The position numbers were made by a program, and so were the translations under genes. A stretch of DNA of 64,000 nt, from the NCBI RefSeq assembly GCF_015074785.1, contig NZ_CP042464.1, forward strand, positions 2,291,001 to 2,355,000, read 5' to 3'. Under the pieces are notes generated by a model. It was given only the letters and a program-made list of their open reading frames with translations, made no database searches and had not been told where the DNA came from. Source of the DNA: Segatella copri. GTDB taxonomy: Bacteria; Bacteroidota; Bacteroidia; Bacteroidales; Bacteroidaceae. Shown piece by piece: positions 1-64,000 of the stretch (positions are counted from its first letter, which is position 1; the number at the start of each line of letters is the position of its first letter).

Positions 1-1
1 G

Positions 2-397
2 GAACATCAGATAAAAAATGCAAAATATGAAGGCTACCTCTGGCAAAGCGACCAGAGCAAGCCAAGAATCATAGGAGAAGGAGAACCTCTTTCTCTTACC
101 CTTACAGACGGCGAGAATCCTTTCGTCGTAGAGGGACTGCTGTGGAACCCGGAAGAAAAAACTTCTATCCAGATCCGTTATGTGGACGGAAATTACTTCG
201 TAACAACATACGAGGTAAAGCAGGAAGAACTGGATGGCTCTGCCACCACAACTCCAATTACCTACCTGCCACACCGTCTTCCAGGCGTGAAGGCACTAAA
301 GTTCCTGCGCCAGTGGGAAGAGGTGAAGGATGAGCTTTGTGAAAACATGCCTACCCTTCAGCTCAAGGCAAACATATTCGTTGGATTTGAAAAATAA
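2..397 (+). CDS. Type III CRISPR-associated protein, TIGR04423-like (5' truncated)
   Basis: The reading frame is open from base 2 to the TAA at 395-397, so the N-terminus lies outside the window. The visible 131 residues include EGYLWQSD, PFVVEGLLWN and IQIRYVDGNYFV, which I recognise from memory as the small TIGR04423 family found in Bacteroidetes type III CRISPR loci. The molecular role of that family is unknown to me. It ends 15 bp before the RAMP gene and is surely in the same operon, whose upstream part (Cas10, other RAMP subunits) would be off the left edge. Family assignment rests on motif memory and context, not on a search. Confidence 0.7.
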   Translation, partial: EHQIKNAKYEGYLWQSDQSKPRIIGEGEPLSLTLTDGENPFVVEGLLWNPEEKTSIQIRYVDGNYFVTTYEVKQEELDGSATTTPITYLPHRLPGVKALKFLRQWEEVKDELCENMPTLQLKANIFVGFEK

Positions 398-412
398 TGG
401 AGGAACTGCAAA

Positions 413-2677
413 ATGAAAATTACAGCACCCTATAATTTCGTGCCACTCAATGAAAAGGTGTTCTACCCTTCCTGGAGTGAGCAGGTAACTCAAGACTTGC
501 CATTCTCAGACTCAGAGGATGGAGTGATCGAGGTGAAAATCAAGAACGTATCTCCTCTCTTCACACGCGACGGTGCACTGAATGAGCACTCTGCTCATAT
601 CATGGGTAAGGACGGAAAACGCCACTACTTCATCCCAGGCACCACCATCAAGGGAACATTGCGTGAAATCATTGAAATCATGTCCTTTGGCAAGATGCAG
701 GAGGACAAGGACTTCCAGAACAGATGGTTTGGTTATCGTGATGTGGCCAACAGAATGAATAAGGCTAAAAGCGCCGAATACCTCAATAAGGTAAATAATG
801 CCATACCAGGCTGGCTCTCAAAGGAAGGTGAAAGGTATTTCTTCACCCCATGCGATGGACAACTGGAAAAGATCAATAGCATAGAAGTAGGCTTGAATTT
901 CCCAGGATATAAACCAAATGGCTCTGTCTGGGAAACCAATGTTTCAGTAGGCTCGGATTCCAACCATTATCCTACCTATCCTGAGAGAGAAAAAGATGGA
1001 ATAAGCTACCGAATCGTCTGCACAGGACTCATGCAAGGCAAGAAACATGAACTGCTGTTCCCTTCAGACAGAGGTGAGAGCATCCCTTTAAGCGAGGAAA
1101 CCATCAGAGCCTTCAAGAGTATCTATGAAGGAACTCCAGATTTCGCCAAGGAAAAAGAAGGAAAAGGCTGTTTCCTGATGGCTCTTGAAAAGGGTTATGA
1201 AATACCGGTATTCTATCTCAAGATGCAAAATGGTCAGGAGATTCTCGGTATGTCCAGAATGTTCAAACTCCCATTCAGAAACAATGTACGCCAACAGGTA
1301 GAAATCCTGCAAAAGACCGACAAGACCAGACACGACCTGGGAGAAACCCTGTTTGGTTACACTGGTGACGACAACCTGAAGGGAAGAGTGCAAATCAGCC
1401 ATGCCTTCATGGATGGAACAGTAGAGGACTCTGAGCTTATAGAGACAAAGGGTATTCTGGGAACTCCTAAGGCCTCCTACTATCCTCTGTATCTGAAACA
1501 ACAGCATTCACCATACAAGACCTATGATGAAAACGAGGGTATCGCAGGAAGAAAGCTATATAGAATCCATTCTGAGGGAACCACCACCCAGCTTCCACAA
1601 GGAGAAAACAAGAATGTGGGAACAACATTCAAGGCCCTTCCAGCCGGACAAACTTTTACACTCAGAATTTCCTTGCATAATACAAGAGAAGCTGAGATTG
1701 GAGCTATATTGGCAGCCCTGACGTTCAATATGACTCCAGATGTGTTCTTCAACCTGGGTATGGCCAAGGCTTTTGGCTTCGGCAAATGCCACATCGATAA
1801 GGAAGACATCACCCTTCGCGGCTTTAGCCAAGACATGAACTACTATATGCAGCGCTTTGAGGAAATGATGTCGGTGTTCACTTATGAGAACTACCAGCAG
1901 TTGTGGGCCCAAACCGAAAGCATCACCCAACTCGTCAATATCCTCAGTGAACATACAGACGAAGAAGTCAGAATGATGGAGATGAAAGAGTATGGAGACA
2001 GCAAGTTCGAGAAGAAGAATCCTTTCAACAAGATCCAGGAAAAAGGTACACCAATCCACTCATGGCTCACGGATGAAGACAAGGATAAGATTAGAGACCT
2101 TGCACTCAAGGCTAAAGGTGAAAGAGCAGAAAAAGAAGCCCGCAGATCACTCTCCGAGCAATATACCCTTGCCAAGAGCTATGTAGAAACCAAGGATTTC
2201 CAAAAGGCAAAGGAACTCTATAACGCAATCATGGACGAACTCCTCAAAAAAGGAATCAACATCCAGGAAGAAAGACAAATCGTTGCCGATATCGAAGAAC
2301 AGATTGCCAAGCAGGAAGAAGAGAAAAAGCAACAAGCAGCACAGGCTGCTCAGGAAGCTAAAGAAAAGGAACATGCTGCTGGTCTTGGCACCACCCTTGA
2401 TAAACTCGCTGGAGATGGCGTAAACTATAGTATCAAGGACTTCAAGGTATGCTTCCAGAAGGTGGAAAAATGGCTGAAAGACTTCAAGACATCACAGCTC
2501 AACGAATCCGACAGCAACGCCCTCTTCAATACCTCAACCCGCTTGCTACAGGATCCATCCAAGAAGGAAGTGAAGGAACTTGCCAAACCATTTGACAAGA
2601 GTGGAATCTGGAAAAAACTGTCCGGTTTCCTAGGCAAAGACAAGGCCAAGGAACTCTATGATTCCTACCAGAAGTAA
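413..2677 (+). CDS. TIGR03986-like type III CRISPR RAMP superfamily protein
   Basis: A 754-residue RAMP (Cas7/Cas5-like RRM fold) subunit, expected to be part of a type III crRNA-guided RNA-targeting complex in the cytoplasm. RAMP signatures are visible: PGTTIKGTLR near residue 75, LFGYTGDDNLKGRV near 312, and the glycine-rich loop GMAKAFGFGKC near 449. The N-terminus (APYNFVPLN) matches the TIGR03986 family as I remember it. A highly charged, probably coiled-coil stretch (about 605-655, rich in E, K, Q and A) precedes a roughly 100-residue C-terminal domain, making it longer than a simple RAMP. It is the last gene of the effector operon, followed by a terminator and array 1. The ATG is 15 bp after the upstream stop. 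Confidence 0.85.
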   Translation: MKITAPYNFVPLNEKVFYPSWSEQVTQDLPFSDSEDGVIEVKIKNVSPLFTRDGALNEHSAHIMGKDGKRHYFIPGTTIKGTLREIIEIMSFGKMQEDKDFQNRWFGYRDVANRMNKAKSAEYLNKVNNAIPGWLSKEGERYFFTPCDGQLEKINSIEVGLNFPGYKPNGSVWETNVSVGSDSNHYPTYPEREKDGISYRIVCTGLMQGKKHELLFPSDRGESIPLSEETIRAFKSIYEGTPDFAKEKEGKGCFLMALEKGYEIPVFYLKMQNGQEILGMSRMFKLPFRNNVRQQVEILQKTDKTRHDLGETLFGYTGDDNLKGRVQISHAFMDGTVEDSELIETKGILGTPKASYYPLYLKQQHSPYKTYDENEGIAGRKLYRIHSEGTTTQLPQGENKNVGTTFKALPAGQTFTLRISLHNTREAEIGAILAALTFNMTPDVFFNLGMAKAFGFGKCHIDKEDITLRGFSQDMNYYMQRFEEMMSVFTYENYQQLWAQTESITQLVNILSEHTDEEVRMMEMKEYGDSKFEKKNPFNKIQEKGTPIHSWLTDEDKDKIRDLALKAKGERAEKEARRSLSEQYTLAKSYVETKDFQKAKELYNAIMDELLKKGINIQEERQIVADIEEQIAKQEEEKKQQAAQAAQEAKEKEHAAGLGTTLDKLAGDGVNYSIKDFKVCFQKVEKWLKDFKTSQLNESDSNALFNTSTRLLQDPSKKEVKELAKPFDKSGIWKKLSGFLGKDKAKELYDSYQK

Positions 2678-2732
2678 AAAAGGATAGGTCCAAACAGACC
2701 TGAACAGAACAGCAAATCACTATATTAAAATC

Positions 2733-2772
2733 AATCCCATACCAAGGCAACCAACCTTGATATGGGATTTTT
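2733..2772 (+). terminator. Rho-independent terminator of the effector operon
   Basis: A 15-bp stem (AATCCCATACCAAGG pairing with CCTTGATATGGGATT, one mismatch) with a 7-nt loop, followed by TTTTTT. It lies 55 bp after the RAMP stop codon and about 60 bp before the first CRISPR repeat, separating rightward cas transcription from the leftward-transcribed array. Confidence 0.85.
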
Positions 2773-2834
2773 TCATGTAACAGTAAACCCTAACAATGAA
2801 CCAAAATAACCTATGAATAACTCACAAACAAATG

Positions 2835-4034
2835 ATTCTAATCCTTGTTATAGTGGACAATGGTCTCGTACGTGCATGCTTCAGGAGCAACAATGTGCTT
2901 CTTTGCCTGGTCTTAATCCTTGTTGTAGTGGACAATGGTCTCGTACTCAGCTTGCAATGGTGCAAGCATTAATGTCTATCCGTCTTAATCCTTGTTGTAG
3001 TGGACAATGGTCTCGTACTATAACATTATAACAATTATACAAATGATTAACTTGTCTTAATCCTTGTTGTAGTGGACAATGGTCTCGTACAATGATAAAA
3101 AAAATATCGGATCGAAAGGAACAAAGTCTTAATCCTTGTTGTAGTGGACAATGGTCTCGTACTTGTGGTCAGGTAAGAGGAATGGTAGCAGAGAAGTTGT
3201 CTTAATCCTTGTTGTAGTGGACAATGGTCTCGTACATACTCGTGGTTATCTTGGAGGAATGGATGCTAATGTCTTAATCCTTGTTGTAGTGGACAATGGT
3301 CTCGTACATAGATTTGATACTCAGATACTGAGTATTGAGCCTGTCTTAATCCTTGTTGTAGTGGACAATGGTCTCGTACGTGTCAAAGATGATGCAGGAG
3401 ACCGACAATCCTACAGTCTTAATCCTTGTTGTAGTGGACAATGGTCTCGTACTTACTGGTCATTGGTCAACTATGGGCGGTGTACTTAGTCTTAATCCTT
3501 GTTGTAGTGGACAATGGTCTCGTACTTACTGGTCATTGGTCAACTATGGGCGGTGTACTTAGTCTTAATCCTTGTTGTAGTGGACAATGGTCTCGTACTC
3601 TACTGCTAATAAACGTATTAATAAAAATAGGAGAACTAGTCTTAATCCTTGTTGTAGTGGACAATGGTCTCGTACTACTTACTATTCACATAAGAATAAA
3701 GCTAAAAAGTCTTAATCCTTGTTGTAGTGGACAATGGTCTCGTACAACGAGTTAACAGATGAGTCTTGGAAGCAAATGGTCTTAATCCTTGTTGTAGTGG
3801 ACAATGGTCTCGTACATTAATTTTTAAAATAAGGAGAACTTATTATGAATAGTCTTAATCCTTGTTGTAGTGGACAATGGTCTCGTACATCATGTAGAGT
3901 TTACTGATGACTATGATGATAAAATGTCTTAATCCTTGTTGTAGTGGACAATGGTCTCGTACTTGTGCGTCTTATCTTGAGGAGAAGGGCGTATCCAGTC
4001 TTAATCCTTGTTGTAGTGGACAATGGTCTCGTAC
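2835..4034 (-). CRISPR. CRISPR array 1, 17 repeats and 16 spacers
   Basis: The 37-bp repeat on the plus strand begins GTCTTAATCCTTGTTGTAG and ends TGGACAATGGTCTCGTAC. Repeat starts: 2835, 2910, 2982, 3054, 3126, 3199, 3271, 3343, 3416, 3489, 3562, 3639, 3709, 3779, 3852, 3926, 3998; spacers are 33-40 nt. The leftmost repeat is degenerate (ATTCTAATCC start, TTATAG), marking the old trailer end; the conserved leader is on the right. The array is therefore transcribed on the minus strand, where the repeat ends in GGATTAAGAC. Spacers 9 and 10 (3453-3488 and 3526-3561) are identical, so one 73-bp unit was duplicated. Several spacers read as sense coding sequence on the plus strand, so their crRNAs would be antisense to mRNA. 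Confidence 0.98.
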
Positions 4035-4190
4035 TCAACCTTATAAGACATTATTGATTATCAATAAGTTAAAGAACTTCACTAAACAAATATTTACCTT
4101 TCTTAACCGAAAATTAACTATTTCTTAGCGAGTGCAAAGGTACGACTTTTTTTCGAGATATGCAAGCCAATTATTCTTAAATATTTAGCC
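4035..4190 (-). promoter_or_regulatory. Leader of array 1 with pre-crRNA promoter
   Basis: Nearly identical to the sequences following arrays 2 and 3. On the minus strand it carries a Bacteroidetes -7 box TACCTTTGCA (4133-4142), 98 bp from the first repeat. Next to the repeat is a palindrome, TTATTGAT-T-ATCAATAA (4051-4067), that is kept by paired base changes in the other two leaders. Similarity ends near ATTTAGCC, at about 4190. The remaining 270 bp up to the cas1 promoter show no gene. Confidence 0.9.
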
Positions 4191-4463
4191 ATTTTATCCC
4201 AAAAATTTAACTCTGTTAACCAAATAGGGAGACAGAAACCTAAAGACAAACGACAAGACCACCCACCACCCCACCATTCAGCACTAACAAACTTCAGAAA
4301 AAGAAGGCTATCTCCTACCATTAACCATGAATCCTACATATCCATTACTCCCCTCCATTAAAGATTCTAACGACAACAAGAAAAGTGATGAACGAATAAT
4401 CCATACCCCATAAAAGGTGTAAAAATCAACCACTAACCAACAAAATCCTAGAAAATCGAGTCA

Positions 4464-4500
4464 GTGAAATACCACTTCAAAATCCCGCTTTACCTTTGCA
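4464..4500 (+). promoter_or_regulatory. Palindrome-type promoter P1 of the cas1 operon
   Basis: GTGAAATACCACTTCAA (4464-4480, an imperfect copy of the shared palindrome), then exactly 10 nt, then the -7 box TACCTTTGCA (4491-4500). The cas1 ATG is 24 nt further on. The same arrangement occurs five more times in the first 24 kb. The palindrome covers the place where the -33 element would be, so a regulator bound there should affect RNA polymerase directly; which regulator is not visible. Confidence 0.8.
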
Positions 4501-4524
4501 CCCAGAAATCAAAACCATAAACAT

Positions 4525-5502
4525 ATGGAGATCGTATTAAATTCATATGGTGCTAAACTTAGCATCAACAATGGAGCTTTCATGCTCAACAATTCAACAG
4601 GAAGCCATCGCATACCTGTTAAAGACGTGGATTCCATCTTAGTAGCCAAGAGTGCCGTACTCACATCCGACGCCTTGATACTTGCCATTGAAAATGATAT
4701 CAGGGTCACGCTGGCCGACAAAGGTGGCAACGTTATGGGATGCGTATGGAGCCACAAATATGGTTCCATCTCCACCATCAGAAAAGGGCAGCTGATATTC
4801 ACGGCATCACAGGATGCAGTGGAATGGATCAAAAAGGTCATCATCCAAAAGATGCAAAACCAACTGACCCTGCTCCTCATGCTGCAGGTAGATACAGGGC
4901 AGAAGGAACTCATCGTTGAGGAAGCTGGCAACAAAATCAGCAAACTCATCGCAAAGGTAGATGCCCTGGAAGGATTCACGGTAAAAGAAATCGCCAATAA
5001 CCTCAGAGCCTATGAAGGCAATGCCTCCAAGGAATACTTCCGGGCATTGAATCAATTCATTCCTGAGAAATACCGGTTCAAGGAGCGCTCACAACATCCG
5101 GCTACAGATGTTGCCAACGCCATGCTCAACTACGGATACGGTATCCTGTATGGAAAGATTGAGAATGCACTCATTCGCTGCGGCATAGATCCCTATATAG
5201 GCATTCTCCACAGAGACGAGTATGGAAGACCCGTCCTTTCCTATGATGTGATAGAACTCTACAGGGTATGGATAGACTATATTGTCTATTCCCTGCTGGC
5301 ACAAAATATCATAACAGAGGACTACTACTCCCGAGACGAAAGAGGAGCAGTATGGCTGGAAGCCCTGGGAAGAAGAGTCATCATCCAGTCAGTCAATGAC
5401 TACCTCTCAGAGAATGAATCCATCAAGGGAATGACCAGAAGCAGAGAAACCCATATATTTCTCTATATGCAAAAATTCGCACAACAATTAAAACACTACT
5501 AA
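4525..5502 (+). CDS. cas1: CRISPR-associated endonuclease/integrase Cas1
   Basis: A 325-residue Cas1, the metal-dependent integrase that inserts new spacers at the leader end of arrays as a complex with Cas2. The expected catalytic residues are present: Glu164 in LRAYEGNAS, His229 in GILHRDEYG, and Asp241/Glu244 in SYDVIELYR. The N-terminal beta-rich domain (MEIVLNSYGAKLSI) and helical C-terminal domain are of normal length. There is no fused reverse transcriptase or Cas6. It is the first gene of a tight operon: its TAA ends 1 nt before the ATG of the primase-like gene, and cas2 follows. Expression is from promoter P1. Confidence 0.97.
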   Translation: MEIVLNSYGAKLSINNGAFMLNNSTGSHRIPVKDVDSILVAKSAVLTSDALILAIENDIRVTLADKGGNVMGCVWSHKYGSISTIRKGQLIFTASQDAVEWIKKVIIQKMQNQLTLLLMLQVDTGQKELIVEEAGNKISKLIAKVDALEGFTVKEIANNLRAYEGNASKEYFRALNQFIPEKYRFKERSQHPATDVANAMLNYGYGILYGKIENALIRCGIDPYIGILHRDEYGRPVLSYDVIELYRVWIDYIVYSLLAQNIITEDYYSRDERGAVWLEALGRRVIIQSVNDYLSENESIKGMTRSRETHIFLYMQKFAQQLKHY

Positions 5503-5503
5503 T

Positions 5504-6550
5504 ATGAAAGAGCAGACTGTATCATTGGGAACCAAGATCGTGGCTGCCAATGAAAAATTGACATCTATCAATATGATAGACCTATTCGAGATGATTGCTC
5601 ACCCAGAGCCATCACTCAGAAATCAGACAGAAGTCCTGCGCAGTATCCAGCGCATGGACAGTGCCAAATACAACCTGATGAAAAAATCACTCCCCTACTT
5701 TGTCTGCGCCCACTTTGCCCCAGACTACAGAAGAAAGGAAAACTTCTCATCAGTATCATCACTTGTCCTAGACATAGACCATGTGGACGAGAAGAGCATC
5801 CAGCTGGATGAGCTGAAAGCAGAACTGGCAAAAGACGAGCGCATCGCCATGATGTTCACCTCTCCTAGCGGTTGTGGCTTGAAACTCATCTTCCTGCTCG
5901 ACAAACCATGCCTGGATAAAAACATCTATTCATCATTCTACAAGCAGTTCGCCTGGGACTTCGCCAAGGAACATCACTTGGAAACATTCATTGACCTCAA
6001 AACCAATGACGTGACCAGAGCCTGCTTCATTCCTGCGGACGACCATGCCATCCTTAACATGACAGCCACACCTGTCAACTTGGAGAACTATGTGGACCTG
6101 GATTGCGTGGACCAGTTCATCAAGGAAGACAAAATGCCAAGCATCAGCCAAGAGAAACAAGTACAGGACCTGGAACCAGTAGAAAAGAAGCTGGATCCTG
6201 ACCAGGAAACCATGAACAGAATCAAAGAAAGACTCGAACTGAGCCAAAAGAAGAAACTGCCCCAGGAAGTTCGCCCAATCTATGTTCCCGAGGAAATCAC
6301 CAACATAGTCACTGACCTGAAGCAATCCATAGAAAAAACAGGAGTAGAACTGTATGATACCAGAAACATCCAGTACGGCATCAAACTCATGTTCCGTACC
6401 CATCAACTAAAAGCAGAAATCAACCTGTTCTTCGGGCACAAGGGATACTCGGTGGTAGAATCTCCCAAGAGAGGAACCTCCATGCAACTCAATGGCATGA
6501 TGGCGCAACTGGTAAATGATTACATACAAACGCTAAGATATACCTCATGA
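5504..6550 (+). CDS. BT4734-like/VirE_N (primase-like, AEP-related) protein inside the adaptation operon
   Basis: A 348-residue protein matching the BT4734-like N-terminal (VirE_N) domain, which has been placed with archaeo-eukaryotic primase (AEP)-type folds. The AEP-like motif series is intact: LVLDIDHVD with Asp90/Asp92, SPSGCGLK at 120-127, and FIDLKTNDVTR with Asp164. No helicase domain follows; the C-terminal third (about 250-348) is unassigned. It lies between cas1 and cas2, 1 nt after the cas1 stop and overlapping cas2 by ATGA, so it should be translated with them. CRISPR-associated primase-polymerases are known next to cas1/cas2 elsewhere; this looks like a Bacteroidetes version. A paralogue at 27986-29872 has lost the acidic motif. 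Activity on RNA or DNA is not shown by the sequence. Confidence 0.8.
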   Translation: MKEQTVSLGTKIVAANEKLTSINMIDLFEMIAHPEPSLRNQTEVLRSIQRMDSAKYNLMKKSLPYFVCAHFAPDYRRKENFSSVSSLVLDIDHVDEKSIQLDELKAELAKDERIAMMFTSPSGCGLKLIFLLDKPCLDKNIYSSFYKQFAWDFAKEHHLETFIDLKTNDVTRACFIPADDHAILNMTATPVNLENYVDLDCVDQFIKEDKMPSISQEKQVQDLEPVEKKLDPDQETMNRIKERLELSQKKKLPQEVRPIYVPEEITNIVTDLKQSIEKTGVELYDTRNIQYGIKLMFRTHQLKAEINLFFGHKGYSVVESPKRGTSMQLNGMMAQLVNDYIQTLRYTS

Positions 6551-7011
6551 AAGGAAACCATCTCATCGAAACCAGACTGATTGGTCAGGCCGGCTTATCC
6601 GGCACAGGAACCATCGGTAGAGTAACGGGTAATTTAGACGAGCTCCCCACCCTACCGGAAAGAATCAGACAGATACTGAACATCATCTCTTCAGCAGAAA
6701 GGAAACCAGGATATATGATATGCTTCATCATGTACGACATCACCAGCAACAAGGTCAGAACATTGATTGCAAAGTTCCTACTGAAAAAAGGATGTACTAG
6801 GGTCCAGAAGTCCATCTTCATGGCAGACATGCCATCTGATGAAGTTCAAGACATAGCCCAGAAACTTACAGAGATTCAAAAGATGTATGATAACAACGAC
6901 AGCATACTGATTGTCCCACTATCAGAGGACTATGCCAGAGCCATGAAGATCATTGGTCAGGAAGTAGATATCGATCTTATCCTGCATTCCAAAAACACCC
7001 TGTTTTTCTAG
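6547..7011 (+). CDS. cas2: CRISPR-associated protein Cas2 with N-terminal extension
   Basis: A 154-residue protein. The Cas2 ferredoxin-like core starts near residue 55 with ICFIMYDITSNKVRTLIAKFL, followed by KGCTRVQKSIFMAD, the usual beta1-alpha1-beta2 pattern with the conserved Asp (YDI). The first roughly 50 residues (including GLSGTGTIGRVTG) are an extension not present in typical Cas2 of 90-100 residues. Cas2 is the structural partner of Cas1 in spacer integration. The ATG overlaps the stop of the primase-like gene (ATGA at 6547-6550), indicating translational coupling. The next gene has its own promoter P2, so cas2 appears to end the operon, though no terminator hairpin is visible. Confidence 0.93.
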   Translation: MKGNHLIETRLIGQAGLSGTGTIGRVTGNLDELPTLPERIRQILNIISSAERKPGYMICFIMYDITSNKVRTLIAKFLLKKGCTRVQKSIFMADMPSDEVQDIAQKLTEIQKMYDNNDSILIVPLSEDYARAMKIIGQEVDIDLILHSKNTLFF

Positions 7012-7043
7012 GCTTAAACACAAAATCAAGGAAAAATGAGCCA

Positions 7044-7080
7044 GTGAAATATCATTTCACTATGTTCAAGTACCTTTGCA
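7044..7080 (+). promoter_or_regulatory. Palindrome-type promoter P2
   Basis: A perfect palindrome GTGAAATATCATTTCAC (7044-7060), 10 nt, and TACCTTTGCA (7071-7080). It serves the 102-residue gene at 7166, leaving an 85-nt 5' UTR. Confidence 0.8.
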
Positions 7081-7165
7081 CCCGAAATAAAACGAAAGCT
7101 ATTTCTCCCCACTTCTGTAGGAGGATAGCAATGTATAAATATAAAGTAATAAAAACAAGAGAACA

Positions 7166-7474
7166 ATGAAATTCATCAACTTAACACCCCACACCATCAC
7201 CCTGAATGATGGCACAAGCTTCCCTACGGAAGGAAATGCAAGAGTAGCAGATATCTATACCAAGTTCAATGCAAACGGTATTTGCAAGGTTAAACACGGA
7301 GAGATCGAAAATCTCCCGGAACCAGAAGCCAACACCACCTTCATCGTATCGGCCATGGTACTCGCAGCAGCAAAGGAAAAAGGCAGAGAAGATGTGGTAG
7401 CCCCTGCTACCGGACACCCTGAGTGCAAAAGAGAAAACGGCTTCATCGTTTCTGTCCCTGGATTCGTCCACTAG
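7166..7474 (+). CDS. Small conserved phage/actinobacterial-type protein (starts MKFINLTPHTITL)
   Basis: A 102-residue soluble protein. The pattern NLTPHTITLNDGTSFPTEGNARV, then GEIENLPEPEANTTFIVSAMVLAAA and DVVAPATGHPE, matches a small family I remember from phages and Streptomyces-type genomes, where members are simply called hypothetical. I know of no established function. It is a single gene between the cas2 operon and the next palindrome promoter, and is itself driven by palindrome promoter P2, so it is probably expressed together with cas1. The ATG at 7166 follows a purine-rich stretch (AAAACAAGAGAACA). Length is complete for this family. Confidence 0.7.
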   Translation: MKFINLTPHTITLNDGTSFPTEGNARVADIYTKFNANGICKVKHGEIENLPEPEANTTFIVSAMVLAAAKEKGREDVVAPATGHPECKRENGFIVSVPGFVH

Positions 7475-7546
7475 ACAATGCCACAGGCGCATATAATAAG
7501 GTAAGGGAGACCCTCTCAACTGACAAAATCAAGGAAAATTGAGTCA

Positions 7547-7583
7547 GTGAAATATCATTTCACCGAGTTTCCCTACCTTTGCA
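7547..7583 (+). promoter_or_regulatory. Palindrome-type promoter P3
   Basis: A perfect palindrome GTGAAATATCATTTCAC (7547-7563), 10 nt, then TACCTTTGCA (7574-7583). It drives the two-gene unit starting at 7654. Confidence 0.8.
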
Positions 7584-7599
7584 CACAGAAAACCAAAGC

Positions 7600-7622
7600 C
7601 GCTATGGTTAAGTAAGTTAGCG
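7600..7622 (+). promoter_or_regulatory. Conserved 5' UTR hairpin downstream of P3
   Basis: CGCTA pairs with TAGCG around a loop containing TGGTTAAG. The same element is found after P5 (23622-23643), and after P4 (14393-14410) with the pair CCTA/TAGG. The compensating change argues for an RNA structure in the leaders of these transcripts. Confidence 0.55.
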
Positions 7623-7653
7623 ACACTATTGACATATGTAAATTTCAAATATC

Positions 7654-7893
7654 ATGACAATTTTAAGTATTATCATCGGGATCATCATCCTACTGGATGT
7701 ATTGACATTCCTGGTAAAAGCTACCGGCAATGCAAGTAACTTCATGTGGTACCTCTGCCGCCCACTCTGGGGTATCCTCGGCAATGGAGTGTATCAGAAC
7801 ATCTCCATGTTCATCGGTCTCCTCATCCGCTTGGCAGAAGCCGTCGTACTCACACACATCGTAGAAAACCTCTTCAGACAGTTAGTAGCATGA
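7654..7893 (+). CDS. Small membrane protein, two predicted transmembrane helices
   Basis: A 79-residue hydrophobic protein. One helix spans about residues 2-22 (ILSIIIGIIILLDVLTFLV) and a second about 50-70 (ISMFIGLLIRLAEAVVLTHIV), joined by a loop with aromatic and proline residues. I do not recognise the family. Its stop overlaps the start of the next gene (ATGA at 7890-7893), so it is translationally coupled to the S1/Schlafen-like protein and may anchor it or act with it. Both are controlled by P3. Confidence 0.7.
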   Translation: MTILSIIIGIIILLDVLTFLVKATGNASNFMWYLCRPLWGILGNGVYQNISMFIGLLIRLAEAVVLTHIVENLFRQLVA

Positions 7894-9116
7894 GCAAAGT
7901 CACCATTCCAAGCAGGGCTTCCTACCAGGTTAGGAACCCTGCATCAGAAGAAAGTCCCTTCCTAGAAGCAGACTGGGCCCCAATCAATGCCCATCAGGTA
8001 TATCAAGCCTTGAAAAGAATGCAATGCAGAAATCACCAGGCAACATCAGCCTATAAATGCAAAGGTTTGGGAGCCCCATACAAGACAAGCCAGCAACAGG
8101 AAAACTGGCTAGGAGCAATCATCAATCATTTCAATCAAAATACAAATATTCAGTTAAAACATATCAAGACTATGTGCAAATTCAACAAATTCAATGGTAA
8201 AGTTACCAACTACTACAGCAACATGTATGTCATCGAAGTAGATGACAAGACTATCTACATCCCATTCAGCGTGATGCATAAATTCCCGGCATTTCCACAA
8301 TCCATGATGGAAGATGGTCACCTCAAGATCGGCGTAACAGTCATCATGGTGAAAAAAGACGAGAAGACATACTACCCTGACCATGAAACCTACGGAGTCA
8401 ACAACAATCAGGAACATAAGCTGAACATCGATGGTACTTACCTGCTCAAGGATACAAAAGCGTATAAGCAGTCCAACAGCCTTCCAGAACTGATGGCTCA
8501 ACTCAGCACACAGCTGCCTTCACTTCAAGAGGACCTGAGATTGGAAACGCTGAAAGTAATCTCAGCTATCAACATGACAGAGGAGCAAAAGGTAGAGAAA
8601 CTTACATCCATGGTAGACTTCCCATTGGACTTCGTAGAGTCACAGATCCTGGAAAAGAAGGCAAGCCTGTTCTATGCACCAGGCAATACCAAGGATGACA
8701 GAGCACAACTCAAGGAGATCGTAGAATCAATCGTTGCCATGTGCAATAGCGAGGAACAGAAACAATGCCAACTCATCATAGGAGTGAACGACAAGACCAA
8801 TAAGACTTGCAAACTCCAGGATGAAATCGCCTCCAACTATCCACAGATGGCCAACCTCGACCAGTTTCAGAATACCCTGCTGGTTCCGTTCATCAAGTCA
8901 TACACCTACGACAATGCCCTGCTCATGTCATCCCTCAAATACAACTGGTACAACTACAATGGTGACCTGATCCTCATTATAGACATCAACTACCACGGAG
9001 ATCCTATCATCTGCAAAGGTGGCAGACTCCCCTACCGGTGCGACTCCGCCAAAATGATTGCTGAAGGAGTGGACCTGGTAAACATGGTCAAGAAACTGAC
9101 AAGAAATGCCGCATAA
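7890..9116 (+). CDS. S1-like plus Schlafen AlbA_2-like domain protein
   Basis: 408 residues from the ATG at 7890. A start at 7746 in the same frame would run through the upstream gene, so the ATGA overlap is preferred. Residues about 95-150 (GKVTNYYSNMYVIEVDDKTIYIPFSV, then LKIGVTVIMVKKDEKTYYP) resemble an S1/OB RNA-binding fold. The last third has LKEIVESIVAMCNS, QCQLIIGVNDKTNKTCKL, DLILIIDINYHGDPIICKGG and LPYRCDSAKMI, the pattern of the Schlafen AlbA_2 domain. Such domains bind nucleic acid, and eukaryotic relatives cut tRNA. An RNA-directed role is therefore plausible but is inference. It is co-regulated with cas1 through a shared palindrome promoter, which makes it a candidate CRISPR accessory or effector protein. 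Confidence 0.65.
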   Translation: MSKVTIPSRASYQVRNPASEESPFLEADWAPINAHQVYQALKRMQCRNHQATSAYKCKGLGAPYKTSQQQENWLGAIINHFNQNTNIQLKHIKTMCKFNKFNGKVTNYYSNMYVIEVDDKTIYIPFSVMHKFPAFPQSMMEDGHLKIGVTVIMVKKDEKTYYPDHETYGVNNNQEHKLNIDGTYLLKDTKAYKQSNSLPELMAQLSTQLPSLQEDLRLETLKVISAINMTEEQKVEKLTSMVDFPLDFVESQILEKKASLFYAPGNTKDDRAQLKEIVESIVAMCNSEEQKQCQLIIGVNDKTNKTCKLQDEIASNYPQMANLDQFQNTLLVPFIKSYTYDNALLMSSLKYNWYNYNGDLILIIDINYHGDPIICKGGRLPYRCDSAKMIAEGVDLVNMVKKLTRNAA

Positions 9117-9124
9117 CATATAAG

Positions 9125-9152
9125 GAGGACTGCCCAAGCAAAGGCAGTCCTC
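9125..9152 (+). terminator. Terminator-like hairpin after the S1/Schlafen-like gene
   Basis: A perfect 10-bp stem, GAGGACTGCC with GGCAGTCCTC, starts 9 nt after the stop. There is no T-run, so termination is uncertain. The rest of the gap to 9478 has no gene; it holds an inverted repeat ACCTTTAGccagCTAAAGGT (9356-9375) and a likely promoter box TACTTTTGCA near 9335. Confidence 0.5.
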
Positions 9153-9478
9153 TGATAATCAGAGGGGAAAAAATCCAGAAAAGATCAATTGGAAAAAAAG
9201 ATAGCAGAACAGATGGTAAAAACTTTGAAACAAAAGAAACATCAGAAAAAGATTGTACCATCAGTTCATACACAGAAGCAGGCATTTGGTACAATCAACA
9301 GATAGGATGTAGCATTGTTTGCTCATTTTTATCTACTTTTGCACTAGAAATGTTTACCTTTAGCCAGCTAAAGGTATATATGGATGTGCAAAGGTACTCT
9401 AAAACATTTAGTAATAAATAAAATCATTGCACCCATGATTTTCTAACATTAGAAACAACGTAAAAATAACAATATACA

Positions 9479-9958
9479 ATGAAAATGTTATATGATATAA
9501 TCGCAGGCATCATTTCTATGATTGCCAAAAGTCTTGGAGTTTCATATGCCACAGCCAATGTGGCATGGAGCTTATACCTACAGGGACTGGTGTGTATCCT
9601 ATCCTGCCTCTTGCTTCTCATCCCCATGAGGAAGAGATACAAGCAATTCGGCCTGGATGTGTTCACCATATCAGGAACAATTTCCATTCTTGGCTATACA
9701 TATCTGATCTTCTCCAACTGGTTCAATTTCATCAGCCCATTCATTGGACTTAGCTTTCAGACACAGCATAAAGCACTCATCAACTATACAAAGATGACGG
9801 GGATGCAATGGCACATGAGTTACCAGAGTGTTTATATCATCCTCTTTGTCTTCCTGGGAATGGCACTAATAGGATCGAACATCATTCTGCTAGTATGGTT
9901 CAACAAACTTGCCAAGAAGACCAGCAATGAACTGATAAGTTTTCCTGTATCGAAATAA
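9479..9958 (+). CDS. Integral membrane protein of unknown function
   Basis: 159 residues with four predicted transmembrane segments, near 5-25, 30-48 (LQGLVCILSCLLLLIPM), 60-80 (ISGTISILGYTYLIFS) and 118-140 (VYIILFVFLGMALIGSNIILL). I do not recognise the family. It lies 23 bp before an alpha/beta hydrolase gene and probably forms an operon with it and the next two envelope genes. No shared palindrome promoter lies in front, so it is likely outside the CRISPR regulon. Confidence 0.6.
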   Translation: MKMLYDIIAGIISMIAKSLGVSYATANVAWSLYLQGLVCILSCLLLLIPMRKRYKQFGLDVFTISGTISILGYTYLIFSNWFNFISPFIGLSFQTQHKALINYTKMTGMQWHMSYQSVYIILFVFLGMALIGSNIILLVWFNKLAKKTSNELISFPVSK

Positions 9959-9981
9959 CCCAACATACAAAAGAAGAATAT

Positions 9982-11112
9982 ATGACTAAGAAATGTATTA
10001 TATCTGTATTACTCGTGGTGGCTTGGGCATTGTTTGCCTCTCTGTTTTACAAGACCATCATGTTGATGTTGCTCTTCCTGGTATGGAAGAAACACATCTT
10101 CGAGATGCTTCCAGTATGGATGCAGAAATGGGGGATGAAGCCTTATTGGATGCTCTTCTTCGTATGCCTGTGGATGGCAATGCCCCGTTATCGCATCGAA
10201 TCTAATGACAGGGTGAGACTCGTTTATCTGGATAAGAATGGTGAAACCAAACACCCTCCGCTTACCCAATATCTCATCAATACCCTGATTCCTGAAGAAG
10301 AGATAGTAAACTTTGGCATAAAAAACCTGATGATTACCCGACCTGTAATCAGCATGATGGGCGTTGGCGGAACTCTTATTGCACAAGCCAATCAGGATAT
10401 TGCCAATGGAAAGATTCATAACTTCTTTACTCCGTATGACAACCTGGGAAAGGATAACCCGATGTCTGGTGTCTATGTGCAGGCTTTCAACGAGGCTTTC
10501 GGAACCAGCGACAGGGCTGTGTATATCTGCGACCCTAAAGGAGATGAGAATGTAAGATGGAGCAAGGAGAACGGATTCAAATATCCGCTGGTGGTATTCT
10601 GTCATGGCTACCTGGGCAACTGGCAACTCTATCAGGGTATCTGGAAGGACCTGGACAACTGCATCGTGCTGAGCATCGGTACTCGCAGCATGAGTGGCAT
10701 CTTCACAAATCGTGATATCAATGAGATTTTCAGCTATTACATACCTTCCTTGGAGCAAATGGGCTATCACATCGACCATCGTCAGATTCACCTGATGGGG
10801 CTTTCAAATGGAGGTAGTGCGATAGTGGCTGCCATGCACTCATCCCATGCAAAGGATTTCAAGAGTTTGACATCTATCTCCTGTAATCTTGGAGGACTGA
10901 GGAAGATACCATGTAACGTGAACCTGATTGGAGGTGGTGAGGACAACTCTTCATTTCTCATGCCAAGCCAGGCCAGCAGGCTCAGCAAGATGGGAGTCCA
11001 TACAGGGCTGTTCTTTGTTCCTGAAGAAAACCATTATGTCTTGGTAAACAGGCGCAATGAGATTATCGAGTTTCTCAAGCAGCAGATGAATCTGACTTGC
11101 GTCAGGGAATAG
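9982..11112 (+). CDS. Membrane-anchored alpha/beta hydrolase
   Basis: 376 residues. Two N-terminal hydrophobic segments (about 5-35 and 55-70) suggest the catalytic domain is held at the membrane, probably facing the periplasm. The alpha/beta hydrolase fold shows in YPLVVFCHGYLGNW (oxyanion HG), the nucleophile elbow LMGLSNGGSA and the late histidine in PEENHYVLV. The substrate cannot be told from sequence. It sits between a membrane protein and an L,D-transpeptidase-like gene, so a cell-envelope role is likely. Normal length for a lipase/esterase-type member with an N-terminal membrane extension. Confidence 0.75.
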   Translation: MTKKCIISVLLVVAWALFASLFYKTIMLMLLFLVWKKHIFEMLPVWMQKWGMKPYWMLFFVCLWMAMPRYRIESNDRVRLVYLDKNGETKHPPLTQYLINTLIPEEEIVNFGIKNLMITRPVISMMGVGGTLIAQANQDIANGKIHNFFTPYDNLGKDNPMSGVYVQAFNEAFGTSDRAVYICDPKGDENVRWSKENGFKYPLVVFCHGYLGNWQLYQGIWKDLDNCIVLSIGTRSMSGIFTNRDINEIFSYYIPSLEQMGYHIDHRQIHLMGLSNGGSAIVAAMHSSHAKDFKSLTSISCNLGGLRKIPCNVNLIGGGEDNSSFLMPSQASRLSKMGVHTGLFFVPEENHYVLVNRRNEIIEFLKQQMNLTCVRE

Positions 11113-11131
11113 TAAAGTCAAAGTTTAGATT

Positions 11132-11797
11132 ATGCACAAGTTAATTATGAAAAAGTTTTTAATCATATTGGGTATCCTACTCCTGCTTGTCATCGGTGTC
11201 CTTTTCGTTCCACCTATTTATAATAGGTTCACAAAACCGCTTTTTAAGAATACGGTGGATGCTAAAGAGTGGTATCATCAGGTGGATTGTGAGAACCTGA
11301 CACAAGTAAGAGACTATTGTGATAGACGGGGATACAGTACGGATTACTATATTCTGGTGGATTTCTCCATTCCATCTGGCAAAAAGAGATTCTTTATCTA
11401 TGATTTGCAGCGTGGCAAAAGACTGATGAGCAGCTATTGCATGCATGGAAGTGGTAAGGGAAATACAGCAGCCCAACCAAAGTTCAGCAATAACCCTGGA
11501 AGTGGATGCACGAGTCTTGGCAGATATGTCATGATAGGAAAAGGTGGAAAGAAGTTCAAGAACTGCGTTCGCCTTCAAGGTCTCGACAAGAGCAATTATC
11601 TGGCAAAAGCCCGCGGTATCCTAATCCATTCTGCTGGCAAGGTGACAAGATTCTCCGGTGAGAAGGAGTATATTCCGCTGGGAACAGAGAGTCGTGGCTG
11701 CTTTACTGTATCAAGGAGCTGCGTGGAGAAAGTGATGCAGATATACAAGGAATCTTCTAGGAGAAGACCGGTATTGATTTATGCAAAATACAAATAA
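11132..11797 (+). CDS. Murein L,D-transpeptidase catalytic-domain (YkuD_2-like) protein
   Basis: 221 residues with a short N-terminal membrane/signal segment (KKFLIILGILLLLVIGVLFV); a start at 11147 (MKKFLI) would fit the signal better than 11132. The catalytic region has YYILVDFSIPSGKKRFFIYD, SYCMHGSGKGNT, SLGRYVMIG, GILIHSAG and SRGCFTVS, in which the Cys is the expected nucleophile of the YkuD_2 family. Members act on peptidoglycan peptide cross-links in the periplasm. The stop overlaps the region just before the archaemetzincin-like lipoprotein gene, so an envelope operon is likely. Confidence 0.8.
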   Translation: MHKLIMKKFLIILGILLLLVIGVLFVPPIYNRFTKPLFKNTVDAKEWYHQVDCENLTQVRDYCDRRGYSTDYYILVDFSIPSGKKRFFIYDLQRGKRLMSSYCMHGSGKGNTAAQPKFSNNPGSGCTSLGRYVMIGKGGKKFKNCVRLQGLDKSNYLAKARGILIHSAGKVTRFSGEKEYIPLGTESRGCFTVSRSCVEKVMQIYKESSRRRPVLIYAKYK

Positions 11798-11810
11798 AAA
11801 AGAATATTCT

Positions 11811-12491
11811 ATGAAGAAGTTATTATTGTTTATAGCTGGAATCTCAATCCTGTTTTTAGCAGGTTGTTCCAATGGAAATCAGAGTCATGGCAATGAGGGA
11901 ATGGGAGATAGTCTCCCTGCAGATCCTCCATTGGGTTATGTCATAGAGTTAAAGCCTTTGGGAAATTTCTCACATCAGGAGGCAGAACAGTTGAGAGAAG
12001 AACTCGTGAAGCAATTGGGTATCATTCTCTATACGAAACCAAGGGCTTGGTTAGAAGCTTCTGTGTTTGTTGGAGACAAGAAAGAAATACCTGCTTCATG
12101 TCTCTACAAACCAAGAAACAGGTATTGGGCTGGGGGGATCCTGAAAATGTTGCATGAAGAGCATGGAGGTAATGATGAAATCGTAACGATAGGTTTGACG
12201 CATCGAGACATCTCTACTTCTATTCATGGACAATACAACTATGGAATCATGGGATTGAGTTTCCGGCCAGGTGACGCCTGTGTGGTTTCAACCTTCCGAT
12301 TGAAACGAAAGGATGACTTATGGAAAGTAACAATCCATGAATTCCTGCATTCTCGCGGTTTGCCGCATTGCAAGAAGGATGATTTGAAGTGCCTGATGCA
12401 GGATGCCCATGGCAAGAATACTTTCTACATGAAAAACGGACTGTGCCAAGATTGCCAAAAGTCATTGAAAAACATCATTGACAATCAATGA
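11811..12491 (+). CDS. Archaemetzincin-like zinc metalloprotease lipoprotein
   Basis: 226 residues from the ATG at 11811; the in-frame ATG at 11781 lies inside the preceding gene and precedes a poor signal. The N-terminus MKKLLLFIAGISILFLAGC is a lipoprotein signal with its lipobox Cys. The C-terminal half carries HEFLHSRGLPHC, the HExxHxxGxxHC zinc motif of archaemetzincins, followed by CLM and the CxxC pair LCQDCQ. Spacing between HC and CLM is six residues rather than the usual four. Known relatives are cytoplasmic proteins, so an exported lipidated form is unusual. Substrate unknown. Confidence 0.75.
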   Translation: MKKLLLFIAGISILFLAGCSNGNQSHGNEGMGDSLPADPPLGYVIELKPLGNFSHQEAEQLREELVKQLGIILYTKPRAWLEASVFVGDKKEIPASCLYKPRNRYWAGGILKMLHEEHGGNDEIVTIGLTHRDISTSIHGQYNYGIMGLSFRPGDACVVSTFRLKRKDDLWKVTIHEFLHSRGLPHCKKDDLKCLMQDAHGKNTFYMKNGLCQDCQKSLKNIIDNQ

Positions 12492-12512
12492 GAGTCCAAA
12501 CCAACCAAGATT

Positions 12513-13160
12513 TTGCTTATAATTTTGTCGCAGGAGTTCCGTAATAACCATACAGAACCCAAAATACAAAGTAAACTATCATAACTATACATTCAATTAT
12601 CTAAGAACTGATAAGGTCTATTCTTAGGGTATGCCCCATTTTGGTGTACCCTAAAGAATGGACTGCTCAAAAGCAAGCATATCAAAAACAAAAAATCCCC
12701 ACTAAATCAACCCACTCCAGATTCATTCAAAACCACAACCAAGTGGAAAAATAAAGAACCTTTGGCCAGATGTAAGAGTATGAACACTACACCTACTTAG
12801 TTGAGAAGTGACACAGCTCTTTCCCAAACCAAAGGTAGAAAGGCTGATGAAAGCAACAAGGTTAGTGCTCATTTGCCACTATGCAAGTATATCCTACATT
12901 TAGTCGTACATACTTGGGAGCAACCTTTCTTTAATGCAGTTGGCACTTCTCAGTCAGCCCAATTCCGGCCAATATCCAACTGCTATGCAAAACATTGGTG
13001 GTAAAAATGAGAAAGTCTATGCACCCTCTCCCTCTATCCAACGTTTTTGGTTTATAACAATTGATCAATGCATTTAACAGAAATACACCATCAATAATAA
13101 AATACATAGGTACTATCAAACAGAGATTATCCCTTATTGTAGTGGAAGATGGTCTCGTAC
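12513..13160 (+). repeat. Trailer-side block of array 2, copy 1 (homologous to 19126-19831)
   Basis: No gene. The sequence from TTATAATTTTGTCGCA through the first degenerate repeat of array 2 is homologous to 19126-19831. Shared parts include an AGGGTA...TACCCT hairpin (about 12626-12652), a near-identical stretch of roughly 75 bp starting GGCCAGATGTAAGAGTATGA, and a long stem GCAGTTGG...CCAACTGC (about 12936-12983). A minus-strand -7 box TACCTTTG (12830-12837) is also shared, so a minus-strand non-coding transcript is possible. Open frames here are short and not conserved between the copies. Confidence 0.85.
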
Positions 13161-13897
13161 TTTGACCGCAAAGCATATACTATTACTCCTGATGGAGTTT
13201 GGTAGTCTTAATCCTTGTTGTAGTGGACAATGGTCTCGTACATTATGAAAATTTCAGTAGGCAAAAACGGTGCTGTGTCTTAATCCTTGTTGTAGTGGAC
13301 GAAGGTCTCGTACAGCATTGACCCTGATTATGCCGATGATTATCAGTGAAGTCTTAATCTTTGTTGTAGTGGAAGATGGTCTCGTACTGCTGAGAAAGAC
13401 TGTTATCAGCCAGGCGAACGAGTCTTAATCCTTGTTGTAGTGGACGATGGTCTCGTACGAGTTATTTAACAACAGGTAACGATTCATGGTTGTCTTAATC
13501 CTTGTTGTAGTGGACAATGGTCTCGTACACACTGGTAAAATTACATTCTATAAACAACTTAAGTCTTAATCCTTGTTGTAGTGGACAATGGTCTCGTACA
13601 GGAAGACGAATGGGATGCATGCTATTAGGAATGAGTGAGTCTTAATCCTTGTTGTAGTGGACAATGGTCTCGTACTTAACATTTAAAAAAATTAAGAGTA
13701 TGAAAATTTCAGTCGTCTTAATCCTTGTTGTAGTGGACAATGGTCTCGTACCTCACTGATGATATTGCAACATTCAATGCAAAGGGGTCTTAATCCTTGT
13801 TGTAGTGGACAATGGTCTCGTACTTGAAAGAGTTGAACAAGATTCGCAAGGATGCGGGCGGTCTTAATCCTTGTTGTAGTGGACAATGGTCTCGTAC
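13124..13897 (-). CRISPR. CRISPR array 2, 11 repeats and 10 spacers
   Basis: Same 37-bp repeat as array 1, with repeat starts 13124, 13205, 13277, 13351, 13422, 13492, 13563, 13639, 13715, 13787 and 13861. The repeats become perfect towards the right; those on the left carry variants (GGAAGATGG, GGACGAAGG, TCTTTGTTG), marking the trailer end. The leader is at 13898. Spacers are 33-44 nt. Two of them (13242-13276 and 13676-13714) share the 14-mer ATGAAAATTTCAGT, one with an upstream purine-rich stretch, so both seem to come from starts of related phage genes encoding MKISV. Confidence 0.98.
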
Positions 13898-14055
13898 TCG
13901 ATCTTATAAGACTATACTGATTATCAGTAAGTTAAAGAACTTTACTAAACAAATATTGACTTTACTTAACCGAAAATTAACTATTTCTTAGCGGGTGCAA
14001 AGGTACGACCTTTTTCTGAGATATGCAAGCCAATTATTATTAAATATTTAGCCAT
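13898..14055 (-). promoter_or_regulatory. Leader of array 2 with pre-crRNA promoter
   Basis: Homologous to the leaders of arrays 1 and 3. It has the minus-strand -7 box TACCTTTGCA (13996-14005), 98 bp from the last repeat, and the palindrome TACTGAT-T-ATCAGTA (13915-13929). Beyond it, 14056-14338 has no gene that I can support. Confidence 0.9.
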
Positions 14056-14338
14056 TTTCTGCCCAAAAATTAAGCTCCATTAACCATTGTACGTTCTTCG
14101 CTATAGACTACAAATTCAACAATCAACAAAAAGAAACGCCAAACAATAAGCAAGTCGCCAAGAAGAGCATGAGAAACTTACTCAAAAATTCACTTTTCAG
14201 AAACTTCTCTCACGCCCCTAGCCCTCCTATCTGTCAAACAACAAACAGTATAAAAGTCCAATAAATAAAGGAAAAAGCATGAGTCCTGCATATAACTGAA
14301 AGTATACAAAAACAACAAAAAACAAGAAAAATGAGCAA

Positions 14339-14375
14339 GTGAAATATCTTTTCACTATATACCCTTACCTTTGCA
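14339..14375 (+). promoter_or_regulatory. Palindrome-type promoter P4
   Basis: GTGAAATATCTTTTCAC (14339-14355), 10 nt, TACCTTTGCA (14366-14375). It is followed by the conserved 5' UTR element in a variant form, with stem CCTA/TAGG (14393-14410). Confidence 0.78.
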
Positions 14376-14434
14376 CCCAGAAAACCAAAGCACCTATGGT
14401 TAAAGTTAGGAGCACAACAAAAAGAATAAAGACT

Positions 14435-15283
14435 ATGAATACAATGATCAAGAACATTTTAACTAGTTGGGAATCATCCCTCATCCGCTTCCAAAAGATT
14501 GACTGCTGGAATTACTCTGAGAATCTGGCAACATTGGGATGGTACCTACATAACAATGACTGTACAATAGAAGAGTACTACCTGATCAAGTACATCAGAG
14601 ACAGCATCATCGGAGTGAACTTCAACGTCAAGAGCGTACTCAATGCCATCCAGAAACTCATGAACATGGAAGCAGCAAAAGAGAAAGACCTCACAACCAT
14701 GCTAGTGAAAATGGATGGAAACAGAGTTGTCCTGAATGGCCAGGATGTACGCTTCAAGAAGGAGACAGAGAAAATCTTCAAGGAGAAGCTCAAGTTCAAG
14801 AAAGGAATGCTGCTCCGTAACTTCGACATTGAGACGGAAGCTCCACATGACTCCAAAAAGGTAAGACGCATCGTGGAGAAGAGAATGTGCCAGGCCTATC
14901 ACCGGATGCACAAGAAGGATGAAGGCTATAAGACCAGCAACAGAGAGAAGTACTGGATGGACAGAGCCACAGCCTTCCAACTGTACAACATCGGACAGAA
15001 GGAAAAGACTAGAAACACAAGAAGAGGCGAGTCCACCCACTGGAAATGGAAGAAAGATCCTATCACCAACGAATTAGTCCTCAAAAAAAAGATGGGGTAC
15101 AAAAACGAAGAATCTGCACAAAAGGCTATAGCCCAATGGAAGATTAATCACCCATATGATTCCAAAGAGATGACAGCTTACAAATGCAACTACTGCAACA
15201 AGTGGCATATCGGGCACAAATCCAACTTTCAGAATCATCCAGCGATAGATTCCATGATTCCCCAAATGCAGACTTGTTGCTAA
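14435..15283 (+). CDS. Hypothetical protein with C-terminal zinc-binding knuckle
   Basis: 282 residues from the ATG at 14435. The frame is open from 14339, but that start would lie inside promoter P4. I do not recognise the main part. It is strongly basic and helical (residues about 115-250, with KKETEKIFKEKLKFKKG and EKYWMDRATAFQLY), as expected of a nucleic-acid-binding protein. The C-terminus has YKCNYCNKWHIGHKS, a CxxC...HxxxH knuckle common in phage and plasmid proteins. It is the only gene after the leader of array 2 and is driven by palindrome promoter P4, so it belongs to the putative CRISPR-linked regulon. Confidence 0.65.
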   Translation: MNTMIKNILTSWESSLIRFQKIDCWNYSENLATLGWYLHNNDCTIEEYYLIKYIRDSIIGVNFNVKSVLNAIQKLMNMEAAKEKDLTTMLVKMDGNRVVLNGQDVRFKKETEKIFKEKLKFKKGMLLRNFDIETEAPHDSKKVRRIVEKRMCQAYHRMHKKDEGYKTSNREKYWMDRATAFQLYNIGQKEKTRNTRRGESTHWKWKKDPITNELVLKKKMGYKNEESAQKAIAQWKINHPYDSKEMTAYKCNYCNKWHIGHKSNFQNHPAIDSMIPQMQTCC

Positions 15284-15375
15284 GCCATTTAAAAAGAACA
15301 AAGAGAAATATATGGAGTATTCTTGCCAGCGTTGCCAATGTAACAGGAATCAGTGACTATAGCCATCTTCCATGT

Positions 15376-15633
15376 TCACCAAAGTAGCACGTGGCAAATG
15401 AGACATTTAGCTGGAGCCAACCAATGCGTTTGATTCAAGCCGAATGCATTGCAATAAGTCCGCTCGACATACGAGCAATACCTCTTATTGGGGTGATATT
15501 TACCTTTTTGGAATACCAAGAATAAAATTATCACCTCAAATAGTATTTTCTCGAAACATTTTGTTACCTTTGCAACAGCAAAAACAACTACATCATTAAA
15601 GATGTCCATATATAGATCAAGCACTGTATTCAT
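15376..15633 (-). pseudogene. Transposase remnant, N-terminal part of an IS4-like element
   Basis: An 85-codon minus-strand frame whose middle, KCFEKILFEVIILFLVFQKGKYHPNKRYCSYVERTYCNAF, aligns by eye with the N-terminus of the intact transposase at 39086-40312 (TFESLLLEILLLYMTIQ, YGTHCEQTYRTNF). The catalytic DDE part is absent, so this is a decayed insertion-sequence end. The rest of the 15284-15734 gap holds a plus-strand promoter box TACCTTTGCA (about 15566-15575) and two hairpins (CTGTATT/AATACAG and TTCTGTAA/TTACAGAA, about 15625-15668) in front of the next gene. Confidence 0.6.
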
Positions 15634-15734
15634 AAATACAGTAGTTCTGTAATTTAAAAGTTACAGAATCTATGTGACTTGACCAACTCTTCATATAGAT
15701 GATTAACAATTAAACATAAACAAAGAATAAGAAA

Positions 15735-16142
15735 ATGAATTATTTTAAATTGTTTGCAACTTTAGTAAAGGCTATGGTGAAGTCTTTGAGAACTCGTCAG
15801 TATGTTCTTACTTTCGAAAAAGAGAGTGATAACCTATGGTATATTAAAATGCCTTGGGCTGGACATCATCATAACTTGCAGATGGTTGCTGGAGCTAACC
15901 ATCTGTTGGAGACTTTCAAGTCTAGATTGGTCACTGTCCGTGTATCTTACGAACAGAAAGAATCTACAGATATCTGTCTTACCAGACAATACTACAGAAT
16001 CTTTGGTGGTGCTACCTACAAGGTTTCCAATTTAGAGGGATTCACAAAGGAGGTTTGGATTTGCCCGGTTACATTGTTCGTACTTGGTAAATACCCAAAA
16101 CGAATTTATGTCTCTAACTCTCAGAAGTTACATCGTACATAA
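15735..16142 (+). CDS. Hypothetical protein, 135 residues
   Basis: I do not recognise this protein. It has no signal peptide; the N-terminus (MNYFKLFATLVKAMVKSL) is an amphipathic helix, followed by mixed beta-type sequence rich in Trp, Tyr and His (LWYIKMPWAGHHHNLQMV, and TKEVWICPVTLFVLG). It has a clear promoter at about 15566 and two hairpins in its long 5' UTR, so it is a genuine, possibly post-transcriptionally regulated, gene. It precedes the A1S_2505/DUF1810 gene by 74 bp and may share its transcript. Confidence 0.55.
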   Translation: MNYFKLFATLVKAMVKSLRTRQYVLTFEKESDNLWYIKMPWAGHHHNLQMVAGANHLLETFKSRLVTVRVSYEQKESTDICLTRQYYRIFGGATYKVSNLEGFTKEVWICPVTLFVLGKYPKRIYVSNSQKLHRT

Positions 16143-16216
16143 ACAGGAGAGAATAGTCTACCATGTTTACCTTTCAAGGGATAATGGTATTAATAGATAA
16201 CTAAAAGATAATAAAA

Positions 16217-17281
16217 ATGAGTAAGGAAGTAAAGATTTCAGTTATCAAGTTTGAAATGGTCAACGGTAAGAAGACCTATAAGTCGTTTACCTTTAAGTTG
16301 AATCCAAAGGAAATGGCAAAGTTCAAGACCGAGGCAACGGTGAAGAAAAAGGTGGCAGAATACGTAGCGAAAAGTGGCGTATATAAGCCTTCTGAACTTC
16401 AGAACTTAAAATACGACATGAAAGAGTTCCTGGAGGAATGGAAGAAGATGGTTCCTGTGGTGGAAGCTGAAGAGCTTGCGAAACTGGATAAGTCACCGAA
16501 TAATCTAGAGACTCGCGTTACCCCTCATCTCATCAGCCGTCTTGCCGCTGGTGAAATCTTTGTATTCGGCTCTAACGCCATGGGACATCATGATGGTGGT
16601 GCGGCAAAAACAGCCCTGGAGAAGTTCGGTGCTATCAGAGGACAGGGACATGGTTTGCAGGGAATGAGTTACGCCATCGATTCAATGAGTGGTATGGAAG
16701 CTATGAAAAAGGATGTGGATGAATTCATCGAGTTTGCCAAGAATCACCCTGACAAAACATTCTTTGTGACATTGATTGGTTGCGGTATCGCCGGATATTC
16801 TCCAGAAGAAATGGCTCCTCTGTTTGAAAGATGTTACGATCTTGAGAATGTGTGCCTTCCTTCTGAGTTCTGGGACATCATCGGATGGCCTAAGGTTCAG
16901 CAGCCACACTATGATCTCTTACGTTTCCTGGATGCTCAGGAGTTTGCCTATAACCAGGCTTTGAGAGAACTGAAGGAAGGACGAAAGCAAAGCCATTGGA
17001 TATGGTATATCTTTCCACAGCAGAAAGGACTCGGTCATAGCTACAACGCAAACTACTATGGTTTGGATGGCGAGGGTGAAGCCAGAGCCTATATTGAACA
17101 TGAAATTCTGGGTGAAAGACTCCGTGAATGCTGCAAGGCGCTCCTGCTTCACAAGGGTAAGGACATCGAATACATCATGGGAAGCGGAGTTGACGTGATG
17201 AAGCTCAACACCTCTATGAATCTCTTCAATAGAGTAAGTCCGAATGATGTGTTTGAGGAAGTATTGGATGTTTTCTTTTAA
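16217..17281 (+). CDS. A1S_2505-like plus DUF1810 fusion protein
   Basis: 354 residues in three parts. Residues 1-95 are a basic helical segment (KISVIKFEMVNGKKTYKSF). Residues about 100-225 (GEIFVFGSNAMGHHDGGAAKTA, GQGHGLQGMSYAI, FFVTLIGCGIAGYSPEEMAPLF) match the A1S_2505-type phage non-structural family. Residues about 230-354 (LLRFLDAQEFAYNQALRELKEGRKQSHWIWYIFPQ and DVMKLNTSMNLF) match DUF1810. Both domains have been linked by comparative genomics to nucleotide or ADP-ribose chemistry, but neither has a firm function that I can cite. The fusion in one chain is uncommon. Cytoplasmic; no signal peptide. Confidence 0.8.
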   Translation: MSKEVKISVIKFEMVNGKKTYKSFTFKLNPKEMAKFKTEATVKKKVAEYVAKSGVYKPSELQNLKYDMKEFLEEWKKMVPVVEAEELAKLDKSPNNLETRVTPHLISRLAAGEIFVFGSNAMGHHDGGAAKTALEKFGAIRGQGHGLQGMSYAIDSMSGMEAMKKDVDEFIEFAKNHPDKTFFVTLIGCGIAGYSPEEMAPLFERCYDLENVCLPSEFWDIIGWPKVQQPHYDLLRFLDAQEFAYNQALRELKEGRKQSHWIWYIFPQQKGLGHSYNANYYGLDGEGEARAYIEHEILGERLRECCKALLLHKGKDIEYIMGSGVDVMKLNTSMNLFNRVSPNDVFEEVLDVFF

Positions 17282-17518
17282 AAATAAAATAATGACAAAG
17301 GTGACGATTGGACGTTTTAGCGTATGAAGTATTTGGAAATGATGTAATCAAATTTCGCTCTTGTATGCTATTATTTAATGCACAATGTGAGAATAAAGAT
17401 AATCCTTTTAGAAAAGTTCTTATTAGAGAACATTGGTTATTTTAAACAATAAGACCAGGATATGTAAAGTTGTAACAAAAAAAGAAAATGGTAGTAACAA
17501 TCATAAAAATGTGACATA

Positions 17519-18508
17519 ATGAAAAAAATATTTTTTGCTGCATTCATAATGCTTATCGTAACAGTATTCTCTGCTTGCACTGCTAAACAACTTCCAGAAA
17601 GCACCATCAATCTTCAGTTGCAGAACTCTGTTGACAGCATTGTAAAGCAGGATATGAAGGAGTTTGCTGCTCAAGAAGGTATGGTAATCGTCATGGAGAC
17701 CTCCACAGGTAATCTCCGGGCAGTAGTAGGATGGAAGGAAGATAAAGGAAAAGTAGTAGAGGACACCACCCTACTCTCCAAGGCCCGTGAAACTTTCCTT
17801 TTCAGAGGGGCATCCCTTCTTGCTGTCCTGGAAACAGGAAATGTATCGCTGGATGATACTTTCAATACTTATACTGGTATTGATGTTATCGGACAGGATA
17901 CCATCTATGACCATAACTGGCGAAAAGGTGGATATGGAGAACTGACGCTTCTGCAGGGGCTGGCATACAATTCCAGTATTGCCATTGACAAGGCTGTAGA
18001 TGTGGCTTACCAAAATAAAGATGTTTTCTTGCAAAAGCTACAGCAAATGGGATTGGAGAAGGATTCTACTTTCAAAGGTTCCTGGCCTGTTTATGCTCTA
18101 GGCTTCCATCATAGAAGACCAACCAGCATGGTAAGTTTCTTCAATGCCATTGCCAATGGAGGAAAGATGGTTAGTCCAAAAATGCAGGAGGGTTCTGCCA
18201 TCGTAGTAGACTCTTTGATAGCCAAGAAGAAGAATATTGAATCTATGCAGAAAGCACTTAGATTCTTCGTCACAAACGGATTGGGCAAGAAGGCAGAATC
18301 AAAAATGGTCAATGTGGCTGGCATCTCAGGAAGTATCCATACGGAAGATGGCATCTATGCAGACTTCTGCGGCTACTTCCCTATCGAGAAACCGAAATAC
18401 ACGGTATTCGTCAGCTATAAGAGACCAGGGACACCAGCTCCTGGAGGAAACATGGCAGGAGAAACTTTCAGAAAGATAGCAGAGTTATTGGAAAAAAACA
18501 TCAAATAA
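17519..18508 (+). CDS. Penicillin-binding-protein-like lipoprotein lacking catalytic residues
   Basis: 329 residues. The N-terminus MKKIFFAAFIMLIVTVFSAC is a lipoprotein signal with lipobox. The rest follows the transpeptidase fold of FtsI-type PBPs: MVIVMETSTGNLRAVVGW, a long central region, GLAYNSSIAIDKA (SxN region) and VNVAGISGSIHT in place of the KTGT box. The SxxK position reads RGASLLAV, without the lysine, and the KTG lysine is gone, so it cannot work as an acyl-serine transferase. A structural, regulatory or beta-lactam-decoy role is possible. Followed 11 bp later by the next gene, likely as an operon. Confidence 0.7.
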   Translation: MKKIFFAAFIMLIVTVFSACTAKQLPESTINLQLQNSVDSIVKQDMKEFAAQEGMVIVMETSTGNLRAVVGWKEDKGKVVEDTTLLSKARETFLFRGASLLAVLETGNVSLDDTFNTYTGIDVIGQDTIYDHNWRKGGYGELTLLQGLAYNSSIAIDKAVDVAYQNKDVFLQKLQQMGLEKDSTFKGSWPVYALGFHHRRPTSMVSFFNAIANGGKMVSPKMQEGSAIVVDSLIAKKKNIESMQKALRFFVTNGLGKKAESKMVNVAGISGSIHTEDGIYADFCGYFPIEKPKYTVFVSYKRPGTPAPGGNMAGETFRKIAELLEKNIK

Positions 18509-18519
18509 AAACCATACAT

Positions 18520-19095
18520 ATGGAAACAATTATTTCAACAATTGTGATTGTAGCTTGTACTTATTTCTTTACTCGAAGAAAAGTAAAGCCAACAGAACAA
18601 GGGGCAGCCGGCAGCACACAACCTGAGGCTTCTGCAAACATACAGCAGGAAGAAAAGCAGGAAGAACCTCCACACACCAAGGATTTGTGCATAGAGCTAC
18701 TGAAGCAGTTAAACTGTGAGGTATCTGTTGAAGAAGAGGACGAAAACCGCTTATATTTTCAGTATCAGGGAGAACATTTCATCATTGATGCCACCAACGA
18801 GAGTTTCTTCATTGATATTTGGGATCCAAGGTGGTATATTGTTCCATTGGATGATCTAGAACAAATGTCCAATGTACGTAAGGCAATTAACACTATCAAC
18901 AGCTGGTGTGGAACAACTATTTTTTATACCATAGAAGAAGAAGGACAGAAATTTGTTCTCCATTCCAAACGCCAGTGCATTCTGACCAAGGAAATCCCTC
19001 ATGTGAAAGAATACCTAATGGCGCTATTGAATGATTTTTTCACAGTTCATAACAGGCTGCGTGAAGAAATCGTTCCACAAAATACAGAGAACTGA
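18520..19095 (+). CDS. Hypothetical single-span membrane protein with YbjN-like soluble domain
   Basis: 191 residues: one N-terminal helix (ETIISTIVIVACTYFF) followed by a positively charged stop-transfer (TRRKVK), a low-complexity Gln/Glu-rich linker to residue 55, then a soluble domain of about 130 residues (CIELLKQLNCEVSVEEEDENRLYFQYQGEHFIIDA). That pattern resembles the YbjN/secretion-chaperone-like fold, but the assignment is weak. It is 11 bp downstream of the PBP-like lipoprotein and should be co-transcribed. It would face the cytoplasm or periplasm depending on orientation of the single helix. Confidence 0.5.
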   Translation: METIISTIVIVACTYFFTRRKVKPTEQGAAGSTQPEASANIQQEEKQEEPPHTKDLCIELLKQLNCEVSVEEEDENRLYFQYQGEHFIIDATNESFFIDIWDPRWYIVPLDDLEQMSNVRKAINTINSWCGTTIFYTIEEEGQKFVLHSKRQCILTKEIPHVKEYLMALLNDFFTVHNRLREEIVPQNTEN

Positions 19096-19125
19096 GATAT
19101 CCTATGGTAAGGCAAATATTTTATT

Positions 19126-19831
19126 TATAATTTTGTCGCAAATGTTCTGTAATAACCATACAGTACCCAGAATACAAAGCAAACTATCATCACTCTACAG
19201 TTCAGTTATCTAAGAACTGGTAAGATCTATTCTTAGGGTATGCCCCTATTAGGTGTACCCTACAGAATGGACTGCTCGTAAGCAAGCATACCTAAAACGA
19301 AAGAACTCCCCATAATTGTGCCAAAGCAGAACCCTTCAAGAACCTCAAGCAAGTAAAAAAGAAAGAATCTTTGGCCAGATGTAAGAGTATGAACACTACA
19401 CCTACTTAATTGAGAAGTGACAAAGCTCTTTCACAAACCAAAGGTAGAAAGGCGCAGCTACCATCGTACCCCCTAGGCTGCCTTTCGTTGGAGCAGGTGC
19501 TGTCGCTCCAAACCTTTCTTTTATGCAGTTGGCATTTCTGCGCAATCTCATTCATTGCGAATATCCAACTGCCATGCAAAACATTGGCGGTAAAAATGAG
19601 AACGTAGCTATGACCCTCTCCCTCAATCCAACACTTTCGCAATTGCAAAGTTATATTTTTCCATTGAAATCCCAACACATTGAAGCGTTAATCTTTTGTA
19701 ATATTTGAATATTCCTTTTGGATTATATCAATTTATCTCTACATTTAAAAGAAAAACACCATCGACATTAAGCTATAGTGGAATTATCGAACAGGAATCA
19801 TCCCTTGTTGTAATGGCCGATGGTATCGTAC
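19126..19831 (+). repeat. Copy 2 of the array-2 trailer block, ending in a relic CRISPR repeat
   Basis: No gene. Homologous to 12513-13160 over its full length, with insertions. The AGGGTA...TACCCT hairpin (about 19235-19262), the GGCCAGATGTAAGAGTATGA stretch (starting 19373) and the GCAGTTGG...CCAACTGC stem are kept, the last now with an extra inner stem CGCAAT/ATTGCG. It ends at a single decayed repeat, so the array once attached here has been lost. Confidence 0.85.
19795..19831 (-). CRISPR. Solitary degenerate CRISPR repeat
   Basis: This 37-bp segment ends CCGATGGTATCGTAC and contains CCCTTGTTGTAATGG, corresponding to the terminal repeat of arrays 1-3 with several substitutions. No spacer, further repeat or leader follows; the adjacent 653-residue gene ends 17 bp away. 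Confidence 0.75.
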
Positions 19832-19848
19832 TTTACAGTAATGAGAAG

Positions 19849-21810
19849 TTAAGTAGAATGATCTACCAAAAAATATACGTGTCCCTCTACGTCATATTTA
19901 AACCGATGCCTTGCATCCAGTCTCATGCTAGCTTCAATGGACGATTTCGTTGAATTTGGGAAAAACACCTTCACTTGCTGATAAATTTCGCTAAGAAGCA
20001 ATGGCTTACCGGCCAGAGACAACACCTCATAAATTTTGTCTACCATCGTCCCCCAATAGATATGCTCCCAAGACGCCAACCCATAGTAGCCTGACAATCC
20101 AATGGATTTCACTTCCTTCATTTTAAGCAAATAAACGCGGATGGTATTAACCGTAAGATGACGATAAGTAGGACACCTTCTTAGAAAAATGTCTCTAATT
20201 TCCTCCGCTCTCATAGGTTTACCTCTTTCTTTCAGTATATCCAGTAGCTCATAAGTAACGGAGATTTTGTTTCTTTCAGCCACAAAACCACCTTCACGAT
20301 CCACTTTCAATCCAAAGATATCCAACATCAGATAAGTAAAGAAAGAAATGAAATGCTCCTTACCACCTAATTTCTGAATATCCAACTCCTTTAAAAACAT
20401 ACTAGCCTGATAATGCTCATCCTTGAAACGAGTGGTAGCCAACAGTTCTTTCATCTTCTCAACCAGCTTGGCTATTTCTTTTGTATCAAACAGACATGCA
20501 TTAACCAATATAAATCTATCTTGATAATTGTACTTTCGAAACTGCTTATTTAAAGGATAGCAAGAATTTCTCAAAAATACCAGTTCCATCAGCCCAATGA
20601 CATCCTGCAAATGCTCTTTTTCCAAGATATTCTTACAAATAGGCGAATAGAATCCAATAAACGGCATTTCATACAAAAAGTCGTAATATTTCCAATGTTC
20701 ATCCTGTGTAATTGGTTCAGTATTCTCCCCTATAGGGAAAAAAAGATACTTCTTAAGTTTATATGATTTTATATTGTAGGCTTTCATTAACTCCTGAAGA
20801 GTTCTTCTTTCTGTCCCGATTCCTCTATATTCTAAGAAAAAACACCTTCTTTCATTCCACATTCCACTATTCAGATAATCCGTAAAAAGAGTGAACATCG
20901 GATAATAACCATTTGCCCGATGAAAATCAATCACAAAGGATACCTTTTTATCCGTCATGAATGGAAACAATCCTATTGTGCATAAACAGGTATGTTCAAA
21001 GTCTATGGATGTATATGCCTCTACAAGAAAATCAAGCAAAGAAAACGGATAATGATCGTTCAAGGAATGTTCAAGTTTATATTCAATGTCAAAACGATAT
21101 AATTTATTAAAGCTATGATATGTCCATGATTGGAACATTTCAACTTCATATGTCAATCTATCCTCTACGAAAGGAAATATTTGGACAAAATCTAGCCCTT
21201 TAAAGTTCTTTTTAAAGACAGCATAATGCAATTCCAACAAGAACCTGTTCTTATTAGAAAGACGAGAATAAAGTAACGTTCCCAATGCATCTTTACCCAC
21301 CTTATGCATATATTGCTTAGCATTATCTTGAACATAAAAACTAAACTCGTTATGAAGATCATGCATCAAATATTCCAGACAAAGTAAGAAAACATATAGG
21401 CATGAAGCTGCCCTAGGATAATTATCCACCATCGACATTAAGTGAGATCCCTTCATACAAATGAACTTCAGTATATCTAACGAAGAAGGGAATATTGCCT
21501 GAAATTCCTTGCTATCTTCAGCATTCTCACATAAATGAGCATAACAGATGACCATCTTTTGCATGATTTCATCACCACAAAATTGCTTTACCTCCAAAAG
21601 AGGATCTTGAGAATTAATCGTAGCAAAAACATGCTCTACATCATTGATAACCTTCAATCCTATCCCTGGTATTGCCCACAACTTTTTTATCCCCATAGCC
21701 TGAATGTCTCCAACAGTGAACAGTGAAAGAGCCCACAGTTTGTTGTAAGTAAACGTTGTTATCAGCTTATCGCCTAATAATCTGTATATCGATGTATCAA
21801 TAGTATACAT
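19849..21810 (-). CDS. Large hypothetical protein with HhH-like N-terminus and winged-helix C-terminus
   Basis: 653 residues. The N-terminal 50 (LWALSLFTVGDIQAMGIKKLWAIPGIGLKVINDV) look like a helix-hairpin-helix of the RNA polymerase alpha-CTD kind. The C-terminal 150 contain two repeats of winged-helix type (VTYELLDILKERGKPMRAEEIRDIF and MVDKIYEVLSLAGKPLLLSEIYQQV), as in HARE-HTH or RNA polymerase delta-like domains. The roughly 400 residues between are helical, aromatic-rich and unrecognised. It is probably a DNA-binding or transcription-linked protein. It is AT-richer than its neighbours and stands alone on the minus strand between the relic repeat and array 3. Confidence 0.6.
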   Translation of the reverse strand: MYTIDTSIYRLLGDKLITTFTYNKLWALSLFTVGDIQAMGIKKLWAIPGIGLKVINDVEHVFATINSQDPLLEVKQFCGDEIMQKMVICYAHLCENAEDSKEFQAIFPSSLDILKFICMKGSHLMSMVDNYPRAASCLYVFLLCLEYLMHDLHNEFSFYVQDNAKQYMHKVGKDALGTLLYSRLSNKNRFLLELHYAVFKKNFKGLDFVQIFPFVEDRLTYEVEMFQSWTYHSFNKLYRFDIEYKLEHSLNDHYPFSLLDFLVEAYTSIDFEHTCLCTIGLFPFMTDKKVSFVIDFHRANGYYPMFTLFTDYLNSGMWNERRCFFLEYRGIGTERRTLQELMKAYNIKSYKLKKYLFFPIGENTEPITQDEHWKYYDFLYEMPFIGFYSPICKNILEKEHLQDVIGLMELVFLRNSCYPLNKQFRKYNYQDRFILVNACLFDTKEIAKLVEKMKELLATTRFKDEHYQASMFLKELDIQKLGGKEHFISFFTYLMLDIFGLKVDREGGFVAERNKISVTYELLDILKERGKPMRAEEIRDIFLRRCPTYRHLTVNTIRVYLLKMKEVKSIGLSGYYGLASWEHIYWGTMVDKIYEVLSLAGKPLLLSEIYQQVKVFFPNSTKSSIEASMRLDARHRFKYDVEGHVYFLVDHST

Positions 21811-21905
21811 AATTCTTTTTTATATTTCATTGTTCTTGAATTTCTTGACATAGAAACCATCAAAGAAACTCACATAGTTAACAGTAAAAGTCCATATAAA
21901 ACAGT

Positions 21906-22148
21906 TTAATCTTTCTTGTCAAACATAGAATACATAGCTACCAGAAACACGTTCCTCACTTCAGAATTATCTGACTTAAGCCAAATACCATCCTTGCTAG
22001 CCACATAAACAGCCAACACCATAAGAAGAAAAGAGTACAAGCAGTTAAGCCCAACCTGAGCAGATGTCAAAGCAGCACCAACCCAGAGCAAAGGGATTAC
22101 CAGAACATTTCGCCTGTTTAACCATTCATTGAAAATATATCTATTCAT
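21906..22148 (-). CDS. Small membrane protein
   Basis: 80 residues from ATG 22148 (MNRYIFNEWLNRRNVLVI); the frame extends further upstream to 22184, but that start would overlap the promoter boxes. Two hydrophobic segments (VLVIPLLWVGAALTSA and LNCLYSFLLMVLAVYVA) suggest a helical hairpin in the inner membrane. On the minus strand, TACTTTTG and TACCTTTG boxes lie near 22177-22192. Family unknown; it is about 95 bp upstream of the 653-residue gene on the same strand and may share its transcript. Confidence 0.5.
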   Translation of the reverse strand: MNRYIFNEWLNRRNVLVIPLLWVGAALTSAQVGLNCLYSFLLMVLAVYVASKDGIWLKSDNSEVRNVFLVAMYSMFDKKD

Positions 22149-22364
22149 TATTATAAGTTTAAGCACTTTTATACAAAGGTACAAAAGTATTAAAAATATA
22201 ATAGAATACCAACTTTTCGTTAGGAATTTTACTGATAATTCCTCAAAATACTTGAAAATGAGGCCATTTCTTTAAAAGAAATCTATTTCAGTACCCCCTT
22301 AAAAAGTATCTCTAAGAAAAAAGCACGTTGAACTGTCCACAAGTCTTTAGCACGTAGGCAGTTC

Positions 22365-23216
22365 AAATTAATCCTTGTTGTAGTGGACAATGGTCTCGTA
22401 CTAACTTCATTGGAAGAAATGAAGTTTGCATGTAACAATGCGTCTTAATCCTTGTTGTAGTGGAAGATGGTCTCGTACGTCAGGTAAACCATTCAGCAAT
22501 GTCTGCCTCACAGATGTCTTAATCCTTGTTGTAGTGGACAATGGTCTCGTACAGTGTGATGAAGAATGTTGTCATTGATTGGTATAATCTGTCTTAATCC
22601 TTATTGTAGTGGACAATGGTCTAGTACCAATTCCTGCCAACATGATGACAGGGCAGGCAGCACAGTCTTAATCTTTATTGTAGTGGACAATGGTCTCGTA
22701 CAGATAATAAACATGTTTTACAATTTAATTAATTAAAGTCTTAATCCTTGTTGTAGTGGACAATGGTCTAGTACTCAAGCTGGTTTTCCATAACGATTTG
22801 CGCTATATGAAGTCTTAATCCTTGTTGTAGTGGACAATGGTCTCGTACATAGATAATCCTAATTTTAGAGATATTCTTGATACAATGTCTTAATCCTTAT
22901 TGTAGTGGACAATGGTCTCGTACTTTGGTGATGCCTTTGCACGCTTTCTATTTCTCTGGGTCTTAATCCTTATTGTAGTGGACAATGGTCTCGTACAGTT
23001 CACTAAGCTGGACTATATGTGCAAATACGAGTCTTAATCCTTATTGTAGTGGACAATGGTCTCGTACTCCACTTGGATTTCCCTCTTTCTTTATTATTAA
23101 TTTTGTCTTAATCCTTATTGTAGTGGACAATGGTCTCGTACTTCTGTCACTATTGAACGTTATGAAGATGGCGACACTTGTCTTAATCCTTATTGTAGTG
23201 GACAATGGTCTCGTAC
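22365..23216 (-). CRISPR. CRISPR array 3, 12 repeats and 11 spacers
   Basis: Same repeat family, starts 22365, 22442, 22516, 22591, 22665, 22738, 22812, 22887, 22960, 23031, 23105 and 23180. The leftmost repeat begins AAATTAATCC (degenerate trailer end). The five leader-side repeats all read CCTTATTG where arrays 1 and 2 have CCTTGTTG, so this array has been growing from its own variant repeat. Two repeats read TCTAGTAC at the right end. Leader at 23217. Confidence 0.98.
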
Positions 23217-23372
23217 CAACCTTATAAGACTATACTGATTATCAGTAAGTTAAAGAACTTTACTAAAGAAATATTAACTTTTCTTAACCGAAAATTAACT
23301 ATTCCTTAGCGGGTGCAAAGGTACGACTTTTTTCTGAGATATGCAAGCCAATTATTCTTAAATATTTAGGCC
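23217..23372 (-). promoter_or_regulatory. Leader of array 3 with pre-crRNA promoter
   Basis: Homologous to the other two leaders. Minus-strand -7 box TACCTTTGCA at 23314-23323, 97 bp from the last repeat, and palindrome TACTGAT-T-ATCAGTA at 23233-23247. Homology stops near ATTTAGGCC. Confidence 0.9.
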
Positions 23373-23567
23373 TTCTAGACCTCACAATTTAGTGTTGTTA
23401 ACAACAAATCAAAGAGTTAACCCAAAAAGCACTCTTCAGCATAAAAGTAAACTACACCATCACAATATCATAAACCAACAAATCAAACTACAAAAAACTA
23501 TTCCTCACATATATATAATAAGGTATTATATGCACCCTAAACAACAAAAAACAGGAAAAATGAGCCA

Positions 23568-23604
23568 GTGAAATATCATTTCACGATGTTCTCCTACCTT
23601 TGCA
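23568..23604 (+). promoter_or_regulatory. Palindrome-type promoter P5 (no gene of its own)
   Basis: GTGAAATATCATTTCAC (23568-23584), 10 nt, TACCTTTGCA (23595-23604), followed by the conserved 5' UTR hairpin CGCTA/TAGCG (23622-23643). About 70 nt after the hairpin, promoter P6 begins; no open frame lies between, so the gene that P5 once served appears to be lost. Confidence 0.75.
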
Positions 23605-23714
23605 CCCAGAAAAACCAAAGCCGCTATGGTTAAGTTGTTAGCGACACAGTTGTATCCATTCATAAAAATGGCATAAAACAAAAGAAAGTAGCAAAAAAAG
23701 GGAAAATTGAGTGA

Positions 23715-23751
23715 GTGAAATACCATTTCAAACTCCCACAGTACTTTTGCA
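23715..23751 (+). promoter_or_regulatory. Palindrome-type promoter P6 of the PRTase-DprA-HAD operon
   Basis: GTGAAATACCATTTCAA (23715-23731), 10 nt, TACTTTTGCA (23742-23751). The first phosphoribosyltransferase ATG is 45 nt further. The palindrome variant (ACC centre, CAA end) is the same type as at the cas1 promoter P1. Confidence 0.78.
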
Positions 23752-23796
23752 AACGAAAACAGGAACAAGAAGTTAAACCCATTAAAATTAAAGAAT

Positions 23797-24333
23797 ATGA
23801 ATTACGAATATCGCTACCTCATGGAATACCTCCCAAAGAGATACTCCGCAACAATGAAACAAGAGAATGACAGAGAAGTTATCTACGACTTCAAAAACGG
23901 CTACTGCAGCCTTAGCTTGATGAACACAATCGTAGAATGCATCAAGGAAATGAAAAACGAAATAGGTGGCTACAACTGGAGAGTATGCTTCATACCAGCA
24001 TCCACACACCACAAGACAGCTTGCCGCTACCAAAAGCTCGCAGCCTTCATCGAGAAGGAAACAGGAATTGCCTGCGACTACCATACCATCCTGCCAATCC
24101 TGGACCAGGAATCAGGCCACATCACAGGCAAGAAGACAAACCCGGCAGAGAACTTCAACATCAAGACAAGCGACGTTGCCGGCAAAAACATCATCCTCAT
24201 AGATGACATCATCACAAGAGGCATGACATTCATGCAGACAACCGATAAGCTCATCAGAAATGGTGCGAACATGGTAAGAGGACTCTTCCTCGCCAAAACA
24301 ATCAATCCAGACTGGGTAAGACATTCAGCATAG
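23797..24333 (+). CDS. Phosphoribosyltransferase-family protein, paralogue 1
   Basis: 178 residues. The PRPP-binding loop of type I phosphoribosyltransferases is clear: NIILIDDIITRGMT with Asp136/Asp137. Upstream is WRVCFIPASTHHKTACRYQKLA, similar to the ComF-type pattern. No N-terminal zinc ribbon is present. Substrate unknown. It is the first gene after promoter P6; a second paralogue, a DprA-like gene and a HAD gene follow on the same strand, suggesting a pathway that combines ribosyl transfer, nucleotide or DNA handling, and dephosphorylation. Confidence 0.8.
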   Translation: MNYEYRYLMEYLPKRYSATMKQENDREVIYDFKNGYCSLSLMNTIVECIKEMKNEIGGYNWRVCFIPASTHHKTACRYQKLAAFIEKETGIACDYHTILPILDQESGHITGKKTNPAENFNIKTSDVAGKNIILIDDIITRGMTFMQTTDKLIRNGANMVRGLFLAKTINPDWVRHSA

Positions 24334-24388
24334 CCCATCAGAAAACAACATAGATTAAAACATATAAAAATCATAAAAAATAATCAGT

Positions 24389-25123
24389 ATGTACAATTAT
24401 CATTATATCAAAAATTATCTCCCAGTGAGATACCAGGCAAATGCCCAGCAGTTGGCAGACCGTCAGACTTGCTATAACTTCAAAGACGGCTACCTCAACG
24501 ACGAAGTTAAGAGTGGATTCCTGAACAAGATACAGGAAATAACAAATGGCGAGAAAACAGGTTGGAGCATCTGCTTCATCCCTGCATCAACCAAGAGCAA
24601 GACAGTGACCCGCTACCAAAAGCTTGCAGAAGCAATCCTGGCTGCAGGCTACAAGGTAGTCATCGATGCCATCTACAATGAGCACGACCATGAAGCAGGT
24701 CACCTCACAGGAAAGTCCGGTAACCCAATCGAAGGCTTCGGCTTCAACACCAGTAGAATTACAGGCGAGAAAATCATCGTCATTGATGACATCATCACCA
24801 GAGGAAAAACCTTCGAAATGGTGGCAGAAAAGCTGAAATCCATGGGAGCAGCAAGCATTACAGGATTGTTCCTGGCAAAAACCATCAACCCAGACTACCA
24901 TCCCCATTACAATCCGATGATCGATTACGATCCAGAAGACGACTACGATCCAGCAGATTACTACGAGGAAGAAGACGACTACGATCCAGCAGACTACTAC
25001 GAGGAAGAAAAAACATACGACAACTACAATGGTTCATATGCTCAAGACGTAGAAGGTTGGAGCGACCAAGACATAGACGATGTCTTCGACGGCGATCCTG
25101 ACGCCTACTGGAACATCGACTAA
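24389..25123 (+). CDS. Phosphoribosyltransferase-family protein, paralogue 2, with acidic repeat tail
   Basis: 244 residues. The first 170 are a paralogue of the preceding gene (GWSICFIPASTKSKTVTRYQKLAEA, and KIIVIDDIITRGKTF with Asp133/Asp134). Residues about 175-205 hold tandem acidic repeats of the form YDPADYYEEEDD, and the tail stays acidic to the end (DQDIDDVFDGDPDAYW). Such a tail may mimic nucleic acid or bind a basic partner; this is inference. The gap to the previous gene is 55 bp. Two PRTase copies in a row suggest a heteromer or two different substrates. Confidence 0.8.
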   Translation: MYNYHYIKNYLPVRYQANAQQLADRQTCYNFKDGYLNDEVKSGFLNKIQEITNGEKTGWSICFIPASTKSKTVTRYQKLAEAILAAGYKVVIDAIYNEHDHEAGHLTGKSGNPIEGFGFNTSRITGEKIIVIDDIITRGKTFEMVAEKLKSMGAASITGLFLAKTINPDYHPHYNPMIDYDPEDDYDPADYYEEEDDYDPADYYEEEKTYDNYNGSYAQDVEGWSDQDIDDVFDGDPDAYWNID

Positions 25124-25230
25124 CACAAAGAAGACAAACAGCTGTAAAAGCAAGTATTTTTCCAAGATGTTTGGATATAAAAAAAACTACTTTTTCAGTC
25201 GAGTAACAACAAAAATAATAACAAATAAAT

Positions 25231-26196
25231 ATGGCACTCAATACAGAACTCATACTGACATTGAAAAACCTCAAGGGCTGTGGAAACAAAACCGTTCTCT
25301 CCATAGCCGAAGTAGCACCGTCCCAAGTACAAACCATCAAGGATCTGTGTGACTTCTGGACAACTCTCAAAGGTAAGAAGTTCGAAAAGTTCACTACTAC
25401 AGATCTCCACGAAGCCAACAGAAAGGCAATGACCATCATCAACGATGCAGAGAGATGCGGTGTAGGCATTATCTCCTATTACGAAGATGCTTTCCCTCAA
25501 ATCCTACGTGAGACCATCAATGAGGATGGCAATGCAGATGCACCGTTACTTCTGTTCTACAGAGGAAACATCAAAGCCCTGCAAATGCCGGGTATTGCCA
25601 TCATCGGCACAAGAGAACCAACAGAAGCAGGAACGCAAGCAGGAATCTACTTCGCAGAAAAGTTCGCTGCAGAAGGGTTCAACATCGTATCAGGCCTTGC
25701 TATAGGATGCGACACCACTGGTCACCAAGGAGCATTGAACGTGAAGGGAACCACCACGGCATTCCTTGCCAACGGCTTGGACTGGGAATCCATCTATCCA
25801 AAGGAAAACCTAGAACTGGCCAAGAACATCGTTGAGAACGGCGGATTGCTGCTCTCAGAGTATCCGGTAGGACAAAGAGGAAATCGCTATACCCTAGTGG
25901 AACGTGACAGACTGCAGGCAGGACTCTCATACGCAACCCTCGTCATCCAGACAAGTCTCAGAGGAGGAACCATGCATGCAGTAAACGCCACCATCAAAGC
26001 CCAAAAGCCTCTCTTCATGATCCGGTACAAGAACATGAATGGACAAACTGGCGGAAAAGCAGAGGGCAACAGAGTGTTCCTTGAAGAAGGAAAAGCCCAT
26101 GCCCTGACCTCAGGTTCATTCGATGAAGCCCTTGCCATCATCAGAGAATCAGTAGAAAGAATCAACAAACCAAAAATCAAAAAATCATTATTCTAG
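25231..26196 (+). CDS. DprA/Smf-like (SLOG-fold) protein
   Basis: 321 residues. The Rossmann-type DprA domain is recognisable: GIAIIGTREPTEAGTQAG near residue 118, VSGLAIGCDTTGHQGAL, FLANGLDWESIYPKEN, LLSEYPVG, then ERDRLQAGLSYATLVIQTSLRGGTMHAV in place of the usual RNRIIAGLS...SGSLITA. The N-terminus (LKNLKGCGNKTVLSIAEV) is HhH-like. Housekeeping DprA loads RecA on incoming single-stranded DNA. This copy sits in an accessory operon with PRTases and a HAD phosphatase, and its motif deviations (GGTMHAV, no C-terminal winged helix) suggest a specialised paralogue, possibly a nucleotide-sensing SLOG protein rather than the competence factor. Confidence 0.85.
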   Translation: MALNTELILTLKNLKGCGNKTVLSIAEVAPSQVQTIKDLCDFWTTLKGKKFEKFTTTDLHEANRKAMTIINDAERCGVGIISYYEDAFPQILRETINEDGNADAPLLLFYRGNIKALQMPGIAIIGTREPTEAGTQAGIYFAEKFAAEGFNIVSGLAIGCDTTGHQGALNVKGTTTAFLANGLDWESIYPKENLELAKNIVENGGLLLSEYPVGQRGNRYTLVERDRLQAGLSYATLVIQTSLRGGTMHAVNATIKAQKPLFMIRYKNMNGQTGGKAEGNRVFLEEGKAHALTSGSFDEALAIIRESVERINKPKIKKSLF

Positions 26197-26199
26197 GCT

Positions 26200-26700
26200 A
26201 TGATTAAAGGAGTAATTTTTGACCTGGACTTAACTCTTGTTGATACCACTACACTGGAAAATGCCAGAAAGACGAGAAACTGGCACGAGGCATATAGACT
26301 TATCCCATATACCTCCATGTATGCAGGAATCCAAGAAGTCCTTGACCAAATAAAAGCCCAAGGTATCAAGATGGCGATAGTCAGCAGTTCACCACGTCCC
26401 TATGTGGAAAGAATCGTTGACTATTACCAGATTCCAGCAAGTTTCATCGTTGGCTACCATGATGCCCATCCCGTCAAGCCCCATCCTGCACCTATGCTAA
26501 AGGCATTGGAGCTGATGAATGAGAAAGCTGAAGATATTCTGAGCTTTGGAGATAGGGCTATAGACATGATTGCATCTAAAAGAGCTGGCATAAAAGCCAT
26601 CGCATGCCTCTGGGGAACCAAGGAAAGGAGTATGCTACTTGGTACAGCATACGATAAAGCAATTGGCTCACCACTGAAGATACTTCCATACATACAATGA
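26200..26700 (+). CDS. HAD-superfamily hydrolase
   Basis: 166 residues. Motif I FDLDLTLVD (Asp8/Asp10), motif II IVSSSPRPY, the lysine in HPVKPHPAPM (motif III) and motif IV SFGDRAIDM are all present, with a short helical cap, as in small phosphatases of the phosphoglycolate phosphatase type. It starts 3 nt after the DprA-like stop and is the last gene of the operon. With two PRTases upstream, a phosphoribosyl or nucleotide phosphate is a sensible substrate, but this is a guess. A terminator hairpin follows at 26820. Confidence 0.88.
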   Translation: MIKGVIFDLDLTLVDTTTLENARKTRNWHEAYRLIPYTSMYAGIQEVLDQIKAQGIKMAIVSSSPRPYVERIVDYYQIPASFIVGYHDAHPVKPHPAPMLKALELMNEKAEDILSFGDRAIDMIASKRAGIKAIACLWGTKERSMLLGTAYDKAIGSPLKILPYIQ

Positions 26701-26819
26701 ATATAGCAAATTCATTGAATATGGTATCCTCTCATCAGGTTCCACTAGGCATACCCTTTCCTAATGGAACCTTTTACAACAAAAAAATACCACTAACTGA
26801 AAAAAAACAACTAGCAAAG

Positions 26820-26866
26820 AAGCTCCCCAGCATAGCAATTCCAACATGCTATGCCAGGGAGCTTTT
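26820..26866 (+). terminator. Rho-independent terminator of the PRTase-DprA-HAD operon
   Basis: A long stem, AAGCTCCC then CATAGCA pairing with TGCTATG then GGGAGCTT, with TTTT at the end. It lies 120 bp after the HAD stop. The small ORF that crosses it (26697-26909) is judged not real. Confidence 0.8.
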
Positions 26867-27023
26867 CATGGTTAAAGTAGATAACCTCAACACGACTTTA
26901 ATCTGGTAGATTCCACAGCACCCGGCGGTACCATGAAAATGATGCACCCACATAAATGCTTCATCCTTAAAAAAATCAAACAACCATCGTACGCAAAAAA
27001 GTTTTTCCTCGAAAAAAGTATCA

Positions 27024-27150
27024 AAGTATCATTCCACCTTGAAAATTGATGGTTATAACATTAATACACAGCGCATTAACAAAATTAGACTTCTCTAAAA
27101 ACGGAGGAAGAAGTATCATCGAAGTATCATAAATTAGCGAGAAGTATCAT
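27024..27150. repeat. Cluster of AAGTATCAT motifs
   Basis: AAGTATCAT occurs at 27024, 27111, 27122 and 27142, a short distance before the DUF6078 gene. Two inverted copies (ATGATACTT at 29877 and 29888) follow the VirE-like gene, so the motif brackets the two-gene segment. Otherwise 26867-27274 has no gene. Confidence 0.5.
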
Positions 27151-27274
27151 GATTTCTTGCCTGCATCGAAAAAAAATGCTTTATGAAGTGATAATAATAG
27201 CATTTATAAGGCAATAAACAGGATGTTTTTGCGTCTAGTAAAACAGAATGTTTTATTCTTAATACTTAAGAAAC

Positions 27275-27730
27275 ATGGATGAAAAGGAATTACTGAAAAA
27301 GGCTTTTGAGTACGGAAACGTACCTAGCAACATCACCTACTGTTTCACCGAACCATGTCCGATGAAAAACAAATGTATCCACTATCTATCCGGTCTCTAC
27401 AAAAATGAGAAGACAGATAGAGGGGATGCCATTTTCCCAAATGCCCTGAAAAACGGGAATTGCAAGTACTTCACTCCGCTGCGTGTCGTGAAAATGGCAT
27501 GGGGATTCGACAAACTCTTTGCCGAAATGAAAGTGAAAGACGCTCCTGCACTGCGCGCCGAAATGAGAGACTACCTCGGCAGCAAAGGACAATACTATCG
27601 TTACAAACTGGGACAACTGAAACTCCTGCCGGAACAACAGGCATATATCAAACAGCTCTTCGCCAGATACGGATATAAAGATGTTGAATTCGATCATTTC
27701 TCGGAAGAGATTGATTTCACTAAAAGCTAA
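27275..27730 (+). CDS. DUF6078-like protein
   Basis: 151 residues. The cysteine pattern YCFTEPCPMKNKCIHYLSG, then NGNCKYFTPLRVVKMAWGFDKLF, matches what I remember as the DUF6078 family of Bacteroidales, cytoplasmic proteins of unknown function. Four cysteines could hold a metal. In Bacteroidetes genomes, members commonly lie near VirE-type genes, and here the VirE-like gene follows 255 bp downstream. The N-terminus MDEKELLKKAFEYGNVP starts at the first ATG in a long gap, so the start seems safe. Confidence 0.65.
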   Translation: MDEKELLKKAFEYGNVPSNITYCFTEPCPMKNKCIHYLSGLYKNEKTDRGDAIFPNALKNGNCKYFTPLRVVKMAWGFDKLFAEMKVKDAPALRAEMRDYLGSKGQYYRYKLGQLKLLPEQQAYIKQLFARYGYKDVEFDHFSEEIDFTKS

Positions 27731-27785
27731 TCTTTTTCTCTGTCCTCCAGATGTTCCAGCCATGCCATTTAAGCGGTCCCACAGA

Positions 27786-27962
27786 GAACACGTGATGGGC
27801 TACCGGTGAACAAGTGATGGGCTACTGGAGAACAAGTGACGGGCAGCCATTGCCCGTACAACGGGAAACGAGTGCCCAATTTACCAACCAAACTTTGGGC
27901 AACGCCAACAAGAGTTTATAGTTTATAATTTACAGTTTATAATTTACAGTTTATAGTTGACA
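27786..27962. repeat. Two short tandem repeat tracts
   Basis: Three 22-bp units beginning GAACAAGTGATGGGCTAC (27786, 27808, 27830; first and third diverged), then an AT-rich tract of three 14-bp units GTTTATAATTTACA (27921, 27935, 27949; last diverged). Together they fill the gap before the VirE-like gene. Purpose unknown; slippage-type repeats. Confidence 0.75.
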
Positions 27963-27985
27963 CTTAACCATTAATCAGATATACA

Positions 27986-29872
27986 ATGAAGGTAACTATC
28001 GTTCATACAAACAATAAGAAGCAGCTCCTCGTCAGCACAAAGACGATGGAGAAGTTGCTGCAACGTATCGCAAAAGATGACAGCAGACTTACTGTTACCC
28101 ATTTCCGCGAATACGTGACCTATATGGAAAGCGGCTACGAATATTACAAGGATATGCCAACATGGATGCACATCTATCCAGCTGCAGAATTCGCCAAAGA
28201 CGAAAACAACAACCTGAAGATGAAGACTTGCAACGGTATCCTGCTGCTGAAATTCGGAAACATCACGGATGCGGACGGCGTGGAGGGCGTGAAGCGCTCG
28301 GTTGCCATGCTGCCTTCTACCTTTGCTGCGCTGGAAGGTGCTGATGGAAAGTCGGTTATCGTATTGGTGAAATTCAGCAATGAAGATGATTTGCTGCCTG
28401 CTGAGGAGGCGGATGCCGAACGACTGTACCGCATCGCTTACCAGCAGATTCTGCCTGTATATCAGGCGATTGCCAAGACTTCGGTGCTCACAGACGGACC
28501 GAAACCTTCTATAGAAGCGGGCTCAAATCTGTCTTTTGAGCCTTCGATGCACAACAGTTTTATGATGACGCTCGATGCGAAACCTTATTTCAACAGTAAG
28601 GCGGTGGCGATGAAAATTGACAGCAACATGCACCCTCAGAACCAGGCTTTCAACACGGAAGATAATCAGCAGATGATTCCTGGTTCCGATACTTCGGAAG
28701 AAGAAAAGAAAGTTGACAAGAACAGCGTTCGCGAGAATATCGCGAGCATGATACAGCTGCTGAAAAGTAAATATAACTTCAGATACAACACGGTGATGAA
28801 ATTCGTGGAATACATGCCAAAGGAGAAGGGTTGGTATGGTTTCCAGCCCGTAGATTCGAGAGTGCAGAAGCGCATGACGCTGGAGGTGCAGCTCGCTGAT
28901 ATCCGAGTGAGCATCAAGGATGTCAGGAATTTTCTAGAGTCTGATTATATCAAGAATTATAATCCGATAGATGAATATCTCTTCCAATGCTACGACAAAT
29001 GGGACGGGAAGGACCATATACGTGCCTTGGCTCGTACGGTTCCTACCAACAATCCTTACTGGGCAGACTGGTTCTACACCTGGTTTCTGGGCATGGTTGA
29101 CCAGTGGCGCGGCTTTACCCATCGCCAGTATGGCAACTCGGTGGCTCCGCTTCTGATTTCCAAGCAGGGTTACAACAAGAGTACTTTCTGTCGCCGGCTG
29201 TTGCCACCGGAGCTGCAGTGGGGATATAACGATAATCTGATTCTGTCAGAAAAACGTCAGGTTTATCAGGCGATGGCACAGTTTATGGTCATCAATCTCG
29301 ATGAGTTCAACCAGATTTCGCCACAGGTGCAGCAGGGATTTCTGAAGAATCTCATCCAGTTGCCTACGCTGAAATACAAGCCTCCGTATGGCAGTCATGT
29401 CATGGAATTTCCTCGTCTCGCCTCGTTCATCGCCACGAGCAACATGACGGATATTCTCACCGACCCATCCGGCAACAGAAGGTTTATAGGCGTGGAACTG
29501 ACGGGACCGATCGATGTGAGTGTGCGTCCGAACTATCAGCAACTTTTCGCCCAGGCGCTGACCGCCCTGCACAATGGCGAAAAGAGTTATTTTGATGCGG
29601 AACAGGTGAAGTTGATCATGAAGAACAACTGCCAGTTTGAGGTGGCTGAGCCGATAGACCAGTATTTCCGGCTCTATTTTGATTTGGTTGAGAATGAGAA
29701 AGAGGGTGAATATCTGACTGCCGCCGAGATTTTCGACTATCTGAAAAAGCAGATAGGTTCATCGCTCAAGGTGAACAGTTTGATGGGATTCGGCAGAAAA
29801 CTGGCGAATATGAGTGAGTTAAAACATAAGAGATTTGCAGATGGAATGAAGTATCTTGTAAAGAAAAAGTGA
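27986..29872 (+). CDS. VirE/BT4734-like primase-helicase protein (DUF3874 C-terminus)
   Basis: 628 residues. The N-terminal 210 correspond to the BT4734-like/VirE_N domain but with the acidic motif lost (GILLLKFGNITD where the CRISPR-linked paralogue has LVLDIDHVD). Residues about 270-560 are a VirE-type P-loop ATPase with Walker A SKQGYNKST (Lys398) and Walker B VINLDEF (Asp439/Glu440), plus TSNMTDILTDPSGNRRF. The C-terminal 90 (DQYFRLYFDLVENEKEGEYLTAAEIFDYL) match DUF3874. Relatives are common in Bacteroidetes mobile islands and probably serve replication. A terminator follows immediately. Confidence 0.85.
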   Translation: MKVTIVHTNNKKQLLVSTKTMEKLLQRIAKDDSRLTVTHFREYVTYMESGYEYYKDMPTWMHIYPAAEFAKDENNNLKMKTCNGILLLKFGNITDADGVEGVKRSVAMLPSTFAALEGADGKSVIVLVKFSNEDDLLPAEEADAERLYRIAYQQILPVYQAIAKTSVLTDGPKPSIEAGSNLSFEPSMHNSFMMTLDAKPYFNSKAVAMKIDSNMHPQNQAFNTEDNQQMIPGSDTSEEEKKVDKNSVRENIASMIQLLKSKYNFRYNTVMKFVEYMPKEKGWYGFQPVDSRVQKRMTLEVQLADIRVSIKDVRNFLESDYIKNYNPIDEYLFQCYDKWDGKDHIRALARTVPTNNPYWADWFYTWFLGMVDQWRGFTHRQYGNSVAPLLISKQGYNKSTFCRRLLPPELQWGYNDNLILSEKRQVYQAMAQFMVINLDEFNQISPQVQQGFLKNLIQLPTLKYKPPYGSHVMEFPRLASFIATSNMTDILTDPSGNRRFIGVELTGPIDVSVRPNYQQLFAQALTALHNGEKSYFDAEQVKLIMKNNCQFEVAEPIDQYFRLYFDLVENEKEGEYLTAAEIFDYLKKQIGSSLKVNSLMGFGRKLANMSELKHKRFADGMKYLVKKK

Positions 29873-29897
29873 AATAATGATACTTCTATGATACTTT

Positions 29898-29935
29898 AAT
29901 GAGACTTCTCGGCACAAAAACCGAGAAGTCTCATT
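29898..29935 (+). terminator. Rho-independent terminator of the VirE-like gene
   Basis: A perfect 15-bp stem (AATGAGACTTCTCGG with CCGAGAAGTCTCATT), an 8-nt loop and a following pyrimidine-rich TCTCTTTATCTT. Confidence 0.85.
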
Positions 29936-30049
29936 CTCTTTATCTTATTATCTATCAAGCCTTTAAGTCGATATTTTCAATAAAAAAAATGAGACTTTGA
30001 GACTTTTTTCTCAAAAAAACTTTTTCACGTAAGCGAAAACTATTATCCT

Positions 30050-31420
30050 TTAGATAGCATAAAGGAAGGTGCGGATGAACCAGTAGCTGATGATACCTGC
30101 GAGATAACCTACGAAAGCTATCCAGGAGATATGCTTCATATACCAGCCGAAGGTAATCTTCTCCAAGCCCATTACTACCACACCTGCGGCACTACCGATA
30201 ATCAGCATTGAACCACCGACACCGGCACAGTAGGCCAGCAACTGCCAGAAGACACCATCCACAGCCATATCACCAGCGGCTGCCACAGGATACATTCCCA
30301 TACATCCGGCTACCAGAGGCACATTATCAACAATACTTGAAAGCACACCGATGATACCAGTTACGAGGTAGTGGTTGCCATCGAATACGACGTTCAAGCC
30401 CTGACCCAAAGCAGTCAACACGCCAATCTCAGCCAGGCAGGATACTGCCATCAGGATACCGAGGAAGAAGAGAATGGTACTCATATCAACACGAGAAAGC
30501 AACTTGGTTACTCGCTTCTGAGTGCCCTCAGCATCAGCTCCACGATGCAAACCGCGATAGAAAATTTCGGTGGCAGTCCAGAGAACGCCCAATACTAGAA
30601 GGATTCCTACGAATGGAGGCAAGTGGGTGATACTCTTGAAGATAGGAACGAAGACCAAACCGCCTACTCCCAACCAGAACACAGCCTTGCGCTGACCTTC
30701 GGTGAAATCGCTGACCGCTGCATTCTGCTGGGCAGAAACCTCAGGCATCACGAGTTCGCCCTTCAACATGGTCTGAAGGATGAGGGCAGGAATCACCATG
30801 GAAACCACAGACGGGATGAAGATTTCGGCGATAACGCCGGCTGCAGTAATCAGTCCCTTGTTCCAGAGCATGATGGTGGTAACGTCGCCGATTGGTGAGA
30901 AGGCACCACCCGAATTGGCTGCGATGATGACGAGAGATGCATAAACCATGCGATCCTTATGGTCGGTGACGAGCTTTCGGAGAATCATGATCATCACGAT
31001 ACTGGTGGTCAGATTGTCGAGGATTGCAGAGAGGAAGAAGGTAAGGATAGCGATACGCCAGAGAAGCGCACGCTTCGACTTTGTCTTCATCACCTTGCGA
31101 ACCCAGTTGAATCCGCCGTTCTGGTCAACGATTTCCACGATGGTCATTGCACCCATCAGGAAGAAGAGTGTTGTGGCAGTATCACCCAGATGTTCCTGGA
31201 TGATTCCGGTCACCTTCTCCACCATTCCTGCTGCACCGCCTGTATAATCAGGGTGCATCAACTGGAGATACTGCATTGGATCCACCATGTAGAGGGTCCA
31301 ACAACCTACCAACATCAACAGGGCTATCGCAGCCTTGTTTACCTTTGTCAAGCTTTCGGTGGCTATGAGTGCATAGCCGAGCACGAAAACGACAATAATA
31401 GAAATTGTAAGTGTAGTCAT
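30050..31420 (-). CDS. nhaD: Sodium:proton antiporter NhaD
   Basis: 456 residues, about a dozen hydrophobic helices, of the ArsB/NhaD ion-transporter superfamily. Typical NhaD sequence includes MGAMTIVEIVDQNGGFNWV, FFLSAILDNLTTSIVMIMILRKL, ANSGGAFSPIGDVTTIMLWNKG and LSSIVDNVPLVAG. It exchanges Na+ (or Li+) for H+ across the inner membrane and helps in salt and alkaline tolerance. It stands alone, with a minus-strand -7 box TACCTTTGCA at 31493-31502, 73 nt upstream of its ATG. Full length. Confidence 0.93.
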   Translation of the reverse strand: MTTLTISIIVVFVLGYALIATESLTKVNKAAIALLMLVGCWTLYMVDPMQYLQLMHPDYTGGAAGMVEKVTGIIQEHLGDTATTLFFLMGAMTIVEIVDQNGGFNWVRKVMKTKSKRALLWRIAILTFFLSAILDNLTTSIVMIMILRKLVTDHKDRMVYASLVIIAANSGGAFSPIGDVTTIMLWNKGLITAAGVIAEIFIPSVVSMVIPALILQTMLKGELVMPEVSAQQNAAVSDFTEGQRKAVFWLGVGGLVFVPIFKSITHLPPFVGILLVLGVLWTATEIFYRGLHRGADAEGTQKRVTKLLSRVDMSTILFFLGILMAVSCLAEIGVLTALGQGLNVVFDGNHYLVTGIIGVLSSIVDNVPLVAGCMGMYPVAAAGDMAVDGVFWQLLAYCAGVGGSMLIIGSAAGVVVMGLEKITFGWYMKHISWIAFVGYLAGIISYWFIRTFLYAI

Positions 31421-31559
31421 TACTTTTTATTTATTATTAGATATTCTTTTTTTCCTTTATGTATGATTTGGTACCCACAATTGCCAAACGGCTGCAAAGG
31501 TACAAAAAGAAAAGCAATAACCACACGATTCCTTATTATAATTGTATGAAATCGTTTAC

Positions 31560-32819
31560 TTAACAACGGTTTTCTTCCAAAACCCGTTCTATTTTGCGTA
31601 TCCAGTGCTCATCGATTTCCACTTTCTCTGCATAAGACTTGAAGTTCATCACCACGTCTTCCACTTCTTCTATGATACTAGAAGCATTTCTGATATCCTG
31701 TCTTTGTGCGAAAAGCATCAAATCCTGCTTCGTTATATTCTTTCGCTTGCCAAGAATCGTAAGTTCATGGTTACGATAGAAATGCGAATCAGGATCGGCG
31801 GAAAACACGATGTCGTAAGCTGGCGATATATGCCATTCTCCATTGGGGTACATCACAAATGAGAAGTTCTTGGTATGGTCATCTACATTCTCTGCAAGAA
31901 CATTAAACACCATTCTCCTATATTGCTGACTCTGCTCTTCAGCAGACAAATTCAGTTTTCTACCCACCACAAACAAATCTTCGTAAGTATCAGCCAAGGA
32001 ACTCATGGCAGCTAAAGTCTGAGTATATATTTTTCTACCCTCCACTCTATCAAAGCGTTGGGTCAGAAAATTCTGGGTTCCTTCAATCTCTACCAAACGA
32101 GAAGGCATCATATTGATACCGGCATCCTTGGCCATCAGATAATAAGCCATCTCTACCCTGGTAAAAGGAAGTTCATTTTTTCTGCTTGTATCAAACTTCA
32201 ATATATAGTGCTTAAAGTTGGTTGGCAAATCGGCTTGACCTGAACGAATAATACCTGTAGTTTCATCCATGCCGATAATCGCCTTAGGACGCTGACCACC
32301 AGCGGAAGTTCCCACCTTGTACAAATCTTCCAGAATAAGACTGTTGCTCATATCAATGTTCACATCCTGCCTATCCAGGAATAATTTATTAGCAAGTTCA
32401 TAAAGTGAAGCCAATTCGATATTTACAGATGCATCCTCCTGGATATGAGCAGGTTGAAACTCCAAGGCTCCCATTGCTCTCTTACCGATAAAAGACAGTC
32501 TATCCACTGCATTTACCATTTTGGATTGCAGATGATTGGCTTCCATCCATTTCTGGAAGACCACATTTCCCCAATTGTCAGGCAGAGAATCTGCTATGAA
32601 CTCAGGCAAACCTGCATAAAGTTTTTCTCTGTTTCCAGACATAGGGAAAGTTCTTTGAACATAAACAGAATCCAACGGCGCTACCAATGGTGCAATATTC
32701 CATCCATATTGCATAAAATCCTTGTCGAATTGGAAGACAGAGCAGCCCCGCTTGTCGTCCCAAGACAACAAGCCCACATTCTTATCCCATAAATTCACCT
32801 GCACAACATTATCTTTCAT
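31560..32819 (-). CDS. HipA-family serine/threonine kinase toxin
   Basis: 419 residues with the HipA layout: N-terminal subdomain with LPEFIADSLPDNWG (about 71-84), the phosphate loop region GTSAGGQRPKA (170-180), the catalytic NVDDHTKNF (Asp313, Asn318) and the metal-binding ISPAYDI (Asp336). HipA kinases phosphorylate translation factors such as glutamyl-tRNA synthetase and cause growth arrest; the target here is unknown. It overlaps the upstream HTH antitoxin gene by 11 bp, the usual hipBA arrangement. All key residues are present, so it should be active. Confidence 0.93.
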   Translation of the reverse strand: MKDNVVQVNLWDKNVGLLSWDDKRGCSVFQFDKDFMQYGWNIAPLVAPLDSVYVQRTFPMSGNREKLYAGLPEFIADSLPDNWGNVVFQKWMEANHLQSKMVNAVDRLSFIGKRAMGALEFQPAHIQEDASVNIELASLYELANKLFLDRQDVNIDMSNSLILEDLYKVGTSAGGQRPKAIIGMDETTGIIRSGQADLPTNFKHYILKFDTSRKNELPFTRVEMAYYLMAKDAGINMMPSRLVEIEGTQNFLTQRFDRVEGRKIYTQTLAAMSSLADTYEDLFVVGRKLNLSAEEQSQQYRRMVFNVLAENVDDHTKNFSFVMYPNGEWHISPAYDIVFSADPDSHFYRNHELTILGKRKNITKQDLMLFAQRQDIRNASSIIEEVEDVVMNFKSYAEKVEIDEHWIRKIERVLEENRC

Positions 32820-33126
32820 GTCTTACCCTTTCCTTCTTTTCATTCATTTTCTTCACATGGCTAGGCAGCATTGGCAGTGGCGGCAAGAGTTTCTCTGCTT
32901 CCTGCAGGAATCCAATGCTCCTCAACAGAGAAAGAATAGTGCCAAAGCCTATGTTCTTAGCTTCGCCTTTTTCAAACTGGCTAATGGTGAAAATGCTCAC
33001 ACCAGCCTTTACAGCCACCTCTTTCTGAGTGAGATTGCTGAACAGACGATATTGCTTGAATCGTCCTCCTAATTCAGATATAATCTCAGAATTAGACTTT
33101 GCCTCTATACCATATTCCGTAATCAT
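32809..33126 (-). CDS. XRE-family HTH antitoxin (HipB-like)
   Basis: 105 residues. A classical XRE helix-turn-helix lies at about residues 20-75 (LGGRFKQYRLFSNLTQKEVAVKAGVSIFTISQFEKGEAKNIGFGTILSLLRSIGFL). The C-terminal tail is basic. As in other hipBA pairs it comes first, overlaps the toxin gene by 11 bp, and should both neutralise the kinase and repress its own promoter. Upstream 33127-33217 is AT-rich without a gene. Confidence 0.92.
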   Translation of the reverse strand: MITEYGIEAKSNSEIISELGGRFKQYRLFSNLTQKEVAVKAGVSIFTISQFEKGEAKNIGFGTILSLLRSIGFLQEAEKLLPPLPMLPSHVKKMNEKKERVRHER

Positions 33127-33217
33127 GCTGCAAATATAGTTATTTCTTTATTTATCACCAAATATAGGGTTAAATATTTAAATATCTTTAGTTATTAAAA
33201 AGAAAAATCGGTATAAA

Positions 33218-33250
33218 AAATCCGCACAGCCCAGAGAGCCATGCGGATTC
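33218..33250 (-). terminator. Terminator of the GH13/Sus-like operon
   Basis: AATCCGCA pairs with TGCGGATT; on the minus strand the stem is followed by TTTTTTAT. It lies 40 bp after the GH13 stop, closing the four-gene operon. Confidence 0.85.
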
Positions 33251-33288
33251 TGATATTTAATAAAGCTAGCAATAATCATGTTTGCAGG

Positions 33289-35025
33289 TTACTTAGCCAC
33301 CTTGAATACGGCGGCACTAATGCCTGAAGCCTTGATGACATCGGTCTTCTTGCCTGGTTTATATACAACCTTTCCTGTAGAAAGAACAGAAACTGCCTTG
33401 CCACCTACAGAGTTGATGTTGAGAGAGGCTGCCTTGGCACCAGGATTCACGACAACAACATACTTCTCATCACCCAAAGTGCGCTCATATACCATCGGAT
33501 ATTCCTGACCCTTCTGGTTCAGGAGCTTCCAATCTCCCTCATTGTCAAGAGCCTTGGCTGAATGACGCAAAGCGGTCAGCTTACGGGTATATGACAACAG
33601 AGAATTCTGATCTCCCTGCTGAGCCTCTACGGTCAACTTTCCGTTTTCCGTATCTACAGGGAAGTAGAGTTTATCAGGCGCACTCGTTGAGAAGCCGGCA
33701 TTCTTGCCCTTGGTCCATTGCATCGGAGTGCGGGTACCAGAGCGCTCATTGCTACCCTCCTTGTTAGGGAGATTCATCTGATACTTCATACCAATCTCAT
33801 CACCATAATAGATAAATGGAACACCTGGCATGGTGAGGAAGAAGGTCATCGCCACCTTCAGCTGGTCTGGCGTGTTGCGGGTACCGATGTTAGGACGCTG
33901 GTAATCGTGGTTAGCAGATGGAACAGCGATGTAGCCGAGATTCTTGGTGGCATTGAAAGCCTTGGTAAAGTTCTCGCTAAATTCCTTAAGCGAACCCTTG
34001 CCCTGCTTGTCGAAATAGCAGTTCTGATAGCTCTGCTCCCACTTGCCCCATGGAGTCTTGCGGTCGAAGAACAGAGAGGCATAGCCCTTAAGACCGAAAT
34101 GGATGTAGAAATCGATGTTGAAGCCGGCAGGAATGGCTTGCTGCGGATTAGCCCACTCAGAAATCAGGACGGTCTCTGGATAATACTTATCCTTCCAGGC
34201 ACGCATCTCCTTCCAGAGCTTGGAAACCTCCTTCTTGTCGGGGTCGTTCTTGATAAGCGATGACGCCATATCTACACGGAAGCCATCCACACCCTTATCA
34301 AACCAGAAAGCCATGATGTTACGTATCTCCCTGCGGACAGCCTGTGGTCCTGGCGCATCTACGCTCTGCTCCCAAGGATGATTTGGGTCTGGATGAGCAA
34401 AGCCATAGTTCAAGGCTGGCTGGCACTCGAAGAAATTCTTCTCATAATACTTGGCACGAGGAGCATTCGCCTCCACATATCTGCCTCGGGTACTAGACTC
34501 CGGACTTGCCTCCTGATGACGGGCTTCTATTTCTTTCTTCTCACTCTCAGGGATATCATTCATCCAGATATAATAGTCGCTGTAACGCTGGTTAGGATCT
34601 TTCTCGGAAGACTCCTTAAACCAGGCACACTTGGTGCTGGAATGTCCTGCCACCAGGTCGAGACAAACCTTCATGCCACGTTTATGGGCCTCATTGACCA
34701 ATGTAACCAAATCGGTATTGGTACCGAATCGGGGATCCACCTTATAGAAGTCGATGACATCATATCCACCGTCAAACCATCCCGACTCAAAGATCGGATT
34801 GAGCCAGAGGGCGTTCACACCCAGCGACTTGATGTAATCCAACTTGGAAGTGATACCCGGCAGGTCGCCAATACCATTGCCATCAGTATCCATATAGGAA
34901 GATGGATAAATCTGATAGAACAGTGCATCACTCAACCAAGCCGGTCCCTTCTTCTGTTCTGCCTGAGCAGAAAGTGTGGTTGCTGCCAAAGCAGCAACCA
35001 ACAGCATTTTATTCATTCTTTTCAT
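33289..35025 (-). CDS. GH13 alpha-glucosidase/alpha-amylase family enzyme, exported
   Basis: 578 residues from the start giving MKRMNKMLLVAALAATTLSAQA, a clean signal peptide; the frame also has an ATG at 35061. GH13 motifs in order: LFYQIYPSSYMDTDGNGIGDLPGI, CLDLVAGHSS (region I), GFRVDMAS (region II, nucleophile Asp), LISEWANPQ (region III, acid Glu) and SANHDYQRPN (region IV). The DLPGI and calcium-type DTDGNGIGD sequences fit oligo-1,6-glucosidase or alpha-glucosidase subfamilies. Without a lipobox it should act in the periplasm on maltodextrins brought in by the SusCD pair. Last gene of the Sus-like operon. Confidence 0.9.
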   Translation of the reverse strand: MKRMNKMLLVAALAATTLSAQAEQKKGPAWLSDALFYQIYPSSYMDTDGNGIGDLPGITSKLDYIKSLGVNALWLNPIFESGWFDGGYDVIDFYKVDPRFGTNTDLVTLVNEAHKRGMKVCLDLVAGHSSTKCAWFKESSEKDPNQRYSDYYIWMNDIPESEKKEIEARHQEASPESSTRGRYVEANAPRAKYYEKNFFECQPALNYGFAHPDPNHPWEQSVDAPGPQAVRREIRNIMAFWFDKGVDGFRVDMASSLIKNDPDKKEVSKLWKEMRAWKDKYYPETVLISEWANPQQAIPAGFNIDFYIHFGLKGYASLFFDRKTPWGKWEQSYQNCYFDKQGKGSLKEFSENFTKAFNATKNLGYIAVPSANHDYQRPNIGTRNTPDQLKVAMTFFLTMPGVPFIYYGDEIGMKYQMNLPNKEGSNERSGTRTPMQWTKGKNAGFSTSAPDKLYFPVDTENGKLTVEAQQGDQNSLLSYTRKLTALRHSAKALDNEGDWKLLNQKGQEYPMVYERTLGDEKYVVVVNPGAKAASLNINSVGGKAVSVLSTGKVVYKPGKKTDVIKASGISAAVFKVAK

Positions 35026-35082
35026 GAGCATCATTATTAATCCAAGAAAAATTTCTCTCATAACAACTTAAAATCCTGCATT

Positions 35083-37272
<2,190 letters not shown>

Positions 37273-37288
37273 TCATTGGAGCTAACCA

Positions 37289-39016
37289 TTACTTGGTATA
37301 ACCAGGATTCTGGTGGAGTTTCTTGTTCAAGTTGAGCACGGCATAAGGGATAGGATAAACCATGGTATAGCCCTGCGTATCATCATTGTAATCACCTGCA
37401 GAAGCATTGTGGGTCACACCATTGAAGCGGTCTGCAGTAGGCTCTGTAAAGGTACAGAATCTGATCTGGTCTTGGCGGCGTACTCCCTCCCAAGCCAGTT
37501 CCAGCATACGTTCATCCAGAATGTCATTGAGCGTAAGTTCTGTACGAAGTGTAGCAGCAACACGGCCACGAACCTCATTGACAATTGTGAGAGCCTCAGC
37601 CTTGTTACCCATACGATACTCAGCCTCAGCCTTCAAAAGCAAGGCATCGGCATAACGCCAGATCACCAAGTCGTTGTTGAAGCTATACTGCTGGGTAGTG
37701 GACTTGTCAAACTCATACTTCTTCATTCTGGCACCGGAACACTTCATGGCATGAGGGTCATCGGTAGCAGTGAAATCCACCTTTACAGCCAATGGCATAT
37801 ACTCCAGTGGCTTATCTGTAGCACCGTCCTCTACAGCCTTTCCTGTCTCCTCCATATAATCCTTATCGGTATAGAAGTTGAGTTTCAGACGAGGGTCAGG
37901 GTTAGCCGTTCCATAGCCATATACCAGCATCTGCTGCTTGGAAGAGCAGGCTCCATTCCAGCCCTGGTAACCGATGGCACCACCATGGTTGTAATGCAGG
38001 GTGCGGACGATGTTGTAATCCTCTATCTTATAGTTGACGCAATCATTTGGGCGGGTCCAGATATTCTCCACGGAATTCTGGTTGGCTACGATGAAGTTAT
38101 CTGCATAGCTAGGCTGCAGGCGGTAACCCAAGCTGGCAATCTGATCAGCACAATAGGCTGCCGTTTCCCACGCATTGCGAGTTTCACCATCCAAAGTGAT
38201 TTTAATCTTTTTGCCCATTTCCGAAATAGTATTTCCCTGCTCCTCGCTGGCAGTAGCCTTGCCGCTCTTGTCTGTACCAACAAAGGCACTATAGCTGGTT
38301 GGAGTGGTATCATCGATGGTATAGACCGGTGCATTGATGGCACACTTAGCCATACACATATATGCCACAGCCTTAGTGATACGGCCATAATATTCACCCT
38401 CGTTCTGGCTCTTACTGTCTGAAAGATGAGGAATACATTCAGCCAATTCTGAAGTGACAAACTTGAAGACATCAGAGCGGTTGGACTGCTCCACCTCGTT
38501 AGCACTCACCTCAGAAGAAACAACCAATGGCACCTGTCCGAAGAGATCCATCACATAGTAATAATAGACAGCACGAAGGGCTCTCAATTCATATACATAT
38601 CCAGCATACTCCGGATGTTCACCCAGGTACTTGTTGAGTCGGTCGATAGAAGAATTGGCAAGACCGATGACACGATACAGGTTGTTCCACACATCGTTAT
38701 ACTTGCTTACAGACGACTCGAAGTTGTGAAGGAAAATGTTCTGCCAGGCTCCACCATCTACCCAGTCACCCTGGCGACCAGGAATCATACTGGCATCAGA
38801 AGAGAACTCCTGGAAGGTATGCACAGAACCACCATCACTTCCATACAATCCATTGCCGATGGAAGAATATACGTTAGCCACTGTGTTTACATATACCAGC
38901 TTAGAGGTACTGAAAGCCTCCTTCTCAGAAAACTTGCTTCGTGGAGTCTCATCCAGTGAGCAACTAGCCAGTAATATCGATGAAAGAAGCATCGAGCCTA
39001 TAATATATTGTTTCAT
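37289..39016 (-). CDS. susD: RagB/SusD-family nutrient-binding outer membrane lipoprotein
   Basis: 575 residues; signal MKQYIIGSMLLSSILLASC with lipobox Cys, then the typical SLDETPRSKFSEKEAF start. The C-terminal SusD region shows WRYADALLLKAEAEYRMGNKAEALTIVNEVRGR and DERMLELAWEGVRRQDQIRF. It would sit on the cell surface as the lid of the SusC porin and bind starch-like glycans. Normally it directly follows susC; here an insertion sequence lies between them, so its expression may now depend on read-through or a promoter in the element. Confidence 0.95.
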   Translation of the reverse strand: MKQYIIGSMLLSSILLASCSLDETPRSKFSEKEAFSTSKLVYVNTVANVYSSIGNGLYGSDGGSVHTFQEFSSDASMIPGRQGDWVDGGAWQNIFLHNFESSVSKYNDVWNNLYRVIGLANSSIDRLNKYLGEHPEYAGYVYELRALRAVYYYYVMDLFGQVPLVVSSEVSANEVEQSNRSDVFKFVTSELAECIPHLSDSKSQNEGEYYGRITKAVAYMCMAKCAINAPVYTIDDTTPTSYSAFVGTDKSGKATASEEQGNTISEMGKKIKITLDGETRNAWETAAYCADQIASLGYRLQPSYADNFIVANQNSVENIWTRPNDCVNYKIEDYNIVRTLHYNHGGAIGYQGWNGACSSKQQMLVYGYGTANPDPRLKLNFYTDKDYMEETGKAVEDGATDKPLEYMPLAVKVDFTATDDPHAMKCSGARMKKYEFDKSTTQQYSFNNDLVIWRYADALLLKAEAEYRMGNKAEALTIVNEVRGRVAATLRTELTLNDILDERMLELAWEGVRRQDQIRFCTFTEPTADRFNGVTHNASAGDYNDDTQGYTMVYPIPYAVLNLNKKLHQNPGYTK

Positions 39017-39066
39017 AACTGTAATCCTTTATATATTAATAATGTAATTCTTAATTCAATAGTTCG

Positions 39067-40373
39067 TTAAAATTTGAGATAATGGCTAAGCAGCTTTACG
39101 TTGCCAGCCAAAGAGTTCTTTGATAGTATGACTAATTAACTTTCGGTTCGGTATTCTCCGACACTTGTTGAAAATTAATTTAGCGATGTATGTGCTTGCC
39201 ATAATCTCCTTGAAAGAAGCCATGGAATACGGCAATTCATTTTCCTTCATCATCACTTTCGCAACATTCTGTGATGCGAATGATGCATTATAGGAAAAGT
39301 CCAACTGGTTCTTGTGTCTTGCTTGGCAATGCGTAAGACCAGTATATTGCTTTGCATCGCGAAAACAAAACTCTATTTGGAATCTTGAGCGGTATGTGCG
39401 CAACACTTCCTCACCCGACATGGATGTCTTTGTTGAGAAGAAAAGCTTGTGTTTTCCGTTCGGCATAACCCAAATGACAAGGCGCACTTTCTGCTTCAAT
39501 GCCTTTGAATAGGCTATGAGTGTGTAGGCTGTGCCTTCAAGTCCTTCAATATGCAACTCTGCCATACGTGTGAGGTCAAGTTTCTTGTAGTTGATTTTTC
39601 CGTCAAGTGTCTTGGGACGTCCAGGCTTATTGGAACGAGGTCCCGTATACACATAATATAGGCTCGCAGTATCCCTGAAGCGGCTGACAAGATGGAAACC
39701 GCACTCTTTGATTCCGTCCACAAACGGACGGATAGAGAAGAAAGCGTCAGCGACAACAATATCGGTGACCTTCAACAAATCCTTCTTATAACGCTTGATG
39801 ACCGCTATGTAATGTTGCACGAGAGTCATGTTACGCATTTTCAATTCTCCAGTAGATGGAGTCTGATGGGCGCGCAGCATCATGCAACTGTTGGCATGGA
39901 CATCGACAAGTGCAAGCCCCATGATTTCAAGCCCATGCTTCATGGAACTTGCACAACCGGACCAGAAAGTACCGATATGCGGAGTCTTCTTACCCGACTT
40001 GCTGATGTAGCTCGGATCGATGGCTATAGCCAATAGACCATCCATATTCAAGTAACGTCGGCATAGGGCAAGGTTGAACTTCACCCAGTCTATGCATTTA
40101 GCACGACCACGGTTGAAGTTCGTTCTGTAGGTCTGCTCACAATGGGTGCCGTAACGCTCCATTTGAGTGAAATTTATCTTTCTTTGTATCGTCATGTACA
40201 ATAAAAGTATTTCCAAGAGTAGACTCTCGAAAGTTTTGCTTAACTTTGCAGATGAACTTTTGATAGCATCTCTGCATATTTCCGTATATTGGTTGAGTGG
40301 TTCTGATGTCATATAACTTTGAGCTTAGAGAACTATAAAGTTACTGATAATCAGCCACTTAACCAAATTTTAT
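39067..40373 (-). mobile_element. IS4-like insertion sequence between susC and susD
   Basis: The element contains one transposase gene. Imperfect terminal inverted repeats are visible: TTAAAATTTG...GGCTAA at the left (39067-39090), and on the opposite strand at the right TAAAATTTGG...GGCTGA (about 40352-40374). A target-site duplication could not be fixed by eye, so ends are approximate. Confidence 0.7.
39086..40312 (-). CDS. IS4-family-like DDE transposase
   Basis: 408 residues, apparently intact. Catalytic regions: first Asp in LAIAIDPSYISKSGK, second Asp in DIVVADAFFSIRPF, and the YREK signature YRSRFQIEFCFRDAK (Y-2-R-3-E-6-K) with the catalytic Glu. The N-terminal FESLLLEILLLYMTIQRKINFTQMERYGTHCEQTYRTNF is typical for this Bacteroidetes group. 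The element catalyses its own cut-and-paste movement. A decayed relative lies at 15376-15633. Confidence 0.9.
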   Translation of the reverse strand: MTSEPLNQYTEICRDAIKSSSAKLSKTFESLLLEILLLYMTIQRKINFTQMERYGTHCEQTYRTNFNRGRAKCIDWVKFNLALCRRYLNMDGLLAIAIDPSYISKSGKKTPHIGTFWSGCASSMKHGLEIMGLALVDVHANSCMMLRAHQTPSTGELKMRNMTLVQHYIAVIKRYKKDLLKVTDIVVADAFFSIRPFVDGIKECGFHLVSRFRDTASLYYVYTGPRSNKPGRPKTLDGKINYKKLDLTRMAELHIEGLEGTAYTLIAYSKALKQKVRLVIWVMPNGKHKLFFSTKTSMSGEEVLRTYRSRFQIEFCFRDAKQYTGLTHCQARHKNQLDFSYNASFASQNVAKVMMKENELPYSMASFKEIMASTYIAKLIFNKCRRIPNRKLISHTIKELFGWQRKAA

Positions 40374-40475
40374 TAGTTATATTACGTTAATTAACTCTCT
40401 CATTTTCAATCGATTACATAAGAATTAACAGAGTATTGTTAATTAGAACTTGTTATCTATTCTATGTGAAAACAT

Positions 40476-43451
40476 TTAGAAATTCACTGAGAGCGACAAA
40501 GTATAAGTACGGCTCAGAGGATAGATGTTCTTGTCGTCAACACCCAGATTGTCTCCACTGATGGTTGCAGAGTTGATCATTGGCGTCAAGCCCTTGTAAC
40601 CCGTGAGAGTACAGATATTGTTGACCGACAACGACAGGTGAATGTTGTTGATGAATTTCCACTTGAGCATATCCTTGGTGAAGGTGTAGCCCAGAGAAGC
40701 GTATTCGAAGTTCATATAGTCACCCTTTTCCAACCAGTAGTCAGAAATCTGAACATCATGGATTCCCTTACCATTGTTGAGATGCTGTGCACCGCTCAGG
40801 ATATTATAGGTTGGGAAATTACTCATATTGTTCAAGGTCATGGAGGTAGCATTGTAAATCTTATGACCGAAAGCACCGTTAAACTGCATAGTCAGATCCC
40901 AGTTCTTGTACTTGAAGCCCATATCCCAACCGAGGAAGTACTTAGGGATTGCCTGTCCGCAAACCTTGCGGTCGCCACTATCACCCGTATCAATGGTACC
41001 ATTATCATCAAGGTCTTCGATGATATACTGTCCCTTCTCATCGATACCTGTGCAGTGAGGCAGATAGAATACACCTACAGGCTGTCCCTCAATGAGATAG
41101 GTTACGCCATTGTTATGCACCAGACCAGCCGCACCTACGGTGGCAACAGAGATATGCTCGCTCGTTGTCATAGGCTGTCCCTTGTAGGTACCGCTCAACT
41201 TCTTCAGCTTGTTCTTCTGATAAGAGAAATTCAAACCGGAATTGAAGGTGAAGTCCTTTGTCTTGATGATGTCACCTCGAACAGCCAGTTCAAATCCCAT
41301 ATTAGTCATGGTACCCATATTGGCCAACAGACGGTCGTAAGTGAAAGGAGGCACCGGCACCGTATAGGTATAAAGCATATCTGAAGTCTCAGAAGTGTAC
41401 CAGTCGAAGGTTACGTTGAGACGCTGCTTGAACATCGACAGGTCGAAACCGGCATCAAATGTCTTCTTTACCTCCCACTTCAGATCAGGGTTGCTGTTAG
41501 AGGTAACCGCAAAAGTAGTACTTGTTGCGCCGTTGACGGTAGTTACACCATTTGGCTCCATCAGGGCGAGAGAAGTATAAGGATCGATAGCATCCTGATT
41601 ACCGGTCACACCATATCCTGCACGAATCTTGAAATTGTCTATCTGCTTGATTTTCTTCATCCAAGGCTCATTGCTGATTACCCATGCCAAGGAAGCAGAA
41701 GGGAACCAGCCCCACTTCTGACCATTACCCAACTTAGAAGAACCATCGGTACGAACATTGACGGTAGCGATGTATTTGTCAGCCAGCATATAGTTGACAC
41801 GAGCCATATAAGAGCTCAGGGTATATTCGGTGTAGTTAGACTGCAGATTACCCCAGCTCACATTGGCAGCAGCCTTCATGTTATTGAATTTGAAGTAGTT
41901 GGTATCAAATCCATGTGCCTCCTGTGAGTTCCAGTCGTAGGTATACTTCTGTCCCTCCATCAGAGCCAAGGCATCAATGTGATGCTTGCCGAAATCCTTG
42001 GAGAAATTCACCATGACGTTGCCCATATAGTCCTTGCGGTTGGTATTGGCGATATAAGCCCATCCGTTACCGTTCAGCTTACCCATCTGGATATTGTTAG
42101 GAATATAGAACTTATTGTCACGGTTCCAATAATTATATGAACCAAAGGCACTTACAGTGAGTCCGTCGATGATGTTGACCGTTGCCTTGCCATGAACATT
42201 GACAGAGGCATCCTTGTAGAAGTCATCAATATCGAGCAATCCCAGCGGATTCCAGACTTCACTGGCAAGCAAGTCCTCATCCCATTCACCCTTGTCGTTT
42301 CTTACATTAGGATAAGTAGGGTTATAGGCTGTAGCAGAATAGAACATCCTGTGCATATCATACTGGATATTGCTATTGCGCTGAGAACCGAATATGCCCA
42401 GTTCCAACTTCAGATGTTTGTCGAAGAGATACTGGGTTCCATCCAGCTTTGCTGTAAAATTCTTCATATCAGAATTCTTCAAGGCACCCTGACGGAGAAC
42501 GAATCCCAGAGAAGCACGAAGACTGGAAGTGTCTGTACCAGAAGAGAAAGAAATATTATGATTCTGGGTGAGACCCACATTGCGCTCAATCTCCTCAAGG
42601 AAATTGGTATCGCCACCCATATCGGTATAGGTCAGACCCAAAGACTTGGCAGTCTCACGATATTCTGAAGCCGACATCAGATCCAGATTCTTATAGACTG
42701 TATTGACACCAAACTGGCCATTGTAGCTCAGGCTGGAATAGCCCAACTTACCCTTGGCTGTGGTAACAACGATGACACCGGAAGCACCACGTGAACCATA
42801 CTGGGCAGTCTCAGAAGCATCCTTCAGGATGGTGAGACTCTCAATATCGCCAGGAGCCAGAGAATTGAACATCGTCATATCAGCAAAGACGCCATCGATG
42901 ATAACCAACGGGTCGTTACCACCTGAAAGAGAAGAGGTTCCACGAACACGGATGCTTGGCGAACTGGTAGGGTCGCCGCCAGCCTGAGAAATGATAACAC
43001 CCGCAACCTTACCTTTCAAGGCCTCGGCAGGACTGGTTACCACACCCTTGTTCATATCTTCCTTCTTAATGCGATCAACAGCACCCGACACCGTGCGCTT
43101 GCTGCCCACAGCATAACCAACGACAACCACCTCATCGAGCACCTCGTCGTTTTCTTTCAGCGAAACATTGATAACATGATTTCCCTTTACAGGAATTTCC
43201 TGAGTACGGTAGCCCAGATAAGAGAATACCAGGACGGCACCATCCTTAACATTGTCAAGCTTGTAGTTACCATCCAAGTCGGACACTGCACCATTCTTGG
43301 TATCTTTCACCAGAATGCTGGCACCAATGACAGGTTCACCTGTGGCATCTACCACCTGACCCTTAATGGTTGTCTGACCAAGAGCATTAAAAGTAATAAA
43401 GCATCCTGCTAACAGCAGACCTACTTTCTTTGAAAGGTTGTTTTTATCCAT
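40476..43451 (-). CDS. susC: SusC/RagA-family TonB-linked outer membrane transporter
   Basis: 991 residues. Signal peptide, then the carboxypeptidase-like domain TTIKGQVVDATGEPVIGASILVKDTKNG, a TonB-box-like EVVVVGYAVGSKRTVSGAV, the plug (RGTSSLSGGNDPLVIIDGV, and DASETAQYGSRGASGVIVVTTAKG) and a 22-strand barrel ending in TLSLSVNF. It imports glycan fragments captured by SusD using the proton-motive force through TonB. On the minus strand a -7 box TACTTTTGCG lies at 43489-43498, facing the SusR-like gene. It is the first gene of the operon; the IS element sits just after it. Confidence 0.95.
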   Translation of the reverse strand: MDKNNLSKKVGLLLAGCFITFNALGQTTIKGQVVDATGEPVIGASILVKDTKNGAVSDLDGNYKLDNVKDGAVLVFSYLGYRTQEIPVKGNHVINVSLKENDEVLDEVVVVGYAVGSKRTVSGAVDRIKKEDMNKGVVTSPAEALKGKVAGVIISQAGGDPTSSPSIRVRGTSSLSGGNDPLVIIDGVFADMTMFNSLAPGDIESLTILKDASETAQYGSRGASGVIVVTTAKGKLGYSSLSYNGQFGVNTVYKNLDLMSASEYRETAKSLGLTYTDMGGDTNFLEEIERNVGLTQNHNISFSSGTDTSSLRASLGFVLRQGALKNSDMKNFTAKLDGTQYLFDKHLKLELGIFGSQRNSNIQYDMHRMFYSATAYNPTYPNVRNDKGEWDEDLLASEVWNPLGLLDIDDFYKDASVNVHGKATVNIIDGLTVSAFGSYNYWNRDNKFYIPNNIQMGKLNGNGWAYIANTNRKDYMGNVMVNFSKDFGKHHIDALALMEGQKYTYDWNSQEAHGFDTNYFKFNNMKAAANVSWGNLQSNYTEYTLSSYMARVNYMLADKYIATVNVRTDGSSKLGNGQKWGWFPSASLAWVISNEPWMKKIKQIDNFKIRAGYGVTGNQDAIDPYTSLALMEPNGVTTVNGATSTTFAVTSNSNPDLKWEVKKTFDAGFDLSMFKQRLNVTFDWYTSETSDMLYTYTVPVPPFTYDRLLANMGTMTNMGFELAVRGDIIKTKDFTFNSGLNFSYQKNKLKKLSGTYKGQPMTTSEHISVATVGAAGLVHNNGVTYLIEGQPVGVFYLPHCTGIDEKGQYIIEDLDDNGTIDTGDSGDRKVCGQAIPKYFLGWDMGFKYKNWDLTMQFNGAFGHKIYNATSMTLNNMSNFPTYNILSGAQHLNNGKGIHDVQISDYWLEKGDYMNFEYASLGYTFTKDMLKWKFINNIHLSLSVNNICTLTGYKGLTPMINSATISGDNLGVDDKNIYPLSRTYTLSLSVNF

Positions 43452-43488
43452 AATCTATAGGTTTATAACGATTAAAATTGTTTGATGC

Positions 43489-43654
43489 CGCAAAAGTACG
43501 TCAAAATTCAATAGGTTGTTGCGATTAGTAGGTTTTTGGTAGATTACCATTATCTACTATCCGATTTATCAGGCTGAATATCAGTAAATTAAATATTTTC
43601 AAAAAAAACACGTTAGTAGATGCGAGATTCTGAAAGTTTTTTATTACTTTTGCA
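43489..43654. promoter_or_regulatory. Divergent promoter region between susC and the SusR-like gene
   Basis: Minus-strand box TACTTTTGCG (43489-43498) for susC; plus-strand box TACTTTTGCA (43645-43654) for the regulator. The AT-rich DNA between them is the likely binding place for the SusR-like protein; no clear direct repeats stand out. Confidence 0.6.
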
Positions 43655-43679
43655 GCAGAATCTTTAAAACATAAGAAAC

Positions 43680-45317
43680 ATGAGACATTTTATAACTATC
43701 GTACTACTGATACTACTACCACTATGCGCAAAAGCAGACAACAGCCAGCTCTACAAACAGCTGGATGCTGCCATAGAAAAACGTGCGCATTATGTAGAAG
43801 TAAAAGAGAAAAGTCTGAACGACATCAAGCAGGGTGCCAAATATGTAACCAGCAACGAGGACAAGCTCAAGCTTTACGAGCAACTCGCCAATGGATACAA
43901 AGCCTACGAGTATGATTCGGCGATGACTTACATAAAAAAAGGCCTTGTTCTTGCCCAAAAGAGCAACAACATCTTATATCATAAAAGATTCCAACTTAGC
44001 CAAACCAGCCTGCTTATCACACGTGGATTCTATGCTGAAGCAAAAAACATCATGCAGAAGATAGAACCCAAGGAAGAAGATCCGCTTGACTATCAGTTTC
44101 AATACTATTATACACTTTACGGACTATACAACAACTGGTCAACCTATTGTGAAAACAATGAATTCAGCAAGAATTACAACCAGCAGAAAGTGAAATACCT
44201 GAAGAAAGCAATAGAACTATCTCCAAAGAAAGATGCATTCTATTACTATCTGATGGGAGAATTATACTATTACAGCAATCAGCCCAACAATAACAAGACC
44301 ATACAATGCTACAAAAAGGCACTGAGCATGGAAAAGACCAACAGCCGTCTGCATGCCATGACCGCCTTTGCGCTTTCTGAGATCTATCAGAAAGCCAACA
44401 ACCTAGCGCTTATGGAGCATTACCTTCTGGTTGCAGCCATCTCAGACGTCACTTCTGCCACAAAAGAAAACGTAGCCCTACAGGACATCGCACTCTTCAT
44501 CTACAAACATAAGACAAGAAGTCTGAAAAAAGCCCAGGAATACATCAATCTATCCCTGGAAGATGCTTATGCATACAACAACCGGTTGCGCCGCATTGAG
44601 ATTTCATCCAAATTGCAGATGATTACCAATGCCTATACAGATGAAATCAGAGCCACCAACAGCATGCTCAACATTGCGCTGTCGGTCATTTTCCTGCTCT
44701 TGCTCGGAGTGGGTATAAGCAGTCTGTTCATCCGCAAGAAGAACAGGCTTCTGAAACAAAAGAAAGATGAAATCACAGCTACGTCGGCAAAAATGGAAAT
44801 TCTAAATGAACAATTGCATCTCATCAACGACGAATTGAAGAATACCAATCAGAAACGCGAGAGATTGGTAAAGGTATATATTGACCTGAGCTATAAGAAT
44901 ATTGAGAGGATCCAAAAGCTACGAACATTGGCTGTAAGAAAGATAAAGGCCAACCAAAGCAAGGAACTGCTGAGTCTCCTCTCTTCCTCATCAAGTACAG
45001 AAAGGGAAAACAAGGAGTTTTTGACTGAATTCGACAAGTCTTTCCTAGCTCTGTACCCAACTTTTGTAAACGAACTGAACCAGCAACTCACAGAATCGGC
45101 TCACATCCAACTGAAAGAGAATGGGGAAATGCCACCTATTCTTCGTGTGTGCGCCTTGTTGCGATTAGGCATCACTGAAAGTTCAAAGATAGCCGGCATT
45201 CTGTCTTATTCGCCACAAACCGTATACAACTACCGTTCCCTGCTCAAGAACAATGCCATCGACAAGGAGCACTTCGAAGAAAATGTGCTCAGACTCTGCA
45301 TGGTGATAGCCGACTGA
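43680..45317 (+). CDS. SusR-like regulator (DUF6377/TPR membrane protein with C-terminal HTH)
   Basis: 545 residues. A signal peptide (MRHFITIVLLILLPLCAKA) is followed by a helical TPR-like periplasmic region (about 20-325; YKKALSMEK and the like), one transmembrane helix near 330-350 (IALSVIFLLLLGVGISSLFI), a coiled coil and a cytoplasmic HTH (LRLGITESSKIAGILSYSPQTVYNYRSLL). This layout is that of the DUF6377 group to which I believe Bacteroides SusR belongs, a maltose-responsive activator of the starch operon. Divergent from susC, which fits that role. Direct ligand unknown here. Confidence 0.8.
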   Translation: MRHFITIVLLILLPLCAKADNSQLYKQLDAAIEKRAHYVEVKEKSLNDIKQGAKYVTSNEDKLKLYEQLANGYKAYEYDSAMTYIKKGLVLAQKSNNILYHKRFQLSQTSLLITRGFYAEAKNIMQKIEPKEEDPLDYQFQYYYTLYGLYNNWSTYCENNEFSKNYNQQKVKYLKKAIELSPKKDAFYYYLMGELYYYSNQPNNNKTIQCYKKALSMEKTNSRLHAMTAFALSEIYQKANNLALMEHYLLVAAISDVTSATKENVALQDIALFIYKHKTRSLKKAQEYINLSLEDAYAYNNRLRRIEISSKLQMITNAYTDEIRATNSMLNIALSVIFLLLLGVGISSLFIRKKNRLLKQKKDEITATSAKMEILNEQLHLINDELKNTNQKRERLVKVYIDLSYKNIERIQKLRTLAVRKIKANQSKELLSLLSSSSSTERENKEFLTEFDKSFLALYPTFVNELNQQLTESAHIQLKENGEMPPILRVCALLRLGITESSKIAGILSYSPQTVYNYRSLLKNNAIDKEHFEENVLRLCMVIAD

Positions 45318-45504
45318 TCGGAGATTAAGAATACGGCACAAATATCCGAAACAGATAGCTGCCAATGCTTTCTTCCGAAAAAATGGAGCTGATTTGCCAA
45401 AGTAACATCTTTGTCGCAGCTTCGTCAATGCTTTTCAACCTCATCGCAACCCCAGTGTAATATAACCACCGTACCTTTGCAACCGAAATCAAACGATATA
45501 GGTT

Positions 45505-45648
45505 ATGAATGCTAAAAGGGGAATTATTGTATTAGGATTGCTCTCGGCGGATAGCATGCCAACGTGGGCGCAACAGATTAAAGGAGTGGTTATCGACCAG
45601 AAATCGAAGGAAATTGCCAAAGTTTCTCAAATAAGCAACCTTTTTTGA
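45505..45648 (+). pseudogene. Truncated start of an outer-membrane receptor-like gene
   Basis: A 47-residue frame: a signal-like start MNAKRGIIVLGLLSAD, then QQIKGVVIDQKSKEIAKVS, which is the opening of a carboxypeptidase-regulatory-like domain as found in TonB-dependent and related outer membrane proteins. It then runs into a stop. It has a proper promoter (TACCTTTGCA, about 45471-45480). The remaining 45649-45733 shows no continuation in any frame, so a deletion has removed the body of the gene. Confidence 0.65.
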
Positions 45649-45733
45649 CTTAAAGTTGTATAAAAAAGAACTTGAAGAAGATGTTTCATATTTTGCCTAC
45701 ATGTTTCAAAAATATACATATCTATCTTCAAAC

Positions 45734-45760
45734 GTTGATGTCCTGAAACAGGACATCAAC
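45734..45760. terminator. Terminator-like hairpin
   Basis: A perfect 12-bp stem GTTGATGTCCTG/CAGGACATCAAC with a 3-nt loop, 11 bp after the stop of the minus-strand nitroreductase gene. The T-run is weak on either side. Confidence 0.7.
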
Positions 45761-45771
45761 CTTCATTTGTC

Positions 45772-46404
45772 TTAATCCATGAACTTGATCATATCCTGAC
45801 GCCTTGGCTTTGCCTCCGGCGATTCGTCAGGATACCCCAGGGCGATGCAGTAGAGCAGTTTGTAATTCTTGGAGAATGCCATGCGGTCGAGGTAAGGCTT
45901 GGCTGATGGAGAATCCAGTATCCAGCGGGCAGAACTGCCCAGGCAGCAGGAGCCGATGCCCCTTGACCATGCTGCAAGAATGATATTCTCACCAAGTAAG
46001 CCGCAATCAATCTGCGCCATATCATAAGTAGTATCGTAGGCGATGCAAACCACGCATGGAGCATTCACGAAGATATTCTTGAAGCCTTTGCGCTCTGCAA
46101 TCTTAGGATTATCCTTTACCACGGCTTGGGTGATCGAATCGATAAGTGCAGGAGAATCAATCACTCTGATTTCATACGACTGCAGGTTCTGCCCATTTGG
46201 CGCATGGATGCCGCATTTCAAAATCTCGTTCAGGGTATCGCGGCTGATGACGGAATCCTTGTAAGCACGGATGCTTCTGCGACTCATCATTAAATCGGTT
46301 ACCACACTTGCAGAGTCAACGCTGGTCGTTGCCTCCGGCTGTCTGTTCTCATTGCAGGCAGTCAACATCAGTGCTGCTGCCAATCCTAAGAAAATCTTCT
46401 TCAT
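45772..46404 (-). CDS. Nitroreductase-family lipoprotein
   Basis: 210 residues from the start MKKIFLGLAAALMLTAC, a lipoprotein signal with lipobox; an ATG three codons upstream gives MNHMKK. The nitroreductase FMN fold shows in DLMMSRRSIRAYKDSVISRDTLNEILKCGIHAPNGQNLQSYEIRVI, DCGLLGENIILAAWSRGIGSCCLGS and the C-terminal IALGYPDESPEAKPR. FMN-dependent members are usually cytoplasmic; an exported, lipid-anchored form is less usual but occurs in Bacteroidales. Substrate unknown. Single gene. Confidence 0.85.
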   Translation of the reverse strand: MKKIFLGLAAALMLTACNENRQPEATTSVDSASVVTDLMMSRRSIRAYKDSVISRDTLNEILKCGIHAPNGQNLQSYEIRVIDSPALIDSITQAVVKDNPKIAERKGFKNIFVNAPCVVCIAYDTTYDMAQIDCGLLGENIILAAWSRGIGSCCLGSSARWILDSPSAKPYLDRMAFSKNYKLLYCIALGYPDESPEAKPRRQDMIKFMD

Positions 46405-46617
46405 ATGATTCATGATTAAACTTATATTTCAATTAGTATATACCTTACAAAAATAACAATAAATACTGACATTCAAGAAGATACCTTATATCTTTTAAGA
46501 GTTTTTATTAGTCCAGGCATAAAAGATGACATACGCGAATTCAACAAGCAAGTGCAAAATTTGGTGGTATAGAAGATTTTTCGTACCTTTGCCGCAAAAT
46601 CATCAAACTTAGAAATT

Positions 46618-47313
46618 ATGGCAAGAACAAGAATAAAGAATCCTGTAGTATTGACTAGCATTGCGCAATATGCCATGTATGCATATTGCTTTTTCGCATT
46701 GTTTTCGCTGGCATTTTCTGTTTGCGGACAAGCGGGCTTATCCTTCAGAACAAGTCCCATCCTGATTCCAATAAGTCCCATCCTGGTTACCATCAAGCAA
46801 CTGGTCTTGCAGCTCGCCCCTATAGCTTTATGGGGAATATTCCGCTACACGCTACCGGCAGGCGTAAAATTACTACGACGCTGCAGCGAGGTGATGGTGC
46901 TTTACTATGTGCTCTCATTCATTCTGGGTCTATGCTTCAATCTTCATCTCGTAACGATGATGCAGAACGGACAGATTACCCCAATGGCTTCCATACTCAC
47001 CTGGACAGAAAGCACGATGGGCCTGATTTCCGTCATCGCCTCCCTGGTAGCCGGCTGTCATCTGTGCAGCAAGCACAGGGGCAACATGCGCAAACTGGGC
47101 ATAGCCCTTATCCTGGTTTTCATGGTATGGCTGATATGCTCAAATATACTCCCTGTTGCAGTGTTTTATCTGGCAGGTAACACCCAGCAGGCAGCCATCA
47201 CCAGCATGAATCTCATCAGTATGATAACCACAACATCGGTTTATATATACGCATATTATAGGATGTATCGGGCGATAGAAAGAAATTTGCAATGCACTGC
47301 AAATTTTACCTAG
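46618..47313 (+). CDS. Integral membrane protein of unknown function
   Basis: 231 residues with about five hydrophobic segments (SIAQYAMYAYCFFALFSLAFSV, VTIKQLVLQLAPIALWGIF, VLYYVLSFILGLCFNLHLV, MGLISVIASLVAGCHLC, LGIALILVFMVWLICSNIL). I do not recognise a family with confidence; a DUF2975-like four-helix protein is possible. A promoter box TACCTTTGCC is at 46584-46593. Its last codons overlap the first of three operator palindromes that precede the next gene. Confidence 0.6.
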   Translation: MARTRIKNPVVLTSIAQYAMYAYCFFALFSLAFSVCGQAGLSFRTSPILIPISPILVTIKQLVLQLAPIALWGIFRYTLPAGVKLLRRCSEVMVLYYVLSFILGLCFNLHLVTMMQNGQITPMASILTWTESTMGLISVIASLVAGCHLCSKHRGNMRKLGIALILVFMVWLICSNILPVAVFYLAGNTQQAAITSMNLISMITTTSVYIYAYYRMYRAIERNLQCTANFT

Positions 47314-47386
47314 AAGCACAAGAAATTTGTAATGCACTGCAAATTTCTCCAAAAAGTTTCGTATATTTGCAGCGCATTGCAATTTT
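47283..47386 (+). promoter_or_regulatory. Triple 24-bp palindrome operator and promoter of a nitroreductase gene
   Basis: Three palindromes, at 47283-47306, 47323-47346 and 47363-47386, start exactly 40 bp apart. Each has arms like AAATTTGCA and TGCAAATTT around a 6-nt centre (ATGCAC, ATGCAC, GCGCAT). The third contains the -7 box TATATTTGCA, and the gene starts 36 nt downstream. The first lies within the end of the membrane-protein gene. Regular spacing on one face of the helix implies cooperative binding of a dimeric regulator. Confidence 0.8.
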
Positions 47387-47421
47387 AGCAATCAAGATAG
47401 AATAAAAGATGAATAAAAGCT

Positions 47422-47967
47422 ATGATGGAAAAGAATCAGATTTTTGAAAATATCATAAGCCGCACATCGGTGAGAAGTTATACAGACATGCCTGTAGAGC
47501 AAGAGAAAATTGAAATGATGCTGCGTGCCGGCATGGCCGCTCCATCGGCTTGCAACAAGCAGCCTTGGCATTTTGTGGTCATCAACGACAGAGAGATTCT
47601 CGACCAGATACCACAGTTCAGTCCTTATGCCAGCATGGTGAAGCAGGCACCACTTGCCATCGTGGTTTGCGGATGCCTGAACAAGACGCTGGAAGGCATC
47701 GAGCAGGAGTTCTGGATTCAAGACTGCTCGGCAGCCACGGAGAACATCCTGCTGATGGCTCACGGCTTGGGTCTTGGCTGTGTGTGGACAGCCCTCTATC
47801 CTCTGAAAGAACGATATGAGGGAATGCAGCAACTGCTGCATCTGCCCAAGACGATGATTCCGCTCAATACCCTCATCATCGGATATCCGAAGAATCAGGC
47901 GGAAGCAAAGGATAAGTGGAAAGAGGAGAATATTTCCTATAATAAATGGATGGAGAAAAATTCATAA
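47422..47967 (+). CDS. Nitroreductase-family protein
   Basis: 181 residues, cytoplasmic. The FMN-binding pattern is clear: NIISRTSVRSYTDMPVEQEKIEMMLRAGMAAPSACNKQPWHFVVI, WIQDCSAATENILLMAHGLGLGCVWTALYP and the C-terminal TLIIGYPKNQAEAKDKW. It would reduce a nitro- or quinone-like compound with NAD(P)H. It is one gene, tightly controlled by three palindromic operators, which suggests induction by an electrophile or redox signal. A start at the ATG two codons later (MEKNQ) is also possible. Confidence 0.92.
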   Translation: MMEKNQIFENIISRTSVRSYTDMPVEQEKIEMMLRAGMAAPSACNKQPWHFVVINDREILDQIPQFSPYASMVKQAPLAIVVCGCLNKTLEGIEQEFWIQDCSAATENILLMAHGLGLGCVWTALYPLKERYEGMQQLLHLPKTMIPLNTLIIGYPKNQAEAKDKWKEENISYNKWMEKNS

Positions 47968-47999
47968 TACTAGAAAAAAGACAGAAAAAAGTTATAAAA

Positions 48000-48039
48000 A
48001 ACTCCGTTTCTGAGTTTTCTAGACATCAGGAACGGAGTT
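48000..48039. terminator. Terminator between convergent genes
   Basis: AACTCCGTT pairs with AACGGAGTT. A-rich sequence on the left gives a T-run on the minus strand, so it best serves the minus-strand ATPase operon. Confidence 0.65.
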
Positions 48040-48045
48040 CAAACA

Positions 48046-48534
48046 TTAATCCTCGAACAGTTTATGAAATTCAACGGCATCCATAAATTGATAATTTGGA
48101 TTATTTCCTACATTTCTTCTAAGCCTATTTAAATTGGAAGGAGTTGTAGCTTTCTTTGTCAGCAAAACATAGAAACTATTATCAAAAGAATAGTTAGAAG
48201 TAACCATTGCCTTTGATTCACTAACCTTTTTTGCTATCTCCTTTGAATCCAAATTCCTGGTATTGCTTAGTCGGAATTTTGCATCGGTCAAAAGTAATCT
48301 CTTATCATTCACATGCAATAGCATATCTGCAGAAGATTTCTTATCAGCATGATGTTTTTGAGAAATTCGTCTCTGAACATCATCAAGTTCTATTGCCTTA
48401 TCTGTGTCAGAGAAAAGATTTTCTGAATTTGGGCATCCCTCCTGCTTCATCAAATGATGCAAGCCGACTAAATCTTTTGCTGTCCAACAATCAATCTTGA
48501 TTCCCTGATAATTGCCAATCTTAAATTTCGCCAT
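48046..48534 (-). CDS. Putative PD-(D/E)XK nuclease-like partner of the AAA ATPase
   Basis: 162 residues; family not recognised by name. The core SSADMLLHVNDKRLLLTDAKFRLSN has Asp70 and the pair Asp84-x-Lys86, spaced like a PD-(D/E)XK nuclease active site, with a glutamate-rich helix before it. The C-terminus (FDNSFYVLLTKKATTPSNLNRLRRNVGNN) is basic. It overlaps the upstream ATPase gene by 14 bp, so the two are translated together. ATPase plus nuclease pairs of this build are common in anti-phage systems; this one I cannot match to a named system. Confidence 0.55.
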   Translation of the reverse strand: MAKFKIGNYQGIKIDCWTAKDLVGLHHLMKQEGCPNSENLFSDTDKAIELDDVQRRISQKHHADKKSSADMLLHVNDKRLLLTDAKFRLSNTRNLDSKEIAKKVSESKAMVTSNYSFDNSFYVLLTKKATTPSNLNRLRRNVGNNPNYQFMDAVEFHKLFED

Positions 48535-49828
48535 AGTTCTCTACGTATTTCTGAAGAGTATCAAAAGATTTATTGAATGATTCAAATACAGGTTCGATGT
48601 CACAACCCAAATTCTTATAGTAGAACGAATCTGTACCTTCACTTTGCTCTGCCAGATAAAAGCGAGTAGTATTCAACAAGCCTTCTTTTTCAGAGATATA
48701 CCTGATAGCCGATACCATATCGGGATTGTGACTCGTGATGAGTATCTTGGTTCCAAATGTTTTGTTGATGCGAACAAGAAGATGCGCCAACTCAACCACC
48801 CATTGTGGATGAAGATTTGTTTCAGGCTCATCAATCTCCAACAAAGTGTTTTCTGTCAGCCACCCGTTTTCTATCAGGCGAAGCATATAAACCAGCGGTT
48901 TGAAGCCCGATGCTATATCTTCAATTCTAATATCCTTACCATTGTTGCTGTGATAAACTAAATCAACAGCATCGAAATTTTCCTTTTCTACAATAGAACC
49001 ATCTATCATTTTATTAATAGAATGAAGTAATTCCTGTTTGCCGGTAATCTCACTTCCTTTTTCATTTACATGAACCACTTTATGTGCCAAGGAAGTCATC
49101 AGAACCCTATCTGATTGACGAAGAGAAATAGCTGCTGGTGTTCCTATATATATGGCATTATTTAAACTATATATCTTTCCAAGTCTATCAACAAGCAATT
49201 CCACTTCATCTTCCTTAAAGCTTATGCTGGCAGGAAAGCCATCCTTTTCCCGATATACAGCAGCGATTTTCTCTTTCAAGTAACTGATGGGACGATTTTT
49301 TTTGTTGTTTTCATATTTCTGAAGACATTCAGAAAACAACTGAATGGAATTTCGTTCTATATCCTCATGAACATGATTTTGTTCAGTAATCCCAAAAAGA
49401 TTAAGCACTCGACGCACCTGCTGAGGATTCTGCTCTTTCTGAAGAAAGTTAACCAGCATGTCATCAAGTGAACCAATCGCTCTTTTATAATAAAAATCGA
49501 GCTTCTCCACACCACCATTACTCAATGTTACCATTGTCATTAATGATAAGGTATGGTCAAAAAATCGTTTTTTATCATCATCCAGATAATTTGAGATATC
49601 ATCCAGCGCATTAGAATATTTCTCTAATGATTTGATAATCATATCTCTGAAATCAGAGAAAAAGAAACTGTCTAACACTGACAATGTATTGACGATATAA
49701 TACAACCAACGGGACATAGTGCTTTTTCCACAGCCGTTGCTACCCACGATAACTGTGATACCCTCTATTTCGATATCAGCATGCCCTATAGCATGATAAT
49801 TGTCTATATTAAAATTATACTTGCTCAT
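48521..49828 (-). CDS. OLD-like/AAA_21 ABC-type ATPase
   Basis: 435 residues. Walker A VGSNGCGKSTMS (Lys35) lies at the very N-terminus after MSKYNFNIDNYHAIGHADIEI, and Walker B plus D-loop LLEIDEPETNLHPQWV near residue 340, followed by ILITSHNPDMVSAI (switch His). The 240-residue insert between is helical, as in SMC/OLD-type ATPases. No TOPRIM domain is fused; instead a separate nuclease-like gene overlaps its end. Probably a sensor or motor for a two-gene defence or DNA-repair module. Gene stands alone with its partner. Confidence 0.85.
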   Translation of the reverse strand: MSKYNFNIDNYHAIGHADIEIEGITVIVGSNGCGKSTMSRWLYYIVNTLSVLDSFFFSDFRDMIIKSLEKYSNALDDISNYLDDDKKRFFDHTLSLMTMVTLSNGGVEKLDFYYKRAIGSLDDMLVNFLQKEQNPQQVRRVLNLFGITEQNHVHEDIERNSIQLFSECLQKYENNKKNRPISYLKEKIAAVYREKDGFPASISFKEDEVELLVDRLGKIYSLNNAIYIGTPAAISLRQSDRVLMTSLAHKVVHVNEKGSEITGKQELLHSINKMIDGSIVEKENFDAVDLVYHSNNGKDIRIEDIASGFKPLVYMLRLIENGWLTENTLLEIDEPETNLHPQWVVELAHLLVRINKTFGTKILITSHNPDMVSAIRYISEKEGLLNTTRFYLAEQSEGTDSFYYKNLGCDIEPVFESFNKSFDTLQKYVENYGEI

Positions 49829-50032
49829 TATTCAAACTATTTTAATGCAAAAATACGATGTTTTTGTGTAACCTCCAAATTTTCATAGCACTTTTTACTG
49901 CCAAGGGTTCATAAAAGCCAGATTCCTATCACGAATATAAGTATAAAAGACTTAAAATGAGAGAATTTATTTTGGAAATCTAGATTTTATCCCTAATTTT
50001 GCACATCAAAAAAATCATAATAAAGAAAAAGT

Positions 50033-52003
50033 ATGAATATCAAGGAGAATTATCAACAATATGTAAGCCGATACGCTGCTGAGGTGGCTGCCCTGAAGCG
50101 TAAGAATACGGGATTTATAACGGGCGAGTTGCTGGCTTTTGGCGGCATCCTCGCCTTCCTGATCTGCTATTTCGCATTGGATGGGGATACGCAGAACTAT
50201 CTGATGGGGGCGGCGCTGTGCCTGATTGCCTATTTGGGAATCAGACGACTTGACGATAAGAACAAGGAGAAGATAGAGCATCTTTCGGCTTTGCTCAAGG
50301 TTTATCAGGACGAAATCAAGGCTTTGGAGGGCGATTTCTCGCCTTTCGAGACGGGCGATTTCTATCAGAATCCGCAGCATTCTTATTCCTTCGACCTCGA
50401 TGTCTTCGGCAAGAGTTCGCTGTTCAACCGCATCTGTCGAACCATCACATCGGGCGGTTCAGAGGCACTCGCCAGGAATCTTACCCGGGAAACGCCTCTG
50501 AGCCTGGAAGATATCAAAAGAAGAAGGGATTTGCAGAAGGAATTGGCTGGAGAAGGCGAAAACTGGCGAATGGAATTCCTGGCACTTGGCGAAAAGAACA
50601 GAAGCCAAACTGCGGATGGCAAGATGATGAATGGCAAGATGAAGAAGATTGATTCTGCTGCGGTGGTGGATGCGATGCAGAAGGTTTCAATGATGGAGGT
50701 GCCGGCATGGTTTGGGGCTCCGATTTCGCTCGTTATCGGATGGCTGCTGATTATCGGAGTCATCGGTTCCGTGATATTGTCGATATGCAATATGGTTTCG
50801 GTGAATTTTGCCTTATGGTGGGTGTTGGTTCAATACATGGTAATGTTCTTCGTATGCAAGCAGACACTTGACAAGATTGATAGCAATGGCGGCAAACTGC
50901 GCCATCAGCTCATCGCCTATGCCCAGATACTCCGGCTTATCAACAGGCGCAATTTCCATAGCGAGTTAGGAAAAGAGATGCAGGAATCTCTGGCAGATGC
51001 CCTGCCTTCCTTTGCCCAACTGGAAAAGATATTGAAGGGGTATGACAGAAGAGGCAACTTCCTGGGTCTTTTCTTCACCGATGCCTTCATGCTGAGCGAT
51101 TTCTTCCTGGTTCGCAGTTTTCTGAAATGGAAGAATACCTATATGATGAAGATGGAGGAATGGATGCATATCATCAGCGAGATGGATGCGATGGTTTCGA
51201 TGGCGAATTTCAGATATAATCATCCGGAGGCGGAAGAGGCGGAATTTGTTTCGGGAAAGCAGGAAGCAGATGAAGAAAGCGTTGTTTCAGAAAATACAGA
51301 AATCGGAAGTCCGGAAATCGTGTTCGAGGGGAAGAATCTCTATCATCCTTTCCTGGGTGCCAAGGCGGTGAAGAATGATTTCACCATCAGGGATGACAAC
51401 TATTATATCATCACCGGAGCCAACATGGCAGGAAAGAGTACTTTCCTCCGTTCGCTGGGCGTGAACTATATCCTGGCAATGGCGGGTATGCCGGTGTTTG
51501 CGGATCAGCTGAAGATTTCACGTTTCAGATTGTTCTCGAGTATGAGAACCACCGATGATTTGACGCACGGCATCTCTTATTTCAATGCAGAATTGATCAG
51601 ATTGGAGGAACTTCTAAAGTTCTGTAAAGAAAGTGCAGAGGGAAAGTTCTGCAAGGAAAGTGCAGAAGGAAAGTTCTACAAGAAAAGTATAGCGGGCAAT
51701 AAGGAATCACTCCGGACGCTGATTATTCTGGATGAGATTCTGAAAGGAACGAATTCATTGGATAAGCTGAATGGTTCGAGAAAGTTCCTAGAAGCCATCT
51801 CCAAGCAGCCGGTGAGCGGCATCATTGCTACCCACGATTTGGAACTTTCCAAGATGGAGAATGATGCATCAGGAAAATTCCACAACTATTGTTTCGAGAT
51901 AGATTTGGGCACAGATGTTACCTATACTTATAAGATACAGAAGGGTGTAGCAAGAAACCAAAATGCCACCTTCTTACTGAATAAGATTCTGGAGAAATAT
52001 TAG
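50033..52003 (+). CDS. MutS-related ATPase with N-terminal membrane helices
   Basis: 656 residues. Two hydrophobic pairs (about residues 35-75 and 215-270) precede a MutS-type ATPase: Walker A ITGANMAGKSTFLRSLG (Lys468), MRTTDDLTHGISYFNAELIRLEELL, Walker B LIILDEILKGTNSLDK and the ATHDLELSKM switch. The MutS clamp/mismatch domain is absent, so this is one of the membrane-linked MutS-like proteins of Bacteroidetes, not the mismatch repair protein. Residues 529-555 are three tandem nine-residue units (KFCKESAEG, KFCKESAEG, KFYKKSIAG) inserted between signature helix and Walker B. Promoter box TAATTTTGCA at 49994. Confidence 0.85.
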   Translation: MNIKENYQQYVSRYAAEVAALKRKNTGFITGELLAFGGILAFLICYFALDGDTQNYLMGAALCLIAYLGIRRLDDKNKEKIEHLSALLKVYQDEIKALEGDFSPFETGDFYQNPQHSYSFDLDVFGKSSLFNRICRTITSGGSEALARNLTRETPLSLEDIKRRRDLQKELAGEGENWRMEFLALGEKNRSQTADGKMMNGKMKKIDSAAVVDAMQKVSMMEVPAWFGAPISLVIGWLLIIGVIGSVILSICNMVSVNFALWWVLVQYMVMFFVCKQTLDKIDSNGGKLRHQLIAYAQILRLINRRNFHSELGKEMQESLADALPSFAQLEKILKGYDRRGNFLGLFFTDAFMLSDFFLVRSFLKWKNTYMMKMEEWMHIISEMDAMVSMANFRYNHPEAEEAEFVSGKQEADEESVVSENTEIGSPEIVFEGKNLYHPFLGAKAVKNDFTIRDDNYYIITGANMAGKSTFLRSLGVNYILAMAGMPVFADQLKISRFRLFSSMRTTDDLTHGISYFNAELIRLEELLKFCKESAEGKFCKESAEGKFYKKSIAGNKESLRTLIILDEILKGTNSLDKLNGSRKFLEAISKQPVSGIIATHDLELSKMENDASGKFHNYCFEIDLGTDVTYTYKIQKGVARNQNATFLLNKILEKY

Positions 52004-52186
52004 AATAGAATTAATAAAAGCACTACAATAAGATTTATAAAACTCCCTTTTTACAAAAGTGTGTCTGATGCATACTAACTCATAATTATACGAAACACCA
52101 CACTTTTATTCATTTTCTATTCATTTCCGGCTAATGGGTATTCATTTTTAATCTAAGTTATCATGCAATTTATTAGAATGGAATTT

Positions 52187-52225
52187 TTGAAAGAGCCAGC
52201 ACCTTGAATGGGCTGACTCTTTCAA
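52187..52225 (+). terminator. Rho-independent-type hairpin
   Basis: TTGAAAGAG-CAGC pairs with GCTG-CTCTTTCAA around a short loop. It lies between the MutS-like gene and the convergent peptidase E-like gene. Otherwise 52004-52259 is without features. Confidence 0.65.
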
Positions 52226-52259
52226 TGTCACTTGTAATTGACAAACTGGAATTTTCAAA

Positions 52260-52862
52260 TTAGTCTTTGCAAATAACCTTTGAATCTTCACCATCAATTA
52301 CAATTCCCTGACGGTTGTTAATTGGGCATAGATTCAAATCCGAAAACTCAGTCATTATTTTCTCGGTAACTTTCTTAAATGGTGCTGTAAGATAATGCGG
52401 AAGAACATAGAAATCAATCAAATCAATCCCTGCATCATCTTCTTGTGAGTAGTCCTCCGGCTTTTCATCCATTTGCTCGATATATTGGATGCTTGGAGCG
52501 CATATAATTGCGCCTGCCGACTCGCCGATCATCAATTTTCCATTTGCCAATTCCTTTTTCAGCAGTCCATCAGTTCCCGTTTTACGGAGCTGGTCCATAA
52601 GAAAGAAAGAATTTCCGCCGGTAAAATATATCACATCTGCTTCTTCAAAAACAGACTGTATCATTGAATAAGCCTCCGTTGAAATATCAATTTCAGTTAC
52701 GATCGCTCCCAACTTTTTGAATAATTTTCGAGCCGAGCCGACATAACCGGTGTAGCCTTCACGCAGTGAAGCTGTTGGAATAAATGCGACTTTCTTATTT
52801 TCAATTTCTTCCTTTATCAGACTTCCTACACTTGAAAAGTGCGAACATAAAAATAATTTCAT
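52260..52862 (-). CDS. Peptidase E (S51)-like class I glutamine amidotransferase-fold protein
   Basis: 200 residues from ATG 52862 (a TTG codon lies one codon upstream). S51 features: VAFIPTASLREGYTGYVGSA, VIYFTGGNSFFLMDQLR, the nucleophile elbow MIGESAGAIICAP (Ser) and VLPHYLTAPF (His). Such enzymes cut aspartyl dipeptides, or act as related hydrolases. Unusually for this genome it has a textbook AAGGAG Shine-Dalgarno 7 nt before the ATG, and an AT-rich codon style, which suggests arrival from a Firmicutes donor. Single gene. Confidence 0.85.
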   Translation of the reverse strand: MKLFLCSHFSSVGSLIKEEIENKKVAFIPTASLREGYTGYVGSARKLFKKLGAIVTEIDISTEAYSMIQSVFEEADVIYFTGGNSFFLMDQLRKTGTDGLLKKELANGKLMIGESAGAIICAPSIQYIEQMDEKPEDYSQEDDAGIDLIDFYVLPHYLTAPFKKVTEKIMTEFSDLNLCPINNRQGIVIDGEDSKVICKD

Positions 52863-52962
52863 CAATATTCTCCTTTATAAATTTCGATTTGTATAACAGT
52901 AGTCTAACACACGTTGTTTAAAAATACTACAGCCAAGCCAATGTAAATAGGGACTTATAAAA

Positions 52963-53009
52963 AAAGGAAGAGGGTGTGTCAAAAGTCCAAGAAACACCCT
53001 CTTTCCTTT
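52963..53009 (-). terminator. Strong terminator of greA
   Basis: A roughly 15-bp stem, AAAGGAAGAGGGTGT with ACACCCTCTTTCCTTT, 16-nt loop, with A-tracts on the left that give a T-run on the minus strand. It starts 12 bp after the greA stop. Confidence 0.9.
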
Positions 53010-53020
53010 TAAATAACACA

Positions 53021-53485
53021 TTATAACTCAACGCTATCCAGGCGGAATTTGAGCAAGCCGGCTGGTACCTTTACCATTACCTCTTCACCTGCCTTCTTAC
53101 CCAGAAGGGCCTTGGCGATAGGCGACTTGATAGAAATCTTGCCACTATGAAGATCTGCCTCGTGAGGATTTACTATGGTATAATTCATGCTGCACTTGTT
53201 GGCGAGATTGGTAATCTTAATCTTGCTCAACAAGCCAACGGTATCGCTCTTCAGGCGAGACTTGTCGATGACACGGGCATTCTCCAAGACCTTCTGCTTG
53301 AAGCTGATGCGGCTCAACAGCTTGCCCTGCTCACGCTTGGCTGCATGATACTCGAAATTCTCACTGAGGTCGCCCTTATCGCGGGCCTCAGCTATCGCAT
53401 CGCGAACGGCTGGCAACTCTACGTTAACCATGTGTTGAAGTTCGGCCACGAGCTCATCGTAACCTTCCTGAGACATATATTCCAT
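53021..53485 (-). CDS. greA: Transcription elongation factor GreA
   Basis: 154 residues. The N-terminal coiled coil (MSQEGYDELVAELQHMVNVELPAVRDAIAEARDKGDLSENFEYHAAKREQGKLLSRI) carries the acidic tip DLSEN, and the C-terminal domain has SIKSPIAKALLGKKAGEEVMVKVPAG. GreA enters the RNA polymerase secondary channel and stimulates cleavage of backtracked transcripts. Minus-strand promoter box TAACTTTGCA at 53529-53538. MEYMSQEG could also start at the second Met. Standard chromosomal gene. Confidence 0.97.
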   Translation of the reverse strand: MEYMSQEGYDELVAELQHMVNVELPAVRDAIAEARDKGDLSENFEYHAAKREQGKLLSRISFKQKVLENARVIDKSRLKSDTVGLLSKIKITNLANKCSMNYTIVNPHEADLHSGKISIKSPIAKALLGKKAGEEVMVKVPAGLLKFRLDSVEL

Positions 53486-53590
53486 TTTCTCTGATAATCT
53501 TAATGAATGATGATTTTAATTTTCGGGGTGCAAAGTTACTAGTAATTCATGAAAACACCAAACATTTTTGATAAAAAGTAAATAAAAAAG

Positions 53591-53626
53591 AGAAGATGTG
53601 CAGCCATGACAGACAACACATCTTCT
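53591..53626 (-). terminator. Terminator of the MetE/YxjG-like gene
   Basis: AGAAGATGTG pairs with CACATCTTCT; on the minus strand CTTTTTTATTT follows. It is 15 bp after the stop. Confidence 0.9.
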
Positions 53627-53640
53627 CCTTGAATATATCA

Positions 53641-54771
53641 TTATCCCCAAACTTCCTCGGAAATCTCTCTCACCAGATCTATCTTTGCCCACTGCTCAGC
53701 ATCGGTCAGTTTATTACCAATCTCGCAAGAGGCGAAGCCGCATTGAGGACTGAGACTGAGCCGATCGAGGGGGATATATCTGGCAGCTTCTCGGATGCGG
53801 GCGATGACCGTAGCCTTATCTTCCAACACCGGAGATTTGGAGGTTACCAGACCCAGAACCACCTTCTTGCCATCTGCCACATACTTCAACGGCTCGAAAC
53901 CACCCGAACGCTCATCGTCATACTCCAGATAGAAGGTATCTACATCTTCATGAGCGAAGAGATAAGGAGCTACGGCATCGTAGGCACCCTTGGTGGCATA
54001 GCAGGAATGATAATTGCCACGGCATACGTGGGTGTTGATGGTCAACCCCTCAGGTTTGCCCTCGATGGCAAGATTGTTCACCTTCAGATATTGCAGGGCT
54101 TCCTGCTCAAGGGTGAAACCTGTGCCCACCTTAGCCTTCCAGTAATCGCTATCCACAATCATTCCCCAGGTGCAGTCATCCAGCTGGACGGTACGGCAAC
54201 CGGCTGCATAAATCTCCTGGAAGAAGGTGCGGTAAGCCTGAGCAATATCCTCAATCAGCTGGGTAGTGTTAGGATAGAACTTGCGGGTGTTCTCGGCATT
54301 CTTGCCACGGAACAGTTCGGCAAGAAACTGTGCTGGAGCAGGAACCGTCTGCTTTGCCTCGAAGATATATTCGCCATTGGCATCCAACTCCTCAAACTGC
54401 TTTACAAAGAGGAAATCCCTGATAAAAGGATGATTCTCGCCGGTAATCTTGCCGGTCAGTTGGATAGAACCCTTGGTTGTCTCCTCGCCATGAAACTGGT
54501 AGCCATGCTCCAGTTCGATATGCTCCACGCCATTGAATCCCCACATAAAGTCGAGATGCCAATAGCTGCGGCGGAACTCGCCATCGGTGATATAAGGCAG
54601 GCGATGCGCCTTCTGCTGACTGATGACCTCAGTAATCAGCCGGTCTTCTACGGCGCGAAGGTCGGTGGCAGAAATCTTGCCATCAGCAAACTTAGCTCTC
54701 GCTTCCTTCAACTCTGCAGGGCGCAAATAGCTGCCCACTGCCTCAAAATGTATATTTCTTACGTTGCTCAT
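53641..54771 (-). CDS. MetE C-terminal-like (YxjG/YxjH-type) methyltransferase
   Basis: 376 residues, a single MetE catalytic barrel. Visible: FEAVGSYLRPAELKEAR, LPYITDGEFRRSYWHLDFMWGF, GCRTVQLDDCTWGMIVDSDY, THVCRGNYHSCYATKGAYDAVAPYLF and LSLSPQCGFASCEIGNKL, with the zinc-ligand His/Cys/Cys type residues in place. It probably makes methionine, or transfers a methyl group from an alternative donor to homocysteine; the donor is not evident. Divergent from an Lrp/AsnC regulator, which may control it. Minus-strand promoter box TACCTTTGCA at 54859-54868. Confidence 0.9.
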   Translation of the reverse strand: MSNVRNIHFEAVGSYLRPAELKEARAKFADGKISATDLRAVEDRLITEVISQQKAHRLPYITDGEFRRSYWHLDFMWGFNGVEHIELEHGYQFHGEETTKGSIQLTGKITGENHPFIRDFLFVKQFEELDANGEYIFEAKQTVPAPAQFLAELFRGKNAENTRKFYPNTTQLIEDIAQAYRTFFQEIYAAGCRTVQLDDCTWGMIVDSDYWKAKVGTGFTLEQEALQYLKVNNLAIEGKPEGLTINTHVCRGNYHSCYATKGAYDAVAPYLFAHEDVDTFYLEYDDERSGGFEPLKYVADGKKVVLGLVTSKSPVLEDKATVIARIREAARYIPLDRLSLSPQCGFASCEIGNKLTDAEQWAKIDLVREISEEVWG

Positions 54772-54858
54772 ATTTTTATCTCCTTATTATTATTTGATGT
54801 GAATGACTCTTTATCCTGTCATTACCGATGAATGACGCTTTGCATCCGGAATTGCGGG

Positions 54859-54929
54859 TGCAAAGGTAAGAAGAAGAATTTTATTTGCCAAATATTCTCC
54901 GTAATTCAGAAAAATATACTATCTTTGCA
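54859..54929. promoter_or_regulatory. Divergent promoters of the methyltransferase and Lrp-type genes
   Basis: Minus-strand TACCTTTGCA at 54859-54868 and plus-strand TATCTTTGCA at 54920-54929, 51 bp apart. An Lrp-type protein would be well placed to bind here. Confidence 0.65.
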
Positions 54930-54994
54930 GCGAATTAAGCAAATCAGCAGAATATTATTCTGCAAGAATCAGTAAAAACAGAAATAAAGGAACA

Positions 54995-55471
54995 ATGACA
55001 ACAGAAGAAAAACTTGATGAAACAGACATCAGAATACTGAAGTTACTGCAGCAGAACTCCCGACTCACCGTGAAGGAACTTGCTGCAAGAGTACACCTCT
55101 CCCCTTCTCCCACCTTCGAGCGACAGAAGCGACTGGAACGCGAGGGATACATCCAGCGATACGGAGCCATCGTAGACCATCACAAGATGGGACACAACGT
55201 AATCGTGCTCTGCAATATCCGGCTCAAGCAACACACCCACGATTTGATTCAGCAATTTATGGATACCGTGCAGACCATCGACCAGATAACGGAGTGCTAC
55301 AACACCACCGGCGATTATGACTTCCTGATCAAGGTATATGCCCGCGATATGAAAGCCTATCAGGACTTCATGCTCAACACCCTGGGAAACATCGACTGCA
55401 TCGGAAGTCTGCACAGCATTATCGTGATTGGAGAAATCAAGGATTCGCATTATATACCCGTAGCTAAATAA
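54995..55471 (+). CDS. Lrp/AsnC-family transcriptional regulator
   Basis: 158 residues. N-terminal HTH LDETDIRILKLLQQNSRLTVKELAARVHLSPSPTFERQKRLEREGYIQRYGAIVD and a C-terminal RAM domain (GHNVIVLCNIRLKQHTHDLIQQFMDTVQTIDQITECYNTTGDYDFLIKVYARDMKAYQDF). It should sense an amino acid, perhaps methionine, given the divergent MetE-like gene; that is inference. The M15 peptidase gene begins 11 bp after its stop. Confidence 0.93.
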   Translation: MTTEEKLDETDIRILKLLQQNSRLTVKELAARVHLSPSPTFERQKRLEREGYIQRYGAIVDHHKMGHNVIVLCNIRLKQHTHDLIQQFMDTVQTIDQITECYNTTGDYDFLIKVYARDMKAYQDFMLNTLGNIDCIGSLHSIIVIGEIKDSHYIPVAK

Positions 55472-55482
55472 GGAGAAACGTG

Positions 55483-56181
55483 ATGAAAGCAAAAAATATA
55501 TTGATGATATGCCTGTTTATTTCCGGACTTTTCTGCCTCCCATCCAAGGCACAGCAGCCTGGAGAAAACGTCAGTCCTCAAACCATCAGGAAACTGGGCG
55601 AGAAGCATTTCTTCTCCATCTCCACTATTCCCGATGATATCTTCCGTCTGATGCAGGGCAAGACATACAAGAAGAACTGTACCGTGGCAAGAAGCGAACT
55701 GAGATACATAAGATGCCTGCACGTAGACAAGGACGGCAGAAACATCGTAGGAGAGATGGTGGTGAACAGGGCGATAGCCACAGATGTGCTCGATATTCTG
55801 AAAAAGCTCTACGAGGCAAAATATCCGATAGAGCGGATGAGACTCATTGACTACTGGGATGCCGACGACGAAAGGGCGATGAGAGCCAACAACTCCTCCA
55901 GCTTCAACTTCCGCTTCATCTCACATACCCATACGGTATCGAAGCACGGAAGGGGACTGGCCGTAGACATCAACACCCTCTACAATCCTTACCACAAACG
56001 ACTGAAGAACGGCAAGGAAGTGGTGGAGCCTGCCACCGCCCGCCCCTATCTGGACCGCAGCAAGAACCACGCTTATATGATAAAAAAAGGCGACCTCTGC
56101 TACCGGCTTTTCAAGGCAAAAGGATTCAGATGGGGAGGTGACTGGAAACACAGCAAAGATTACCAGCACTTCGAAAAATAG
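55483..56181 (+). CDS. M15-family D-alanyl-D-alanine carboxypeptidase-like protein
   Basis: 232 residues from ATG 55483 (a GTG directly precedes it), with AAGGAGAA upstream. Signal peptide MKAKNILMICLFISGLFCLPSKA. Metal-binding motifs of M15 (VanY/extensin-like) peptidases: SKHGRGLAVDINTLYNPY (His-x6-Asp) and the end RWGGDWKHSKDYQHFEK (last His). It is expected to trim peptidoglycan or small peptides in the periplasm. It follows the Lrp gene closely and ends before a bidirectional terminator. Confidence 0.88.
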   Translation: MKAKNILMICLFISGLFCLPSKAQQPGENVSPQTIRKLGEKHFFSISTIPDDIFRLMQGKTYKKNCTVARSELRYIRCLHVDKDGRNIVGEMVVNRAIATDVLDILKKLYEAKYPIERMRLIDYWDADDERAMRANNSSSFNFRFISHTHTVSKHGRGLAVDINTLYNPYHKRLKNGKEVVEPATARPYLDRSKNHAYMIKKGDLCYRLFKAKGFRWGGDWKHSKDYQHFEK

Positions 56182-56220
56182 AAATGCAGGAAAGAACAGC
56201 CAGCAAGGAAAGGACATAAA

Positions 56221-56274
56221 AAAAGACTATGCCTATGTTACATCATTTCTTTAGTAACTATGGCATAGTCTTTT
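56221..56274. terminator. Bidirectional terminator
   Basis: AAAAGACTATGCC...TGTTAC pairs with GTAACTA...GGCATAGTCTTTT, flanked by A-tract and T-tract, so it can stop transcripts of the M15 gene (plus) and of the small 34-residue gene (minus). Confidence 0.9.
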
Positions 56275-56349
56275 ATTATCCTAACGATCTTTTTTATATG
56301 TAACACTAATTTAATTCACCTGTTACAGCCTTTTTATAATACATTGTAA

Positions 56350-56454
56350 CTAGCTGTACCAGACAGAATTATATTCTCTACGTTCATCGTCCTCATTATA
56401 GAGGTTCTCATATTCAAGGTTCATAGCCTCGAATGATTCCAGTGTCTGTTTCAT
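56350..56454 (-). CDS. Small acidic protein, 34 residues, unannotated type
   Basis: A complete mini-gene on the minus strand: a -7 box TAATTTTGCC (56495-56504), a strong Shine-Dalgarno GAGGAGG (56461-56467) 7 nt before the ATG, 34 codons and TAG, with the bidirectional terminator about 75 bp downstream. The peptide starts MKQTLESFEAMNLEYENLYN and ends NSVWYS; it is acidic and aromatic, without a membrane segment. I do not recognise it. The strong ribosome-binding site and correct spacing make real translation likely. Confidence 0.65.
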   Translation of the reverse strand: MKQTLESFEAMNLEYENLYNEDDERREYNSVWYS

Positions 56455-56638
56455 GATAACTCCTCCTCTATTTATTAAGTTCAACTTTTAATATGGCAAA
56501 ATTACTAAAAAAACAGATTTCTGATGTCAATATTTCAGAAAACTTTTGTATTTTTGCACCATCTCTGCACATCAGGGGCAAAAAGTGCAAAAAACAGCTC
56601 TGTTCAAGAGCCATGCAAGATAAAAAACAAGAAACAAG

Positions 56639-57805
56639 ATGAAGATATTACATACTTTACGACTCGACAGAATGAAGTGGCGCCACTGGGTACTGCTGCT
56701 GTTGCTCATCCTCGTCACCCTTACCAAGATGATTCCTCTCTGGGGAGTTATCTACACCTACCATGTTTATCCCGTTATCGGCACCCTTCTCTCGCCCATC
56801 TCGGGCATCTTTCCCTTTGCCGTGGGTGATATTTTCATAGCTCTCAGCATCGTCTGGGTCGTCCTCTATCCTATCTACGAGATGGGATTACGGAAGAAAC
56901 TCGCCCGTCGATTTATCTTTCTTGCTGCCAAGAGCGGCGGCTATCCGAAGAAAAAGGTGGTCTTCGGGAGGGTAATTGAATATCTGCTGTGGGTATATGT
57001 ATGGTTTTATGCTGCTTGGGGACTGAACTATTCGCAGCCCGTTATCTATTATAGAGTAGGCATGCAGCCTGCTGAGGTTTCGAAAGAGAAGTTCAGGAAA
57101 TTTGCCTACCAGTATGCTGACAGCCTCAACCTTTTGAGTGAAGAACGGAGAGGGAAGAGTGAAAAATTCAATTGTATTGTGGATGATAAACTGAAGAATC
57201 GGGTGCGGAATGCGGTTCTGAAGGAATATAACAAGATAGGCTATCGGGAGGGCATCAATCCGCCTTTCAACCAGCATCCACATGCCAAGACGATGGTGTT
57301 TACGCCCCTCAGTTCGATGTCGGGTGTAACCGGCAGCATGGGACCGTTCTTCTGCGAATTTACGCTGAACGGCGATATTCTTGCACACGATTATCCGGCT
57401 ACCTATGCCCATGAGTTTGCTCATTTTCTGGGCATTGCTAACGAAGGAGAGGCGAATTTCTACAGTTATCTCGTCTGTACGGCATCACAGGATAAGGCGG
57501 TGAAATTCAGCGGATATTACCACATTCTGCCCCATGTATTATATAATGTATTCGACATCCTCGGCGAAAAGGAAGGTGAGAAATATCTGAAATATATCCG
57601 TCCTGAGATAATCAGGCTGCTGAAAAGCGACCGCCAATACTGGCAGGGCAAAAGATGTAAGGCACTGGATGCCGCCCAGGATTTCTTCTTCGAACTCTAT
57701 CTGAGAGGCAACCATGTAGAAGGCGGCAGAAAGAGCTATGCCGGCGTCATCGGTCTGATTCTGGCTTGGGAGAACAAGCAGGAAAAATCTCTTAAGAAAA
57801 GATGA
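56639..57805 (+). CDS. DUF3810-family membrane-bound putative metallopeptidase
   Basis: 388 residues. Three N-terminal transmembrane helices (HWVLLLLLILVTLTKMI, GTLLSPISGIFPFAVGDIFIALSIVWVVLY, VIEYLLWVYVWFYAAW) are followed by a soluble domain with ATYAHEFAHFLGIANEGEANFYSYL, an HExxH plus downstream Glu of the gluzincin type. This is the DUF3810 family of Bacteroidetes. Natural substrate unknown. Promoter box TATTTTTGCA near 56548. Full length. Confidence 0.9.
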   Translation: MKILHTLRLDRMKWRHWVLLLLLILVTLTKMIPLWGVIYTYHVYPVIGTLLSPISGIFPFAVGDIFIALSIVWVVLYPIYEMGLRKKLARRFIFLAAKSGGYPKKKVVFGRVIEYLLWVYVWFYAAWGLNYSQPVIYYRVGMQPAEVSKEKFRKFAYQYADSLNLLSEERRGKSEKFNCIVDDKLKNRVRNAVLKEYNKIGYREGINPPFNQHPHAKTMVFTPLSSMSGVTGSMGPFFCEFTLNGDILAHDYPATYAHEFAHFLGIANEGEANFYSYLVCTASQDKAVKFSGYYHILPHVLYNVFDILGEKEGEKYLKYIRPEIIRLLKSDRQYWQGKRCKALDAAQDFFFELYLRGNHVEGGRKSYAGVIGLILAWENKQEKSLKKR

Positions 57806-57831
57806 TAGAAATAATTACATGAGAAAGAAAA

Positions 57832-57863
57832 GACGATTGGCGCACGCTCCTGCACCAATCGTC
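57832..57863. terminator. Hairpin between convergent genes
   Basis: GACGATTGG pairs with CCAATCGTC, 14-nt loop, between the stop of the DUF3810 gene and the end of the Spy-like gene. Confidence 0.7.
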
Positions 57864-57951
57864 GTTCGCATATATTTGAATATAGAAAGTAATCTTTTTT
57901 CCTTGTATAAGAGGACTAATATATTATTACGCTAAACATTTCTGCCGTTTT

Positions 57952-58449
57952 TTACTTCTGCTGTGCAGGTCCATGCATTCTTCTCGGACCTGGTCTTCCA
58001 TCCTTACCCATTCCCTTGCGCGGACCTTTCTGGGCAAAGCGCTTCATCATCTGTCGCTCCAGTTCGTAAACACGCTGAATCTGCTGCTGGCTCAGGAACT
58101 GTGAATACTTCTTGTAGTATTTCTGACGGATGTTGAGAATCTTCTCGCTCATCTCGAAACGCTGCTTAATTTCCTGTTCGGTCTGGGCATCCGTTTTCAT
58201 TTCGCCCTTCTTGTGATGAGGGCGAGGACCCAAAGCCCATACCTCTTTCTGACAATCAGTATAGGTCTCGATAAACTTAGCGTTGGTCTTTTCATCAAGC
58301 CCCAAATTACGAGAGATGTACTGAGCCTGCTTTTCTGCCAACTGTTCACGACTGAGGCGCTGCTTCTGGTTAGGCGTCTGTGCACATACACTTGTAGTAA
58401 CCGTCATCATGGCGATGACCATCATTAAAATACCAAAAAATCGTTTCAT
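57952..58449 (-). CDS. Secreted Spy/CpxP-like helical protein
   Basis: 165 residues with signal peptide (MKRFFGILMMVIAMMTVTTSVCA). The mature part is helical, with LTREQ-type sequences (RLSREQLAEKQAQYISRNLGLDEKTNAKFIETY, LNIRQKYYKKYSQFLSQQQIQRVYELERQM) like periplasmic Spy-type chaperones or heavy-metal sensors, and a basic, Gly/Pro-rich tail. It is the third gene of the sigma/anti-sigma operon and may be an envelope-stress target or a signal modulator. Confidence 0.7.
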   Translation of the reverse strand: MKRFFGILMMVIAMMTVTTSVCAQTPNQKQRLSREQLAEKQAQYISRNLGLDEKTNAKFIETYTDCQKEVWALGPRPHHKKGEMKTDAQTEQEIKQRFEMSEKILNIRQKYYKKYSQFLSQQQIQRVYELERQMMKRFAQKGPRKGMGKDGRPGPRRMHGPAQQK

Positions 58450-58482
58450 AACTCTATCATTTTAAATTATTATTGAATCCGT

Positions 58483-58881
58483 TTAATTGTTGAGGAACAC
58501 ATCCTCCTGATATACAGAGAGAAGATAAGCCTGATCGGCAGAAGACAGCTGTGCGAAAGCCTGATCTACCTCCTGTATTCCGTTATTCACCTGTGAAGGT
58601 TGAGAAGAAGAGGCTGAGAAATCGATGTTGAGTACCAGGAGTACTGCCACCGATGCTGCCACAGCCATTGCAGCCGCCCATATCCCCCTTATCAGAGGTC
58701 GTTTCTTCGTCTGTATCCTGGCAGGTGCCGGTTTGTCGTTCTTCACCTGCTCCAGGATATTGGCTTCCATCTCCTTGAAGAATCCTTCTGGCGTAGAATA
58801 AGGCATCCGCTTACCCACCTTGCCGAAGTCAAACTTCCCGGTTTTGTTGAAATCAAAATTTGTATCCATATTCTTTTCCAT
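58483..58881 (-). CDS. Putative anti-sigma factor, single transmembrane helix
   Basis: 132 residues. Residues 1-60 would be cytoplasmic (YSTPEGFFKEMEANILEQVKND), with a transmembrane helix near 66-86 (GIWAAAMAVAASVAVLLVLNI) and a short periplasmic tail ending DQAYLLSVYQEDVFLNN. Position directly after an ECF sigma gene and this layout fit a small anti-sigma factor of the Bacteroidetes type. No zinc motif is present. Gap to the sigma gene is 35 bp. Confidence 0.75.
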   Translation of the reverse strand: MEKNMDTNFDFNKTGKFDFGKVGKRMPYSTPEGFFKEMEANILEQVKNDKPAPARIQTKKRPLIRGIWAAAMAVAASVAVLLVLNIDFSASSSQPSQVNNGIQEVDQAFAQLSSADQAYLLSVYQEDVFLNN

Positions 58882-58916
58882 TTTGAATAACCATTAAAAA
58901 CTCACAGAACTCTCAC

Positions 58917-59456
58917 TTAATCGTTCGAATTCATGTACTTAATAATTTTCTCTTTGGCAACATGATAGCTTGCCTTGATACTTGTTGGTGTGGAATCCGC
59001 AACCTTGGCTATTTCGTCGAACTCGAGTTCGTCGTAATATCTCATATTGAATGCCAGCTGCTGCTTGGGCGGAAGCGAGAGAATCGCCTTCTGCAGTTTC
59101 ACCGCCACCTTATCATCAAAGTCGATATAATCATCACCTTGAATCAGGTTGACACCTGTGGTTTCCGATTCTATGGAAACAACTTTCTGTCTCCGTTTGC
59201 TGATAATCCTAAGAGCCTCATTTGTGGCTATGCGATAAATCCAGCTTCTCAGAGAGCAATCGCCCCGATAGTTGCCGAACGAGCGATAGATTCTCACGAA
59301 GGTTTCCTGCGAGGCATCCTGTGCATCATCATGCGAAACCACCAGTCGGCGAATATGCCAATATACGTTTTCCTGGTATTTCGCCATCAGCATCCGAAAT
59401 CCGTTCTGTGGATTTTCCTTCAGCGTATCCACTATGCCATTGTCATTTATACTCAT
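58917..59456 (-). CDS. ECF-type RNA polymerase sigma factor
   Basis: 179 residues with sigma region 2 (HIRRLVVSHDDAQDASQETFVRIYRSFGNYRGDCSLRSWIYRIATNEALRIISKRRQ) and region 4 (AILSLPPKQQLAFNMRYYDELEFDEIAKVADSTPTSIKASYHVAKEKI). It recruits core RNA polymerase to stress or envelope genes. It heads an operon with an anti-sigma factor and a Spy-like protein. A 30-bp direct repeat pair lies upstream (59471-59693), perhaps used for autoregulation. Confidence 0.95.
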   Translation of the reverse strand: MSINDNGIVDTLKENPQNGFRMLMAKYQENVYWHIRRLVVSHDDAQDASQETFVRIYRSFGNYRGDCSLRSWIYRIATNEALRIISKRRQKVVSIESETTGVNLIQGDDYIDFDDKVAVKLQKAILSLPPKQQLAFNMRYYDELEFDEIAKVADSTPTSIKASYHVAKEKIIKYMNSND

Positions 59457-59470
59457 ATTCGTTTATTTTC

Positions 59471-59693
59471 ATGAACGTTACAATAATATGACCATTCAAA
59501 ATGAGAAAAGTAAAAAGGCGGGATACTTTTTTTCTAAAAAAATCGTTTATTTCAGAATAACTGATTCTACCACCTGTTATAAATCTACTCTCACTAAAGT
59601 TCACTATCATCATTTTTGAGCTCGATTAGATGAACGTCACAACTATATGAACTTAGAATACAGGAAAAGTAAAAAGGCGGGATACTTTTTTTC
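59471..59693. repeat. Direct repeat pair upstream of the sigma factor gene
   Basis: Two copies of a 63-65 bp segment, 59471-59535 and 59630-59693. Both begin ATGAACGT, and they share an exact core of about 30 bp that includes AAAGTAAAAAGGCGGGATAC followed by TTTTTTTC. The remaining gap to 60218 has no gene, only an A/T-rich region and the IS1380 left side. Confidence 0.8.
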
Positions 59694-60061
59694 GATACCA
59701 GTTTAATTTTTCCTTCTCTTTTCTCTTTTAATATCATAGAGAAGAGAAAAAAAGGAGCTATTCCTCCGGTTTCTAATCAAGAAAATAACTCATCGGCAAA
59801 TGTATAAACAATTTCACGAACCACCAAATTTTTAGCTAACTTTTTTCAGTTTTATCTACATTTTTCTGTTTTTCACTGATTTTTCTGAATGATATCGCTG
59901 TTTGTTGCATGATAAAGGAGCAAATCAGCCCTATTAGAATATCAGCATAGAAAAAGAGCTGAAATATTGGGCAGTATCAAATAAAAGACTTATCTTTGCA
60001 TTACACAAAATATGTAACATAAAATATGTAATGCTCTTAAAAACATGCTTTCTGCCACTTT

Positions 60062-61667
60062 TCCTAGGGACTTTTATTTTTTCCTTATTTCCGCAACACT
60101 ATAATTTAATATTTTTTATAAGCACCTGAGCAACAAAAAGTTGCTCAGGATTTTGCCATGTCAGAAATTTCACTTATCTTAGTGTTGCAAAATAAAAACA
60201 AACAAAATTCTGAATGACATGGCAAAAGTACAAATAAAATCTGAGAAACTCACTCCTTTTGGGGGATTTTTTTCGATTATGGAGCAATTTGATGCTCTTT
60301 TAGCTCAAACCATAGATTCCACCTTGGGATTGAGATGCACTATGTTTGGTTATCAATATAGCGAGATTCTACGCTCTCTGATGTGCGTATATCTTTGTGG
60401 TGGCTCATGTATTGAGGATGTTACAACTCACCTGATGAAACATTTGTCTCTTCATCCAACTCTTCGCACTTGCAGCGCAGACACCATATTACGTGCTATC
60501 GAAGAACTGACTTTTAAGAGCATCACCTATAAGTCAGCTTCTGGCAAATCCTATGATTTCAATACTGCAGACAAGATGAACTGCTTACTGGTCAATGCCC
60601 TGCTTGCTACTGGTCAATTGAAATCCGGTCAAGAGTATGATTTTGACTTTGACCATCAGTTCATTGAAACAGAGAAGTATGATGCAAAACCAACCTACAA
60701 GAAGTTCTTGGGCTATAGTCCAGGTGTAGCTGTCATTAACGACATGATTGTTGGTATTGAAAATAGAGGCGGCAACACAAACGTGCGCTTCAACCAAAAA
60801 GAAACTTTTGAAAGAATCTTCAAGCGATTGGAGGCTTCGGAAATATATATTTCTCGTGCCCGCATGGATTGCGGCTCATGTTCGGAGGAAATCGTAGATA
60901 TGGTAGAGGCTCATTGCAGGCATTTTTATATTCGTGCCAACAGATGCTCTTCTTTCTACGATTCCATGTTTGCCTTAACTGGATGGAAAACTGTTGAAAT
61001 CAACGGTATTGAGTTTGAGTTGAATTCTATCCTTGTTGAGAAATGGAAAGGAAAACCGTATCGTCTTGTCATACAGAGACAAAGGCGAATAAAGGGAGAC
61101 CTTGACATTTGGGAAGGCGAATATACCTACAGATGTATACTGACTAACGATTACAAGTCGAGTGCAAGAGACATCGTGGAATTCTACAATCTTCGTGGTG
61201 GCAAGGAACGCATCTTCGATGACATGAACAATGGCTTTGGCTGGAATCGATTGCCAAAATCGTTCATGGCACAGAATACTGTATTCCTGCTTATGACAGC
61301 TCTCATCAGAAACTTCTACAAAGCTATTATGCAGAGATTGAAAACCCGTGAATTTGGATTGCGTGCCACCAGCAGGATCAAGACCTTTGTTTTCAAGTTC
61401 ATCTCTGTTCCTGCAAAATGGATTAAGACATCACGCAGGCATGTATTGAACATTTACTCAGACAACAATACTTATGCCAACCTGTTCAAGACAGATTTTG
61501 GTTAAAGACCATGCTTTTCTGGTTAAACCAGCGTATTACCTCAAGTCGCTTTATGGGGTAAGGGGATTTTGTGTCTGCGACGTTTCTGTTATGCAAGGAA
61601 TATGTACAATAAAATGAATTTTTGTCGTTTTACAAGCAAAATCCCACGAAACCCAATAGGTTGCTGA
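60062..61667 (+). mobile_element. IS1380-like insertion sequence
   Basis: Contains one intact transposase gene. A hairpin CCTGAGCAA/TTGCTCAGG (60125-60149) precedes it, as seen in such elements. Candidate ends are CCTAGGGACTTT at about 60064 and the inverted CCTATTGGGTTT at about 61656; these are weak and the limits are approximate. 61506-61819 contains no gene. Confidence 0.6.
60219..61505 (+). CDS. IS1380-family transposase
   Basis: 428 residues, apparently intact. Family traits: MAKVQIKSEKLTPFGGFFSIMEQFDALLAQTIDSTLG start, DFDFDHQFIETEKYDAKPTYKKFLGYSPGVAVI around the first catalytic Asp region, the second Asp in SRARMDCGSCSEEIVDMV, and FYNLRGGKERIFDDMNNGFGWNRLP with the catalytic Glu. It catalyses DDE-type transposition of the element. 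Confidence 0.93.
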   Translation: MAKVQIKSEKLTPFGGFFSIMEQFDALLAQTIDSTLGLRCTMFGYQYSEILRSLMCVYLCGGSCIEDVTTHLMKHLSLHPTLRTCSADTILRAIEELTFKSITYKSASGKSYDFNTADKMNCLLVNALLATGQLKSGQEYDFDFDHQFIETEKYDAKPTYKKFLGYSPGVAVINDMIVGIENRGGNTNVRFNQKETFERIFKRLEASEIYISRARMDCGSCSEEIVDMVEAHCRHFYIRANRCSSFYDSMFALTGWKTVEINGIEFELNSILVEKWKGKPYRLVIQRQRRIKGDLDIWEGEYTYRCILTNDYKSSARDIVEFYNLRGGKERIFDDMNNGFGWNRLPKSFMAQNTVFLLMTALIRNFYKAIMQRLKTREFGLRATSRIKTFVFKFISVPAKWIKTSRRHVLNIYSDNNTYANLFKTDFG

Positions 61668-61819
61668 TTTGAGGATGATAATAAACACCCTTACTGGAAG
61701 TTTGCCGAAGATATGTAACTATCGGGAGCCTCGCCCTTGAATGTTTACGATACCTATATAACAAAGCGTGTGCCAATGGTAATATTGACACACGCAGGCT
61801 GATTAGTTATCATAAGTTG

Positions 61820-62812
61820 CTATTTCTTTGAAAAGTATTTGCCACCTTTTATAATAATAAGGCCTTGTCGATTGACTTGAGCTGTCCGCCTTCCCAAAGC
61901 ATCATAAGTCTTGTGCTCAGACACTCTCTTCACTATTGTCTGACAGATATGAGAAGGTTGCATAATTTTCTGAATGGAGAAATCTGCGTATCTGAGTTCT
62001 TCGTCACGCAACAGGTCTTCCATCGAGCGATTATCGCCGATATAACGATAAATTCCCCATTTGGGTCGTAGTCCAGCACAGTCAGTACGCCACATATCGC
62101 AAGACTCTGCGTCTACGCGAAGCACTTGCTCGCCAGTTTTAACATCGTTAATAACCACCGAATACAGCCCTTTCTCCCCAAAACGAACACTTTCGGTCAC
62201 CTCTACCCAATGGCCCATCAGTAAGGTTAAGTCTGCCGAAGCCATAGTCTTCAGAGCCCCCGTATGCCTATCATGATGTCTTACCTGTAGCACCTGCTTC
62301 TCTTTCTTCCCGCTACCCGTGGTTCGACAAGTAAACGTAATGAGCGGCGTAGACACATCAGCCGTTCCAGCCTTATTGTCGATGCCTTTCAACTGATGGA
62401 TATGTGTAAAATTCTTGGTTGTCAGCAATCCCTTAGGCAGCAGAAACTTCCATTTGAAAACCATCGTTTCGCCTTCAAAGCCAATCATAGCCTCTGGCGA
62501 ATTATCGAAAGTCTTGATTTCGTTGCGCTGTCGATCGGTAGTACTCTCAATGCCCCGGTCATCATCTATTTGGGCATGAATGAAAAACTGAAACACATAT
62601 TTTTTCAGCGTCTCATCCATGACTTGCTGTATGTGCTGAAAAGGCTCAGAAGCATGGTCGCGCGAGAAATCAGGACACTCATACATATATCCCGAAGAAG
62701 TAATCAGTTGATAGGTCGTTGAGCTTTTACCATCGGCAATGAGTGTTCCGTCAGGTTCACCTGCCATCACCGACAATGGTAACATCACAACTGCCAAAAT
62801 TAGATATTTCAT
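61820..62812 (-). CDS. Secreted polysaccharide-lyase-like protein with C-terminal sorting-type tail
   Basis: 330 residues starting MKYLILAVVMLPLSVMAGE, a proper signal peptide. The open frame continues upstream to 62971, but that part is a kduD fragment (see there). The body looks like a concanavalin-type polysaccharide lyase (ADGKSSTTYQLITSSGYMYECPD, FEGETMVFKWKFLLPKG, HIHQLKG, WGIYRYIGDNRS, DFSIQKI). The end (YDALGRRTAQVNRQGLIIIKGGKYFSKK) resembles type IX secretion C-terminal tails of Prevotella. Specific lyase family uncertain. Its kdu-gene neighbours fit breakdown of uronate polymers. Confidence 0.65.
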   Translation of the reverse strand: MKYLILAVVMLPLSVMAGEPDGTLIADGKSSTTYQLITSSGYMYECPDFSRDHASEPFQHIQQVMDETLKKYVFQFFIHAQIDDDRGIESTTDRQRNEIKTFDNSPEAMIGFEGETMVFKWKFLLPKGLLTTKNFTHIHQLKGIDNKAGTADVSTPLITFTCRTTGSGKKEKQVLQVRHHDRHTGALKTMASADLTLLMGHWVEVTESVRFGEKGLYSVVINDVKTGEQVLRVDAESCDMWRTDCAGLRPKWGIYRYIGDNRSMEDLLRDEELRYADFSIQKIMQPSHICQTIVKRVSEHKTYDALGRRTAQVNRQGLIIIKGGKYFSKK

Positions 62813-62854
62813 ATCGTCGGCAAGATCCTGATCCATGTGATGCTGTGAACGCCA

Positions 62855-62971
62855 GTTGAACGCAATCTTAGCGCCTGCATTATAAAGAGCCTCCGCCATA
62901 GCGAAGCAAATGCCATAAGCGGCACCGGTAACGAGAGCTACCTTGCCCTCAAGTGAAAACATTTTGTCCAT
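62855..62971 (-). pseudogene. kduD-like (gluconate 5-dehydrogenase/SDR) N-terminal fragment
   Basis: The first 39 codons read FSLEGKVALVTGAAYGICFAMAEALYNAGAKIAFN, the nucleotide-binding start of a short-chain dehydrogenase of the KduD/gluconate 5-dehydrogenase group (glycine motif slightly damaged: GAAYGIC). After that the frame leads straight into the lyase-like gene; the remaining roughly 220 residues of the dehydrogenase are missing. A deletion has fused the two in frame. Confidence 0.75.
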
Positions 62972-62982
62972 AGTAGTATTGT

Positions 62983-63187
62983 TTATTTTAAATCAGTAGT
63001 CTTAATCTTCTGCATATCTGTGTAGTCGAGGTTCTCGCCTGCCATACCCCAGATAAAGGTGTAGTTGCTTGTACCAGCAGCGCAGTGGATAGACCATTGC
63101 GGAGAGATAACAGCCTGCTCGTTGTCCATCCACTTGATGGGCGTGTTTCCTGTGGCTCGCCCATCAAGTGGCATAAATTGAACAATT
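62983..63187 (-). pseudogene. kduI (5-keto-4-deoxyuronate isomerase) C-terminal fragment with frameshift
   Basis: The conserved KduI C-terminus is readable in two frames: [12 protein letters not shown], then after a 1-nt loss [38 protein letters not shown]. The N-terminal three quarters are absent; the fragment begins about 15 bp after the gltA-type stop codon. kduD remains follow 11 bp later, the usual kduI-kduD gene order. Confidence 0.85.
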
Positions 63188-63202
63188 ATTTTAAGCAAGC
63201 AC

Positions 63203-64000
63203 CTATTCCACGGTGCCTTGCTGCTCAATGCGCTTGGCCTCTTCCAAGAGCTTGATGGCATCCACATACTGGGCGATGCCCTGTGCCACCTCCTTGGCTG
63301 CCTTCATCGCAAGAACCACAGTCTGAGGACGATGCACCACATCACCTCCGGCAAATACGCCTCGGCGAGTGGTCATACCGTATGGACGTTCCACCACCTT
63401 GACATAGCCCTTCTCATCTACCTCGATACCTGCCGTGGTAGACACGATGCGATTGGCTGGACGAGAACCGATGGCCAGATAGATGCGGTCGAACTTCTCC
63501 ACTCTCTCGCCCTCTGGGGTATTGAGCACACAGCTGCCGAGTCTACCATTCTTGCCCTTGAGGAAAGCCTCTACGGTGGTCTTCCACTCAAACTTCACTC
63601 CTTCCTTCACAGCCTCCTCATACTCGCTCTGGATGGCAGGCATCTCTTCCTGGGTCTTGCGATAGAGCACAGTTACGTCGGCTCCCAGTCGGATAGCGGT
63701 ACGAGCGGCATCCATCGCCACATTGCCACCGCCGATGACGCCTACCTTCTCGCCATCACGCAGAGGCACCATCTCTCTAGTCAAGGCACCCTCATTATAG
63801 GCATTCACATTGTGCAGGAAGTAGGTGCTCTGGCTCACACCATGGAGCTTGCTGCCCGGTGTGGAATCCATGTTCTGTGGCACACTGGTACCCGTGCCCA
63901 TGAAGATAGCATCATAGCCGGCACGGAACAGGCTGTCGATGGTAACATTGTTCTCACCCACCATGCTTTTGGTGATAAACTGTACGCCCAATGCCTCAAT
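63203..64000 (-). CDS. NADPH-dependent glutamate synthase small subunit-like (5' truncated by window)
   Basis: 265 codons are visible; the frame stays open to the window edge, so the N-terminus is outside. The NADPH-binding domain is clear: [37 protein letters not shown], followed by [17 protein letters not shown] and [30 protein letters not shown] (FAD-binding GD). This is the GltD/GltA type, which passes electrons from NADPH to glutamate synthase or a related partner. The C-terminus is intact, ending [14 protein letters not shown]. Confidence 0.92.

Follow-up and report, generated by a model that had tools for sequence, protein, structure and literature searches.

The CRISPR locus and its accessory genes

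In the window, the 64-kb stretch of DNA analyzed here, the gene for a type III RAMP protein (TIGR03986; 413-2677, + strand), part of an effector operon cut by the window edge, is followed by CRISPR array 1 (2835-4034; 17 repeats with up to 9 mismatches) and by a + strand operon at 4525-7011 comprising cas1 (4525-5502), a CRISPR-associated primase-polymerase (PrimPol) type B gene (5504-6550) and cas2 (6547-7011), matched by PF01867, NF040562 and TIGR01573, respectively. The PrimPol scored 355.7 bits against the NCBIfam cut-off of 200 (NF040562), and PrimPol type B together with cas1 and cas2, the feature of type III CRISPR systems with CAPP_B, is thus present in the window. Arrays 2 (13124-13897; 11 repeats) and 3 (22365-23216; 12 repeats) lie farther along, and arrays 1 to 3 each have an inward promoter on the - strand, with the -7 at 4142, 14005 and 23323, respectively. 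An ECF-like sigma gene was also read at 58917-59456, 35 kb off, in an annotation covering part of the locus proteins.

Four further + strand units complete the set considered here. Unk_01 (7166-7474; PADLOC PDLC01138, E = 1e-14) is a small CRISPR-ancillary protein described as "sometimes fused to CARF". The unit at 7654-9116 encodes a 79-aa protein (7654-7893) and a Schlafen AlbA_2 protein (PF04326, 26.8 bits, cut-off 25.3), whose start near 7890 was placed from homologues of about 404-408 aa. The gene at 14435-15283, its start inferred from sequence, encodes a protein without assigned function that has two weak PHROGs matches (function unknown) near its C-terminus. The operon at 23797-26700 encodes two PRTases (23797-24333 and 24389-25123), a DprA/ShosA-like protein (25231-26196) and an HAD protein (26200-26700), the last label being taken from the annotation of a 91% identical DSM 18205 gene. 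ShosTA is described as a toxin-antitoxin system of a PRTase, ShosT, and a DprA homologue, ShosA (PMC9122126), and the window operon, which likewise joins the two, is ShosTA-like, with predicted toxicity; it differs in having two PRTases (three in S. copri Indica and DSM 18205), an HAD gene and an operator in common with cas1.

Of the gene labels given in an earlier sequence-only reading of this DNA, Cas1, Cas2 and the Schlafen AlbA_2 domain are above their Pfam cut-offs and the PrimPol is above that of NCBIfam; the "S1" and "zinc-knuckle" labels found no Pfam support. The PRTase and DprA labels fell below the cut-offs of those models (PRTase 20.8 and 24.8 bits against 26.3; DprA 162.3 against 191.15) and are carried instead by the ShosT and ShosA models (first PRTase, PDLC03962, 5.4e-10; DprA-like protein, PDLC03961, 6.4e-64). 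What had been called a phage-like small protein is better described as Unk_01, a known CRISPR-ancillary family.

A common element at a fixed position in six promoters

Six palindromes lie on the + strand of the window, at 4464, 7044, 7547, 14339, 23568 and 23715, with 3, 0, 0, 1, 0 and 2 mismatches to GTGAAATATCATTTCAC, respectively. At up to 3 mismatches on both strands, GTGAAATATCATTTCAC had 10 matches in the window, compared to a mean of 0.36 and a maximum of 5 in 100 dinucleotide shuffles. When the palindrome (up to 3 mismatches) was paired with TACCTTTGCA (up to 1 mismatch) at any gap of 0-59 nt, six pairs were obtained, and the gap was exactly 10 nt in 6/6, as the sequence-only reading had noted. 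Elsewhere in the window the 27-letter composite is matched with no fewer than 8 mismatches, and an extra palindrome at 51368 (3 mismatches) has no -7 box within 0-59 nt.

Site 1 (4451-4500) consists of an upstream block (4451-4463), the pseudopalindrome (4464-4480), the N10 gap and the -7 box (4491-4500), and forms the promoter of cas1-PrimPol-cas2. The same architecture recurs on the + strand at site 2 (7031-7080; palindrome 7044-7060, -7 box 7071-7080) before Unk_01, at site 3 (7534-7583; palindrome 7547-7563, -7 box 7574-7583) before the genes for the 79-aa and Schlafen-like proteins, and at site 4 (14326-14375; palindrome 14339-14355, -7 box 14366-14375) before the gene ending at 15283. 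Sites 5 (23555-23604; palindrome 23568-23584, -7 box 23595-23604) and 6 (23702-23751; palindrome 23715-23731, -7 box 23742-23751, TACTTTTGCA) are the outer and inner tandem promoters of the PRTase-DprA-HAD operon.

The whole conserved element, about 30 bp, is longer than the palindrome alone and extends 13 nt 5' of it, with the consensus GAAAAnTGAGYSA. Mean pairwise identity among the six window sites (both DSM 18205 sites, introduced below, being omitted from these statistics) was 0.31 at -60..-26, 0.68 at -25..-14 and 0.84 at -13..-1, then 0.90 in the palindrome, 0.33 in the N10 and 0.97 in the -7 box, and fell to 0.48 at +37..+60 and 0.35 at +61..+100; the gap is thus variable in sequence and constant in length. 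The left arm GTGAAAT is invariant and the right arm variable, which makes the element an asymmetric pseudopalindrome.

The palindrome occupies the -33 region at a fixed position. A TTTG/TTGG/CTTG/TTTC word was looked for 17-21 nt upstream of the -7 and found in 0/6 palindromic promoters versus 4/10 other TACYTTTGCA sites in the window, a weak comparison since 3 of those 4 are the paralogous CRISPR array promoters. The -7 box itself is presumably of the housekeeping Bacteroidota type. The regulon of the type III ECF sigma factor CalpS has a dedicated sigma and its own promoter motif. Three window sites have a 5' leader sequence in common, and several share a ATATAATAAGGTA block; as candidate RNA structures, the common leader (z-scores 1.04, -1.07 and -0.77) and the Unk_01 leader (z-score -1.99) were rejected, neither having an Rfam match.

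Conservation of the element in two related loci

In S. copri Indica, the syntenic locus has seven sites in a 22-kb stretch, and the 3.9 Mb searched contain no exact palindrome match outside it, so that the random scatter against which the sequence-only reading was to be checked is not seen in this genome. Of the 13 occurrences of the core TGAAATNNNNTTTCA in the Indica genome (3.9 Mb), 7 lie inside the locus. At one Indica site the other strand also carries an unrelated -7-like word, at a different distance. A plasmid of S. copri DSM 18205 keeps two sites before its ShosTA-like operon, with cas genes absent. The element is therefore conserved at 15 sites across three loci, the window counted in, with a gap of 10 nt in 15/15 (window 6/6, Indica 7/7, DSM 18205 2/2) and the same strand and distance to the -7 box throughout.

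Wider searches drew on genus samples of 150, 398, 398, 299 and 348 genomes and a family sample of 399, all taken from larger groups. The pattern was present in 1 of 150 genus genomes searched, that of Indica. A profile built from the 15 sites (R1) gave 60-74 bits on those sites, high by construction, and at most 33.3 bits elsewhere in 299 genus genomes, with up to 17 candidates per genome scored under strict filters. Fourteen of the weaker matches were rescored and 10 alignments read; in 9/10, bases (often a TTTGG-like word) are inserted inside the palindrome, so these look like ordinary promoters and were set aside. The one exception among the 10, L128 (27.6 bits), lacks inserted bases. One of the 19 weak-match loci tested for locus proteins gave a match; this was L125, the best hit, with a WYL gene of 26% identity close by that we read as a remote paralogue. 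In a contig search, in which records very near the window may have been left out, 24 stretches matched; four were Indica, holding its seven sites, and the other 20 had one match each and encoded no CRISPR-locus protein of the window (the P3-122 and RUG759 stretches being read as ORF lists). Ten related PrimPol loci (PrimPol 33-41% identical) had no common palindrome.

These comparisons bear on two readings that dispense with an operator or with a dedicated regulator. Copying of promoter cassettes within the locus, with likeness by descent only, would fit their paralogous look, the 0.68 and 0.48 identity of the near flanks, the leader common to three sites and the ATATAATAAGGTA block; it is nevertheless very unlikely, because the outer flanks and N10 stand at 0.31-0.35 against 0.84-0.97 for the element, with the gap length fixed, and decay of flanks and N10 while element and gap length were kept points to selection, not recent copying. 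A recombination or phage-derived site would accord with the gene content between sites, which differs between the window and Indica, yet it is hardly credible given the same strand and -7 distance at all 15 sites, the 0 exact palindrome matches in viral contigs and the lack of a near-identical phage record by megablast.

Since the same sequence precedes the cas1 operon and the neighbouring defence genes at the same distance from the start signal, a single dedicated protein probably switches them as a group. Both proposals of the sequence-only reading, a shared regulator and a CRISPR-linked regulon, are strongly supported by the conservation of the element against near-random outer flanks, the invariant gap, the confinement to the locus in Indica and the conservation at 15 sites in three loci. 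We conclude that the six sites are very probably operators of one locus-specific regulator, forming a single regulon of cas1-PrimPol-cas2, Unk_01, the Schlafen-like operon, the protein without assigned function and the ShosTA-like operon.

Candidate regulators and their proposed modes of action

A candidate is encoded in the syntenic CRISPR locus of Indica, where a WYL gene lies between two CARF-HEPN genes beyond the position of the window's left edge; it is known from Indica alone. Its WYL and WCX domains are above Pfam cut-offs, it carries the family's W-Y-L and L-D-R words, and the WYL family profile finds PafBC and DriD entries. The wHTH, the more variable part of the protein, is seen in the structure model alone, a model of moderate quality (pLDDT 78.9, TM 0.46) whose alignment spans full-length DriD. 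The best PDB match was DriD (E = 7.8e-15), followed by PafBC and, after it, by CapW and BrxR.

DriD of Caulobacter crescentus is described in a preprint as an ssDNA-activated activator whose 20-bp pseudopalindromic sites overlap a poor -35 at a constant distance from the -10, with targets that include the primase gene dnaG and the endonuclease gene bapE, the latter with an apoptosis-like role (PMC12340889). The window sites are alike in placing a pseudopalindrome over the -35/-33 region at a constant distance from the -10/-7, and the targets again include a primase. The DriD regulon, however, is a chromosomal DNA-damage regulon, not a CRISPR one, its sites differ in sequence and length and its host in phylum, and binding in Segatella is predicted. 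In addition, a site lies upstream of driD itself, whereas both strands upstream of the Indica cas6-CARF-WYL-CARF operon lack the palindrome even with 5 mismatches allowed, so that there is no autoregulation through it.

That the factor is this wHTH-WYL-WCX protein, acting as a DriD/PafBC-like activator, seems to us the likeliest single reading, if short of probable; a gap fixed at 10 nt with a variable N10 is what would be expected of an activator touching sigma. In its favour too, the next WYL matches among 348 genus genomes (up to 6 candidates scored per genome) are at most 39% identical. Counting against it, the gene was seen in Indica and not in the window, no orthologous WYL protein is on the DSM 18205 plasmid record although both ShosTA-operon sites are kept there (best WYL 37% over 110 residues, its gene split by an insertion sequence), and the 10 related PrimPol loci, which lack a common palindrome, include two that encode remote WYL proteins (28% and 36%). 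Among those 348 genomes, no WYL orthologue was found elsewhere in the genus that could serve as an independent test.

The same operators could instead serve a repressor of the CapW/BrxR type, WYL or other, which would block RNA polymerase at -33 and be released on infection. CapW is a wHTH-WYL protein that recognizes a palindromic site in the promoter of a defence system (PMC9122588), and CapW and BrxR, of CBASS and BREX, resemble the candidate in this combination and are among its structural matches; a WYL protein is also reported to regulate a type I-D CRISPR system negatively (PMC4012209). A dimer on the palindrome would cover the -33 region and so keep sigma out, the near-perfect -7 boxes could make strong promoters when free, and toxin-like payloads are usually held off. 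We nonetheless regard repression as fairly unlikely, given that repressors tolerate variable spacing, which is invariant here, that CapW represses its own CBASS locus from palindromes overlapping the -10 (PMC9122588), whereas in the window 10 nt separate the palindrome from the -7, and that DriD and PafBC rank above CapW and BrxR among the structural matches.

Another DNA-binding protein of the locus might fill the role, above all a 653-aa protein (19849-21810, - strand) with a C-terminal segment modelled as winged helices. It is present in 3/3 site-bearing loci (71% identical in Indica, 96% on the DSM 18205 plasmid) and stays beside both plasmid sites, where the cas genes are gone; identity to a homologue, which itself shares 98% with Indica's protein, is about 90% over residues 521-640, a stretch that includes the modelled winged-helix segments, and drops to 40-60% over residues 121-280. 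This choice remains unlikely, as the HARE-HTH match is sub-threshold (PF05066, 20.5 bits, cut-off 25.9), the model is of low confidence (pLDDT 62) with no fold match at E up to 0.001, and no site precedes its own gene. A further parallel is Csa3a of Sulfolobus. It recognizes a pseudopalindrome upstream of the CRISPR leader and of the cas1-cas2-cas4-csa1 operon and stimulates adaptation, again a case of one factor at a pseudopalindrome before a cas1 operon; in the available portions of those reports its further named targets are DNA-repair genes, with no toxin operon (PMC8844856; PMC10013973). Csa3 is a CARF-wHTH protein, whereas the Indica candidate is a WYL protein, and the two CARF proteins of its locus match CARF-HEPN/Csx1 models, with no Csa3 match among the best 25 of 27 and 29 families.

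If the WYL protein is the activator, its WYL domain would bind a nucleic-acid ligand, for example ssDNA from a damaged invader, and the ligand-bound dimer would occupy the pseudopalindrome, which would stand in for a -33 box, and hold RNA polymerase, with its main sigma factor, at the promoter, a contact for which the invariant 10-nt gap would be needed. One factor would then set the Cas1-PrimPol-Cas2 adaptation module and four accessory defence units together, and invasion would in one step raise spacer acquisition and arm the ShosTA-like and Schlafen-like effectors. Such a type III CRISPR locus with its own damage-type switch, a WYL activator sensing invader ssDNA at DriD-like promoters and turning on acquisition and suicidal modules together, is possible, and we propose it with some doubt.

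We found no earlier description of this regulon in the literature searched, of which coverage was partial, and a 2024 survey of type III loci deferred transcription factors such as WYL and Csa3 (PMC11229360). The operator, the six to seven promoters it serves and a candidate regulator are now named in a gut commensal, which makes it testable when type III systems acquire spacers and whether acquisition is tied to suicidal effectors. If true, the proposal would tie memory making to abortive infection and place a ShosTA-like system under CRISPR-linked control.

The operator element and its spacing

All six palindromes described in the sequence-only reading (starting at 4464, 7044, 7547, 14339, 23568 and 23715, + strand) were present, with 3, 0, 0, 1, 0 and 2 mismatches to GTGAAATATCATTTCAC, respectively, and the fixed 10-nt spacing claimed there held as well: when the window was searched for palindrome/-7 box pairs (up to three palindrome mismatches, at most one in the -7 box, gap of 0 to 59 nt), the gap was 10 nt in 6/6 pairs. 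The conserved element exceeds that palindrome and includes an upstream-adjoining block (consensus GAAAAnTGAGYSA). Mean pairwise identity of the sites was 0.84 in this block, 0.90 in the palindrome and 0.97 in the -7 box, intermediate in the near flanks (0.68 and 0.48), and near random in the outer flanks (0.31–0.35) and across the 10 nt between palindrome and -7 box (0.33). The left arm of the palindrome was invariant in 15 out of 15 sites (six in the window, seven in S. copri Indica and two in S. copri DSM 18205), with a variable right arm. A repressor acting at these sites would be an alternative, against which the invariant gap argues, as it points to polymerase contact. Bacteroidota promoters follow a -7/-33 consensus, and a -33-like word was found at none of the six palindromic promoters compared to four of the ten remaining strong -7 sites in the window, an absence that lends weak support to an activator since three of those four sites are paralogous.

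Three palindromic promoters have a 5' leader in common, AACCAAAGC..CTATGGTTAA (7581-7653, 14373-14430 and 23602-23700), in which a stable RNA structure found no support. An additional common block, ATATAATAAGGTA or close to it, lies ~40-60 nt 5' of several Indica sites and, in the window, of those at 7547 and 23568.

Served genes and CRISPR arrays

One site precedes Cas1, PrimPol type B (by NF040562) and Cas2; the other served genes encode Unk_01 (a family listed as sometimes fused to CARF), a Schlafen AlbA_2 protein, an unknown protein (gene ending at 15283), and PRTase/DprA proteins that match ShosT and ShosA. An excerpt of PMC9122126 describes DprA homologues that serve as antitoxins in shosTA and comparable systems. 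The window has three CRISPR arrays (17, 11 and 12 repeats), each with one promoter reading in and a palindromic promoter reading away, back to back and 245-334 nt apart (4036-4464, 13897-14339 and 23216-23568); the leaders of all three are closely similar. The protein at 16217-17281 combines a C-terminal DUF1810 with a phage-related middle part (phrog_2072), and parts of it recur next to two other type III loci (G354, G420).

Confinement and related loci

The composite pattern was found in 1 of 150 genus genomes, that of S. copri Indica (G043), with all seven copies inside 22 kb of contig C8, and the core TGAAATNNNNTTTCA alone occurred at 13 places in the 3.9 Mb Indica genome, seven of them inside the locus. 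A profile built from the 15 sites scored 59.9-73.7 bits on those sites by construction; outside them it reached at most 12.5 bits in the window, 22.2 in G043 and 33.3 among the remaining genomes of the 299 searched (≤17 candidates scored per genome), and 9 of 10 weak matches inspected carried bases inserted within the palindrome. On these results, the motif is not scattered over the searched genome that carries it, the outcome by which the sequence-only reading had proposed to refute a common regulon. The top weak match in the genus (L125 in genome G645, 33.3 bits, interrupted palindrome) has a remote WYL gene (26% identity) in its vicinity.

The whole locus is syntenic in Indica (effector operon, array, cas1-PrimPol-cas2, Unk_01, Schlafen-like operon, gene ending at 15283 and PRTase-DprA-HAD operon), every served unit being preceded by its own site. 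Indica has a second Schlafen-like copy within the PRTase operon and lacks the array that precedes this operon in the window; its seventh site (L009, the Indica locus, 5441-5880, - strand) stands before a 97-aa gene whose protein had no Pfam or PADLOC match. The 167-kb DSM 18205 record NZ_CP085933.1, deposited as a plasmid, still has the 653-aa gene, remnants of arrays and the ShosTA-like PRTase-DprA-HAD operon, whose tandem sites are both kept and are the only two site matches on the record. This operon, its two sites and four scattered CRISPR repeats (≤6 mismatches) lie at 19892-27936. No cas gene is annotated on the record, and tblastn with the Cas proteins of the locus gave no match there. 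Window 12507-13042 is related to DSM 18205 plasmid sequence (78%), and 19119-19619 to Indica sequence (75%).

Candidate regulators and the regulon

Upstream of the stretch common with the window, Indica has cas6, then two CARF-HEPN genes that flank the gene for a wHTH-WYL-WCX protein. Homologues of the WYL protein (68 drawn from 120 listed of 652) aligned at ≥51% identity in 53 cases and ≤38% in the remainder, and none of the candidates scored in 347 other genus genomes exceeded 39%. Its model (pLDDT 78.9) structurally matched DriD best, followed by PafBC, then CapW and BrxR, and the window sites, with their fixed gap and an element over the -33 region, resemble DriD sites as described in part of PMC12340889, where they overlap the -35 and keep a constant distance to the -10. 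Three observations count against this protein: its gene was seen only in the Indica locus and not in the window strain; the DSM 18205 record has no orthologue (best 37% over 110 residues); and no site precedes the Indica WYL operon. The 653-aa protein (19849-21810, - strand) is a real rival, as it adjoins the sites kept by DSM 18205, where NZ_CP085933.1 lacks that orthologue, and its residues 521-640 are ~90% conserved relative to a near-identical homologue of Indica's protein. A WYL activator is a tentative candidate for the regulator, at slightly below even chances.

None of the papers that the searches listed describes a single locus-specific operator that controls both adaptation genes and an operon of the ShosTA-like type. 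The parts of the system are of known kinds, and the served genes very probably form one dedicated regulon.
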